The notes beneath the pieces are model-generated. The model saw only the letters and a program-made list of their open reading frames with translations. It was not told the origin of the DNA and did not search any database. From Phorcus lineatus (lineage: Eukaryota > Mollusca > Gastropoda > Trochida > Trochidae): a stretch of 64,000 nucleotides of DNA. The DNA lies in the NCBI GenBank assembly GCA_921293015.1, contig OV121091.1, positions 11,375,755-11,439,754 on the forward strand. Direction: 5' to 3'. Positions 1 through 64,000 of the stretch are shown here, in pieces. The number at the start of each line of letters is the position of its first letter. Position 1 is the stretch's first letter. The translations under genes and the position numbers were made by a program.

Positions 1-888
1 TACAATTCTATCATTTTACGAATTATTGTCATAATAATTATTTCAAGAAGGCTTAAATAATTTTCTATTACAGAACAGAATAGAACAGAATTTTATTTCT
101 CATAATTCACATAAGTGACATAGAGAATAATAAGACAAATTATATAACCGCACTGTATTAATTGTACTTATATACAAAATGAAATTATTATTATAAATAT
201 AAATGTATAAAACAACACAGCCTTTCTTTGACGAACTTAGCCAATTTTAATAAGAGGAGTTTAGGAGTGGTTTTCATTAAAAAGAAATACTTTTCAACTG
301 AAGGATATGTACAATAATATGAAGGTAAGTATTTACTTCTTAATTGTGACAGAAAGGGACAGACCATAAGAAAATGGAATTCGTCACCGATGGAGATATT
401 ACAAAGTTTATAAATTCTTTTGTTTTTATCAATTTTATTCCATCGACCAGTTTCAATTGGTAATCTATGATTTGACGTTTTGAAGCTGGTAATCCAAATT
501 CAGAGATTGATAGGAAGTTCTAAAAGATAAGGGGTTTTTCTTTATAAATTTTAGAATATTTTGCCTTTGATGAATCCATTTGGGAAGCAGTCCAAGTTTG
601 AAAGAATTGATCAATCAGCTAGACTCGTTTGATCGAGGATTTTAGAATATGCGAACTGTTGAAACCTGTTTCCCCGCAATATTCCTTCAATTGAATTAAT
701 CAAATTGAAATTGTATTTAGAATTGTCATTTTGTAAAGTATACATAAGTAGGTAGTATTAATGCTTGCTTAACTCTCTCAACTTCAGATTAACGGACACA
801 GAATGTGTAGATGGACTCGAATATGTCAAACTTTATTGATGCTTTAATTTTTTCGAAAATTAGGGGTTATTTTTAAAAATAACTATCT
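1..888. other. AT-rich spacer, no gene seen
   Basis: No exon of the local gene family and no long reading frame was recognised. Positions 787-880 look like one end of a dispersed repeat (TCGAATATGTCAAACTT core) whose fuller copy starts at about 889. The rest is AT-rich unique-looking sequence. Confidence 0.5.
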
Positions 889-1364
889 TAAAGTGACACT
901 GAGTATGTCTGATGATTTTTCTGTGGCTGAAATAAGAGCCAAAATACTACAAGTGCAAAGTTGTGTTCAAATCGTCCGTCTAAAGTTGCATATATATCGC
1001 TAAAATACCCAAACTATGATATTTTCTTGTTTTATGAAAAATGAGCACAAAGATGTCAGGAAGTCGAAATTCTGCTTGCAATTTACATATACATTAGTTA
1101 AATAACATACCAATTACTACCAATCAATATTTATCTTTGTGTCTTCTGTAAATCAGTAAAAAAAAATACGTTTGAGTCATTGACGCACCCCCATTGTCCG
1201 GCTTTCGATCACAAATCACGACTTTAACCTGTTTATTGTCACTATACTGATCTTTTAAGTACTTAGATGCTGATTTTCAGAACAGACCATGTTTTCTCGA
1301 TAAAATAAAACTATTTATGAAGTTTGACATATTTGACTCCAACAACATACTCTGTGTCCCTTGA
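889..1364 (-). repeat. Dispersed inverted-ended repeat, 'AAAACCGGAC' family, copy 1
   Basis: The left end reads AAAGTGACACTGAGTATG and the right end, on the other strand, reads like GGGACACAGAGTATG, so the ends are imperfect inverted repeats about 475 bp apart. Shared internal marks are GAGCCAAAATA near the left end, CCGGCTTTCGATCA in the middle and GAAGTTTGACATATTTGACTC near the right end. The same order is seen at 25807-26280 and, in the opposite orientation, at 42559-43020. This suggests a non-autonomous DNA element. No coding capacity is evident. Confidence 0.55.
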
Positions 1365-1664
1365 ATACTTTTAAGGTCAGAATAGTGATATGAAACAGGT
1401 TAAAGGCATGATTTGTTTTGAAAACCGGACAATGGCGGGCACCAAGGACCAAAACGAAATTATGGCAGCTTATTTGCAACAGAAACAGGCTTTGGTCACA
1501 CAGCTTAAAGTTGCGTAAACGCACGAATCACGCACAAAGTTTGGTTGTGAGTGCCTGTCCGTCGAGAATTTGACCATTTTCACTGATTTACGCGATTAAA
1601 AATCACCGATGAATTGCGCAAGAACTACGGAAAGAGCACGCACAAATCACTAAAAAAAACCACG

Positions 1665-1904
1665 CAAGATTATTTCACTTACATCGCGGCTGCTAGTATT
1701 ATTGCAGGGAGAAAGCCCGCAGCACTATTGTGGCTATGCATTGCGGTGAAACCTGCGAGCATCGGCTGGAACTAGCGAACCATGGGTGGTACTGCGCTGA
1801 AATTCAGTGTAGCATTGCATCCAAACCTGACTGCGTGTAGAACAGTTCTCTACTGCAGACGAAGTTGCCGAGCCCCTGGCGGGATTCGAACCACGGACCT
1901 CCTG

Positions 1905-1905
<1 letters not shown>
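1665..1905 (-). mobile_element. tRNA-derived SINE, head-truncated copy
   Basis: This copy matches the full SINE at 10542-10860 almost word for word (TATCGCGGCTGCTAGTATT..., GGAGAAAGCCCGCAGCAC..., CTGGCGGGATTCGAACCACG). On the minus strand the pol III box B (GGTTCGAATCC) is present, but the box A part of the head is missing because the copy abuts the AAT microsatellite at 1906. Confidence 0.75.
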
Positions 1906-1952
<47 letters not shown>

Positions 1953-2737
1953 ATTTATAAAGCGCTATATCCATACACAAGGTGCATGCTCAAAGCGCAT
2001 ATACATGTTAGAATAAAGGGTAATGATGTGAAGTATTGGCATGAATAAAATCAAAGAGAAAAGTATGAGTTATAACATATGAATAAATATAATACACAAA
2101 GTCAGATAATTCCATCAGTGGGAAAAATCTAGGAATAATAGCTTGAAAAAAGATAAGTTTTGATTTAAAAACAGTCAATGAAGGCGATATCTTGAGGACA
2201 TGAGGAAGTTGATTCCAAAGTCGGGGAGCAGCATAACTGAATGATTTCTGTCCATAACTGGTATGATTAGAGTTTGGTATCTTGAGAAAGTTCAAATTCT
2301 GTGAACGAAGAGTTTTTGCAGGGATGTAGTCATTTAACATCTTTGAAAGGTATAGTGGTGCAGAATTATTTCGACATTTGTATGCCATGCAGAGGACTTT
2401 AAATTTGATTCTTGCTTCAATTGGAAGCCAGTGCAGATCCTTAAGTACAGGTGTTATGTGACATGATTTAGAAGTTCTAGTCACTATTCTTGCTGCAGTG
2501 TTCTGAACTTTCTGAAGTTTGTATAGTTGACGTTTACTGATTCCTATCAGCAAACTGTTACTATAATCAAGTCTAGAATGAACAAGCATTTGTACTAGTA
2601 TTTTTGCAGCATCTCTTGTAATAAGATGACGTATTTGACCGATGCAACGGAGATGGTAATAACAAGTTTTACAAAGTTTATCTATTTGTGGTTCCATTGT
2701 TAGTTCTGAATCAATGATGACGCCAAGGTTTTTAGCG
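1906..2737 (-). mobile_element. LINE fragment: C-terminal end of reverse transcriptase ORF2
   Basis: A minus-strand frame of at least 240 codons reads LKNLGVIIDSELTM at its start, then SRLDYSNSLLIG, KLQKVQNTAARIVT, ITPVLKDLHWLPI and SYAAPRLWNQLP. This is the standard order at the C-terminus of CR1/L2/jockey-type non-LTR retrotransposon ORF2 proteins, downstream of the RT active site. The 3' end is a run of AAT/ATT units at 1906-1949, as expected for the tail of such an element. The 5' side is truncated near 2737, where CG-rich sequence of the host DNA element resumes. The frame is open to its stop near 2008, so the insertion may be fairly young. Confidence 0.85.
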
Positions 2738-3416
2738 TATAGGTGCGTATAGGTGTATGTATGCGCGAACCATGCGTCGTATGTCTGCTAATCGTCAGTG
2801 GAAAGTCGTGGATGAACGCGATAGCGGCAACATATTCGCGAAGGATCACTGCCATTCCACGCATATTTCCCGCACTGTCCACATCAAAACTACGCACACT
2901 ACTGAGATGCTCAAAACTCGGAATCGCATAAAGCGCCGATCCGGCGAACATCGACGGACAACTACGTACGGAGGTTCGAACCACGTCAGACAAACCATCG
3001 CGCATGTATCGCGTAAGACTCGAATCGTGTGCGTGATTCATGCGTTTACGCGACTTTTGGGCTGTGTGACCAGGCCTTACAAAAGAAAATATAGGTCTGT
3101 AGTTTTTAGTAACCATTTAACCATCGTATGACCATCTGCATTATCACATAGAGATAAGATGCAAGTATAATGAGCATATCTGAACAAAACCCGGGAAGAC
3201 GATATTTTGCTCTTATTTAAATCACATAAAAATTATTTATCATACTCCCCGTCACTAATAAAGCTAATACATTTAAACAAGTTTTCATTGATATGAATAT
3301 GTATGTATAATGTTGGCTATGTGTCATTTTAAATCTTTGCATATTATCACTAAATAATTTTAAACTCTATGATTTAGATGTAGTAAAGTACTATTTCCTT
3401 CTTTGAAAGATCCACT

Positions 3417-3502
3417 CATTCTCTCCACAAAGAGGTAGCTACGTTATTAGTTCCTGTATCTAAATGAATTTTTGACGGAACTTCCTCTGTTGGGATAGAA
3501 TG
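3417..3502. repeat. Foldback MITE, 'CATTCTCTCC' family, copy 1 (diverged)
   Basis: An imperfect palindrome begins CATTCTCTCCACAAAGAGGT and ends CTCTGTTGGGATAGAATG. It is the most diverged of five copies in the window. The others are at 32422-32881, 34969-35048, 38510-38589 and 43927-44005. Confidence 0.7.
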
Positions 3503-6199
3503 AGATCTATTGTGTCAATGGAAAAGAAATGGCATGCCCAGCCTTATATATTCGCATTTGCGTTATAACTTAAGAGCTCGAGCACTCAAGAACTGAAACA
3601 ATATACTATTATTTACACATTTATGCGGATGTACATGGAACCCAACTTTTAAAAAAAATGTCAATGCATGTTATGTCCTGACTGAGGAGAAAAGCCCTTT
3701 GTTGTAAAAACTTCAAAAGCGACATCATTTTTTATTTCATACTTTCACATATGCAGATGTAAAATGCAAAACAACCTTCCATGCATTAAACATTTTCAAA
3801 ATGACGTCAAATTTTACAATCAGATAGAAAAGTTTAGAAACTTCAACAAATAAAAACATTTGGAATTCAATCAGAAATGGGCTGTCTATGAAAACCTTCT
3901 GTAATATTATTTTACTACAAGCTTTAGTTTGTAGAAGCATCTATCTTGTGTGTATGGTGTATGAAATGGTGTGAATGACGTACATGTTGGGGGTTTACTT
4001 TATTTTATTTTATCTTAATTTTTTTTCTGTTATACTTTTTTTTATGGGGAGGGCGGGTAGTGAGTTTCCTTCTGGTTTTTGTCTCATAACCAATGACAAA
4101 CCCTGGTAATACAATCAAGCTTGAATTGTTTTTCAAATATCGTATGATTTTTACAGGAATAATAAAGAAAATACAAACGCTTGCATTGGTGTCTTTTGAT
4201 CGACTGGAACTGACTGGTGCTGACAAGTAAGTATTTAAGGTAAATCGGTTCAATAAAGAGACTAAACATATGTATGGAGTCATGATTTTAATTTCACAAT
4301 GAACACCTGCGCCAATCACTGAGATTAGTAGACAAGTTGATAAACATTCCACTCTCTCTTTTGTCGTGACATTCAAGTGTGGATATGTTTTGAAAAAACC
4401 CACAATGCATATACATTATAGCAATATCTAAATTCCGATCAAGTCTACATATGATTAAACTGGAGAAAATTCACCTTTTATTGAAATCACAATATTTTCT
4501 TTTACAATTTGACTAATTACTGAAAATTGGGAAAGACGTTGGACTCGAATGTTGCAAACTTTTAAACTAGTTTCTTTTTAAGAAGTATATATCATTTTAT
4601 TGACAGCTGAAGGAAATTACCATTCAAATTCTTATCGCCCCTGTAACTTGACAATATGCATAGTCATTATTCATGATCGAAAACCGGACAACGACAGATG
4701 TAGGTTGATAATGTTTAACATGTTATAAACTTGTATATGTGTATAAAACCGTCATATGGATACATTAAATGTGTAACTAACATTAAGTAAATGTACACCT
4801 GTAGAAAACAAATCTAACTAGAGATCTAACTAAAGTAAATTTACTTATAAGTAGAAACACTCCTGGGGTATGTGTGGTCGAATGAACACAATTTATGTTT
4901 GCGTAGGTGAGTAATAATCGTTTTCAGCCCACATGTAGTTTTTGTCACATTACACACAAGTTATTCAAATTGGTTTATAGTGCTAATTTACTAAGCCGTA
5001 TATATCCATCTTCGGCATCCACACGTACTTTCTATATTCATTTTCATAAAGCCAATCTCTAGTGATATTTAATATACACCCATGACATTTTGTCTTGATT
5101 TATGAAGAGTGGGCATTCTCTCTAAAAACTTTGAACACAAAATAACATAAACAATAGCCCATCTTACTAAACACAGTGTTGCTCAAGTTGTAATCTCATT
5201 GTCATTTCGGAATGGATATACAAGTCGATTGAGTTGGTTTGTACTCAAATCTGATCTCATGGTCTATGGGCACATATCAAAGCCTTCAACCATTATGATG
5301 CATTTCCTACAGCGTTTTACAATCAAAATATGAATTCTCCATTAACATTTTGTTATTTCATAGATTGGATACTTTGGCATATAAGATCGACAAAAACTAG
5401 TGGATGAAAATTATTTTTACAAAAATGAAATAAGGAAGAACCATTTTATTTCTATGTCCGTAAGATCACCTATACAGAAGAATAATGTAATCGGTTTGAT
5501 TCGTTGAAGAGACGTAAAATATTATGCTTCCCCCAGCGTTGTTGTACTCAAAGCGTTCGAAGACTTTCCCATGAGAAAATAGTGTGAATAATGTATAGGA
5601 TGCAGATTGTGGGAAGAATTACATATCTTTATATATATATAGGCTGGGTTTAAGTATAAATTTTATCTTTATTTCAGATATTTTATACTACGAATTCTAC
5701 ATTATTCAAAAACACCCCAAACGTTCATCCAAATATGCCAAACATAATGATAATTTATACCAGCAATTAGTATATCAGCTTTATAAATTTGCAAAACAAA
5801 ATAGACCATTAGATATCTTTATCTTTAATCAGTTTGCTTTGAATGACATTCGAAAAGTCCGTTTGACTTATTGAAGGCGTCATTGTCCGGTTTCAAATCA
5901 AAATCGTTACTACATATCCATATAAAAATAGAAAAATATTTTTTGTATCAATGTTCCAGTACGAAATATTGGTATGAAAAAGGGAAAGTATGTGAGTAAA
6001 AAAACATGAATTATGTTGATTTTGTAAAACACATGGTGGGAAGATAAGCCTGACAGGCGTAAATACGAAAGAAACTGCCAATGTTTTTTCTTATCTTGTT
6101 GACAATAAATGATCGCGGTCAGTGTAAGGTCAGAGAAAGTTGAAAATTTTAGACGTCAGGAAAAGTTAGATTAATATCAAGAAAGATACCGCAAATGTG
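3503..6199. other. Spacer, only fragments of dispersed repeats
   Basis: No gene recognised. Fragments of the AAAACCGGAC repeat lie at about 4535-4700 (ending GATCGAAAACCGGACAACG) and, reversed, near 5878-5912. The 132-codon minus frame at 4005-4403 shows no recognisable domain and is interrupted-looking AT-rich sequence; I treat it as chance. Confidence 0.45.
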
Positions 6200-7088
6200 T
6201 CATGTTAAAGGCACTATAGCACCCTTTTCGGTTCAAATTGGCTATTAAATGGAATCTGAGTATAGTTATTACTTTTTATTACTTATTTGAAATAATTTTT
6301 TAATCAACAATGAAAAATGTTTTCAGTGGCATTCTAGAAGTTGCTAGTATAAGGAAGACAATGATATTTGAATGTACAACTTCTTTATCACACAATGGCG
6401 ACGTTTCGGTATAGATCCTTATACCGTTATCAACCATATGGGAAATGGTGGGTACAGTCATTTATACATGAAATACGTATACGGGTAATTTAAGAAAATA
6501 ACAGTACAAGAGGTCAAAGGGAATAGAATAACAACTGAGACGATGTGTGGTTACCTGTACCTCAATGCGAATGGTTAGTAATATCTAGAGTTGTGCACTA
6601 ACTGTGCTCGTTGTATATAGGAAATATTGATGTGCACTAGTGCACTTTAAGTGGCATGAGGCGTGTTTTCTTTGATGACGATATAATTTGAGGGTATTTG
6701 ATTTTCCACCTCGTGCCTTCGAGGAATAGATAATGACGTAATATTTCAACACGTGATCTATAAATCGCAATGTATCAGACACGTATAGTGTGAATGGAAA
6801 ACCGCATTCAAAAACACCTAAACAATTTGTGGTTTGAGTACAATTGATAGTAACTACCATGGTATTTCTGGTATAAATTATCAAGTTCAGTTGAGGTTTG
6901 CTGTGGAGCAGGCACTGAAAAGGTAAAAACATGCAGCAAGGCTTGAATTAGGCAGCGATTAAGAATTGTTATACCCTGAGCAGGGATAATGGGAGTGGTT
7001 TTGTTGTCATCAGCATATTTTAGGTACATGTAAGATATTGGAGGTATTGGTTGCTTCTTACACAGATTCTGTGACACATATCCCCCTC
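6200..7088. repeat. Spacer with dispersed-repeat sequence (CAATGGCGACGTTTCGGTAT)
   Basis: The segment 6325-6440 (GCATTCTAGAAGTTG, then CAATGGCGACGTTTCGGTAT) recurs in degraded form in gene F intron 3 (about 49900-50030) and gene H intron 3 (about 58600-58680 and 59035-59150), so it is an interspersed repeat. The minus frame 6808-7077 contains YADD in a plausible but unconvincing reverse-transcriptase setting. No gene is called. Confidence 0.4.
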
Positions 7089-7170
7089 TTTACATCACGG
7101 CTGCTAGTATAATTACAGGGGGAAAGCCCACCATACCATTGTGGCTATGCATTGCGTTGAAACCTGCGAT
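7089..7170 (-). mobile_element. SINE tail fragment
   Basis: CACGGCTGCTAGTATAATTACAG and the following GAAAGCCC, ATTGTGGCTATGCATTGCG and GAAACCTGCGA match the tail-side half of the SINE at 10542-10860. The copy lacks its tRNA head and joins the mariner remnant directly. Confidence 0.65.
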
Positions 7171-9490
7171 CTTGGACTGTAGGGGGATGGTTAAGTTGTT
7201 CAAAGCCACATCGTTCAAAGTGCAGTCTGTGCAATTCGATTTTTGTGCACTTTTAAAAGCGTTGTCATGAAGAAGAACAACTCCAGCAGTGAACATGCCG
7301 CGCTTCTTCTTTCTTGATCGCCGCTTTCAGTTGTTTCAACAAGTCAGCATAGTAGGCTCCTGTTATAATAGTTTTAGGTAGTTTATATTCTATCACTTTC
7401 CAAGAAAATGGTCGCCATGATCTTGCCAGCAGAAGGCGGAGTCCTAAACTCCTTGAGTGCAGGAGTGTGCTAATACTTCCATTGAATGGATTCTTTCTTG
7501 GTGTCAGGATCCCAGTGATGAATCCACGTTTCATCCCCTGTAGGGGAGACCGGGGCACATTGGGACAAAAAAACTTATTTTCCTGATTGTTCTTAATCTA
7601 TGAGGTCAAATGGCATGAAACTTTGCAGATTTCAAGCAACCTGTGTTGTCAAAATATGAAAGCAAGAGACAATGAAATATGTTAACAAACTTTTTGTATA
7701 CATGAGAAATAAAAAAAGTAAAATATGCTGTCCCAAACTGCCCCACCCCGGGGTACATTGGGACACGACCCAGGGCACAATGGGAAAATATACATATCTG
7801 TTGAAAATAATGATTAAATATACATGACTTCCAATAATTATCACCACAGTGACTTAACAATGGAATATTGCTTGTTGAAGTATCAGGTAAATTTTGAATC
7901 ATTGTTCTTGGCTCGAGGTTCAATGTGTCCATCTTTGATACTTGTATCTGGTGGTGCCATCATCCCATGTGATCATCTTTTTGATCACCAATGTGTGCAT
8001 CCTGGGTGCATGTATCCGGTGGTCCCATGTGTCCATATGGGGTGCATCTAATTGTTCAATTTGTGAATCTTAGGTGCTTGTAACTGATGGTCCTATGTGT
8101 GGGAAATCTTGGGTGCTTCTAGTGGCCAATGTGTGAGACATCATGGATGCTTTGCAGCTCAATGACCAAGTTTCAGTTGTTTCTATATGCTATTTGTAAG
8201 AAAATAAGGCAGAATTTCCTCTCCACCGATCACATTTCAGTCCAGTGTGTAAATATGTAATTATAATTGAAGAAATGTCCTGATTCGTAAATACCCTGGG
8301 ATATAATGTTCCCAGTAATGCTGCGACATAAAAAATTTTCATTGTCCCCCCCGCATGGGTTCATTGCCAAGCATCTTCGTCCTGAATGTAGAATTTTTTC
8401 AAGGGACTGTACACATTCTGTCAAGGGGCTTTAGGTTTTGGCAATGGGATACGTGGCTCTGGTTGTTGTCGAGCAGAAGCAGCACCTTATTGTCAACACT
8501 ACAATTGGCGTGGTCAACAGAGTGGTCAAGCAACTCACTAAAAACTGTTGTGGTCATGAATATATTAATGTGGCAAGTTCCTCAGGGGACCTAAGTTAGC
8601 AGTAGATCCTTGAAATACACTTTGAAGAAATCAATACCCCTAATGTATTATTATCTTTTATTACTTAATATGATTTTTAGTATTTCATATAGACAAAACA
8701 AACAGTGTGAGCTTCAGATAGATTTATTACGATTGGGCCATCGGGACCACGTCAAAATGTACCGGTGCACATTTAGACACTGTCCCAATCTACCCCGTTA
8801 GCACTGTCCCAAACTGCCACAATGACAAATAAAAGGGTCACATGTCTCCATATTGGCAAATTGAAATAGCATGTCAAGTAATTACTTGTCAGCACTTAGC
8901 TTAATGACAGAACTCTCCAGAACAATAGGTATCAACTAGGTTCCGTTAATCATCTTTTCATCAGATCATAATTACTAAGATGCCAAAATTTTACTCCAAC
9001 TATAGAAATTTGAATATTACCAGTGAGTAAACTACACCACATTTTCAGCCATCAGCATCATTTGTCGCATACGATAGTGTATGATGTCACTTCATGTGAT
9101 ATTGACAGTTTCTTTCTCCTTCTTTTGAATCACTAGATATCTATGGTGTCCCAATCTACCCCATGTCCCAAACTGCCCCAGTCTCCCCTAATCAGACGGA
9201 CACGGAATTTATCGAGATCAGCATTGTAGATGCCCAAGAGCTCACGACTGGATTCAACTGTCTGTTGTCGATCTTGTTCATTTAAGTTTCGTGGCATCCA
9301 TCTTGCAGACACCTCATGAATTATGGTGCAAACACTTCCATCAGAAATGCCACACATTGAAAATATCTCGTCTACCTTTGATCTACGATCGGACATGATT
9401 ACGTCCTGGACCCTTGCAAACATATCATTTGTAAAGGCTTCAACAGACCTTCCTCACCGTGGGTCATCGCCAAAGAAGCTGCGACCCAAC
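7171..9490 (-). pseudogene. Mariner transposase remnant, split by another transposon
   Basis: Read on the minus strand, 9191-9490 encodes the N-terminal half of a mariner-type transposase: FFGDDPRRGRSVEAF, VQDVIMSDRR, VSARWMPRNL, SRELLGIYNADLDKFRVRLI. The frame resumes at 7542 and below with TGDETWIHHWDPDTKKES (the D-containing catalytic strand), ITGAYYADLL, and GVVLLHDNA (second catalytic Asp). Several frameshifts are needed to read 7542-7180 through. The sequence stops near NHPP, where the SINE fragment begins, so the last catalytic Asp and the C-terminus are absent. The 1646 bp element at 7543-9188 interrupts the coding sequence exactly between the Ile and Thr codons. This is a dead transposase. 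Confidence 0.85.
7543..9188 (-). mobile_element. TA-flanked inverted-repeat element, possible pogo/DDE_1 type
   Basis: The left end reads GGGGAGACCGGGGCACATTG and the right end, on the minus strand, GGGGAGACTGGGGCAGTTTG. A TA dinucleotide lies on both sides (7541-7542, 9189-9190), and removing the element plus one TA restores the mariner reading frame across the junction. Motifs GGGGTACATTGGGAC and CCCAATCTACCC repeat just inside the ends. On the minus strand near 8450-8560 a broken frame reads DHANCSVDNKVLLLLDNNQS, which resembles the second catalytic Asp region of pogo/Tigger-type DDE_1 transposases. The superfamily is inference; the boundaries are seen directly. Confidence 0.8.
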
Positions 9491-10085
9491 TTAAACTCAG
9501 CTGACCATTTTCATGTATGTATCATTGGACAAAATCTCCTGCCATAATTTAGGTTGAAATAACTGGATGTGCCAGTATCATGGAAGAAAACATTTTTGAA
9601 CGTTAATACATCAGTAACATATTACAGGGTATCGTTACTATTGAAGAAACACTTCGTAATGGAGTTACACATGCCAAACTTTATAGATGTTTGCATATTT
9701 AGTTTGATAGAACGTCAATTAGTCAAGAGTATTTTGAAGGTAGAACATGAAATTTGAGTTGAAAAGATCATATATCCATAATTGGTATTTTTTTTACCTA
9801 TGAAAGCCCCAAAAAAATACTCTGACAATCACGAAACGTCTTTTAGTAGTTCAACAACTTATGTTAGTTTTGAACATAGGAGGATAAAAAAAGAGTAACA
9901 ACGACAATAAATAGAGTGCGTTTCATCGTTGCCATCGTTGTTAATACGTGTAAGTGAAATTAACCATAGATTAAAATACCTCTTTACTGTAGACCTTTGT
10001 TAAAAGTTATATACATGAGTCATCGTTGTTAATAAGTGTTTTAAAAAAATAACCACACATTAAACATATGTCTTTACTGTTGACC
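9491..10085. other. Spacer downstream of gene A
   Basis: No gene seen. A loose direct repeat is present (TCATCGTTG...TTAATACGTGTAAGTGAAATTAACC near 9926 and a similar run near 10020), each followed by a TCTTTACTGT.GACCTT motif. Confidence 0.4.
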
Positions 10086-10091
10086 TTTATT
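10086..10091 (-). terminator. Poly(A) signal of gene A
   Basis: AATAAA on the minus strand, about 90 bases past the stop codon at 10180. Confidence 0.5.
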
Positions 10092-10179
10092 TAAAAAATC
10101 AGTACATGAGTTTTTTTTACGAATGCAAAAACTCAACGGAAGGTCTTTGTCACCGCCTTCCAATGTCTCATAATAATGC

Positions 10180-13141
10180 TTAAATGGTGGTTCCAGAAGC
10201 GGCAGCACCAAACTCCATGATGTTATTATGGTCACATTTGCCGAGGACATGATGGTCGATGGTTGACATATGCTTGTCTACAGCTGTGGCGCTGCTTCCA
10301 TCTCCCAACATTGCGAACATCTTGGCCTGAAAGATAAACATGGTTCAATTAATATAAAATATTGTGAAAATAAATGCCTCTCATTTCGTTAACAGGTTTT
10401 TCTAACAGTGTGGATATAATCTGATACCCATAATGAACCTTCCCTTGGAATTTCCCTCTGAACTATCTTTACTCAAATCATCTGCACTTCAGTGGTCTTG
10501 TGAAACATAATTTCATAAAATTTATTGTTACGAGAAGGTGGAGGTAAGGTGAGGTGAGTTGGTGTTTAACGCCGCTTTCAAGATTATTTCACTTATATCG
10601 CGGCTGCTAGTATTAGTGCAGGGAGAAAGCCCGCAACACCATTGTGGCTACGTATTGCGGTGAAACCTGCGAGCATCGGCTGGAACTAGCAAACCATGGG
10701 TGGTACTGCGCTGAATTTCAGTGTAGCATTGCACCCAAACCTGATTGCGTGTAGAACAGTTCTCTACTGCAGACAAAGTTGCCGAGCCCCTGGCGGGATT
10801 CGAACCACGGTCGTCCTGATCCGAAGCCGAACGCGCTAACCACTGCGCTATCCCGCCCCAACGAGAAGGTGGCGAACTTGTTTGGTAACGAGTTGTTTTC
10901 TTTTTCAAGCATATTGAGGAGCTTGAATTTGCGATTTGAAAATAAAGCATCCCTTTTGATTGGCTGTAAACACGTAAGAGTGAGCTAAAAGCTGTAGTCG
11001 AGAGCCAATTTCCTCAAAGAAAGACAAAAGGGTGTAGAACTCGCCTATTGAAAGGCTCGTTGGTCCTACTGACGGAACAATTTAATTGGCTTTACAAATC
11101 AGGGCAGGTAATTTCAGTACATCCTTTAAACATGAAAGGTTCCAACAGGTGATAGCTTGAAGAGTATACGAATATTATTAATAATAATAATCAAATTTTA
11201 TAGCGCCGAGTTTCAGCTGGGCTGTTCACAGGCGCTTTACAATCATTATTACCCTGGTCTAACCCAAGCTGCCGATTACGCTTAAAGTTTATCAACACGT
11301 GTCTCAGTGTGGGGCAGGGAATAACCCTTTAACTCTCACTTAATACAGCAATGATCGGGTAACCCACTCATCCGGCCAGCCACGCCAGTTGTTGCTGAAC
11401 TTCACTGTTAGCGGTCAACTGAGCTACGCACAGGACCACGTGCCACCACGGCAACATTTACATCAGTCAATATTTGGTAACAAATACCATTTACTTTTAA
11501 ACCGTTAAAACACTATATTAATTGCATTAAAAAAATTTATTATGTTCAGCATTTGCAAAATTACTATTCAGTATTCAATAACGAAAATGGTTTTAAGGTC
11601 TATATATGTTAAAGAAACAATTGTCTAATGTTCATATTTAACTTAATAATTAACACCTACACTCAAATCTAAATGAAAATAAGAAATGTAGATGAATATT
11701 ATTGAAATAAACAATGAATAAAACAGTAAAGTTTATAGCAATCATTATTATATAATGTGATATATTTGTTATATTTTACTGTACAGGCCTTCAAAAGGTT
11801 CCACTTACTTCAATGGTTGTAAGTTTTGCTGGGTCGGTTGTAAGAGCAACATCAGCGTCGGAGAGTTTCCACAAGTAACAGGTGTCGTGGGTGTTCATTA
11901 TCATGTACCCCTGCAATGATGCTAAACGTGTATTTGTGTAACACTAATTTCATCAAACGACATAGGGATTTCCCCTTTAAAATACTTCTAAATCCAGAGT
12001 TTATATTTTCCAAAGCATGTACAGTTAAGTTTCAAGGAAAACCTTAAGCTTCTTTTTTTCCAAACATACACAAAATGTTAAAACTATAATATAATTTAGA
12101 ATATTTTCTATTTTTACATGCATTTTCGTGACTTAATCAAATTTTTCTTCCAACATCAGCATAAAGAAATTCTTCTTGAAAATTTGAAGATTTACTAAGA
12201 ATGCTCATTGAGTATTTGTTTAATACTATTTTCATCGAGCGACATAAGAATTCTCCCTTAAAAAAGATTTTCTACAAATCAATAGTTTATATTTTCAAAG
12301 CATATGCTGCACGGTAAAGTCTCTTAGAAAACCTGAAGCTACTTTCTTTTCAATACATATATATAATCATAATAATTTATATATAATACAATATATAATC
12401 ATAATAATTTATATATAATACAATATATAATCATAATAATTTATATATAATACAATATACAATCATAATTAAGGTGATTTCTAGTACAACATGCATTTGC
12501 ATAACTTATTAAAATCTACGGACATTGGCAGAAAGAATTTTTCTTCTTAAAAATATCCAAATAAGAAGTTTAAGTCACACTTACAGCCTCAACTGCGAAT
12601 TTGTAACTGTCCTTCAAATGATCAACGTTGTGATTTGGTGGGTGAGTGGGATGAGTGGGATGAGTGGGATGAGTGTGGTGACCATTGGCCAAGTCCACTA
12701 CTTTAGTTGGGTGAGTTGGATGGGTTGGATGATGGTGGTCACCGTTGTGTACATTTCCTGGTTGATGATGTTGGCACTAGGTGACAAATATTATTAAGTT
12801 AGATATAACATTTGAGAAAAAGAAGGGTTAGGAAAGGAATGTTTAAACATAAGGAGACCGCAAACAAATGAAGTATATACGTTCATAAACATATTTTACT
12901 CAGTCTCCCTAAACACCGTAATCATGATGTAGCAAACTGCCTTTATTGAAATAAAACACAATTTTAAAAAATGAAAATAATTTCTAAACTGTAAAAAGCA
13001 GAACATTTAGCAAAATTATTTTAATGCAAGATTATATCAAAGAGATTCTATTATTACGAATTCATATTATCTAACAGAATTGAAGCAAAAACTTACAGTT
13101 GCCAAGGTAACACAGACGAACAGGAGGGCAAACTTCAGCAT
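10180..13141 (-). CDS. Gene A: small secreted His-rich protein, BRICHOS-like (4 exons)
   Basis: Coding exons on the minus strand: 13097-13141, 12585-12776, 11809-11910, 10180-10326; all introns are GT-AG and phase 0, giving 161 residues. Exon 1 is a signal peptide (MLKFALLFVCVTLAT). Exon 2 starts CQHHQPGNVHNGDHHH and contains two blocks of PTHPTHPT; 16 of its 64 residues are His. Exon 3 (GYMIMNTHDTCYLWKLSD...) carries the first conserved Cys, exon 4 (AKMFAMLGDGSSATAVD...) the second (LGKCDHNNIMEFG). The Cys-Cys spacing and the strand-helix-strand look resemble a BRICHOS domain; this is inferred. His clusters suggest metal binding, also inferred. No transmembrane segment follows the signal, so secretion is expected. 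Intron 3 holds a young SINE (10542-10860) and a second candidate SINE (11177-11460). Gene B is the closest relative. Confidence 0.85.
10542..10860 (-). mobile_element. Full-length tRNA-derived SINE with 12 bp target duplication
   Basis: On the minus strand the head reads GGGGCGGGATAGCGCAGTGG then TTAGCGCG (pol III box A) and GGTTCGAATCCC (box B). The body continues to a tail CGGCGTTAAACACCAACTC followed by CACCTCACCTTACC repeats. The insertion is flanked by perfect direct repeats ACGAGAAGGTGG at 10530-10541 and 10861-10872. It lies in intron 3 of gene A, antisense to nothing coding. The tail resembles SINE tails known from gastropods (recollection, not a search). Confidence 0.9.
11177..11460 (-). 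mobile_element. Candidate second tRNA-related SINE
   Basis: On the minus strand GTGCGTAGCTCAGTTGACC is a good pol III box A, and the element ends in ATT repeats after GGCGCTATAAAATTTGATTA. A clear box B was not found (AGTTCAGCAAC is a weak candidate). It lies in gene A intron 3. Confidence 0.5.
12361..12465. repeat. 32-bp tandem repeat, three copies
   Basis: The unit starts ATATAATCATAATAATTTAT and ends AATACAAT; it starts at 12361, 12393 and 12425, nearly identical, followed by a partial copy. It lies in intron 2 of gene A. Confidence 0.9.
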
Positions 13142-13184
13142 TGTCGGATCTTTGGTGATTTGTGTCACTGGAAGCTGGGGGCTT

Positions 13185-13228
13185 GATTTATACATTATGG
13201 ACACGTGTCATGTGTATTGGGATTGGCT
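13185..13228 (-). promoter_or_regulatory. Gene A core promoter: CCAAT box and TATA box
   Basis: Minus-strand TATAAATC lies at 13185-13192, 44 bases before the start codon, and AGCCAATCCC at 13219-13228. The same pair, in the same order, precedes genes B, D and E (CCAAT at 25718-25727, 36926-36935, 43269-43278). The short distance implies a 5' leader of roughly 15-20 nt. Confidence 0.65.
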
Positions 13229-13444
13229 ATGGACACGAACCTTGGCCGTATTATAGCACCAAAGACGTCAACAATAAATGTTTAGCGTGATAAAACAAGC
13301 AGGAGATAACAAACATACAACAGATGGGGAACGTTTAAAGGACAGGTCAAATAGAATAACGCACTTGGGGAAATATCTATATTTCCCAAGGGAATCAGCA
13401 CGTTTTTAATTTGTATATACAGACCCTTGCAGAATTAGTTACCT

Positions 13445-13690
13445 GAAAACCGCGATCTGAATGCATTCTGAATGCATTCGACCGCGATCTGAATGCATTC
13501 TGAATGCATTCGACCGCAATCTGATTGCATTCTGAACGCGTTCGATCGCGATCAGAATGCATTCAGATCGCGGTCAACCGCAGACAGATTGTGATCACGG
13601 TCATTTGCGGTTATTCGCGGTCATTTTGCGGTCCTTTGCGGTTATTCGCGGTCATTTGCGGTTTTTCGCGGTCATTCGCGTTCATATGTG
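13445..13690. repeat. Minisatellite: GACCGCGATC/GAATGCATTC units then GCGGT units
   Basis: The left half repeats a unit built from CCGCGATCTGAATGCATTC and a second GAATGCATTC palindrome. The right half is a run of TTGCGGTTATTCGCGGTCAT-like units. The same two motifs occur in the reverse order at 16815-17070. CG-rich sequence here contrasts with the AT-rich surroundings. Confidence 0.85.
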
Positions 13691-16600
13691 ATCCGCCCAC
13701 GAAAATTTCTCAAATCTGTTGTAGACATGTCTTATGATATGTTAGTTTACTGTAGAAAAGTTTCACACCAATTGGATTGTATATATACCTAGCATTCACT
13801 CTCTAATTGAATTTCGAAAGTACCACTCCACTTGGTGACTAAGAGTTTTACAACCTTGTTATCCAAGGTTTGTAGTATTCTCTTGGCTAAGAACGATATA
13901 GGTACTTGCCGTTTTTAAATATTATGTATCATTATTGTTTTAAACCAGTAAGTAAGTACTAGTGAGTCATATCTTCTATGCAAGCATTTATCCTTAGCAA
14001 TCTCTTACATTGTAAATCAGTCTTACGTGTGTGTATGACTTGTGTGCTGCGATCAAGTAGATGACGTCATGAGTATGAATTGCGCGGGACGAATCAATAG
14101 ATTTATTGGTATATCAGCATTCGATTGTATAACAAAATGTAAATCCGTCTTTTTACCGTTACTGAGGAGACCATAATAAGCTTTCCTTAAACGATTGCTT
14201 GGTGAGACAGAGAGAGAGAGATAGAGATACAGAGATATAGAGAGAGAAAAAGAAGGAACCAACAGTTCAAAAAAACCAAACAGCACACATACATACTTAA
14301 CAATACATGTTACATACTGAAACTAAACTAACATTCCTTTAAAACACTCGATCCTACTATCCCAACCCCAAACCATCCCACAGTATCATGAACCCAACAA
14401 AAATTAAAAAGATTATTACATCTATTTAATTTCAACACACCTTACTTTCACACTTGGTATCTTCAGTTTTGAAGAATGTTTCAGATTTTCCCCGCTATCA
14501 CCACTGTGTTATCGCACACTGGATGTAGAGAGGTGTATATGGATGATTTGTTTATATTCTAGGGGTTAAATTGTTTTTTTTAATGATTTTTTTATGATTT
14601 AAATTTAACGTAGACAATATTAAGAATTACGTATAATGCCTTGAATGTGAACGATTATGTCAATGCATGTCAAGTAATTTCCGCGTTGCTCATTACAGGG
14701 GTCGGATTTTTAAGAGCATTCTATAGACAGATATAAAGGTGCAGATCCACGTTGAAAAATGATTGACAGTGTTAACGAAGTGACTCCAATGTTGAAGAGT
14801 TAACACAATGCAGAATAGAAGTTATATACATTATGGTACAGCTTTGCAGTACGATTTTTAAAGAATATTACGAAAGATCTGGGGAAGCCAAGATAAAATT
14901 AACTTCGTCCATATCACTAAGAATACAAATCTTATTCAAAAGGTTTGTTCATTTAGATAAAACTTACATTCGCTCATCCGTATGCAAGCAAGCAATATAA
15001 CATAGCGCCCATTTTCTACTCTCAGCGGAGCTAACCCATAAAACAAGAAACTTGTTAAGAGAACAAGGCATATTACAGTTAATATACATTTTACAGCCCA
15101 ACTCCAGCTTGATAGATATATAATTGTATCTTGTGTGCTGTTTTAGAGCTTTGCCATGTGTTGAATGCTTATACATTACTTTTAATGGTATTATATTCTA
15201 GAAAGACTAGATGTTAATAAAGGCAATGTTGACGAAAATGTTAAAATTAATTTCATATTCTTTTATATACTTTTAAAGTGCCACTTTCAAATAGGGATCT
15301 AAAGGAATGAATTAAAAACATTCTTTAAAATGATATCAAACGTAGATAAAAACTGTTTATATATTAGTTTGTGGTTGTCAACGTAATATTTTGTGATTCA
15401 GATGACGAGTTCAGAATTCACGCATACCTTGACCGAAAACACAGTAAACATATAGATAGCATAGGTAGATCTTACGAGCAAAACCTCGTTGACTTCAAGT
15501 AACACTAGCGCTGATATAATCATTATTCGGGGTTTATTGGCATTTACTGCTATATTTTTCGGTGACTTTTTTAAATGAAGATAGATATGTTTGATATCTA
15601 TTAATTGTCACTTCATAGACTTCTACTCTTCGTTTGTCTGTCTCTTTTGTGATTTCTTCATCTGAGTTCCGTTACCTCTTGAAAGACCCTTTCTTCATTT
15701 CCACATTCGAAAGCCTTGATGCTGATATACTACTTACTGTATGAGCGCTTAGCGAATCGTGCATGAGTCAAATAACACCTAGTTATTCCTTGTCGAATTA
15801 GAAGTTAACAATCGGTGGAAAATAACGGGTGGTACTCGGCTGTTGATCAAAGGTGCAATAAGTTGCTGCGGTCGAGACCCCTTTAGCGCTAATTGATTAA
15901 TTGCTTGTGTATTCGGGGTTATGTGTATTCAGGGGAAACTGAGAATGCAAAAGCCTAATCTAAAATCTTTACATAAAACTTAGAACTAGTAGCCAATTGT
16001 TGAAAGCATCTACTCCTATTTACCAAGTGTTTCATTGTTCTTTTACAGATAAATAAGGAAATAAGTTTAAGTTCAGTGAAGCATGATTTAAGTTTAGAAG
16101 TTAAATGTAAACGTGAAAAGGGTAACTATTGATGAGTTGAATTGTTTTAAGTTTCGATGAAATTTCCTGATTTGCGCCGCTTTTACCACTGTGTGAGTGG
16201 TTCCTTTGTGTACTAGTAGATGAAGAAGCAGAAGAAAAGAAATATAATTCAATAGTGTGTCACATGTTGTTTTACATAACATTACATATCAACAGACTTG
16301 TTAATAAACAACATCAAAACAAAAACGAACGACCTATGAGACACAAAGGGGCATATAAATACATTGTAATATTAAAATATAACCTTTTCAAAGAAAACAA
16401 AGTGATTAAAATAACTAATCGTGGAATGGTTGCTTGTCGTTGTTTTATCACTGAACTTATGAGTGCAGAGATGAATTATTTACATATCTAAAGCCACGAA
16501 GGAAGCAATGGACATTCATGTAACAACAAATCTATTCCATGTAACTTAAGTATTTCATCAGTATGTCAGTTCAACATTATAAAGTAATCCATGATATCAA

Positions 16601-16814
16601 ATTTGAAAACATCCCTTACTATTTTTGGCGAGTGTGCCTGTAAATTATCTCTCTCTCTGTCTACAGCCCATGGTTTACCTAAAACGTTGCTTCTGTATTT
16701 CAGATGATATAAAGCCTATTTGCACGAAACATTCAGAGCAACGACTGCGTAATTAAGAACAAAAACTTCTTCTTACTGAAAGAATCTATCTACCGACTCT
16801 TGATTTAGATTGCC
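13691..16814. other. Gene-free spacer
   Basis: No family exon, tRNA or long frame with recognisable motifs. A purine-rich AGAGAG tract lies at 14208-14250. Everything else appears unique and AT-rich. Confidence 0.5.
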
Positions 16815-17070
16815 GCTGCTTCGCGTTCATTTGCGGTTTTTCGCGGTTATTTCGCGGTTATTTTGCGGTTTTTGCGGTTATTTTGCGGTTTTTGTGCGGT
16901 CATTTGCGATCAAAATACTGTCTGATCTCGGTCACGCGCGATCAGAGTGCAATCTGAATGCATTCGACCGCGATCTGAGTGCAATCTGAATGCATTCGAC
17001 CGCAATCAGAGTGCAATCTGAATGCATTCGACCGCGATCAGATTGCAATCTGAATGCATTCACTACAGGT
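16815..17070. repeat. Minisatellite: GCGGT units then GAATGCATTC units
   Basis: The left part is TTTGCGGTTTTTCGCGGTTA-type repeats; the right part has four units of roughly CGATCTGAGTGCAATCTGAATGCATTC. The block order is swapped relative to 13445-13690, but both motifs keep the same strand. Confidence 0.85.
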
Positions 17071-17089
17071 AAAGATATATGCAACCCAC

Positions 17090-18010
17090 TGTATGTGTTT
17101 CTTTGAAATTGACTGGAGGAAAATTTTGATACCATACAAAGAATTCATAGATTACATTATCGTTTCACAGGAAAAAGTTTTTTTGATAAAAATTCTCATT
17201 CCACAGTCCTATGATGTCCGTGTATCGTTGCACAGAACGGGGATATTATTCAGAATTATCTGAATGTGTAAATATTCAATTATGATTAAGATTAGAAATT
17301 TAAAGTGGTTATTTTAGGTGAATTTCCATCGTTTTTATTTCTGATTATTTCTTATAGAGTTATAGGCATTAATACTTGCAATCTAGAGTCTGTCACCATG
17401 ACGCCTGACCATGCAATGTATCAATGATCGTTTCACTTTTTAAAAATATGACTGAGGACATTTTATTTCAATTTTCAAACCATATACAGCATTCAAGAGC
17501 TTTCATACCTGACGTACATCGTTTCAAAATAGGAATTTAAAAAAATTCTCATTCCACATAAACAATATACAAGAGATGCCGTAGCTATAGATGTACGAAT
17601 ATCGTTTTATAGAATGGGGATGTTTTGGAGAACTGTATATTAGACTTGTGTTATCCCCGGCCAACTTTTACCATTTTATATGTCAATTTTCAATTATTTT
17701 ATGATTAAAATTAGAAATAAAAAGTTGTTATTCTAGATGAATTAACCTCGTTTACTTTCACTGCTGGAGTCAGAATTGATACTCGGATTTCAGAGTCTGT
17801 CATCATGGCTATCTTACCGGTTCATATTCTTGAAACTGGCTGGAGTCGACATTCCAGAATCAAATGTGAGCACCATATAAATCATGCATCATCATAGATA
17901 CATATGTATCGTTTCGCGGTGTGAGGAATTTTATGATAATTCCGTTCCACGTAAATCATGAACAAGAGGTACCATAGATAAAATCGTTTCATTTCCAAGA
18001 ATGAGGTGTT
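17090..18010. repeat. Degenerate long direct repeats
   Basis: ATTCTCATTCCACA recurs at about 17190 and 17545, with a weaker third match near 17937. TATGATTAAGATTAGAAAT at 17280 is matched by TATGATTAAAATTAGAAAT at 17699, and GAGTCTGTCACCATGACG at 17385 by GAGTCTGTCATCATGGC at 17794. The matches are spaced by 355-420 bp, which indicates an old tandem duplication. Confidence 0.6.
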
Positions 18011-18234
18011 TTAAATAAAAACTTACAACAGGTACCATGCATGCAAGTCTATCGTTTCTCAGAAAAGGATGTAGGATACCAATTGCAATACAGTACGAAG
18101 AATTCAGAAGCTGTAACGAGGACATTTCACAAGAAAAAGCAAGCCGAAGATACGACAGAAGCACGTGCGTTTCTTCTTTAGATGGAGGTCGTTTTCTAAG
18201 AAGTTTCAGACCATGTTTTGTTGTTGACATGTAA

Positions 18235-20090
18235 TCTAATCATGTAATCCTGCATTCGTCAGGTTAGAGGTAAATACATGTGTAGTTCTATGTTAATGAG
18301 GACCAGTCCATTGTCTGTGTCATAGGTCAGTTCATGTGGGATCAACCCACTAACTGATTATATGATTGGTCGTAGATGTTTGGTGCATGAGCTAAGTGGG
18401 CTAGGTGTACACTTTCTGTCTGTCTCTTCACCTGGCAAGATGAATTCAGGTCACTGTATTTCTGGTGAGTTTGTTTCGTTTAATAGAAAAGGAAGTAATA
18501 CAAAAATATTTTCAATTATTAGTTTTGAGTTCTTAAGAAGTTGAGTTTCTAGTTTTTGGTGAAAGGTACCTTTAATATAACGTTCAATTTGTTCGTTGAA
18601 TTATTTCTGGTAATAAGAAGAGTCGTGAGACATGGTTCACGTACTGAAATCGTTGCAGCTTGTCTCATAGACGGTGAGAATAGTTTATTCATTGTATTGT
18701 AAATTGCTTTTTATAATTAATATAAGAAATATCTTTGTACTTTTAGTTGATTTATATGAAAGTATGCTGAATGTAATATGAAACCATGATATAGTTGTAT
18801 GAATGAAATCAATCTTCATTTAAGAAATCTGTATTTATACAATTGACTTATCATTTTGTATCTCTTTAACGAAGTTGTAATGTTTGCCATCGGCAAAGGA
18901 ACTGATACTGAAATAAACTGATTCACGAATACTGACGAGTTGTCCTAACTTGGTTGACCGCTTCAGAAATAGGATACATGTAACATCGTCTCAACAGATC
19001 TAGTTATCATGACAGACAGATCATTCATATGCGGCGACATAGGTGCCAATAAACTATACATTGTTGACATTTGAAAAATGGATATGTTTCGTTCCAAAAT
19101 TTGACGTTTGAAAAATGTTTATCTCTGCGCAGGTATGTAGTGTTTAATCAATTCATTTGATGTCAGGCATGCTAATCAACCAATCATTTATTCTCGTATA
19201 ACCATGAAGGTGATAAACCTATCAATAAACATTGTATACACTTATTAAGCAAAAATAAATTTAATATGATAAATCCAAAATGTGATACAATACAAAATGA
19301 CTATAATTAGTTATAGTGTTTTATCAGAGGTTTTATTTTTTGATACAAAATTTGCTGAGTAGCTTATTTGCTTAGTGTCCTTTTTAGAGAATAGCTGAAA
19401 ACAATTCGCAGGCTTGGATACATTTTAGCAATGAACAAACATATGTTTTTCTTCGCAGAACAAAGACTTGTAAATTAAGACATATAATGAAGTGTTTACA
19501 AAGTTTACAAGTGTTTTAACAGCGTGGTCTATTTTCCGTCGTTTCCCCTCCTCCTTTCGATCTGTCTGTCTCTGATCTATTCGCCTCTTATGTATACTAT
19601 CCACTTTGTAACAACTGAAATGTTATTCAAAACACGTTAAACCCCTACTCACCCAATCACTATTTTCCCAGCGGACAGTTTATATTGGATAGTAGTTCTC
19701 AGAATGACTGTTCTCTTTATGATGTCCCATATCTTACGGTTGTGAATTTTCATGTTATGGTGAGAATGAAGATACAATATTGAAATGTGAAGGCTACATT
19801 AAAATCATATTCATGTCTTTTATTTTTTTTCAAGTGTTGTTATATTGGCGTTTCAATGGATAGAGCTGAAGAGAAAGACATCTTTACAGGTAGAAGACAG
19901 AAGCTTTAAAAAAATGTTGTCCCGAGCATAGGTTGATTGACCAGTTTAAAAATCATATATTTTTTTCATCATAACTATTCCAAGTAAGATGGAATTACTT
20001 CAATCTTGAGCAATCTCAACCTAAGTTTAAATGTGAATGTAAGGCTAATGCTTTCAAAAGACTTTTCATTGATAGTAAATTCATTAAGAG
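18235..20090. other. Gene-free spacer
   Basis: Nothing recognisable: no family exons, no inverted-repeat element and no long frame. Confidence 0.5.
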
Positions 20091-20093
20091 AAA

Positions 20094-20963
20094 CTAATGT
20101 GAGTGTTTATGTTTTCTTCATCCTGCTAAATCAGTGAATATGAATCCGCTTTCGCTCCTTCCTAATACCCTGATCTCATTCAAGCCAAATCCCTCGTATG
20201 GCCGGCGGCTTGATATTCGCGGATATGCTCACCTGTTATTTTTTCAGCCAATGACGTGTCGTCAATTAAGGAGCTTGAAGCTACTAGCTTGAGCTCAACG
20301 GATTTTTCCCATCCGGGTTGTGCCGCTGTTGCTGAATGCGAGTCGTCTCATTGGCTGGTTAGATAGCTAGCGATACGAGGGTTTTGGCTTGAAAGAGATC
20401 AGGGTAATAGGAAAGAGTGAGATCGGATTCATATACGCTGATTTAGCAGGATGTGTTTTCATGTGTGTTAATCGTATTAATAGGATAAAGCGGTCACCAT
20501 CACGGTAGAGGGTCCATCGCCTTTGAGGCGACGCCATGTTTTGCCATCATGTCAAATGATAAAAATGCGCTGCAATTTTACAAACTGTAAGTGATGAATT
20601 ACACGTTTATGAATATCCATCATTTAATGGGTATGATCCCATTTAGAATTATCCAAAATAGCTTGGCATGATCAAGGACCTGTATAGAATAATAAATAAT
20701 AAAAGTCCTTGGCATGATGTATCTAATGTGAGTGTTTATGTTTTCATGTATGTTAATGGTATTAATAGGATAAAGCGATCACTTTAAAAAAAGGGGTCTA
20801 TCGCCTTTGAGGCGACGCCATGTTTTGCCATAATGTAAAATGATAAAAATTGCGCTGCAATTTTACAAACTGTAAGTGATGAATTACACGTTTATGAATA
20901 TCCATCAACTACGGGATGATTATTCCCATTAAGAGTTATCCAAAATAGCTTGGCATGATGTAT
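20094..20963 (+). repeat. Tandem duplication, two copies, one carrying a MITE
   Basis: Copy 1 (20094-20116 plus 20454-20672) and copy 2 (20723-20963) both run from CTAATGTGAGTGTTTATG through GGATAAAGCG, CGCCTTTGAGGCGACGCCAT and GATGAATTACACGTTTATG to CAAAATAGCTTGGCATGAT. Copy 2 has no insertion where copy 1 is split by the element at 20117-20453. Confidence 0.85.
20117..20453. mobile_element. 337-bp MITE with long terminal inverted repeats
   Basis: The ends are CATCCTGCTAAATCAGTG and CGCTGATTTAGCAGGATG. The inverted arms extend about 80 bp (CCTGATCTCATTCAAGCCAAA at left, TTTGGCTTGAAAGAGATCAGG at right). TGTTTTC flanks both sides (20110-20116, 20454-20460). The paralogous site at about 20740-20746 is uninterrupted, which fixes the boundaries. 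No coding capacity. Confidence 0.85.
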
Positions 20964-21885
20964 CGACGAAATTTCGACGAATGGATTCAATTTTTTAGTT
21001 TTTACTTTGAATGAAGATCGCCATATTTGTAATTCTCAAAGATCAAGCATGCAAAAAAACAACCACGAGTACGCGTTTCAACTGGAGTCAATAAATACGT
21101 ATTATATGATATCAGTTGTGTGTAAATAGTCATATCCCCCTCGACTTCCGTTCCTCATGAAATACCCCTTTATGACCCTCTATGAAAATACCTCCAATTG
21201 TCTAGAATACATGTGAAAAATCTTGTGTTGCAACAGTTCAAACTGTATTACAAGAAAAACTAAAATTTCATGATTATATGTCATATCGATCTCTGCAGTA
21301 TAATGTTCATTCCTTGTGTAAATCTTGTTCATCTGCACAACAACCATGAACAGATAACTTACCCTTTTATCTACCCTCACGCCATTTAAATTCTTATTAT
21401 GCATATCTTTGTTTTAGTAATGTTATGAAGCTTTTTCTTCTTCAAATGATATCTTTGTTGGAGAGAGACTAGGATTCGTGAACTACATTACCAAATGAGG
21501 TGCATGGAAGCATAACAACTTTCTCTTACTTACAGAGTCTTACCCCTTTAAGAACTGTGATTAAATGGTCTGGTAATTATTCCAAACCAACCAAATTGGA
21601 CGTATGTACTTTACTTCGAACATTACTTAAATTACTTTGACTAAAAATGCATAAATTAAAATGTAACAAGAAAAATACACATAAGGAGAGATATGACTTA
21701 TCTTTCTAATGAAATTCTTATAAATATGGTAGTAGGTACCATCAAACACAAATGTGTGGCAAATCCATATTGATCATGAAACGATTTATCTACCATTTGA
21801 TGTCATGTGTATTGATGATACCAATTCAATTCCACATAAAATTTAGCCTCGTTTAAGCTATTGCTGATTTATCCCTGAAAATGTA
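20964..21885. other. Gene-free spacer
   Basis: Nothing recognisable in this AT-rich interval. Confidence 0.45.
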
Positions 21886-22095
21886 TCTAGCTATCTAACC
21901 AGCCTATGAGTAATCCGTTGAGTTCGTTGAGCATCAAGCTGCTTAATTAACGACACGTCAATAGCTAAAAAAATAACATGTGAGCATATCCGCGAATATC
22001 AAGCCGCCAGCAATACGAGGGATTTGGCTTGAATGAGATCAGGGTATTAGGAAGGAGCGAGAGCGGATTCATATGCGCTGATTTAGAAAGATGCA
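21886..22095 (+). mobile_element. Truncated second copy of the 337-bp MITE
   Basis: CTAGCTATCTAACCAGCC, CGCGAATATCAAGCCGCC and TTGGCTTGAATGAGATCAGG match the element at 20117-20453. The copy ends CGCTGATTTAGAAAGATG and lacks a full left arm. Confidence 0.75.
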
Positions 22096-23090
22096 CACAC
22101 TACTTTAAAGTATCTTTGAGATGTTTTTTCATCCTCATGTTGAAGAACTGAAATATTACTCAAAACATGTTAAACGCAAACTCACTACCTCATTCACTCA
22201 CTACTTTAGAGGGCAAAACATCCCAGCACAAGTAGATGAAAACCATATCCCCGTATTTACCAAATAAGGGGCCATTTTATTTTGAACACCTTTTATCATC
22301 AGGAAATAATATCAACAATTCCCTTCGCTTTATTGAGCAATGAACAGTCGTTCATTAACTTGTAATCCGGAAGACGGAGAGAACTTTTGGGCATTTGAGC
22401 GGAAAAACGTGCTAATGCCTCTTTAAAAGACACTCACTCAGTTTTGAATATTGCTGAAAATACACTATTTGGATGAAGTGACTTAAATATGGATTAGCGA
22501 GTCTGATCGAAAACCGGACATTGACTTTGATCTTTACAAGTAGGACATAACATTTAAGTGTTTGAATTTCTTTTACAAGTATTTATGTAAATGGTCTTGT
22601 GGTTTCACATCGAAAACAAATAATTTTTATGTATTTGACAATTTAATGAACGTTTGAAACGTTTGAAGTGGATAACATTATCAATGTTGTTTTTACATAT
22701 ATAGAAGACAAAATATACCACGATAATCACAAAATGTCTTTTAATTAAAGCAGACTTGAAACATTATTTATTTATTTACTATTAGAGGTCTTTATAAAAA
22801 TCACTTCACAGTCACTTATCAATGAATAAGACAATATTTAAAATCACACGTGGATTGCGTTTTCACAATTTCATTTATATCATTGTTTTCATCCACCGCA
22901 TTAAAACATTATCCATGAATTCAACATCAAGAGTTAAAAACTTCCGGCTAACGTTGACAGTGGATCCGGAAAATTTTACAAATACAACAAATCTTTTTTA
23001 TACCTTGGCTATATACATATCTATACATGAGTTGACAACTAATATATACGAACCATGGTAATAAAAATAGAATGCGTTTGTCAACGACTG
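22096..23090. other. Spacer downstream of gene B
   Basis: Contains a fragment of the AAAACCGGAC repeat at about 22470-22545. No gene seen. Confidence 0.45.
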
Positions 23091-23121
23091 TCATTGTTTT
23101 ATATTAAGTTCATTGGAATAT

Positions 23122-25639
23122 TTAAATGATAGGGGTTGTTACAGTTACAGTTCCAGTTGCACCTCCAGCGGGAGCCCCGAACTCCATGATGTTATGATGG
23201 TCACATTGGCCGAGGACGTGGTGGTCGATGGTTGACATGTGCTTGTCTACAGCTGTGGCGCTGCTTCCATCTCCCAACATTGCGAACAGCTTGGCCTGTT
23301 AGAAAAAAGGATCAATCACGGTTGATATAGGACATAGTTATGTATCAACCATCCTCAATTACCTAGGGCATATGTTCCGATCCTCTGTACAAATAATTCC
23401 TGAGAACCGTCCTTCAATGCATGTAACCAAATTATCAGACCTTATCTAGAAATAACGTGTTTCGAGAATATGGACAATCAGATTTACAGTAGTCACTTTC
23501 CTAGCAAGCTCCTTTCTCTCTCCATAAAAGTTCCTTAAAAATATATGTGCTTACCTGTGTTCTAATACGAGCGTTTCTAGGTCTAGACATGTATTGGAAG
23601 CGATTACAAGATCAGTTTGTTTATAGTTTGTAAAGGTAATCTTTATTCGAATGAACACTCAGCACTTTTTACTCAGATCACAGATTATTTCTATCTAATG
23701 TTCCTAATGATAAGTCCCTGGGGTGATGGTGTGTAGAGCACCGAAACATATAGATTTGTAACCGAGGAATTGTATGAACACAAAATATTGGGCAATATTT
23801 GATTACGTATAACATTTACTGTTCAATTATTGCTGAAATGTGTGTTTATTGTTAATATTTAACAGTTCCATTGTCCAGCATTTGCGAAATTCCTTTCAGT
23901 GTTTAACTTGCAAATTAGGTCTTAAAGATCTATGTTTAAAGGAAATATTCTTCAATGTTCTACTTAAATTCATAATTTAACATTTTCTAATTCAAATAGC
24001 AAAATAAAGACTAAAGTTAAGATTATTTGAATTTGAAGAAAAACTTTAAAAGTTGTAATTTCTTTTGTCAACTGTTTTCATAACGAGATGCCACATTTAA
24101 AATATTCTACTGCTCAGGCTTTCAAAGGTTTCACTCACTTCAATGCTTGTAATTGTTGATGGGTCGGTTGTAAGCGCAACATCAGCGTCGGAGAGTTTCC
24201 ACAAGTAACAGGTGTCGTGGGTGTTCATTATCATGTAGCCCTGCAAGTGATTTACGAAGGATGCTAAACGTACATGTGCATTAGTGCGGAACCATTTTCA
24301 CTTTTTTATGTATCAAAATCAAACATGATTCAAATGTCATAAAAGCCTTTATTTTTCAATTCCATATTTTTGTCTGCAATAGCACGTGCTGTGAACATTA
24401 AAATTGCGGAGAAAACGTTAAGGCTATTTTCTTTTGATAATGCCATGCATAAAATGTCGACACTATCATAGGATGTTTCAACTTTTATTATTTGCAAAGA
24501 AGTGAAAATGTTTCTTATCAATGCGATTTGATAGTACTTTCTCATCTAAGTAAAACTTTCAAAGAGTGCATGACGTCACGTGTACAACGATGTGATGTCA
24601 TATAATTATCGCTACATCGTCACCGTTTCCGAGTTAACGGTATGACGTCGCTTGAAAGTCTAATGTGAAGGAATTGTTGACATCAATCACAACATTTTCG
24701 ACCACAGAGGCATTTATAGATATAATATATTGGTTTTCAGTGTTATGTCACTATCTTTCTTCTAGTTACGGGATAAGCGTAATATTTCTCTCGCGTCTGC
24801 GGCATTCGTGAAAATATGGCTTTCCCTTGTCACTCAATGAAAGATAATTGATATCACACTGAAAACAAAAAATATCAACTATTTGTATGAATTCTAATCA
24901 TTTGCTGACATTATTCTTTAAACGTCGGCAAAATCTATTCCTCCTTAAAGATAAAGGTTATTTTTTACTCTCGAAATGTCCGAATGAAAAGATTTAAATC
25001 ATACTTACACCTTCAACTGTGAATTTGTAATTGTCCTTCACGTGATCGGGATGTGCCTTAAGTAGGTGAGCTGGTTTGGTTGGATGAGTTTGGTGCTCTT
25101 TGTGTAAGTCCACAGGTTTAGTTGGGTGGGTATTGTGCTCTTTGGCTTGAGCAAAATGCTTTCAAGAAAGATGAGAATGAGTGAATATTTTAAGGAGAAG
25201 GTGCAACTTCTGTATTCAGGCATATCATGCAGGCAAAGTGAGACGAATAGCTAAGAACTCTGTCACTAATCTTACATACAATTTTAATACCATCTTTCAA
25301 TAGAAACATTTGAGCATTCCAAATTGCCCTTCATTACAAAAGCAGTAACGAGGAGAGGAAATTATATGATTTAAACGCATAACATAAGTTACTAGTTTAA
25401 TTCTATGGAAAAAACATTATTAGTGAAGTAAATTACTAAGTAATGGAATAAGGCAAAATCAATATATTTTCCGAAAATAAAGAAACAGACCATTACATCT
25501 GAATGGCGGAAAATATTATTTTAAATATAAATATGAAATTATTATTATTGAATTAATATAAAAAAACCATCTAAAATATCGGATAAAAACTTACAGTTGC
25601 CAATGAAACAAAGACGAAAAGGAAAGCAAATTTCAGCAT
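23122..25639 (-). CDS. Gene B: small secreted His-rich protein, BRICHOS-like (4 exons)
   Basis: Coding exons on the minus strand: 25595-25639, 25009-25158, 24139-24240, 23122-23295; phase 0 GT-AG introns, 156 residues. The signal peptide is MLKFAFLFVFVSLAT. The linker differs from A and D: it begins HFAQAKEHNTHPTKP, has two HPTKP units rather than long HPT runs, and lacks the Cys that opens exon 2 in A, D and E. Exons 3 and 4 are close to identical to those of gene A up to LGQCDHHNIMEFG. The tail is longer and Thr/Val-rich (APAGGATGTVTVTTPII). Function unknown; the BRICHOS-like call is by pattern. Exon 2 start is the least certain part (acceptor AAAG at 25159-25160). Confidence 0.8.
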
Positions 25640-25683
25640 TGTCAGATATTTTGTAAAAGTGTGTCGGTGAAAGCTTGGGGCTC

Positions 25684-25727
25684 AATTTATACATCGCGGA
25701 ATCGCGTCATTTGTTTTGGGATTGGTT
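25684..25727 (-). promoter_or_regulatory. Gene B core promoter: CCAAT-like and TATA box
   Basis: TATAAATT on the minus strand at 25684-25691 and AACCAATCCC at 25718-25727, with the same spacing as upstream of gene A. Confidence 0.6.
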
Positions 25728-25806
25728 TCTAGACCGTTAGACGTCAACAGTAAACTTTGATAGCGATAAAATAGAGATAAAGCATTGACGAGATCACTTA
25801 CAAACT

Positions 25807-26280
25807 AAAAGTGACACAGAGTGTGCTTCGTGAATTTTGTATGTTGCTTATATAGAGCCAAAATATCATACAACCTGAGTCAAGATCAAATCTCCGATCT
25901 TACGTTGCATCTTTTCTCTTAAATGCGAAAATGATGACATTTTAGGTTTTCGATGATAAATTAAAAATGCGAAATAAATGTTCAGAAGTGAATATTCAGC
26001 GTCCAATTTTCATGTTTATGAGTTAAATACCCCACTAAGCAATACCAACCTATATTTCTCGATAGGTCTGATATAAGTATGTTTCGGAACTTAAGTTGGC
26101 GCTCGCCTTTGTCCGTTTTTCGATCATAAATCTCAACTCCTCTGTATATTGTGATGCTATGATTACTGATAAGCATCGAGATATTAATTTTCAGAAATAA
26201 CCACTACCTGTCGATGAAATAACATCATTTATGAAGTTTGACATATTTGACCCCAAAAACATACTCAGTGCCCCTCAAAG
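25807..26280 (-). repeat. Dispersed inverted-ended repeat, 'AAAACCGGAC' family, copy 2
   Basis: The left end is AAAAGTGACACAGAGTGTG; the right end on the minus strand is CTTTGAGGGGCACTGAGTATG. Internal GAGCCAAAATAT, TTTTCGATCATAAATCTCAA and GAAGTTTGACATATTTGACC match copy 1 at 889-1364 in order. Confidence 0.65.
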
Positions 26281-26542
26281 ATTTGAAAAATATGCACACG
26301 TATATTAATCCAGCGAATTTAACGCGTTAAAAATATTAGCAAAAGACCATAAAAAGTACTAAATGAATAGAATACAAGCATTTTTATAATTGAAATGGAT
26401 TCCCGATGCTCTACAAGAATTGCCATACCATATTATCATAACTCTCATTTTCGTGCCGCAGATTGAAGAATAATATATACAAATATAAAATAATGTTTCA
26501 AATGTAATTATGAACCTGCTCATATATATATCATCATACACC

Positions 26543-27392
26543 TTATGAGCACAGAACAAATGAGTTTTCAGTTTGTGTTTGAAGACATATTAAATCGTTT
26601 GGCTTGTTCTTATTTTGGTCAATATTGAAAATGATCTGTCGTTTTGGCTCTTTGTTCTTGAATTTTTTACTCAGCTGTTGATGGGTGGACCATACCACAG
26701 GTGTAGGCAGAGGCTTAGTGGTTAACAGCTTTATACTCAATTCTTGAAAACTTGAATCTTATTCTGCTCACAATTGGCAACCAATGAAGAAGCTGGCTGT
26801 TCTGATTGAGCTGAAGATTCTTAAGTTGTTGTTTAGATAATCAGTTTGGAGAGAATAACAAGAAGCGAGCTGTGATATGACAAAGGATTGCATTGGCGAA
26901 GCAGAGACTTCCTTAATGATATTCCTTCTGACAACTGAGATGTTCTTATATCCAAATAGGCCCGTTCGCATACCTGTCGATTGTGCCTTCAATGCTGACA
27001 TAGCAGTCAAAGTTAACTCCAAGAGCGGGGAGACATGATGCTGTGGCCGATGTTGATGGTTAGGGGATTCAGTAAAATCGAAGATGACTTTAAGCTTACA
27101 ATAAATTTTTTGTTACCATTCATTTATAAATAGTCATCTGTCGCTGATTCGTCTGAATAGCTTTGTTTTGAAGGATGATTTTTTTGGTGTTGCCCTACAA
27201 TATATCCCCTAGTACCCAATATTTGAGTATGAACTTCCGTAAGGTATAACCGTCGATAAAAACTTCTGTATATCTTTCTGATAAGTATCATATCAAGAAT
27301 CTTAGAGCATTGTCTCTGTTTAAGAGTTCATAGAAAACTGTCTAGGTTGTCGGTATCAAATGCTGCAGACAGGTCAAGAAGAATGAGCGCAT
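26543..27392 (-). pseudogene. Degenerate LINE reverse-transcriptase remnant
   Basis: On the minus strand near 27390 the sequence reads ALILLDLSAAFDT, the RT motif A region of non-LTR elements. Further on (27022-26768) come NISVVRRNIIKEVSASPMQS and FVISQLASCYSL, which align by eye with the post-RT region of CR1/L2-type ORF2. The region between these parts is shorter than in an intact element and broken by stops. A SINE follows directly at about 27396. Confidence 0.55.
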
Positions 27393-27395
27393 CTG

Positions 27396-27684
27396 CATCT
27401 GTGGTGTAGTGGTTAGCATGCTGGCCTATCGCCGCCGACGACCCGGGTTCGAATCCCGGTGGAGACACCAAACATTTGTGACCTGGGTCTCATACCGCGT
27501 TGTGTCCTTGGGCAAGGCACTTCATCCACATTGCACTCAGTTAACCCAGCTGTATAAATGGGTACCTGAATAAGGGAAGTACGGAAGCGCTAAGTAGCTG
27601 CTGTAGTACAATTCCTTCAGTGTAATAATGGACCGCCAGTGAGCAGTGCCTCGCACTGGATATTAGGCGTTAAAATGTATATTA

Positions 27685-27760
<76 letters not shown>
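27396..27760 (+). mobile_element. Second tRNA-derived SINE family, with TTA microsatellite tail
   Basis: GTGGTGTAGTGGTTAGCATG is a pol III box A and GGGTTCGAATCCC a box B; 27399-27471 could be drawn as a tRNA-like cloverleaf. The body contains CCTTGGGCAAGGCACTTCATC and TGTATAAATGGGTACCTG, a domain I recognise from SINEs of many invertebrates. It ends at TAGGCGTTAAAATGTATA followed by a long TTA array (27681-27760). It is a SINE rather than a functional tRNA gene because of the appended body. Confidence 0.8.
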
Positions 27761-27761
<1 letters not shown>

Positions 27762-28980
27762 CAGGTGATGCCAGAGATTAAAGGGTTTAACGTGCAGTCA
27801 GCAATATTTCTTATATCTAACACATCCAATATAGAGGAGACACTTCAGAAAGGGAGGGATAAGGAAAGTGAAAGACGGACAGAACGAAAACACAGCAAAA
27901 TTCCGAACGACCCACGTACCGTCTAGATTGCTTTTTAGTTTGATAAAATCTTTCAAAATTATCATATGGATATCATATATATTTTTGCTGTATGAAACCT
28001 TTATTATTATTGCCGGTAAATCTCCAATTGCAAACTCCTTTTTTAGAGGAACACCTTTAAAAAACTTTTGGCATACGTTTCTAGAACAAAAAGGGCAGCC
28101 TTTAATGTGATAAAATGTTTATCTACCACACGTGGCCTAAATACCATTCAGTTCATTTCCTTGGGTCGAAATGTTTAAAAAAAACTTTATCCTAGTTATC
28201 TTTACTTTTCCAAAACAGCATTAATACACAATTCATAAGACCATTTATTGTGCACTGTCCACACATTTTGTCTTCGAAAAATTAAGAGTTAATTAGGTAA
28301 AGGGAGCGACCATGTATTCACTGTTTCAAAAGGTTAAATACATAAACTCGATAAAAGTAGTAAGGAATATTTGAAGATCTCCATATAAAACTAATAACAA
28401 AGATTTGTATTTTGATGACTTGAATTTTTTCAATCATTAACAGTAACGTTATCCATATCATGTTTGGTCCACTATCTGTAAATACAAGAATTATCATCCA
28501 ATTCAACTCTTTATTAACCTTTAGTTTTACAGCTAATCGGCGGTTATAATCTAATGGTGCAGGTGAACATTGGCTGTTTTTTTTAAGAAAACGTACTCAC
28601 TTTACATTACAAATAACTTATTTGTTAATGTACATGCTTTCAAAATATATTTACCCAAATTACATAACAATAAATCAATGGTTATTTTGAATGTTTGATT
28701 GTTTAAGCATTGAGGTTAAAATTACTTTCTGAATGACAATACTTATAGCTAGAAAAGTTATAAAAGGTTTTATACGGATAATTTATAGCTCTTACGAATG
28801 ATTATAAACTCACGGGAATATAAAACATCAAAACAACGCACAAAAAAAATGATTAGAAGAAATAAAAAATATCCCCCCCCCCCCCAATCTCTTCAGTATT
28901 CTTCTACATTTATTTCGCCTTTTTATTCATAAATAGGTAACAGACTATACCCAATTTTACACTCACCAAAGCCAGCAATG
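27761..28980. other. Spacer
   Basis: No gene seen. A run of 13 C lies at 28873-28885. Confidence 0.45.
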
Positions 28981-28992
28981 ATAAACATATCA

Positions 28993-30090
28993 AAATATAG
29001 AAATGCTATCACCCACTTCGATGATAGAAAAGGTTGGTGGATCATTTACAAGAGCAAAAGCAGAGGTTGTAAGTCGGTATTGGTTGGTATTGTGGGTATT
29101 TATTATCATGTACCGTTGCACGTGATATAGTAAACGAGCTTTAGTGTAACACTTTGTGAAGAAGAAACCAAACGTGAATGTTGTATGATAATTTAGAATT
29201 ATTGTAAAACGTTTGCTGCTAAAAGCATGATATTAGTACAGTAAAGTTTAGAGAAAAAAGGGCAGCTAGTTCTTTTAAGAAATTCTTTGAGTAAAATTTT
29301 ATTTCTTTTTTGGTTCATTTTTGGTTTGCTATACATCTTTATCGTCATTTTACATACTTTCTTCAATGATGGTCTACTTGATAAAAATGTATGTCAAATC
29401 AAAAGTCAAATTATATATACAGGTTTTGTATTACTATGTAGTTTTATGATTATGGATATATGAATATGTATGCTGTTTGGTTGGTTGTGTTTGATGCGTC
29501 GGGTGAGTATACAGACATGGCTAGGTTGGTTGTTTAAATGGATATCAAGGACGTTCCATACACTTACGGTATCATAAGCAAATATCGAAGGGAAAAAATA
29601 AATGTATCTTAACAAAATACATTTATGGCGAGAATGAAAAGACAATTTCAGTATCAAATATCGCAGGAAAACTAATTTTATTCAAATCTGTACATGGTAG
29701 ACTTTTTAACAATCGTTTGATTTCGTTAGAATTAAAAACATAAAAAAGATGAAAAAATTAATTTTATTGATGGCAAGTTTCCCACTTTTATTCAATCTGT
29801 ATGGAAACATCGCACTCTCAAAACAAATGTGTTGCCATCCATAAAGTATTGTCGTCATTGGAATTCAAACCACTCAGAGTAGGTAAAAACTAGACAGGAG
29901 ATAGTTTTACTATTATCTCATGGGTTTAAATGACATGCTAATTCTGAAGTTGTTGAATACTGAAAAAAGGGATAAAACCCTCACGACTACCAAGGCGTTA
30001 ATGGTTATAAGGTGGGCATATTAGATCAGGTCTGAGAATGTGTCACGTCATTGAATCGCGCCATATGTGTATGTTTCATACCATCGTCGT
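28993..30090 (-). pseudogene. Relic C: decayed gene of the same family
   Basis: Minus-strand 29113 to 29015 reads YMIINTHNTNQYRLTTSAF and ends NDPPTFSIIE, clearly exon 3 of the family, with the preceding THNT but with the conserved Cys replaced and a codon missing. Around 29470-29540 a degraded stretch (CCAACCTAGCCATG, CCCGACGCATC, CCAACCAAAC) sits where the His/Pro/Thr exon 2 would be. Near 30040-30075 the CACGTCATTGAATCGCGCCAT sequence resembles the promoter flank of gene B. I found no exon 4 or signal-peptide exon. It is probably dead. Confidence 0.6.
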
Positions 30091-31975
30091 TGACTTCTTT
30101 GCACTACAAACTCGACCTGTAACCTATGGTCAAGGTTGATAAATAAAAATCTTGTATGAAATACTCTCACGTTACTCACTCCAGCAGACTGGGGAATGTC
30201 ACGCTGTTCGAGCGTGCCTTCTTTCTCCCGCCTCTCATCAACTGTTTTTTTTTATCAAATGTATTAAGTAATTGTATATCTTGAACTGACATATTATTCA
30301 CTTTCAATTCATTTATCTTTTTTTATTATTCTTATCTATGTTCGTAAACTATTGCTTTTTTTAATGTATTTCTTTATAATTTTAATGCCTTATTCACCTG
30401 TCTTTTATCATGTAGCATTCATATTTCAATACATTTTTAATAATTTACATTTCCTATAGAGGATCGAGATTGTCCTTTGTACAAAGAGCTATTTTTGGTA
30501 ATGTAACCCCGATGGTTAGGGAGATAGGGCTATTTTAGTATAGCCAAGAAACACAACATGTCGTGTTTTCTTGGGCTTAGCGGCTGCTAAGTGGCTTTCA
30601 TTGACGTCCGCACTGCCGCTTTAAATGATCAGTTTAAGTATACTAGTCGGACAGATCCTGGCGTAGCCAGGGAGGTGACACGTGACATCACTGACTTAAA
30701 CTCTTTAGGACGGTTGATATTGGATTTGGGAGGTTAGTATTTCTTTCTTTCTCTGTATCTCTTTGGAGTATGTGTTCACTTATTTCAAAGACCGTACAGT
30801 TTAACCTTACCGTCTCCTTAACTGTATTTTAATAAGCTCTGCTATACATATCTATTATTATCTTTTATTTACTCAATTTGGATTACATCAAGTTCCGTGT
30901 ACTTATTATTTATTTATCGCTAATTATTGCCTACCTGTCCCCTGTTATTTCCATGTTGATTTGTTCTGCTCGATGAAGTTACGTTTGAACGGTAATCAAC
31001 CTTGTTTTGTTATTTCAAGGTCTGAGTTTTTACGCATTGGCATTACGCTAGAGTGTTTGTCAATTGTGTATTCAGAGGTACTTGACTCTAATTAACTGTT
31101 GACTCCATGCTGATATATCTACGGGTATCAGTTGTCATACCCTTTCATCGGTTTTCTTTGGTTACGTTTGGTTTCGTTGATTTAAAGGCATTGTCAGGAT
31201 TTTCAAAAAAATGTTGTTATCCTATTTGCAAGACCGCAACTTCCCCCCCAGAACACGCGTAACAGTGTTTTAAAATTATGTGCGAATGCATTTTCAAAAC
31301 TTTAAGATTTGTCATTTGCGCTCATTGTAAGCATTTGTACGCTGAGATTAGAAAAGGGTCACAATGCAAATTTATCCTGTTCTTGCATTGAAAACATATC
31401 AGTTCAATTAAACATAAGTTCACGAATTAAAAATCATTTGTCAATGAAAACATTCCGAAAGTTGTAACTTAAAGGTTTTGTGGGAATATCGATTAATATA
31501 GTTTATTAGATTAATATACTGCTTTCCATCCATCCCTACTGACGTTTAAGGGCGTTTGATACAACTGCAGGCAACGGGTCGTTTATCTGAAATTGCACTT
31601 CGCAAAATATGGACAATTCAGGAATGAATAATTTAATCTGTTTATTCAAAATTTCCGATACATGAGTTGTTATCAAATTAAAACCCATCAATATTTGAAT
31701 CCCAATGGATCCTTCAAATACCCTAATCCTACTTAGGCAAAATACCAAAGTAGCAATTATAACGACTCGCATTCAGCACTATCGGCACTACAGGGATGGA
31801 AAACCGTTAAATTCGAGATGTTAGTTTCAAACTCTTTCTATAGCGATATTTCATTTCTTGATGACAATTAAACGTTAACCATATAGATTGAAGGAGCTAA
31901 GGCTAATGGATAACCTGGTTCCCGGGCATAGTTTTGTTTGCGCTATAGCGCAAGCGGAAGGAGGCTCGGGGACCA
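30091..31975. other. Spacer with a less AT-rich candidate retroelement piece
   Basis: 30190-30740 has a composition and phrasing unlike its surroundings (GTCACGCTGTTCGAGCGTGCC; GTGTTTTCTTGGGCTTAGCGG; CCTGGCGTAGCCAGGGAGG, a hairpin). A solo LTR is possible, but no boundaries or target duplication were found. The rest is unremarkable. Confidence 0.25.
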
Positions 31976-32083
31976 GGGCCTAGATTTTCGAAGCTCTCTT
32001 AGCACTAAGTTTGTCTTAAGTACCATCCATTAACATTGGCTTACGACTATCTTAGCACTAAGAGAATTTCGAGAATCTAGGCC
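31976..32083. repeat. Short inverted-repeat MITE (GGGCCTAGATT ends)
   Basis: The left end GGGCCTAGATTTTCGAAGCT and right end (minus strand) GGGCCTAGATTCTCGAAATT are inverted copies extending to TTAGCACTAAG on each side. CAGG lies at both edges. Elements with this end sequence are, from memory, widespread in invertebrates. Confidence 0.7.
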
Positions 32084-32202
32084 CAGGTTTGATATTGGAA
32101 GGATCTCTGCATTTTCAGATCCACGGAGGAGGATGTTTAAAACCGTATGCTAACTCCGCTAAAAAGATACATGAGGGTAAACCCTTTCAAGAAAATATTG
32201 AT

Positions 32203-35200
32203 TTAAGCAGAAGATGTTGTAAGGGTTGCTGTGGAAGCGCCGAATTCCATAATATGTGGATGTGCACATTTGTTGATCACTTCATGGCTCAAACTTGTAG
32301 TGTTCTTGTCTACAGAAGTAGCATTAGTACCATCGCCAACCATTGAGAACATCTTAGCCTGCAAGTCAAACAGGAATCTTGGTAAAACTGAGTGTCTGAA
32401 ATTCTTGTTCATTTCCAAACACATTCTCTCCCAACAGAGGTAACTCCGTCATAAATTCCTATACTACCTCTGTCCTAATACGAAGGTTTCTTGTGCTTTA
32501 GGCATATGCCCCTACCGGCGCGATATTGCAACTTAAACTACCTGGCAATATTTCAACCAATGAAAACACCGAATGCATGAATAACATATTTGTTGACACA
32601 CAGGCCTATGTAATGATGCAGTTGCAAAAATGAGGCGTTTTTGTTCTATAAAGAAGACTCAAAGTGCCAGGTGCATATTCGGAAAAAAATTTGCTTTTGG
32701 AAAGCTTACGGAAATAATTTAGACGATTTAAATGATACATTTTGAAACGGCGTCGCTGATTGCACAACTTACTTTGATTGCATCCAATCAGATTTCTACC
32801 TTTCGTGCACAAGAAACCATTGTATTAGGACAGAGGTAGTATAGAAATTTATGACGGAGCTACCTCTGTTGGGAGAGAATGTTCCAAACAGGACAAAAGG
32901 CTTTTATTCGACTAGATATTTCCGAATACTACAAGCAAAATGTTTTTGAATGAAGCCTAGAGAAAGGTGGAACGGTAAATTAGAATAAAGTGTATACTCA
33001 AATAAAAGAACGTCAAAGTACCTACATAATTACATATTACAGTTGGAAATACAGAGTGAACTGGTTTCAACTACTCGTACATCTTGCTTCATTATATTTC
33101 ATTTAAGAAAAGATACTACCATCCTTAGTAACTACATTTTATTATTTATGAAGTTTGTCACCATATTTTCATAACTTTATATACTTTTCATATCTTTATT
33201 ATACGTGTTTTTACGCAGCTCTAGAAATAAAGGTTTAACTTACTTCAACGGTGGAAACGGTTGCCGGGTCTTTTGCGAGAGCAACATCAGCGTCGGAGAG
33301 TTTCCACAAGTAACAGGTGTCGTGGGTGTTCATTATCATGTAGCCCTGTGGGGTATAGATAAACAGAGATTGCAAACGTCTCAAATAAAACGTCAAAAAA
33401 GAATCATCGTTCATATTCCAAGAGCCACATCCCTCAAAGAAAACAAGAGCAAGTAATTGCCACCTTTTCCATATCATTCACGTCATGTAAAAGACAGAAG
33501 ACTCCTCTGTTTCGTTATGATCAATACTCACAACAACGATAGTCGGGCATCTTTCAAATTTTCAACAAAGCTAAATCTTGCAAAAAAAACATGGTAGAAG
33601 CATTATCACATATGTCGTCATATCTTTAAAATAAAACATCAAACACTCATAATTACATTTTATCATACAATCACAATTAAAAAAATCTCACAAGCTACCC
33701 AGTGTCACAAACTCTCAAATATCACATATTTAGTAACATCATCACATATTTAATAACAGGAAAATCTCAAACATAAAACAAAAGGCAGACACCGTCGCAT
33801 TTTTCAACACAGTCACATATAAAAAAAACATTAGATAAGTATCATCATATATTTTATCGCCCATAAGCCTCACATATGAACCTTTAGAGACGTCACTCTT
33901 TTGTCTTGGAGAAATTACATCTCAATTTTCTTTTTGAAAAGATTGTTAGTCTTTCTAGTAGATTGTAATGTCTTTCGGATGAAAGCTATCATAAAATAAT
34001 CGCCCCATTTTTGTCCATGTGACTTAGTCACAAATCACAAATCTAATGGAAAAGTCAATGCGATGATATCGTAAATTAACAATGATAATTTCTAGGATAT
34101 AATGTAAATGTTGAAGAATTAGTGACATACCTCTTACAGATCTGTTTTACCACCATTATTCTTAAACATAGCATTTAATCTAAATAAGTATATCTAATCA
34201 TGAACTGTAAAATAGCATTTCATTTAACTTTATTGACTGCAAGTATCACATATCAATGTCACCGGTTCGTCCGATCGATATAGTGGATGCCCATGTGCAA
34301 CGGCATTGTTTATAATCGATGATATATAGATATCATGTTTTTCTTTTAAAACATGCATGTTTAGTTGAATAGAAATATACAGAATCCAATCTTAATTTTT
34401 GTTTTAAAAAACATGTCAAAACATCAAGGCGATCTTTTCTTACATTTTCACTTTCATGTCTTCTTTTTGTCGATACATTTACAAAATTGTTATGTCTGAG
34501 CATACCTTAATAGTTCTTAATGCATAATCATGCATAATTTTCATATATGCGAAATGATTTTTGTAAACGTTCATATACAGTTTCGTCCCGACGCAAAAGC
34601 ACAAAGCAACAGGCAAAATACAGCTGACTACACTGACGCTAATTTTATTCATTGTGACCTCGCCAGTCATCAAGGTCGTTTCTGGCACACACAAGATGAC
34701 AGCGCCCAAAGCAGTGTCGTCAAGTGCCGATAAATGAAAAGAAAATTTGATTTTTATCACTGAAAATGTTTGGTAGGGATTTAAGAAGCTTTGGAATGAA
34801 GTAAATTTAAATTTCGATGAAATAACGAATTTTAAGCGAACTGTCAAGTCAAAATTAAGAAATCAGATGTCCTCCCAGTTTAAACGATAGCCTCCTTCTC
34901 TCGTTAGTATGCGATTCACTTGCGAGATTAGTGCATTCGGCGACAGAAATTTCGGTATAGTCCAAACGCATTTTCTCCCAAAAGAGGTAGCTCCGTCATA
35001 AGTTTGTAAATAAATTTATGACGGAGCTACCTCTGTTGGGAGAGAATGATTGCCATAACAATTTCATGAAATGATAGAGCAAGTAGAGATAATTTGCACG
35101 AACACATCTTCCCACAACCACTTTACTTAAAATTCATCAAACCTTGACGGAACGGGGGTATCTTTAATTTGCATATTTATATCGAATATAATCGAAATAA

Positions 35201-36847
35201 TACTTACGGTTTTACTCTCAAACTCGAACTTGAAGGTGTCGTGGATATGATCAGCATGTTGTTTAGGTGGGTGAGTTGGATGTGTTGGATGGTCATTGGC
35301 TAAGTTGGCTGCATCAGTTGGATGGGTCGGATGGGTTGGATGATGATGACCAGGGTTGTGTACATTTCCTTGGTGTTGGTGTTGACACTTCATTTATGAT
35401 AAGAAAAATTCGTTAAAAAATATAAGATCGAATCGGAAATCAATTTCCTGATCTTGAATTTATTCCTTAAAGGAAAAAAATTGCTGTGAACAATAAACTA
35501 TTATCTATGAAGATCGAGTTCTTATGGATAGTCAACTTCTCTAAAAGAAGTTGACTATCCATAAGAACTCGTTCTTCTTCATCAATCCAGCTTCTGAAAT
35601 GCCCCTTAAGGAAACTATTATCTAAGTTGTATATAAGTTCTTATTTGTAATGTGTTTCAGAGAACGTAAATTACAGTAGATAAAACGAAAGGAAAGCTCT
35701 GTTATTTGAACAGGGATACATTATAGATAATTAAACTGTAAGAGATTGGTAGTAAATTTCTAAAATAAATCGCTTGTTAAGGTTATCAGATCACTCACAA
35801 TATCTGATTGGATACATCAGTCATAATCAAACAAAGTGAAATAATATTGATAAGGTTTTTTATTCATAGTTTAAATTATCCTACATTATTATCATTCCTT
35901 TAATATGACTTTGTTGTTTTCTCGATTTTGATTGGTTTATTTTAAAAATCATGAATGACAATGAATTCCCGCAACTCATCTAAGGCGAATCACCACGAAT
36001 TGATACATATTCACGAGATCGGGTCCGACTCAAGATATAATTCTCCAATTTCTTTAAAAATTCGTGCCATTCTGGCTTTCTTGGTCCAAGATTTTCACTT
36101 TGTTTCATACGGCCGGCCTCTTTCAAATGCCGTTCCTAAGGTGTGACGTCACAAAGTACAACCTATTTGACGTCACAATGTTTGCGTCGCTGTCACAATG
36201 GTCTTGGGCTAGTTTAAAACCTTTATTTTTGTTTTTTTACGATAATTTTCTATTAGCTAAATAATTGTTGATTTCGGTCTCAAATCAAACAAGTACATGT
36301 ATGTTGTAAGATCTCGCAGTTATGAATGGAATTATCAGTACGACGTTAATAATGTAAATTATTCCGGGAATTCACATTACGTTAGACCTTAACTAACCTC
36401 TAACAGAAAGAGAACAGTCACAAAGTACTTTTCACACAAAAGTAAGTACGGAAAAAGAGTGCGCTCTTGAACTTCTAATAACTAACGGTCATGTTACAAT
36501 ATCGATAACAATTCACTTAGAATTTAAGCGTTTAAAATCGCGACTAACGCCGTCGCTTTCAACTAAATTTGCGGGAGTCAAATAACAATGAATCCCGGAA
36601 ATTTTACAAACGCAAGTATTAATCTTCTAAGCGACAGGAGAAACCTTTAGACAAAATTATCTAAATAATGAATAAATAAATGTTTCTAGTAAACGATAAC
36701 GACACGTCAAGACTACTAGTTTAGATATTAGCCTTTTCTCAACAGATGATTTAAATGTCTTCTTACAATTACAATATAAAAAGATGATATATATAGTCTT
36801 ACAGTTGCCAGGACAACACACGCGACGAGGATGACAAATTTCAGCAT
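32203..36847 (-). CDS. Gene D: small secreted His-rich protein, BRICHOS-like (4 exons)
   Basis: Coding exons on the minus strand: 36803-36847, 35208-35387, 33244-33345, 32203-32358; phase 0 GT-AG introns, 160 residues. The signal peptide is MLKFVILVACVVLAT. Exon 2 begins CQHQHQGNVHNPGHHHPTHP; 14 of 60 residues are His, and it ends HDTFKFEFESKT, a likely first strand of the domain. Exon 3 encodes the same protein start as A and B (GYMIMNTHDTCYLWKLSDAD) and ends KDPATVSTVE. Exon 4 is diverged (AKMFSMVGDGTNATSVD; INKCAHPHIMEFG) with potential N-glycosylation sites (NAT; NTT). Introns hold foldback MITEs at 32422-32881 and 34969-35048, a perfect hairpin at 35515-35571 and two CRE octamers. Confidence 0.85.
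32422..32881. mobile_element. Foldback MITE, longest copy of the 'CATTCTCTCC' family
   Basis: Inverted arms of about 75 bp (CATTCTCTCCCAACAGAGGT ... CCTCTGTCCTAATAC ... GTTTCTTGTGC) flank a 300-bp interior. The arms match the short palindromes at 34969, 38510 and 43927, so those look like internally deleted forms of this element. It lies in intron 3 of gene D. Confidence 0.85.
34479..34847 (-). other. 122-codon open frame in gene D intron 2
   Basis: The frame contains a hydrophobic stretch ISVSVVSCILPVALCFCVGT followed by KLYMNVYKNH, preceded by CVPETTLMTGEV. This resembles transmembrane helix 5 and the start of intracellular loop 3 of a rhodopsin-family receptor, but no other receptor motif is present. 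It lies on the same strand as gene D inside its intron. It may be a fragment of a retrocopy or chance. Confidence 0.2.
34969..35048. repeat. Foldback MITE, 'CATTCTCTCC' family, 80-bp copy
   Basis: Near-perfect palindrome: GAGGTAGCTCCGTCATAA at left and TTATGACGGAGCTACCTC at right, with a short AT loop, in intron 2 of gene D. Confidence 0.85.
35515..35571. repeat. Perfect 26-bp inverted repeat with 5-bp loop
   Basis: Arm CGAGTTCTTATGGATAGTCA plus ACTTCT at 35515-35540 is repeated exactly in reverse complement at 35546-35571. It is unrelated to the MITE families here and lies in intron 1 of gene D. Confidence 0.9.
36144..36175. promoter_or_regulatory. Two palindromic CRE octamers
   Basis: TGACGTCA occurs at 36144-36151 and 36168-36175, 24 bp apart and each followed by CA, in intron 1 of gene D. 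The octamer is the CREB/ATF consensus. An enhancer role is inference. Confidence 0.4.
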
Positions 36848-36880
36848 TTTGAAATGTTTAGTGAAATTTCAACTGCATTC

Positions 36881-36935
36881 CTATATATGTATATATATAC
36901 ACACAGTAAACACGTGATCTGTATTGGGATTGGCT
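36881..36935 (-). promoter_or_regulatory. Gene D core promoter: TATA-rich tract and CCAAT box
   Basis: A TATATATA tract at 36881-36899 and AGCCAATCCC at 36926-36935 match the arrangement at genes A, B and E. The flank GGGATTGGCTGTGAACACGAACC is nearly the same as in gene A. Confidence 0.6.
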
Positions 36936-36949
36936 GTGAACACGAACCA

Positions 36950-38950
36950 TGGCCCCTCTTTTCTGTTCAGACGTCAATGGTTAAAGATAAGTAAATAAAA
37001 ATGCATTAAAATAGGTTGGTAGGTATGTGAACAAACTTTCGGGATGCAGCTGTATATGTCGATGTATAGATCACTGATTTACTGATCGTCAGTATTTCAT
37101 TTTATTTCGAAAAGATTTATAGACGGATAGATCAGAGTAAATGAGCTTAAACGCACTAGTGCACGCCAATATTTCGTAAACACAACGATTGCACAGATAC
37201 TGCATATCTCTCGATATTACTCAATATCCTCACTCAAGTAATCTATCTCGTAAGTTATTTAACAAATATTTACGTATTCAGGTAGTAAAGTGGATTTTTA
37301 AAGGCCGGAAGTATTTAATGTTACGTTACATTAAATCCGCATGAACTACGATATCGGAAATATTAAAATATTGCTCATAACCAGAAAAGCGGAAACGCCA
37401 GCCGCTATGGTCAATCTAATAACAATGCTAATACAGTGTTATCAAATCGGTTAATTTATATCATTGCTTTCATAAAACATATTTCATGATTTGGTCTCAG
37501 TTCAGAGTTTAGGTAAATTCAATAGTTGCACACAATACTAGTTCAGCCGTTTACAAGTGTCAATAATTTATCCGTTTTGTGCGCAGCTAACCATAGATTT
37601 TTTATATGTCCAAGCCGACAGCGGCTGTCTTAACGTTTTCATTGTTGATTGCAGGTAAATTGTAAAGAATGTTTAATATTTCATTGCATCGACAGAAAGT
37701 TTAAGTGAATGCATAAGTCCTCGTAAACCTTAAAATAGCTAATTTAAACCGTAAAAGCGTGCACTAGTGCCTTTAAAGTAACTTTTTATTGATAGTTTTA
37801 TCCATACTGTTTCAAATGTTGTAAATACATGGCAGAAGGAAGCAATATATACATACTAGTGCGAACCTTTTATATTTGTGCTGATTTTGCTTTCACACAC
37901 TTTTGTAATGGAATGAAATATTTTACGACGGATGCCTGAATTCATTGATTTGTTGCCTGGTCGTGCATCTCCTAAAAGGATTCGTCCTTACCCAAAAGTA
38001 TTTATCAGAGTACTTTGGAAAATAATTCATTATGTAATTTGATAAATCATTTTCTTAAATAGATCATCTTAAAGTTACCCTTACCATCTATTCAATGTGG
38101 CGCAATTGCTTTCATTAGGAGCAACAGATATAGAACAAAACCATTTTCATATTTATTGAGTTGTTTTCATGCTATTTATTTCTGTCTTATTCTATTCATT
38201 GTTTGCACGTTAGTAGGGAATCATTTTATCTATAATCTAACAATTTATGTTAAATGGTCTATTGTATGATTAAGGAGCAAAAAAATTCAATAATGTTTTA
38301 TACGTAGTTGTTGTAAACCTTTCTATCTATGTAAATGTATCAGTGAATCTGATGATATTACTTAAATTGCAATCACATGATTAAATATATATTTGGTACT
38401 TCAAGTTATGATGATTACAGTTATCCAACAATTTTTTACCATCATCAAACAAGAACTTTTTTTGTGAAAAGTATGTGTGCTACACGAAATTAGAACGGAA
38501 GTTCAGGATCATTCTCTCCCAACAGAGGTAGCTCCGTCATAAAGTTGTATAGAAATTTATGATGGAGCTACCTCTGTTGGGAGAGTATGGTTCAGGATAT
38601 AAATTCAACGATTGAATATGATCGATGACATGGGTCTGCACCTAGCACTTAATTTTAAGGGCACGTTTTTTGAACATATTTTAAATATCTAATTGGACAA
38701 TCTCTCCAAAAAGCTTGAGAGATTTTATTCAATTGTAATCTCTGTTAAAAGTATACCACTTTGATGGGTAAATGAAAGCATTCTTGTTTGGACATGAGTT
38801 TCCTCTTTGGCGAAAGAATGAAAACTGGTTTGGATTTCCAGGAGGTGACAAGTCTAGCATTCCGAAGCCGTGTGAACGATCCAACCAGTTCGATTCCAAT
38901 CGTTTCAGTTTTAAGTTTGTGAAATGCCCAAAAACTTGTATTAGCCTTGT
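36950..38950. other. Spacer between genes D and E
   Basis: Holds a solo end of the Tc1-like element (GTGAACAAACTTTCGGGATG, 37027-37055) and a foldback MITE (38510-38589). The 61-codon plus frame at 38772-38957 has no recognised motif. No gene is called. Confidence 0.5.
38510..38589. repeat. Foldback MITE, 'CATTCTCTCC' family, 80-bp copy
   Basis: CATTCTCTCCCAACAGAGGT at left is matched by ACCTCTGTTGGGAGAGTATG at right, with a loop containing TTGTATAGAAA. Confidence 0.85.
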
Positions 38951-38958
38951 TGAATGAA

Positions 38959-38964
38959 TTTATT
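38959..38964 (-). terminator. Poly(A) signal of gene E
   Basis: AATAAA on the minus strand 27 bases beyond the stop codon at 38991. Confidence 0.6.
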
Positions 38965-38990
38965 TACAGAAATGAGATGTTGAGAAGGTT

Positions 38991-41900
38991 CTAATTTCCC
39001 ATACTGCTCATGATTGGCATAGTTGTAGTTCCTGACGAGGAAGGGGACAGTTCAAACACTCTGTGATGCTCACAGTGGGGACCAAGCTCGTGCGGGATGG
39101 AATGGTGGTCTAATTCAGTTGCACTGGTTCCATCACCCATCATGGCAAACATCTTCATCTGTAACCAAAAAACTTTCACATCTTGACAAAGAATTGTGCA
39201 TTCATTTAGAAGGAAAAATATTGAGAAATCTTCATCTGATACCAAACAATTTCAACCTCTTGACAAGGAAATGCATTCATTAAGAAGGACAAATGTTGAG
39301 AAATGAAGATAATCCTTGCAACGATATGACAAGCATGTAAAAGTATTTATCATGATAGTAAGGTTTATATCAAATGAGAAAACATGATAAGTTATAGACG
39401 AATATGATTCACTATATCGCAACCTTATCAATTAGATTACATCTAGTGTAAAACATTGCTATATTTATTGTTGCAGCTATTTCAAATTCCATTGATCAAT
39501 AGACAAATAATTGATATGTTTTTGATTAGATCTTTGAAATGGCATAATCCTTTTCTTTTTAAGGTTTTACTTGCCTCTAGGGCTTTGACAGCTGCTGGGT
39601 CCTTGAGGTTAGCCACATCAGAGCTTTCAAGTTTCCACACGTAACAGCCATCGTGAGTGTCGAGGATCATGTACCCCTTTAAGGATACAAAACATTTATT
39701 TCCTGAACTCATTTCCTTGAATGTGCCGTTGTGTTTAAGCTTTGCTATGGGTAACACGGATGTACAACTTTCAAAAGTAATAAAATAAACTTATGCAGGG
39801 AGACCCGAATACAATCAAATGATCATGCATTAATGATTACACGATCCAAATAATTCAGATCATTCATGTCAAGGAAGCTTTTTCCGAGCAGAGTTCTTGC
39901 CATAAATGGAGGGCGGGTCATTTCTTAGCCTACACTCCCACTGGAAACCTGCTGCATCCTATAGGTTGATAGCATTTTATGTATATATCTGTAAAAAAAC
40001 ACTCTTTGCTTGTTTTTGGGAAAGGGGGAGTTTAACAGAAGTTGAGAATTTCATAGAGAAATATACTCATTATGAATTTCCCATCAACTGCATGCTAGTT
40101 ATGCCATATCCAATCAACTTCATGTTAATGAATATCTTCACAAGTGGTAAATAGAGAATCTCAACCAAGTGTCTTCTGATATCAAATATATCAACACGAG
40201 TTGATGAAAGTTACAAATATCCGAGGCTTGCCGAGGATATTTTTACTTTTATCAACGAGTGTTGATATATTTGATATCAGAAGACACGAGGGTGAGATTC
40301 TATTTATCATCCAAAATCATGTTTCATTACATTTGAATGACAAATTAACATGAATGAACACCATGCTGCCCCAAGACTCCAAATGCGGTGATGTCATAGC
40401 ACAGTTTTGGATGATAAACATCCATTTAACAAGGATGCACATATCAGACACTGATAACTGTACAGGTTTCCAAATAAGGGAACAGTAAACAGGTCATCGG
40501 TACCATTGTTATGTAGGAGATTCACCGAATGATATAAATACAAGTAATAATAGATACATCAATAAAAAATGATTTGTATTACGTTACTAGCATAAGTATC
40601 CTAGCAAGGGACGCGAACAGCTCGGGAACCTTCATCCCTACACTTAAGAAGAAGTTGTTCAAAATAATATGCGTATTGTCTTGAAAAGATCAATGTAAGA
40701 ATTTCTGTTACCTCATCGTATTTTGGTTTTCGATAATCCTATAACAGCCTGATATTTCATGGCAATATTTCGTTCAGCTTACCACTGGCTGTGAAGAGCT
40801 TTTTGTGGTATTTAATGTTTTTCAGCCAATGAAATGTCCTTTTACAAATGGAAATATTGCTCGAGTTTAAGAGGCAGTTTGGAAATTTGTGTCAAACATA
40901 TTATCTTCAAAGGATCAAACACCTCACAGCTAAACCCTACTATCGTTCGTCGTAGAGGATATTGTCAACTTATGTCAAGAATTATGAACAAATCGCTGGC
41001 GGCTAGTATTGGCATACCATTTTAATCATTTGCGTTTGGGAAATGGATTTGCGTAAATAAACCGAACGAACGTTTAAATACTCTTTTTATTGTTTGAAAT
41101 ATATGGTCTTGCAATTTGTTACTTTTTTGGCTTTTCTGTAAATAAAGCACTAAGAAGCACTTTAAGAAAACGTGCTACAGTTTCTTTGAAGTCATTTTAT
41201 ATGCGGAGTGTATATGTATATACATTACGAGCAAAACAAAAGTCACCATGCTAAATACGGGGTATTACAATCCACCAGTGATAAATACGACTGAAACAGA
41301 CAACTTTGCTATAATTTAAATTTTTTCAAACAATATCTATTACCGTTTCCGAAAAACCAAGTCTTTTAAGAAATCTTTGTTTTGGAATCTCCGGAAGTAG
41401 ACGAGATTTGAGAGTAAAAATTAGCTTTTGGTCTTGTTATATGGCGTGCGTTAACAAATTAATGTCCATGAATATAACATGTATCAATAACATGTCTTTA
41501 ATCAAAGTTCTACATTTCGTAATTGTGTAACCAAAATGCGAAACATTCCGACCAAAATTCCGATTTCATGCGCCAAGTGTAAATGAAAAGTCAAAGTATA
41601 AGTATCATACTCTAATCTATGAAATTGTGGGTACTTCTTGACAAAACATGTGTCGACCACATTCAAAGTCGCCTTTCTCTGGCCTCAGTGTTTTTTAAAT
41701 TTGTTATGTGGGGTGCGTTATCTTTGCTCCTGAGTTTGGCAATGCGAGGCATTTGTACTGATTTGTATCAAGGAATTGTAGGAGCTCAACGGATACAAAT
41801 TCACTGATGCGGAATTGCGAATTTATAGGAGACTTACCAATTTATCATTATAGTCAAATCTATACTCATCGTGGATATGGTCACCACCGGGTCCACCATG

Positions 41901-43194
41901 GTGTCCGGGTTGGCACTGTAAGGAAAACAGTGAAATCAAACTAAATGTATTTATTGTACTTTTGCGTTCTGCTATGTGTTCATGAGATAAGTGCGCCGAT
42001 ATGTTAAATATGTTAAAAAAAAAGAAATTACCACTGGTTGATTTGACCAGATTTGAATTCACAGTCAGATAGGAATATAAGTATACATTTTTAAAAAGTA
42101 AAAATATTTTACATAATAATTCAGTTATTAGATTTATGCTTTTTTGTATAAAAATTGTAACCTTTGTTGTATGTCCTTTACTTTACACGAGCTCAATAGT
42201 GATACCAATATCTTACGATGGTATAGGTAATATAATCATTGTAAAAACATTGTAAAAACATCATTCTTCAATTTCATTTTCTTTGGTACAAACGAAGTAT
42301 CGGGGATCAACTGAAGAATTATTATTGAACAGATATTATCTTACAAAATCAAAACTAAAAGCAATTCTCATTATTGAAGGAGAGAGGGAATATTCGAAAA
42401 GGTTATAATAGAACCTCAATATTAATACCAAGAAGAAAATGTCTCATGTGTACATGTCTTCACTGACTATAGATGCATTGATAAATATTGCACATTTGTT
42501 TACATTAACAGCGGTATCTATACACAATATACAAAGAAATATGCAATTTGTATGATTTTAAAAGAGCACAGGGTATGTTGTTGGAGTCAAATATGTCAGA
42601 CTTAATAAATGGTGTTATCTTATCCAGTAGCGGTTATTTCAGAAAACCAGAATTCGAACCCTAATGCTTATCAGTTCCCGACGGGTTAAGGTCGTGGTTT
42701 GTGATCGAAAACCGGACAGTGGCGAGCCAAGGACTCAAACATAATTTTGGAAACTTATTTACATCGGACAGAAAGAATAACATAGGTTGATAGTGTTAAA
42801 AAGGTTATCTGACTAATGTAAAAGTTAATTTAACGCAGTATTTGGAGGTTTAACACTTACAGCGCCGTTTTCCAAGTATCATTGAAAACAACAAAATGCC
42901 ATATTTTTGTCACTTTAGAGATAAAGATGCGAGATCAGGTGTTTGAATTAACTTAACTCAGGTCAGAAGGTATTTTGGCTCTTACAAAAATCATGAAACA
43001 TAACCTGTGTCACTTTAACTGTAAATATTAACAACAGTAGTAAACTACAATATATTGCAATGAATATAATTTTCGCTATAACCCGGCAAAGAAACCATAA
43101 CTCAAAAACAGATTCCTAATTGAAAAAAGTAAATACTTGTACGACTTACTGTTGCAACGACAACCAGGCACACGAAAAGCGCAGTCCTCATCAT
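38991..43194 (-). CDS. Gene E: small secreted protein, BRICHOS-like, no HPT repeats (4 exons)
   Basis: Coding exons on the minus strand: 43150-43194, 41838-41915, 39575-39676, 38991-39158; 130 residues. The signal peptide is MMRTALFVCLVVVAT. Exon 2 is only 26 codons (CQPGHHGGPGGDHIHDEYRF), the same length as exon 2 of plus-strand gene F, so E is structurally intermediate between the two sets. Exon 3 is GYMILDTHDGCYVWKLESSD, again 34 codons. Exon 4 starts MKMFAMMGDGTSATELDHHS, has its Cys in GPHCEHHRVFELS, and ends in a Ser/Thr/Met tail. Intron 3 would use a GC donor (GAG|GCAAGT) instead of GT, the only non-canonical site in the family. A palindromic element lies in intron 2 (40147-40308). Confidence 0.8.
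40147..40308. repeat. Foldback MITE with about 60-bp arms
   Basis: Left arm GTAAATAGAGAATCTCAACC ... GTGTCTTCTGATATC ... AACACGAGTTGAT; the right arm is its inverted copy ending GAGATTCTATTTATC. The loop contains TATCCGAGGCTTGCCGAGGATA, itself a smaller hairpin. Confidence 0.8.
42559..43020 (+). repeat. Dispersed inverted-ended repeat, 'AAAACCGGAC' family, copy 3
   Basis: Runs from GCACAGGGTATGTTGTTGGA and GTCAAATATGTCAGACTT through GTGATCGAAAACCGGACAG to ATTTTGGCTCTTAC and ACCTGTGTCACTTTAACT. It is opposite in orientation to copies 1 and 2 and lies in gene E intron 1. Confidence 0.65.
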
Positions 43195-43256
43195 TTTTAT
43201 ACAGATTTGGATTGGTCTCTTCAAAATTCTAAAATTGCTTATAACCCTTTTCCCGA

Positions 43257-43278
43257 CTTATACAACATGGGATTGGCT
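43257..43278 (-). promoter_or_regulatory. Gene E core promoter: TATA-like and CCAAT box
   Basis: TATAAG at 43257-43262 and AGCCAATCCC at 43269-43278 on the minus strand. The CCAAT box is the same decamer as in A and D, although here it lies closer to the TATA-like element; a second TATAAG-like match occurs nearer the gene (43238-43243). Confidence 0.5.
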
Positions 43279-45170
43279 TAATTTGACCTGTGATTAATTC
43301 GTGACAAACACATACACCACATGGCGGCAAGATAACATACTAGGACTTTTTTCTGAACTCTGCTCACGAAAACGAATACTAACATAAGGTCAACATTCCA
43401 AAGATATTGTTTAAGGAAAAAATGTCTAAAAGTAAAGTGTTAGTGCAATTGTTCTGGTCTTTGATAATATATCCAAAATGAAAAAAATTATCCGTAAATA
43501 CAACTTTGAAATGCTGCCAATAGCTTACCCCGCAAGGAAACAACCCGCGCCACTTTCTATGACTGGCTGATGAAACCTTGCCGCCAAGCGCAAAACGTGG
43601 TAAAGTAGGGAGCAGTTGAACAAGAGTTCTCAATGGACAATCGAGGTCGGTTGCAGCAGTACGGGATATGCACAGAACAGTAGGGGAAATTAGCCAGTTA
43701 TTTTCACAACTAGTATCAAGCCGATCCTTTGGATTTGTAGTTCATCACGGGTCACATGGGCGGGTAATTTTAGTACAATCTGTCCAGATGAAAATTACCA
43801 GGAGTGATAAATTGACGAGCATCGATACATCGCTTTCCCTAACCAGATGATGTAAAGGCGTTAGCACAAACATTACCGCCAGTGGATTTGCTTCACACTT
43901 GATTATCTTCTCGACTACAGATGACCCATTCTCTCCAAACAGAGGTAGCTCCGTCATAAGTTGTATACGAATTTATGACGGAGCTATCTCTGTTGGGAGA
44001 TAATGAGGATGACCGGGTTGAGTAAAGATATGTTTTGATCCTCTGATAACAATAGAATTTGGAATAATCTTTTTAATTTATTGAGGAAAATTTTAAGAAA
44101 TAAATCTTTAAAAAAATGCGTGTCTCTCCCTTAAACAAAGCAAGAGATGGTGATGTGAGAAAATAATTATGCCGTGCGAATCACTAGAATCCACTTTATC
44201 CTTGCAGACAGGAGCTAAATGAGTATACGATCTAGGCATATTTGTTAAACCCAATGCTCTGTTATAATTTCACTCCTGAAATTATCATAAAACAAGTTTA
44301 TAGGTAAAAGATTGACTAAGGTTTATAATGATTATCTTTATTGATTAGAGAATAATATATTTAAAAAAATAATTATTTTTAAAATGACATGTTTTCACAT
44401 AAAGTGAAGAAATAAACAAAACTGATAAAGTTAGATTTTATCAGACATCTTAAGAAATACAAATATGATTCAGACACATAAGGATAAGGAGGAGACCACA
44501 ACAACCTTTGTAAACAAAATAAATTTTCAAAAGTGCAAAATGTGTCACAAACTGAGATAAGCGCATTCCCACAATCCAACTTTACGCCACGAGGAGCCGA
44601 TTATATGGGTTTCGAAGACAGCCCTGTTAGCTTCTATCGAGGAAATTCCTTCATTATCACCAACACATTGGACGTGGGCGTTCTTCTCCGTGAACAGTGG
44701 CGCCGTCCTCTTAACGTTTTACAACGAAAATAATATCGTCCTTAAGACAAGTTATTTTCGTTGACAAATCAAGTTCGAGTTTAACAATAAAAACCGCAGC
44801 TAATTAAACATTTATTTACTTGAAATGACAAATTTAAACTTTTCGCCAGTCTGTTTAGTGAGTGTCGGATATTTATTCTATGGTAATATTTAGCCCATAA
44901 GCAAAATTACAAACTATCGAAAGTAGTTTACACTTTTATTTTCAGTTTCTGGATAAATCGTGTTTCTTCTCTATGGTTAAACATTTAGGTGAACCCGTGA
45001 ATACAGTGCACATACGAATATTATGTAGTTCGATGTTAAACAGACACGTTTTTCATAAGTGTATTATGTCGAACAACAAAGAGCAATGCAAGACAACGAG
45101 GGATAGGATTTGGTGTGAGTGTAATATGAAATGGTGTTGAATATAATTAAAAGAATTTTTTTGCGAAACC
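43279..45170. other. Divergent spacer between the minus- and plus-strand gene sets
   Basis: Contains a foldback MITE (43927-44005) and a 66-codon plus frame (44533-44733, including FTPRGADYMGFEDSPVSFY) that is less AT-rich than its surroundings and matches nothing I recognise. No gene is called. Confidence 0.4.
43927..44005. repeat. Foldback MITE, 'CATTCTCTCC' family, 79-bp copy
   Basis: CATTCTCTCCAAACAGAGGT at left and CTCTGTTGGGAGATAATG at right, with GACGGAGCTA/TAGCTCCGTC arms. Confidence 0.85.
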
Positions 45171-45174
45171 ATTA

Positions 45175-45790
45175 CAGCTGCTTACCGAAAGTTTGTTCAC
45201 TTACCATTGAATCGTCGTGCAAATATCGTGTAATTTGGGTTTCCTTTCAACGTCAATACAATAACTTTAGCAAAACTGACATTGGATCACCTACTGTCCA
45301 TGTGTGAAATAGCCAATCTTGAACTCTTTTTGGGATCGTCTGGTCTCTTGTGCAAAAATTTGAACTTTGGCATGTTGTCAAAGACAGAGAGGGTCACATT
45401 TTCGAAATTTCGATTTCGTTAAATGTCAATGAAATGTTCCATATCGACTCAATGAGATTAAAACTAACTTAATCACATTGACTAAGGTATAAACGTGACG
45501 TATTTTAAAGAAGATGTGACTTATAAAGGATTTTATGGAGAAAAATAAAAATTAGTGTTTTCGGAATTTTGAACCCTGGTCACTATAATGACCTGTCAAA
45601 ACTGTTACGGGTAGTTGTGGGGTACGATAAACATTTGCCTTAAAGAAGAATGGATCTGCATGTCTAAATTGAAAATTCAATATTAGACGTTTGTTTTTCG
45701 CAACGCTACGATACCTCAAAGGCTTCTCAAATTTCATGATACTTGCACTAGTATATACAGGTATGTGAAAAAACTTTTGGCATGCAGCTG
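45175..45790 (-). mobile_element. Tc1/mariner-like non-autonomous element, copy 1
   Basis: TA dinucleotides flank both sides (45173-45174, 45791-45792). The ends are CAGCTGCTTACCGAAAGTTT and, on the other strand, CAGCTGCATGCCAAAAGTTT. The interior (GAACTCTTTTTGGGATCGTC; CCTGGTCACTATAATGACC) matches the element at 48508-49114 along its length in opposite orientation. No intact transposase. Superfamily placed by the TA target and end structure. Confidence 0.75.
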
Positions 45791-46800
45791 TATTTTCAAA
45801 CGAAGGTCTTGTTTGATAATTGCTATGCGTACGACGGATTTTTAAAAAACTGATACTTGAAACGTCTGAGTAATTAATGTTTACTGCAGAATCATTCTAT
45901 ATCTACCTTATTCTAGTTAGCTCGCTTAGACTTTTATAAAACGTACATCCATTGACGCAGATTTGAGTTCACTTCATAAAAAAACTTCACTTCATAGGTT
46001 TGCTAAATTTTCAACACCACTCGTTTACTAGAGGAAATAATCATGGAATTGAAGTTGAGCTTGACTTTTCATATTAAACGATCAAAATGTTTTGTTTATA
46101 AAAATCACCGAAAGATGCTTATAAGTACGTGAGGGTGTGACCTGGTTGACATATAATCGGACGTCAAGAGTTTTGTTGATAAGATAAATACATGACTTAG
46201 ATGTCACAAGTTAAACTAAATTTTCACGTTTTCGGATAACGTTTTTTTTGTACAAAGATCACAAAATTTGGTTTGGTTAGTTGCAGGTACAAAAAAAACA
46301 TTTGTTAAGTTCAAAGACTTTTAATATAGATCTAGCTGATCTAGCAGTATGGTTAAAAGACTTAAAAACGAAGAAATAAAATGAATTGAAATGTTTTTAA
46401 ATTTACCATTTTTTGATCAAATTGAATATTTGCATATACGGCGTAAGATACACCAAAAGTATAAAGTATATAAACCATAACTGAAAACTCTATATAAATA
46501 CAATGTCTAAATTTCTTTTTATTATTGTAGTTTCATGTTGGTAGACTATATTGGTTTCTCGCTTGAGAACGTTCTATAAGAATAGAATCCCCCCCGACAA
46601 TTGTTGTTATACTTTAGATTGTTTACTTCTAGGAATGTCAAATACATTTAACCGATTCATTTTTGTTTGAATTTGTTTTTCGATTTTTAAATCACAAGAG
46701 AATCATACAAACGTTTTCCTGGATAAGTTCAGACCTTTGAAGTTTTGAAAACAATATCATCGAGAAAATTATATAAAATGTTTTACAAGTTTTGCATATT
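45791..46800. other. Spacer, left part of the duplicated block
   Basis: 46100-46290 matches 54860-55035 (shared GAGTTTTGTTGATAAGATAA, ATGACTTAGAT, TTTTCACGTT), marking the left part of the 2-gene block duplication. No gene seen. Confidence 0.55.
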
Positions 46801-46811
46801 TTTTATATATA

Positions 46812-46936
46812 ATTTTGTTAATATTAATAATTTTATTAATATTAATATTAATATTAATATTAATATCAATATCAATATCAATATCAATATCAATATCAAT
46901 ATCAATATCAATATCAATATTAATATTAATATTATC
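46812..46936. repeat. ATTAAT / ATCAAT microsatellite
   Basis: About 120 bp of hexanucleotide repeats; TATTAA units flank a pure block of TATCAA units. It occupies the same place relative to gene F as the AAT/CTA arrays at 55618-55910 do to gene H. Confidence 0.95.
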
Positions 46937-47323
46937 ATCATGAAAGTTTCTCAAAGCAAAGGGGCAAATGTGCAGGATACAAAGATGGAAACATTGAAGA
47001 TGCATAGACGTACGATGCGAAGGTGTGATGACGCCACGTTCAAATTTGATGCATGCCTTTTCATTTAGTATACGAAGACACAATGGCCGAAATAAGCCAT
47101 CGAATTAAATATTAATTTAAACCAAAAAACGTGTTCCCATCTGTATGAGAAAAGATAAGTAGTCGTCTTGTTAATCACTGGCACTAACTCTGCCTCGATA
47201 AGAACTTTGTGCTTAGTTTTGAACTTTTTACTATTTTTACTTTGTGATAACGGTCCACAGGTCAAAAAGCTTGTAGGGTTCACACATTGTTTTGTTTTTC
47301 ACAGAATAACACAGCCAGTCAAG

Positions 47324-50300
47324 ATGTTGAAGATTGTTCTCGTTGCTTGCCTTGTGGCTGTTGCTTTTGTACGTTCTTCTCCACTTTTATTTAAATGCAA
47401 ATGTTATTTTGTACTTGTTGTTTTTAACTACAAAATATTTACTCTTTCTTTATTAAGTTTTACTTGATATTTTGCAGCTTATAGATTCATTTAACTAATT
47501 TCCCAAAATGATTTGCAGCTTATCACTTAGGTATACTTAACAATGACCATCTATTTGTATTGAGTGAGATCCTAATTTAGTGTCTAATAACGGAATTCGT
47601 CATAAGGTAAATACTCGCTAACATAACATTAGGCATTATTGCAGGCAGTGTACTAAACTTTGAATATCTACGATGGTCGTCTTTTTAGGAACGATGCTTA
47701 CATGGTGATATCACAACTACACTCTGTTGTGATGTAATATGTATTCCTGTATTTCACTAGCTTAATATTACCAAAAAGATATTAAGATGTAGTAACTTTT
47801 TCAGACTGCTAAAAAGTAAAGGATTTTATATTGATGTTACTCCCTAGGAGTGACTGAATATTGGTCTATTGTGAGAGATCGAGAATATCCCATTGTTCAG
47901 ACGTTAATGGCCCAAATGCTTGATTAATAGAAGCAATTGATTCAGTTATATATTAAACAGATTTTTTTTTAGCTCGTTTATTTTTTTCAAGAATTCACTC
48001 CTCCCCACGCATTCACCATTACTTAATAGACATGGTGTAATCACCATTAGATAGAATATTATCATTATTGTTATTATTTTTTTGCAGGCCCAGACCCACC
48101 ATGGTGGCAGACCCCATTCAGATATTGTTCACAGTTATATGGAATTCTTTGAAGATAAGCAATTGGTTAGAAACCCTAAACAAATCATGAGATCAAGATT
48201 GGGAAAGTCAGAAATTTGTTTTGAAACAAAGTTTAAAAAAATATCGACCAAATGGTCATGTTTTGGAATACAAGTCTTTACATTTCAAATTTTGCAATAT
48301 TGTTTTATGACCTTTTTTTCTTGTCTTTGAATTTGTTTTCTGAATTACAAAGGTATAGTTTACCCGAGTCAGAGTCCTAGGAAGTAATAGTTTTTTCTGT
48401 GGACATTAAATGAATTGAATTCTCCCATCTCTATATTAGGAAAATGTCACTTTTTCTAATGCTTTTTGGATGTCTTCATTAATAGGTAAATTTGTTCCTG
48501 TGGTATACAGCTGCATGCCAAAAGTTTGTTCACATACATGAATATACTAGTGCAAATATTTGAGATGACTTTGAGGCATCGTAGCGTTGCGAAAAAGAAA
48601 CATATAATATTAAATTTTCAATACACATGTGCAGATCCATTCTTCTTTAAGGGAAAGGTTTATCGTACCCCACAAATACCCGTAACAGTTTTGGCAGGTC
48701 ATTGAAGTGACCAGGGGTCAAAATTCAAATTTTTATTTTTCTCCATAAAATCCTTTATAAGTTATCATCTTCTTAAAAATACGTCACGTTTGCACCTTAG
48801 GACAAAGTCAATGTGATTATGTTGGTTTAAATCTCATAGAGTCATATGGGACATTTTATTTGACATTTAACGAAATCGAAATTTCGAAAATGTGAACCCT
48901 TCTGTCTTTGACAACATGCCAAAATTCGAATTTTTGCACCAGAGACCAGACGATCCCAAAAAGAGTTCAAGAATGGCTATTTCACACATGGAGAGTGGGT
49001 GATCCATTGTCAGTCTTGCTGAAGTTATTCTATTGACGTTGAAACGAAACCAAAATTACATGATATTTGCACTACGATTCAGTGGTAAGTGAACAAACTT
49101 TCGGTATGCAGTTGTAGATAAGACGCTGGTATTATTAATTTTTATTTATTTAATTATTATTGAATTTCAAGTGTGACATTGTAAAAGACAGATGAAGAAT
49201 TTCTATTTTTTTCTAGGAATTCAACATTTATGAATTGATATTGATAAGTTGTTATAAATGAGAATTCCCTACTGCCAAATATGAACATTTTCTAATTTAA
49301 TTGTTTTCATTATTTGTTAACTAGGATACAAAATTTCTTGTCTAGTGAAATGTTAGGGTTGAATTATTTTCGTTATAAACATTTAACTTAAGACACGGGT
49401 TATCTACAAACATTATCTACCAAAAACTTAGGGGGAATCTATTCATTATTCAAGTATGGAATCACTATCTTTGATTCTTAGTTTAACAAACAATCGATTA
49501 CCTTTCGTATGTATTTTTGTTATTTGCAATTAAAGTGTGTCAGTTATGTGTTCATAAATAATTCTTGCTGTATTATTAAGAACCATTATTATAATTATGT
49601 GATGTCAAATACAGGGAGATCTCGTGATGGTCTCACCCACCCACTGTTACCTGTTTGCTCTTAGCGATGTTGAGAAGAAGGACATCGCTGACCCAGAGAA
49701 GATGTTCCAGCTTGAGGTATGAGAACAACTTAATGTCAAGTCTCATCTTGGCGAGACAAATATCAATACTCGCCAGGCATGTAGTTCGTCACCTGCTAGA
49801 AACGTTCCTCTAGATTTTGCAATAATGTTCAGCTTTTGTGTGGTTCCTGGTATGTGTTATCGAATTTGAAACAACAGTAGCTGCGATTTGTTTAAGACCA
49901 TTACGGGAAGGTATCAGTAACAGAAGGATAGGGGTATTTCATGAACGTACAATTTCACAATGGCAACGTTTCAGTATTATTAAAAGTTGTACTTCCATAA
50001 AACAGTTCTCATATCCATTAAGACAAAACCTCTTTGAGCAAAGATCGTGACGTAAAGGACGAGGCGAATATTAACGGAGGAACAACTTTTTATACCACTT
50101 TCCTACGAATGCCTCACTACCTCTCACATTAATCAGAAAAATATCTAAAAATATTGAAACCACAGCAGTTAAGGGCGGTTCATCTTATCAAAGTAACCTA
50201 TGTCTTCCACCTTGCTGTTCTCTTCTGTCCATTTTGTATAAAGAATATAAATATCATATGGTTACAGCTTAAGATGGTGTCCCTTGCTAATGACGCAACC

Positions 50301-50384
50301 AAGCTGACCGATGTCACCGACAAGACTGACCGAATGGTGAACGCCAGATGCCATGGCAAGACCCTTCAGCTTGTATCTGCTTAA
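47324..50384 (+). CDS. Gene F: small secreted protein, BRICHOS-like (4 exons)
   Basis: Coding exons: 47324-47368, 48088-48165, 49615-49716, 50268-50384; phase 0 GT-AG introns, 113 residues. The signal peptide is MLKIVLVACLVAVAF. Exon 2 is a short linker (AQTHHGGRPHSDIVHSYMEF). Exon 3 starts GDLVMVSPTHCYLFALSDVE and ends EKMFQLE. Exon 4 starts LKMVSLANDATKLTDVTDKT, has the second Cys in NARCHGKTLQLV, and stops after VSA. AATAAA follows at 50391-50396, 7 bases past the stop. The exon layout is that of genes A-E, so the families are homologous despite low sequence identity. A TCACAG acceptor-like site 16 bases before the ATG (47302-47304 region) may mean a 5' untranslated exon. Intron 2 carries a Tc1-like element. 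Confidence 0.88.
48508..49114 (+). mobile_element. Tc1/mariner-like non-autonomous element, copy 2
   Basis: Flanked by TA (48506-48507, 49115-49116), with ends CAGCTGCATGCCAAAAGTTT and, on the minus strand, CAACTGCATACCGAAAGTTT. Its interior matches copy 1 in inverted orientation. It lies in intron 2 of gene F. Confidence 0.8.
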
Positions 50385-50390
50385 TTTTTT

Positions 50391-50396
50391 AATAAA
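50391..50396 (+). terminator. Poly(A) signal of gene F
   Basis: AATAAA followed by ACATGAAACAATAGATACG, a 3' flank also seen after gene G (54028-54033). Confidence 0.7.
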
Positions 50397-50502
50397 ACAT
50401 GAAACAATAGATACGTTTCTACAATTTCTTGTATATAAATCAATCTGATATGAGGTTTTTAAGAGGCTCTAGTAATGATTAACAAAACAAAAAACAAACC
50501 CT

Positions 50503-50545
50503 CCAGCTCGTATCTGCCTAATTGTGAATAAAACATGAAACTGAA
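50503..50545 (+). pseudogene. Remnant of an exon 4 end plus poly(A) signal
   Basis: CTCCAGCTCGTATCTGCCTA and the following ATTGTGAATAAAACATGAAA match the end of gene H exon 4 and its poly(A) signal (59969-60004), lying about 120 bases past the end of gene F. It appears to be a leftover of another gene copy or an unequal exchange. Confidence 0.65.
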
Positions 50546-51054
50546 CACTCGATTACTTGTTATTTAAAATACATTTCACATATTTAACAAACATGTAAGA
50601 TTAAGTGATACTTAAGGCATGTAATATGAGGTATTTCTCATGTAAGATGACCTTACACTATGAAATATGGTTATTTGTGTAAAAGGCATGTAAAGTTAAC
50701 CTAAGGAAGTATGTTTAATGGCTACAAAACAATCATTTTGAAATGATGCGATAAACTTAAACCAAGAAAGTACAAACATCTAAATCAATTTATTCACACC
50801 TGATTTTTTTTATCTGTTTGATCTGAAAGTGACACCAAGGCAGGTCAGGAATGAATGACCCTTCTATGACATGAAAGCTGAACATATTCAGTAAGAAGTA
50901 CACACAATTGTCACTGGTTATCACTTCTTTTTATTCTTTTAGAAAATGCCACTCAAAGTGAGTATTTCGTAAATATCGATCCAACATATAACTTAACTTC
51001 CTGGCGATCTTTTCATGATAATACCATATATGATGTTCAAGAGCAAGTTGTTAA

Positions 51055-51303
51055 TCATATTAGAATCAAAAAGCAGAAAATAAATACACTCTCTTTACTT
51101 ATAACCAATTCATATTTTTTTGTTTGCTTATATTTTGTCATATTAGAATCAAAAAGCAGAAAATAAATACACTCTCTTTACTTATAACCAATTCATATTT
51201 TTTTGTTTGCTTATATTTTGTCATATTAGAATCAAAAAGCAGAAAATAAATACACTCTCTTTACTTATAACCAATTCATATTTTTTTGTATGCTTATATT
51301 TTG
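51055..51303 (+). repeat. 83-bp tandem repeat, three near-identical copies
   Basis: The unit starts TCATATTAGAATCAAAAAGC and ends GCTTATATTTTG, starting at 51055, 51138 and 51221. Confidence 0.95.
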
Positions 51304-51439
51304 TATTCATTGGGTAATAAAATCTTTGCTTCGAGCCTACCACGGAAAAGAAACGGATCCTTGTTGAATTTTCAATTCAGAAGTGAAGACTCATTACACT
51401 TTATCGCAATCGTATGCCACACCCAACAGTTAACCGTGA

Positions 51440-51843
51440 TAGTTTTTGGCAGGCCACTGAAGTGACCAGGGGTCAAAATTTCGAAAACAGTAAATTTTAT
51501 TTTTTTCTACGAAATCCTTTTTAAATGACCAACAGCTATAAACACGAGTCATGTTTGTTCGTTTGATTTAAGTCAATATGATTGTGTTGGTATTTTTCTC
51601 AGAGAATCGAAACGGAATATTTTAATCAAAATTTAAGGAAATCGGAATTTCGAAAATGTGTCCCCTTTTGTCCAATTAATCATGCCAAAAATTGCACAAT
51701 CAAACGGATTGTTAATGAACGGCTTTTTTTCACAATGACAATGGAAGATCCATTGTCAGTTCTTCTGAAGTTATTTTATAGGCATTAAAACAAAGAAACA
51801 CTAGGATACAGCAGTAAGTGAACAAACTTTTGATATGCAGCTG
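51440..51843 (+). mobile_element. Truncated copy of the Tc1-like element
   Basis: GGCAGGCCACTGAAGTGACC and the downstream AATTTCGAAAATGTG match the interior of 48508-49114; the right end GTGAACAAACTTTTGATATG CAGCTG is followed by TA at 51844-51845. The left end is missing. Confidence 0.65.
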
Positions 51844-52393
51844 TAGATAGTGAAGAATTATCAGAGGGTTTACCCTCGGTTGCCGAAGTCTTGCGTGAGC
51901 TGTTTCAAGGTTCTGCTTTTTACTGGATAATATAAATAGACGTACTGTCATTACCGTTTAAGAATTAATGTCTTTGATCCTGTTTTATTGGTAAGGGTTA
52001 ATAACTTAATTGTATTTCAAAATTGTGAAAAAAATAGTTACAAGGACATTCATAACAATGATTTTCATTTTATATTTCTTGGATACTTGCTAATATACTT
52101 AATAAGAATTATAGATGAAACTGATTCTTTTGAAATATATTTCAACGCCAACCATATCGGAATCAACAGCCATTCGAAAAAAAAATTCTATAATAATAAT
52201 TCATACCATATTCGCTAGTTTTCTCACTCGAAAATACAAGTCATTAAAAATTCAAATATCCACGACTAATTTCGTCCAGTAGACAAACGTACAACATGTT
52301 TCACATTATCACCTTGATAAGGAAATCGTGCATGTTTTAAACTAAAGATAAACTTTTCAATCATGATTTGTGATAAAGAACGTTGGCTAATGC

Positions 52394-52401
52394 TATAAAT
52401 A
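52394..52401 (+). promoter_or_regulatory. TATA box of gene G
   Basis: TATAAATA, 52 bases before the ATG, in a flank (AATGCTATAAATATGCTGGC then GTCAC) that is nearly repeated upstream of gene I. Confidence 0.75.
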
Positions 52402-52452
52402 TGCTGGCGTCACATAAAGTAATCACTCTCACAGAACCACACAGAAGTGAAG

Positions 52453-54022
52453 ATGTTGAAGATAGTTCTTGTTACTTGCCTTGTTGCTCTTGCTGTTGTG
52501 AGTTCTATCATATATATTCATAATCTCTTTCTTATATCTGTGTTTTTATAGTTTTCTCTTTAACGGATAAACATTCCAGATGATAAAGAGAGTAGGTCAC
52601 CTTTCAGGTAACAATGTCTGCATAATTTTGAAAATTCAAAGTTTATATAATTTTGCTGAATATAAAAGTAACACATTACAGCAGGGAAGATGCTTTTTAA
52701 AATCTTATGTTGTGTCTTGATCATTGAATTAATTACCTTTCATTTTTGACAAATATTCACAAACATCTAAATTTATTATCGCGAATTGAGATATTTATCT
52801 CAACATTATTTCTATTGACAGGCCCAACCCCAACATGGGGGACATAATGGCGGACACCACCCCCAGATTGTTCACAGTTCAATGTCTTTCTTCGAAGATA
52901 AGCATTTGGTAAGATTCTTCGTCGTCTTCAAGAATAATTGTTTTATCATTTAAAGTATTCAAATCATTACATATCATTTGAAATAACTATTCATCAGCTT
53001 TGCGAAATCATGCTTTCGAGCATATTGCAATACTGAATGTGTTTCCATTCTCCATGATTCGGCATTTACTACTGCTACCACCTGTACAACTACTACTAGT
53101 TATCACCGTTATTGTTACTTTTTCTGTCCCTTGTACCGACTGAGAAAGACCATGAGTTTTCGTCTTCAAGAACCATAGTATGATTGTCCCCATTATTCAT
53201 GACAATAATATGAACATTCTTATTACTAGTAAAAATTTGTTTTGTATTGAGTTACAGTTTTCCTATAATTTACATTATAACATTCGTAATTTGACATATA
53301 TGACATATTTTGAAGTATCAGTGCTGTATAGATAAATATGATCATATATCATCACTTTTGTGATGTCTATTCCAGATAGACCATGTGAAGTTTTCTTAAG
53401 TATCAATGCTTTATAGAAAGATGTTTTCATGTTTCATCACTTGTGTCATGTCTACCACAGGGGGATCTGGTGATGTCCTCTCCCACCCACTGTTACCTGT
53501 ATGCTCTCAGTGATGCCGAGAAGAAGGACATCGCTGACCCAGAGAAGATGTTCCAGCTTGAGGTATGAGAACGACCTAGTGTTATAGACATGTTAAAGAT
53601 CCATTCAGTTAATTTTAGCAGACCCTTATATTACCTTTGAAAATTGACTGCAAAACGAAGATTTAAAGTCACTATAGCTCATTTTCTTACGAAAATAAAA
53701 TGATCTAAGGACAAGGAAACAAGGGTCAAAATTAATTATTATTTTGGTTTCATAATTTGATTCCTGAGTACATTAAACACACATTCATTTTAAGTTAATT
53801 GAGATTGTTAAAGTCTAAGTAATATTCTGATATCCCTGTAAAACTATACTATGCTCTGTTCTAATTGAACATACGTTGTATGCTAATTAAATTTTCTGGT
53901 TACAGCTGAAGATGGTGTCCCTTGCTAACGACGCTACCAAATTAACCGATGTTACCGACAAGACTGACCATATGGTCAACGCCAGATGCCATGGCAAGAC
54001 CCTTCAGCTTGTATCTGCTTGA
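52453..54022 (+). CDS. Gene G: small secreted protein, BRICHOS-like (4 exons)
   Basis: Coding exons: 52453-52497, 52822-52908, 53461-53562, 53906-54022; phase 0 introns with GT-AG ends, 116 residues. It is the most compact member because its introns are short. The signal peptide is MLKIVLVTCLVALAV. Exon 2 is 29 codons with a Gly/His/Asn linker (AQPQHGGHNGGHHPQIVHSS). Exon 3 is GDLVMSSPTHCYLYALSDAE then KKDIADPEKMFQLE. Exon 4 differs from F by little (TDHMVNARCHGKTLQLVSA). AATAAA lies at 54028-54033. Its promoter is like that of gene I, not those of F and H. Confidence 0.9.
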
Positions 54023-54027
54023 TTTTT

Positions 54028-54033
54028 AATAAA
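54028..54033 (+). terminator. Poly(A) signal of gene G
   Basis: AATAAA 5 bases after the stop codon. Confidence 0.7.
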
Positions 54034-54039
54034 ATATGA

Positions 54040-55610
54040 AACAATAGATACGTTTCTACAATTTCTTGCACAAAAATCAATCTTATTTCAGGTTTTTAAG
54101 AGGATCCAGTAATGATTTTAAAAAAAGAAGAAACAAACAGGTTCAACATGTCTGATGTCTTAATACGCATTTTAAAAGATGTCTGACTTTCCCGACTTTG
54201 TTTCCGTAGCAAATCTAAAATTCTATTTGACCAAGCTTAACAATATTTTCTATTTGAATCTGTCATCATGTGTTGTGGTGACCCTTCAAGTCTTCAACTT
54301 TTAGGGATTTTAAATTTTGCGAATTCCATGGAAACGTAGCTTTGAATTTCTTTTCCAGAGCTAAACTATTTTTTTTCCAAAATTCCCCCATCGAAGGTGG
54401 ATGCAGACGGCTCCGTCTGCTTGTTCATAACAAGTATTGTAGTTCATGCAACAAGTTCGTCATAGTTTCACTGAGTGGACAGATTATCGTCATTTATTGG
54501 CAAATATTTTGCATAACGTGATTAGCATCACTGGAAAATACACCACTGATTAAATTCCTGAATAATGACAGAAATGAGTGTAACTTCTCCAAGGCAATGC
54601 ACATCCTTACCCCTCTATGGTAGAATTGTCTGCGGCACAAGAGTGTAGCTTCAGAATCATTCTTCATCCACATTACTCTACTGACTTAGCACCCTTTCAG
54701 ACTTTTATATTTTCCCTTAACTGAAAACTGACATACATGGACGCAAAAAAGGTATACTATTTATTTGACTCCCCTCGTGTAGTAAAGCAGGTAATCTCGT
54801 AGTTGGGATTTCAGTTTGGCTCTTCGTTTTAAACGAGCAAAATATTTTGTTAATATAAATCACCGAATGGTGCCTATCAGTATATAGGGTTGTGACCTCT
54901 TTCATATATATCAAAACACAAGTCACGAGTTTTGTTGATAAGATAAATGCCTGACTTAGATTTCACAGGTTAAACTAAGTTTTCACGTTCTCGGAAAAGA
55001 CATTTTTTGAAAAGACATCATCTCAAAATGTGGTATTGTTATTTTCAGCTAGTCAGAAAACAACCATTTTGTTAGTTCGTCACAAAGAACCTCAGATCTA
55101 TCCCTATTTTTTATTTTTTTTATTTAGAAAATTTGTAGAAACATTCTACGCTACTACCTACATAAGATTATTTACATGGCCAAAAGGAAGTAAAAGTTAT
55201 TGTTCTTCAAACTGCATAAAGTTATATGAGGTTATAAATCGGAAAAGGTATTCAGTGATATCGCTTGTTACATTAACCCTAGCGTTCTATGGACTGTAGA
55301 TCACATCACCCCTGACTGTACGTCTCACCAGCGACTTTTTCAAGGCAAACATGCCTTGACTTCCGTAGTGTAAGTCAATGTCAAGCTGTTGGTTTAGGTT
55401 TTCTAGATCTTCTACAACCGTGTCGTCTATTCCCGGTAACAGGTAACGATAAATTGCGATGTTAATACCAAAACGAATGGTTAAGATAAGTGTTCAAAAC
55501 TTTTGAAATCAAGAAAAGATATACAACGATACGTTATAAAATATCATCAAGAAAATCATGTAAAGCACAATACAAATTGTGCACATAATGCTTCTTCTTA
55601 TCATTATTCT
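54040..55610. other. Spacer between genes G and H
   Basis: 54860-55035 duplicates 46100-46290. An 89-codon frame at 55030-55299 has no recognised motif. No gene is called. Confidence 0.5.
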
Positions 55611-55617
55611 TATTATT

Positions 55618-55619
55618 GC

Positions 55620-55650
<31 letters not shown>

Positions 55651-55652
55651 AG

Positions 55653-55717
<65 letters not shown>

Positions 55718-55764
55718 ATGAAAATAATAATAATAATTATAGTTATACTACTACTACTACTAAT

Positions 55765-55806
<42 letters not shown>

Positions 55807-55843
55807 ATAATAATAATGAAAATAATAATAATAATTATAGTTA

Positions 55844-55884
<41 letters not shown>

Positions 55885-55910
55885 ATAATAATAATAATAA
55901 TAATAATAGA
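55618..55910 (+). repeat. Compound microsatellite: AAT, CTA, poly(A), AAT, CTA, AAT
   Basis: AAT runs, then two long CTA blocks separated by a poly(A) run of about 35, each preceded by GAAAATAATAATAATAATTA-type sequence (the second is a duplicate of the first edge). It lies upstream of gene H. Confidence 0.95.
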
Positions 55911-56234
55911 AGAAGAGAATGTAAAAGTAGATGTAGATGCAAATGTGCAGGATACAAAGATGAGAAAATTGAAGATACGAGGTGTGATGATGCTCAGTAA
56001 AGCTTGTTTTGTCTTTGGATATTCATCCTACCCTTAAAGAGACGCAGCGACAGGAATAAGCCACTAAATGGAATTGTATATTAATTTAAACAGAAAACGT
56101 GCTCAACAGTTCATGAGAAAATAACAGTAGTCTACCTATTTATCACTTGAACTATCTCTACCTCGATAAGAACATCGTGCTTACTTAGGACTTTTTACTA
56201 TTTTTACTTTGTGATAACGGCCCAAAGGTAAAAG

Positions 56235-56242
56235 TATAAAAG
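56235..56242 (+). promoter_or_regulatory. TATA box of gene H
   Basis: TATAAAAG 55 bases before the ATG. The matching flank of gene F lacks it (GGTCAAAAAGCTTG in F versus GGTAAAAGTATAAAAGCTTG in H). Confidence 0.7.
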
Positions 56243-56296
56243 CTTGAAAGGTTCACACATTGTTTTTTCTCTCACAGATTAACACAGCCAGTCAAG

Positions 56297-59200
56297 ATGT
56301 TGAAGATTGTTCTCGTTGCTTGCCTTGTGGCCGTTGCTTTAGTAAGTCCTTCACATTTGATGAGATGCATATAATATTTTGTAGTTGATGTTTGAAACTG
56401 CATCAGTATTTACCCTCTCCTCTGACAATATTTTGAATTTTTTATACATTTCTTATATTAAAACTTAAGATCCATTCAATTAATCTCAAATATTGCAGTT
56501 GATTTCTAAGTTATCCTAAACGATGACCTTCTATTCTATTAAGTGAGTTCCTAATTTAGTTTAAGAAATGGAAATCTTCACAAGTTTGATATAACAGGTA
56601 TGGAAGGAGTTAAGTAATCAACGTCTTACAAGGTGACATAACATTAAGCATTATTGCAAACAGTGCACTAAAATTTAGATATCCGCAATGGTCATCATTA
56701 TACACGGTGATGTCACAATTACACTGTGTTGTGACGTAATACATATTCAAATATTATACTAGTTCGATATTACCAAATATATATTAAGATGTCGTAACTT
56801 CAACACCGGACGATGGATCAGTAAAGAATATCATATTGGTGTCAATGTAATGTATGTTCCCTCGCAAGCAGGTGACGATTGGTCCATTCTGAGAGAGAAA
56901 GATGGATATCCTGTTGTTCCGACCTTAATGCCATAAAGCCAAGATTTGTGAAACCAATTATTTATCAATAACGTATTAAACGAGTTTTTTTTTATTCTTT
57001 ATTATTTTTCAAGAATCCACTCCTCGCAATGCTTTCTCGATTGTGTGATTGGTAAATTTATGGAATTATTAAAACTATGGAATTATCATCATTATCATCA
57101 TTGTTATTATTTTTGTTGCAGGCCCAGATCCACCATGGCAGACCTCATTCCAATATTGTTCACAGTTCTATGATGTTCTTTGAAGATAAGCAATTGGTAA
57201 GAACCTTAAAATCATGATAACAAGATAGGTTAATCATAAAACGCAGTCTGATTGACATCGATTGCACTCCGAGGAATAAAATTTGGAAAATATTTACCCT
57301 CGCGGGATTTGAACCTCTCTCTCCGGGGCTTTCCTATTTAGGTTTGAATCTCTCCAGAGTCAAATTTGTAGAACAAAAATATTTCTCGAAACGCGGTCGA
57401 TTTTAATCAGACTGTGCAAAAACGAAAATAAAGTTTTTAAGAATATTTTGGAATGATTCACTTTTCATTGGAAATTTGAAATCTTTTTAATGGATGACCT
57501 GTTTTATTTGTTTTTTAATTGCTTCTGATATTCGGAAACTTCGGTTACAAACTAAACTAAAGTTACAAATATATAGACTACCCGTGCCAAAGAATAAATA
57601 CTACTAGACACTGTTGACATAAAATTAGATCTGTGAATAATTCATGACACATTCAAAACAAACATTTTATTTTTTCAGTGTTCAGTGTTTCATAGTGTTC
57701 AGTACTTGTCAGTAATTTGTTCTTCATTAATCATTTACTTCTGGTACTTATTTTCCTTGTCATCTGAAAAAGCGGCAGCGCGCACTGTTCAATCATTTTA
57801 TTTTTTCTATTAGTTTGCAGTACTTGTCAGCAACGCATTCTTCATTAATCATTTACTTCTGGTACTTCTGTTGCTTGACATCTTTAATATGAAAAAGAAG
57901 ATTAATTTTTTTATAGTGGTATGATGGCGATCAATATCAACGTTTCTACCGTGATTTTTTCCTAAATATTCAACATATCTAAATGGTCAGAAATTGATTG
58001 TCAAAAATGAATTTAATAATATTTCAGTTTTTGATAATTGGTCTTTTAAAACTTGTAAAATGTGCAACATAATGAATTTCCTAATAAATACTGAAAGTTG
58101 AATGTTTGTGGTAATAATAATTTGAATTAAGGCTTGGGTTAAGAAACATTATCTACCAAATGCTTGAAAAATTCAGTTTTCAAATATGAAGAGACAACTT
58201 TTACTAATTACTTATTTATTGACAATTTAATTTGTTTGTGATATCTTCATACAGAATTAATGCTTTTTTAAGGTACCAGTACTTTAACGATCATATGATG
58301 TCTTCATAATGTGATGTCTGATACAGGGAGACCTGGTGATGGCCTCTCCCACCCATTGTTTCCTATACGCCCTAAGTGATGCCGAGAAGAAGGACATCAC
58401 TGACCCAGAGAAGATGTTCCAGCTTGAGGTATGAGAACAACAATGTCAAGTCTCATCTTCGCGAGACAAATATCAATACACGCCAGGTACATAGTTCGTC
58501 ACCTGCTTAATTTCACCTTCCTCCAGTTTTACAATAATTTTCAGCTTTTGCATACTTCCTATTGTGTATTATGGAATTCTAAATGACGGTATGTGCCATT
58601 TTTAGTGCCGCTCTGGAAGTTGTCAGTTTAGGAATCACAAGAGGATTTCATGGAGGAACAATTTCTTCTCAAATCCACTTGCCTTTGCCTCACCATCTCT
58701 CACTAATAACATTTATCAGAAAAATATAAAAATTCTTTGATTCTTAGTTTAACAAAAGATCGATTAGTTATCATAAGTATTTATGTTATTGGCTATCTAA
58801 AATTGTCAGTGATGTCTTCATAAATAATTCCTGCTTTATCATTCAGTACCAGGACTATGATAATGTGATGTCTGATACAGGGAGATCTCTTGATGTTCTC
58901 TCCCACCCACTCTTAACTGTATGCTCTCAGTGATGCCAGACACATAGTTTGTCACCTGCTATCAATTATCCTCTAGATTCTCCTCGCATTTATTTTTGAA
59001 TTTCAAACAGAGGTATCCCTATGAAAGGTTTAAATGGCATTTTAGAAGGTGTCAGTGTTAGGAAGATAAGATAATTTCATGGAGTTACAAATCTTTTATA
59101 TTCATAATGGAGACGGTTCGGTATGATACAAAATATGGATATCCATAAAACAGTACCCCTATCCACTTTGATACGCTTGCCTCACAACTTCTTGCTGTTT

Positions 59201-59988
59201 ACATTGGTCAAATAGCTTCTCCTATACATTGTTCCAGTGTTTTTCATACTTCTGTCTCTACTGTCCATCTTGTATAAAGAATGTAAATAATATTTGACCT
59301 ATAATACTCATGGCGCTTTGATCATGCTTTGTCATGGATATATGCGCGGTATGAGAAAGCTATTATTATTATTATTATTATTTACTAGGGGAAAGGTGTT
59401 CAAAGTTTCATAACTTGTACTCAATCCCTTCTCATTAATACAATTTGAATATAATGAAACCTCTTTTAGCAAAGATGGTGACGTAAAACATTTGAATTCA
59501 AACCTCGTAATAAAAATAGAAACAACTACAGACGCATACGAAAAATCAGTCTAAGTAGTCTGTAATGAGAAACCAGGATACATCTTTAAAAAACATTAAG
59601 AACTCGCTTGACATCGCTAAAAATGTTATTGATGTTTTAAATGTTATAAACTACTTAGCTAAGGCATGATTCCAGCTGCAAGGCTATGGACAACACAGGA
59701 TCATAAATAAGAATAACCCCTCTATCTTTAACACACAAAATTATGCTGGTCGTTGTTCCTTTTATTACAAATCATTAAGCTATTGTTTAGTACTTCTATA
59801 ACCTTACTAATGTACTATGCATGTGGCACTGCTGCGTATGCATGCTAATGCTTAATGTATTGTGGTTACAGCTTAAGATGGTGTCCCTTGCTAACGATGC
59901 AACCAAACTGACCGATGTCACCGACAAAACTGACCGAATGGTGAACGCCAGATGCCATGGCAAGACCCTTCAGCTCGTATCTGCTTAA
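56297..59988 (+). CDS. Gene H: small secreted protein, BRICHOS-like (4 exons)
   Basis: Coding exons: 56297-56341, 57122-57196, 58327-58428, 59872-59988; phase 0 GT-AG introns, 112 residues. The signal peptide is MLKIVLVACLVAVAL. Exon 2 is AQIHHGRPHSNIVHSSMMFF then EDKQL. Exon 3 is GDLVMASPTHCFLYALSDAE then KKDITDPEKMFQLE. Exon 4 encodes the same protein as gene F exon 4. AATAAA lies at 59994-59999. Gene H is the block-duplicate partner of F: they share the 5' flank, intron starts and a degraded CAATGG..ACGTTTC repeat in intron 3. Intron 3 contains a broken second exon 3 (58881-58936), and intron 2 a MITE at 57238-57415. Confidence 0.88.
57238..57415. repeat. MITE with GCAGTCTGATT ends in gene H intron 2
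   Basis: CGCAGTCTGATTGACATCGA at left is mirrored by TCGATTTTAATCAGACTGTGC at right. The interior is CG-richer (CCCTCGCGGGATTTGAACCTC). It is absent from gene F intron 2. Confidence 0.65.
58881..58936 (+). pseudogene. Broken duplicate of exon 3 inside gene H
   Basis: GGAGATCTCTTGATGTTCTC then TCCCACCCACTCTTAACTGT parallels exon 3, with the acceptor ACAG retained. The Cys codon is now TCT, the next codon is a TAA stop, and the last 46 bases of the exon with the donor are deleted, so splicing it in would be non-productive. Confidence 0.8.
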
Positions 59989-59993
59989 TTGTG

Positions 59994-59999
59994 AATAAA
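59994..59999 (+). terminator. Poly(A) signal of gene H
   Basis: AATAAA 5 bases after the stop codon. Confidence 0.7.
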
Positions 60000-60009
60000 A
60001 CATGACGCT

Positions 60010-63000
60010 GTGAACATTTTGTTAATCATTTTCTTCAGTCATTTCAGATACTCTATAATCACGTATTATAAAGTAAAACGTTAGACACATGATTCATGAT
60101 TTTTAAAGGCATTTCATGATCATGGAAGACGACGTGAATATTTGGACACATGATAAATAGTTTCTTAATTAAAGACATTCCATGATGTTTTGGTCCTATA
60201 GACATTTGGTTGTCGGTATGTGTATGTGTATGACGGATGGATTGATGTAAATCTGATGAGACAAAGGTACATCAATAAAGTGTTTTACATGGTTGAAAAA
60301 AAAACACATTAGGATTCTTGTGAGATGAAGAATTGATATCACAGGGGTAACACTATTAAACGTTTCAAATAAAACAATGGTCCTTCCAAGAAGATATCAT
60401 TGAAAATAATATGAAACTGAAAACATGATAATAGGTTTCAATGATACATATATCTTAATGATTAAAAATATTTCACATCATTCGATTTTTTTCTTTGAAT
60501 AACCTGGCAAAAATTTACAGCTGCTTATCAAAGGTTTGTTTCGCTTTGTAAGATTTACTATGTAAAAGCTACATTTTCGTATTATTTGAATACGTCACCA
60601 TTACTTAGTAAAATACTTTACATTCAACCTTGTAGATCACTGTGCGAAGGGATCGTATTCACGCTGAAAATATAAAGGCAGAAATGTGGAATGCCAGGAA
60701 CAATTTTTGCATTCCCAAAAAGAGTCATGTGGTCAAATAAGAAACTTGAAGTTATCTTATTTCTGTCAAAAATATTACTTGAACATATTGTCAACAAATC
60801 TCTTATCATCTCTTAATAGAAAACATTGATTAAAGAGCTACTCCGTGAGTTGTTAGATTCATCAATGCCAAACTTAATCAATGGTGTCATTTGATCGCGA
60901 AGTATCGACTGTTACCAAAAATACACATTTTAAAGCTTATTGGTTTTTTACAGTGACAATACGAGGGTGGAACGTCGCAATTATGATCGAAAACCGGTGG
61001 CGCGCGTCAAATAGTCAAACGTAATTTTGGAGACTTACCTAAAACAGCCAGGAGGGCAGTTAGGCGTTGATAGTGTTTGTTAGGTTATATAACTAGTATC
61101 CATATATATTGGACGTGATATCTACACCTCTGTGCATTTATAAGGATGGTTTTTTAAAATATATTTTCACTGTAAACCAGTATTTGTCATATATATGTCT
61201 TTTGGACATGAAAAGTTAAGATGTTTTGATTTTATATCCCCACATATGACATTTAGGTTCGTATCAAAGGTAAATAATATGTTATGAAAATCACGGTAAT
61301 TACATGTCACACTTTCATATATTTGGCGATCTTTTTCAAAAGACATTAGGAAATGATATTTAAGATATTCTGGAAAATTTTGTTTTAGCGATTTGGACCA
61401 CAGTATTGCATAAATCTCTGTCAGATGTGTTTCTGCAGTCATATGGTTATTATCTTTAAGCATATGATAGGAATAATGATATACTATAAGAATAATCAAC
61501 AAGATGCGAGGAATTACGGTTTATCTGTCCTGAATAGATTATTGTTATAAATTCCATTCTTTTTCTTACCCGAGTCAAATCTAAGAATATTTACACTAGT
61601 TTCGGAAAATTCCTTCGTGAAGGCGAGTTGCAAGTAAGCTCGGGCATTGCATTCATGGTCGACGAACAACGATTATGTCATGGCACAGTTGAATGTAGTC
61701 ACTGCAATTAATTACATGTTTGTGGATCATATATTTAACAAGATAATCCTAAATGAACGATATAGTAAAACAAACCATCTACAAAACATTAAAAGTCATA
61801 TCACTTCATACGAAATTAAAAACAATGTTTGTTTTGAAGTCTCTTTCACACTGGTACGCTGGACTCACTTAACGAGTGAATAGAAATAGTTCTGTCAGCC
61901 AATCAGATCTCGATTTATTTTTAGAAAAACTGTACATGTAATTACCGTGACCATAATGAAAACTTTAATACCAGACAAATTTGTGCCCGCTTTGGTAAAA
62001 ATTCTTGTCTCAAAAATCGTAGCCTTTGGATGAACGATGTTTGAAGAAGTCGATCATAGGTGAACACCATTTTGTAAGATATTTGCACTATGTTCAAAGG
62101 TAAGAAACAGACTTTTATTAAGCAGCTGTATGTCTTTTGGTTCACTTTATCTAACACCATGATGAAATGTCTTAAAAAACGTGATCAGGTTTATTGGGTT
62201 ATGTTACATTTTAAGTCAAGTAGTCAATAACCAGTAATCATGTTTTCGATAATATTTTCGTTGCGAGCATATATTTTATTTTGGAATTCTATGAGAACAA
62301 GCTCGTTTTCAAAATGAAATAAAGTTCTAAAATATTCTTGTGAATTTCATTCTTACATTCCCACCCCCTGAGTAATAGGTAGATTCTTAAAAAAATTAAT
62401 GATAAAATGTAGAATCATTAATTCTAGAGAACCTAAATATTTGTTCAGTTGTGTTGCCACAGGCATGATTTACCAGTGTCAATGCATTGTGCCGCAGGTA
62501 AAAAATCTGCCGAAAGATTTTACACCGTTACTCAAGTTTGAGTCACATGGTTCCTCCCTTTTCCCCCTCCAAAGTGTCCAAATTGTCCACTTTGTTGCAG
62601 TAGTATTGTTCTCATTTATGACTTCTGTGTCCTCATCTTCACTAACAGTGTCTACTAACATGGGTATAGCTCCTTATTTCCGTATTGCGATTTAGTGCTA
62701 TACAAAAAAGCGTACTGCAGTATGCTAAATATATTTGGAGTTTTCAAATTTTGAATTAAGCATGTTCTCTGCAATAAATAGCAGCGATCAGAATAGCAAT
62801 CAATGCTCGTCTTCCTGTCTCTAGGATTTTTCAATGACTGGCTTTGAGCTTGAACACATTTGAACTATTTTAACGTGACAACTTCACAACATGTTTTATT
62901 CGGTTATTTAACTGCAATTTCAGATCGGTATTTTTGAAACATTCGATATATTTAATAAATGTCTTTCAATAAGGTCTATAATTATTTATACAACGCTTCA

Positions 63001-63640
63001 ATCATTGCTTTATGTATCATATTCGAAAAAGTTTGCAAACGTGTCCAAGATGTAATGAATTCATAAGCTCACATAACAAAATGTAAAATAAATTGCATTT
63101 TCCTGTAAAAGATCAATTCCTATACTTATGAAGCTCTTTCGTAGGGATGAAATCTCATTCTTGTGCCATATACACTAGCTACCAAATTAATTTGTAAATT
63201 AATAATTTTTCTACACTAACAACTTTCACTTATTCATTATCTGAGTCAAAATTGTTAATCCAAAAAATATAAGCTTGCTTAAGGTTGGCTTGTTGTCATT
63301 TGTCCGCATGAAGGTTTGTTTTGTGTCTAACATGTAACTTGAACCCATGGTTAATATTTGTTCTTGATCATTATCAATCTCCGTATTGAATTCTCAAATA
63401 TTTGCCTATATACTTGGAAAAAAAATAGGAACAAAAGTGAAATTTTGGAACAATAGATAAAACTGTTTATATAATTTGCCACACTCATAAATTGCCTATC
63501 ATTACAAAATTTTAATATCCTCGACTCATTTTGTCCAGTAGGTCAACGTACAACATGGTGAGTGTGTTAGTCTTGATAAGAAAATCGTGCTTGTTTTAAA
63601 CTAAACATAAACCTTCTATCATGATTTTTGATAAAGACTT
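60010..63640. other. Spacer between genes H and I
   Basis: Holds the candidate longer Tc1-like element (60518-62128), and an AAAACCGG repeat fragment inside it (60840-60998). Frames at 61167-61502 and 62399-62695 show no recognised motif. No gene is called. Confidence 0.45.
60518..62128. mobile_element. Candidate 1.6-kb relative of the Tc1-like element
   Basis: Ends CAGCTGCTTATCAAAGGTTT and, on the minus strand, CAGCTGCTTAATAAAAGTCT, each flanked by TA (60516-60517, 62129-62130). The 62070-62105 part (GATATTTGCACTA..TTCAA.GGTAAG) matches the inner right end of 48508-49114. The interior contains another repeat and no intact transposase. Confidence 0.5.
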
Positions 63641-63651
63641 ATGGATAATGC

Positions 63652-63659
63652 TATAAATA
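63652..63659 (+). promoter_or_regulatory. TATA box of gene I
   Basis: TATAAATA within AATGCTATAAATACGCCGGC then GTCACGTAAG, a near copy of the gene G promoter. Confidence 0.75.
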
Positions 63660-63708
63660 CGCCGGCGTCACGTAAGTAAGTCACTCTCAAAAAGCCACAC
63701 AAGTCAGG

Positions 63709-64000
63709 ATGTTGAAGGTTGTTCTTGCCTGCCTTGTTACTCTAGCTGTTGTAAGTTCTACCACTTATATTCATAATCTACTTCTTATATTTTGTGTACT
63801 TATTTAAACATTTACTAAAACTCTACTTTAATGTTCATATATATCATGTTTCTTCAAACATAGAAACAGTGTTGTTTCACTATTTTATTGAATAACATCC
63901 CTGTGTCATCGGCTATGATGCGTTGAAAGTAATTTCTAATGAGAAAAGGTTCTGACATTTTTACTAAACGGAATAATGCCCAAGCTGATAAAAGGGAAGA
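63709..64000 (+). CDS. Gene I: first exon of a further family member, cut by window end
   Basis: Exon 1 is 63709-63750 (MLKVVLACLVTLAV), one codon shorter than in the other genes, followed by GTAAGT. Exons 2-4 would lie beyond 64000. Promoter, leader (AAGCCACACAAGTC) and exon 1 resemble gene G, which makes I the likely block-duplicate partner of G. Confidence 0.8.

Follow-up and report, generated by a model that had tools for sequence, protein, structure and literature searches.

A gastropod cluster of small two-cysteine protein genes with a BRICHOS-like exon design

BRICHOS domains are considered anti-amyloid chaperones that usually share one chain with the peptide they protect. A stretch of 64,000 nucleotides of the Phorcus lineatus genome, hereafter the window, contains a group of small genes whose exon order resembles the layout of such domains, which raises the question of whether they descend from a BRICHOS gene or form an unrelated family of secreted proteins. 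The BRICHOS fold consists of four antiparallel strands and a fifth parallel one, with a disulfide linking strand 4 to helix 2 (PMC9714404). One strictly conserved Asp is described in PMC6265681, and PMC10745061 assigns a C-terminal client to all known BRICHOS proteins except proSP-C.

The gene cluster and its paralogs

Eight related four-exon genes (A-H) were assembled by hand from exon anchors, and one exon relic is present beside them (Table 1); the eight-gene cluster with a common architecture, proposed in an earlier sequence-only reading, is confirmed. Genes A-D lie on the minus strand and E-H on the plus strand, with D and E arranged head to head. As that reading had it, all 24 introns are in phase 0, and exon 3 has 34 codons with a Cys, located at codon 11, in all eight genes. 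The intron borders are GT-AG in 23 of the 24 cases, and exon 1 comprises 14 codons in H but 15 in every other gene. The exon-2 acceptors of B and C are possibly misplaced; gene B was assembled after switching to a different one. The only stop-to-stop reading frame of at least 150 aa in the window (2008-2787) is outside the cluster, and therefore single-frame scans do overlook these genes. Exon queries against the flanking DNA, about 20 kb on the left and 40 kb on the right, yielded the exons of H itself and otherwise only matches with E of 0.6-1. TATA-like boxes were seen by eye 5' of several window genes.

Table 1. Genes and gene remnants of the cluster (window numbering)
Feature	Product	Position	Exons	Strand	Remark
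Gene A	161 aa	10180..13141	13097-13141, 12585-12776, 11809-11910, 10180-10326	-	hand-built model
Gene B	156 aa	23122..25639	25595-25639, 25009-25158, 24139-24240, 23122-23295	-	exon-2 acceptor inferred
Exon-3 relic		about 29020..29114		-	Cys lost, no AG acceptor; E 0.0027 vs gene A exon 3
Gene C	160 aa	32203..36847	36803-36847, 35208-35387, 33244-33345, 32203-32358	-	exon-2 acceptor inferred
Gene D	130 aa	38991..43194	43150-43194, 41838-41915, 39575-39676, 38991-39158	-	intron 3 with GC donor
Gene E	113 aa	47324..50384	47324-47368, 48088-48165, 49615-49716, 50268-50384	+	hand-built model
Gene F	116 aa	52453..54022	52453-52497, 52822-52908, 53461-53562, 53906-54022	+	hand-built model
Gene G	112 aa	56297..59988	56297-56341, 57122-57196, 58327-58428, 59872-59988	+	hand-built model
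Second exon-3 copy		58881..58937		+	short, dead, within gene G intron 3; Cys replaced, stop after it
Gene H	115 aa	63709..64000 (exon 1 and start of intron 1)	63709-63750; past the window end 64127-64213, 64944-65045, 66075-66191	+	runs beyond the window

Exons 3 and 4 of gene A match those of B, C, and D, and those of E match their counterparts in F and G (E 4e-26 to 4e-10). The dN/dS ratio is 0.06-0.21 across the six E-H pairs and 0.31-0.38 across the three A-C pairs (A-B, 0.31; A-C, 0.35), and in these nine gap-free pairs synonymous change is higher than amino-acid change by a factor of about 2.6 to 17; three pairs with D were set aside, having a two-residue length difference left in and one undefined value. 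The low ratios indicate purifying selection on A-C and E-H and thus support the coding status of these genes. A second cluster, formed by five distant paralogs of like design (P1-P5), lies on this chromosome as well, at a distance of 28 Mb. Three of four own-genome matches to gene C that were followed, from the range of E 3-10, belong to this second cluster, and the fourth (C17:45277753) was dropped as a chance match. Counts over 13 members given below refer to A-H and P1-P5.

All 13 members have a hydrophobic exon 1 of 14-17 codons, as read by eye, and two Cys residues spaced by 51-54 positions. The N-terminal tail has 17-56 residues (17-21 in E-H) with 12-29% His, and is of low complexity in both clusters. 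Cys2 is followed by 10-12 residues in eight members and by 17-26 in the other five. An RXXR site is absent from all 13; a dibasic site between the tail and the BRICHOS-like domain is likewise absent, and the dibasic pairs that do occur are within the domain or C-terminal. The convertase site and beta-prone C-terminal client of other BRICHOS proteins were not found. An Asp is present at position -4 relative to exon 3 in nine of 13 members, namely E-H and P1-P5, the same position being occupied by Asn in D, Glu in C, Ala in A, and Thr in B. Gene D has an Asp 16 residues before the Cys in the register of the Pfam profile, and the Asn in the intron-anchored register. An Asp that may correspond to the one conserved in BRICHOS domains occurs in most members, but is missing in A, B, and C.

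Comparison with BRICHOS genes

The genome has its own BRICHOS gene of the ITM2/BRI type (C32:43324291-43326577, partly assembled). Its phase-0/0 exon of 37 codons has Cys1 at codon 13, followed by an aromatic residue as in the family, and an Asp at -4; Cys2 is in the next exon, and the adjoining exons have phase-0 borders too. The corresponding exon 4 of human SFTPC (c.325-435, 37 codons, as derived from the variants given in PMC7213507 and the 111-bp loss of PMC8460488) is also in phase 0/0; its codon 13 encodes Cys121, and Asp105 lies at -4. The family exon has 34 codons against 37 and its Cys at codon 11 against 13, while the 0/0 phase is common to both and holds for all 13 members. This phase-0/0 Cys1 exon was seen in only these two canonical genes and is not an established definition of BRICHOS genes. 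The BRICHOS precursor of alvinellacin has introns in phase 0 except the last one, according to PMC4002450. The gene structure thus supports a BRICHOS assignment.

Profile searches gave a less favorable picture. The sequence-only reading had proposed Pfam BRICHOS (PF04089) as a check, and this failed: the best of 12 scanned proteins (all members except H), gene D, reached 12.3 bits (E 0.21, in the expected register; 13.4 bits when trimmed) against a gathering cut-off of 25 bits. The other 11 had no BRICHOS match at a reporting limit of E 10, although most matches with E above 0.1 are already discarded by the filters of HMMER. Eight trimmed or consensus sequences likewise stayed below the Pfam threshold. 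Weak matches to DUF7791, DUF4860, Transglut_C, TMEM132_C, Arb2, and others were regarded as chance, since all were below the cut-off and each occurred in one protein or consensus group. Searches of PDB profiles with two family alignments gave chance-level matches only (best E 0.87 and 0.49). In the whole genome, PF04089 found nothing at E 0.001 and three places at E 10. One, C32:43324905, is a real exon (26.7 bits; 51.7 bits for the hand-joined segment of the ITM2-like gene); C37:20832665 reads as a chance match, and at C32:5473763 the spacing from Asp to Cys is canonical, but the match sits in a short stretch ended by a stop.

Family exon 3 resembles the genome's own BRICHOS exon with z of 5.7 when the Cys is fixed (none of 2000 shuffles as good), outscoring 178 of 178 pseudo-exons; the score of SFTPC exon 4 is equaled by four of the 178. 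The signal becomes weaker when residues 12-17 of the canonical exon, around Cys1, are held fixed (2 of 2000 shuffles with the own exon and 332 of 2000 with SFTPC as reference), and under this restriction the clade of the second cluster alone is not significant (302 of 2000). Neither the eight residues 5' of exon 3 (199 and 475 of 2000) nor the last exon shows significant similarity; for the latter, z ranged from 0 to 1.7 over five canonical last segments, with 54 of 1000 shuffles in the best case. By hhalign, the family aligns with BRICHOS at E 0.0011-0.0028 for a single comparison, with a probability of 11-20% over 12-38 columns; no column shuffle reached the score in one set of 200 and three sets of 150, and reversed profiles scored 8.3 against 23.1.

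These results have to be weighed against independent origin, that is, a lineage-specific secreted two-Cys family in which exon size, phases, and the Cys-Tyr motif are alike by chance. The absence of any of the 12 proteins above the Pfam cut-off, the low hhalign probability, the dissimilar last exon, and the chance-level PDB matches would all fit such an origin. It is rendered rather unlikely by the similarity of exon 3 to the genome's BRICHOS exon, which exceeds that of shuffles and pseudo-exons, together with the matching phases, near-equal length, and Cys and Asp positions.

Discussion

The BRICHOS layout proposed from the sequence is thus partly supported: the exon design, the similarity of exon 3, the in-register match of gene D, and the Asp at -4 in nine of 13 members speak for it, the missed Pfam cut-off, the low hhalign probability, the dissimilar last exon, and the missing Asp of A, B, and C against it, and on balance these mixed checks appear to lean in its favor. 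The genes probably encode a very worn BRICHOS domain and a His-rich tail, with no obvious partner peptide. We assign a probability of roughly 0.65 to descent from a BRICHOS gene together with the following domain layout. A BRICHOS-derived gene for a small secreted protein would have been duplicated in tandem. Exon 1 would encode the signal peptide core, and exon 2 a His-rich, probably disordered tail, with Gln first after the putative cleavage point in most members, ending in the strand that bears the BRICHOS Asp. Exon 3 would contribute the strand with Cys1 and then a helix, and exon 4 the Cys2 segment and a short closing strand. A disulfide of the BRICHOS type probably links both Cys in the mature protein.

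As to function, a soluble extracellular chaperone-like role is suggested tentatively. As the genes encode no C-terminal client peptide preceded by a furin-type site, the most likely activity would be to hold an aggregation-prone partner in trans, or the protein's own tail, and the His-rich tail could confer pH or metal responsiveness. A somewhat more doubtful, specific version is a BRICHOS lineage freed of its covalent client, in which the domain would be secreted by itself, with the His-rich tail as a sensor, and would act in trans on other secreted proteins; the Asp, conserved elsewhere, would have been abandoned in A-C.

The family could instead supply a structural or metal-binding protein to a matrix such as mucus, adhesive, shell, or egg coat, the tails binding metals and the disulfide domain being the scaffold. 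Judged from sequence features, this seems improbable: it would account for low-complexity His-rich tails in both clusters, the tandem expansion, and the TATA-like boxes, but the Pfam and PDB searches gave no link to any matrix protein. A matrix role would be compatible with BRICHOS origin. Least likely of all is an antimicrobial precursor in reversed order, with the His-rich N-terminal tail as active peptide and the BRICHOS-like part as pro-region (compare the N-terminal client of proSP-C), for although polychaete BRICHOS genes encode antimicrobial precursors and are multigenic in Alvinella (PMC5431198, PMC6265681), and this family too is multigenic with His-rich tails, none of 13 members has an RXXR or dibasic site between tail and domain, and the E-H tails are short.

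Among known systems, the ITM2-like gene differs from the family in its clear Pfam match and, by eye, in a transmembrane-like stretch upstream, where the family has a signal exon and a His-rich tail. In SFTPC the BRICHOS domain ends the protein, as in the family, and the client is N-terminal (PMC9714404), but the protein is membrane-anchored, with Cys121 and Cys189 68 residues apart instead of 51-54. The polychaete precursors of arenicin, alvinellacin, nicomicin, and capitellacin are likewise secreted with a signal peptide, but carry a C-terminal antimicrobial peptide past a processing site, absent in the family; alvinellacin has five introns, the family genes four exons. The OAF (Out at First) protein was recognized as a BRICHOS member first by comparison of predicted folds and then by profiles (PMC9714404); unlike the family, it has a furin-like site, a C-terminal disulfide-rich peptide, and significant profile matches. 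Among the papers listed, outside subscription journals, on BRICHOS and mollusks or BRICHOS and histidine-rich proteins, no title or abstract opening describes the family, and the peptide letters HPTHPTHPT matched none of the papers searched.

A duplicated secreted family with this exon design and no attached client would offer natural minimal domains for examining which elements of the fold, the Asp among them, are required. The case also suggests that gene structure may recover relatives missed by curated profiles.

Gene family and its two clusters

The window gene family is real and under constraint. Gene models were obtained by reading both strands and by a six-frame scan with exon queries; exon 2 of gene B was corrected after the first model, and gene H was completed from the adjoining sequence past the window end. 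The sequence-only reading had claimed eight genes and one relic with a common exon architecture, and this architecture was borne out: all eight four-exon genes (A-H) could be assembled, exon 3 has 34 codons in each of them, and all 24 introns are in phase 0 (23 GT-AG and one GC-AG). Exon 1 has 15 codons, except for 14 in gene H. Genes A-D are on the minus strand and genes E-H on the plus strand, with D and E arranged head to head. Over exons 3 and 4, the Nei-Gojobori dN/dS ratio is 0.06-0.21 for the six pairs among E-H; over exon 3 plus the initial 30 codons of exon 4, it is 0.31-0.38 for A-B, A-C, and B-C. The three pairs with gene D were left out, as their length difference was not removed.

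The genome (957.8 Mb, 74 contigs) contains a second cluster of five paralogs, P1-P5. Besides the window genes, a search with gene C yielded four matches at E 3-10; three of these cluster at a single site on C17, the contig carrying the window, and one of their exons, used as a query, recovered five exons at 39.85-39.93 Mb. The paralogs, assembled by hand, have the same four-exon design, with 34 codons in exon 3 and the Cys at codon 11. In a profile comparison the eight window proteins match P1-P5 with a probability of 98.8% (E 9e-17), and P5 as a query matches exon 3 of genes B and D (E about 2). No third family locus was found among the best candidates scored with three protein queries and one exon query. 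In the alignment of all 13 proteins, two Cys are invariant, and exon 3 also has an invariant Asp-Pro and an invariant Glu; in both clusters the signal is separated from the domain by a His-rich stretch. The loci are listed in the table, together with repeats and other elements of the window.

Coordinates of the family loci, BRICHOS loci, and other elements (window positions unless a contig is named)
Position	Strand	Feature	Remarks
C17:11375755-11439754		Window	
C17:39850000-39949999		Second cluster, five four-exon paralogs	Same chromosome, 28 Mb from window
29020-29114	-	Exon-3 relic	Partial exon-3 pattern kept, E 0.0027; Cys and acceptor lost
58881-58937		Dead second exon-3 copy	Cys replaced, stop after
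C32:43324291-43326577		Canonical ITM2-like BRICHOS gene	Long short-repeat array after Cys1 exon
C32:43324905-43325015		BRICHOS exon of this gene	37 codons
C32:5473763-5473861		Short BRICHOS-like piece	16.1 bits, E 9.5
1665-1906, 7090-7179, 10579-10820		Repeat in three copies, presumably a tRNA-derived SINE	One copy within gene A intron 3
2008-2787	-	Open stretch, 259 residues	Resembles the C-terminal region of a reverse transcriptase from a non-LTR retrotransposon
27395-27470	+	tRNA-like sequence	Unusual anticodon loop; may be a pseudogene or the head of a SINE
32421-32882, 34969-35051, 38510-38592, 43926-44008		Palindromic MITE-like element, about 80 bases	Within and near genes C and D
39151-39304		Tandem duplication of 77 bases	Over gene D exon 4 start
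45173-45483, 48806-49116		Inverted repeat, 311-base arms, 89% complementary	Right arm within gene E intron 2
51055-51304		Three repeats of an 83-base unit, 99% identity	Between genes E and F

Similarity to BRICHOS domains

With the Pfam BRICHOS profile PF04089 at E up to 10, one exon in the genome scores above the cut-off (25 bits). It belongs to an ITM2-like gene on contig C32, is in phase 0 on both sides, and has Phe directly after the Cys at codon 13. The preceding exon ends with HDFRH at a phase-0 donor, which places an Asp four residues before the Cys exon (position -4); the next exon opens in phase 0 and carries the second Cys. The hand-joined pieces, with one letter wrong, score 51.7 bits. 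Elsewhere on C32, the short BRICHOS-like piece has an Asp exactly 16 residues before Cys-Tyr and is closed by a stop; it may be a real exon, a relic, or a chance match.

For human pro-surfactant protein C (SFTPC), the variant descriptions in PMC7213507 (c.325-1G>A and c.435G>C, Q145H) and PMC8460488 (c.435+2T>C, whose product lacks exon 4 and measures 200 rather than 311 bp) place exon 4 at c.325 to c.435. So derived, it comprises the 37 codons 109-145 between two phase-0 introns; Cys121 is its codon 13, and Asp105 lies at -4. Both family clusters share the 0/0 phase with these exons, whereas exon 3 has 34 rather than 37 codons and its Cys is at codon 11 rather than 13. In the annelid BRICHOS precursor alvinellacin, as described in PMC4002450, the introns are likewise in phase 0, except for the last one. 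As for the conserved BRICHOS Asp, left open by the sequence-only reading, an Asp stands at -4 in nine of 13 members (E-H and P1-P5), a gene count that amounts to two clades; D has Asn, C has Glu, A has Ala, and B has Thr.

In a clade-weighted global alignment, exon 3 scores 15.5 against the ITM2-like BRICHOS exon of the same genome. Shuffles keeping Cys average -18.7 (SD 6.0), and none of 2000 reaches this score, nor does any of 2000 keeping Cys and the next residue; when residues 12-17 of the canonical exon are kept, 2 of 2000 do so overall and 302 of 2000 for the second cluster alone. Among 178 pseudo-exons drawn from 263 kb of the genome (not real exons but stop-free, AG/GT-bounded stretches of 33-40 codons with Cys at 11-15), the best score is 2.6. 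The similarity to SFTPC exon 4 is weaker: its score is reached by 13, 77, and 332 of 2000 shuffles under the same three schemes, respectively, and is equalled by four pseudo-exons. The eight residues upstream of exon 3 are not significantly similar to the canonical ones when taken alone, and the last exon is within chance against five canonical segments (at best, 54 of 1000 shuffles). The case for homology thus depends on exon 3 and its borders, together with the positions of the Cys and Asp.

The proposed BRICHOS assignment is supported in part, and none of the proteins scanned reaches the Pfam cut-off. PF04089 matched one of 12 proteins (H was left out), namely gene D, at E 0.21 and 12.3 bits (residues 35-67 on profile positions 9-41), in a scan where most matches with E above 0.1 are removed by HMMER's filters. 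If this match is ungapped, its coordinates place D36 and C52 on the Asp and Cys columns of ITM2B and SFTPC. Trimmed gene D scores 13.4 bits. No BRICHOS match in Pfam was obtained with four consensus sequences of the family or with three further trimmed members. Comparison of the family by hhalign with six and then nine BRICHOS sequences, the human ones being recognized as BRICHOS in Pfam and, for SFTPC, in PDB as well, gave E 0.0011-0.0028 at a probability of 11-20% over 12-38 columns. None of 200 column shuffles reached the observed score, nor did any of the 150 made for each of three subsets of the family.

Protein anatomy and proposed role

Most signal peptides, judged by eye, end with Ala or Cys immediately before Gln, and so the predicted mature protein would start with Gln and contain two Cys. 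The tail has 17-56 residues, 12-29% of them His. Neither an RXXR site nor a dibasic site between tail and domain occurs in any of the 13 proteins. Cys2 is followed by just 10-12 residues in eight members and by 17-26 in the other five (A-D and P5). Known BRICHOS proteins other than proSP-C, as described in PMC10745061, have a beta-prone region C-terminal to the domain. The family most likely represents secreted minimal BRICHOS proteins with a His-rich tail. We suggest that such a protein could act as a holding chaperone, with either its own tail or a partner in trans as the target.
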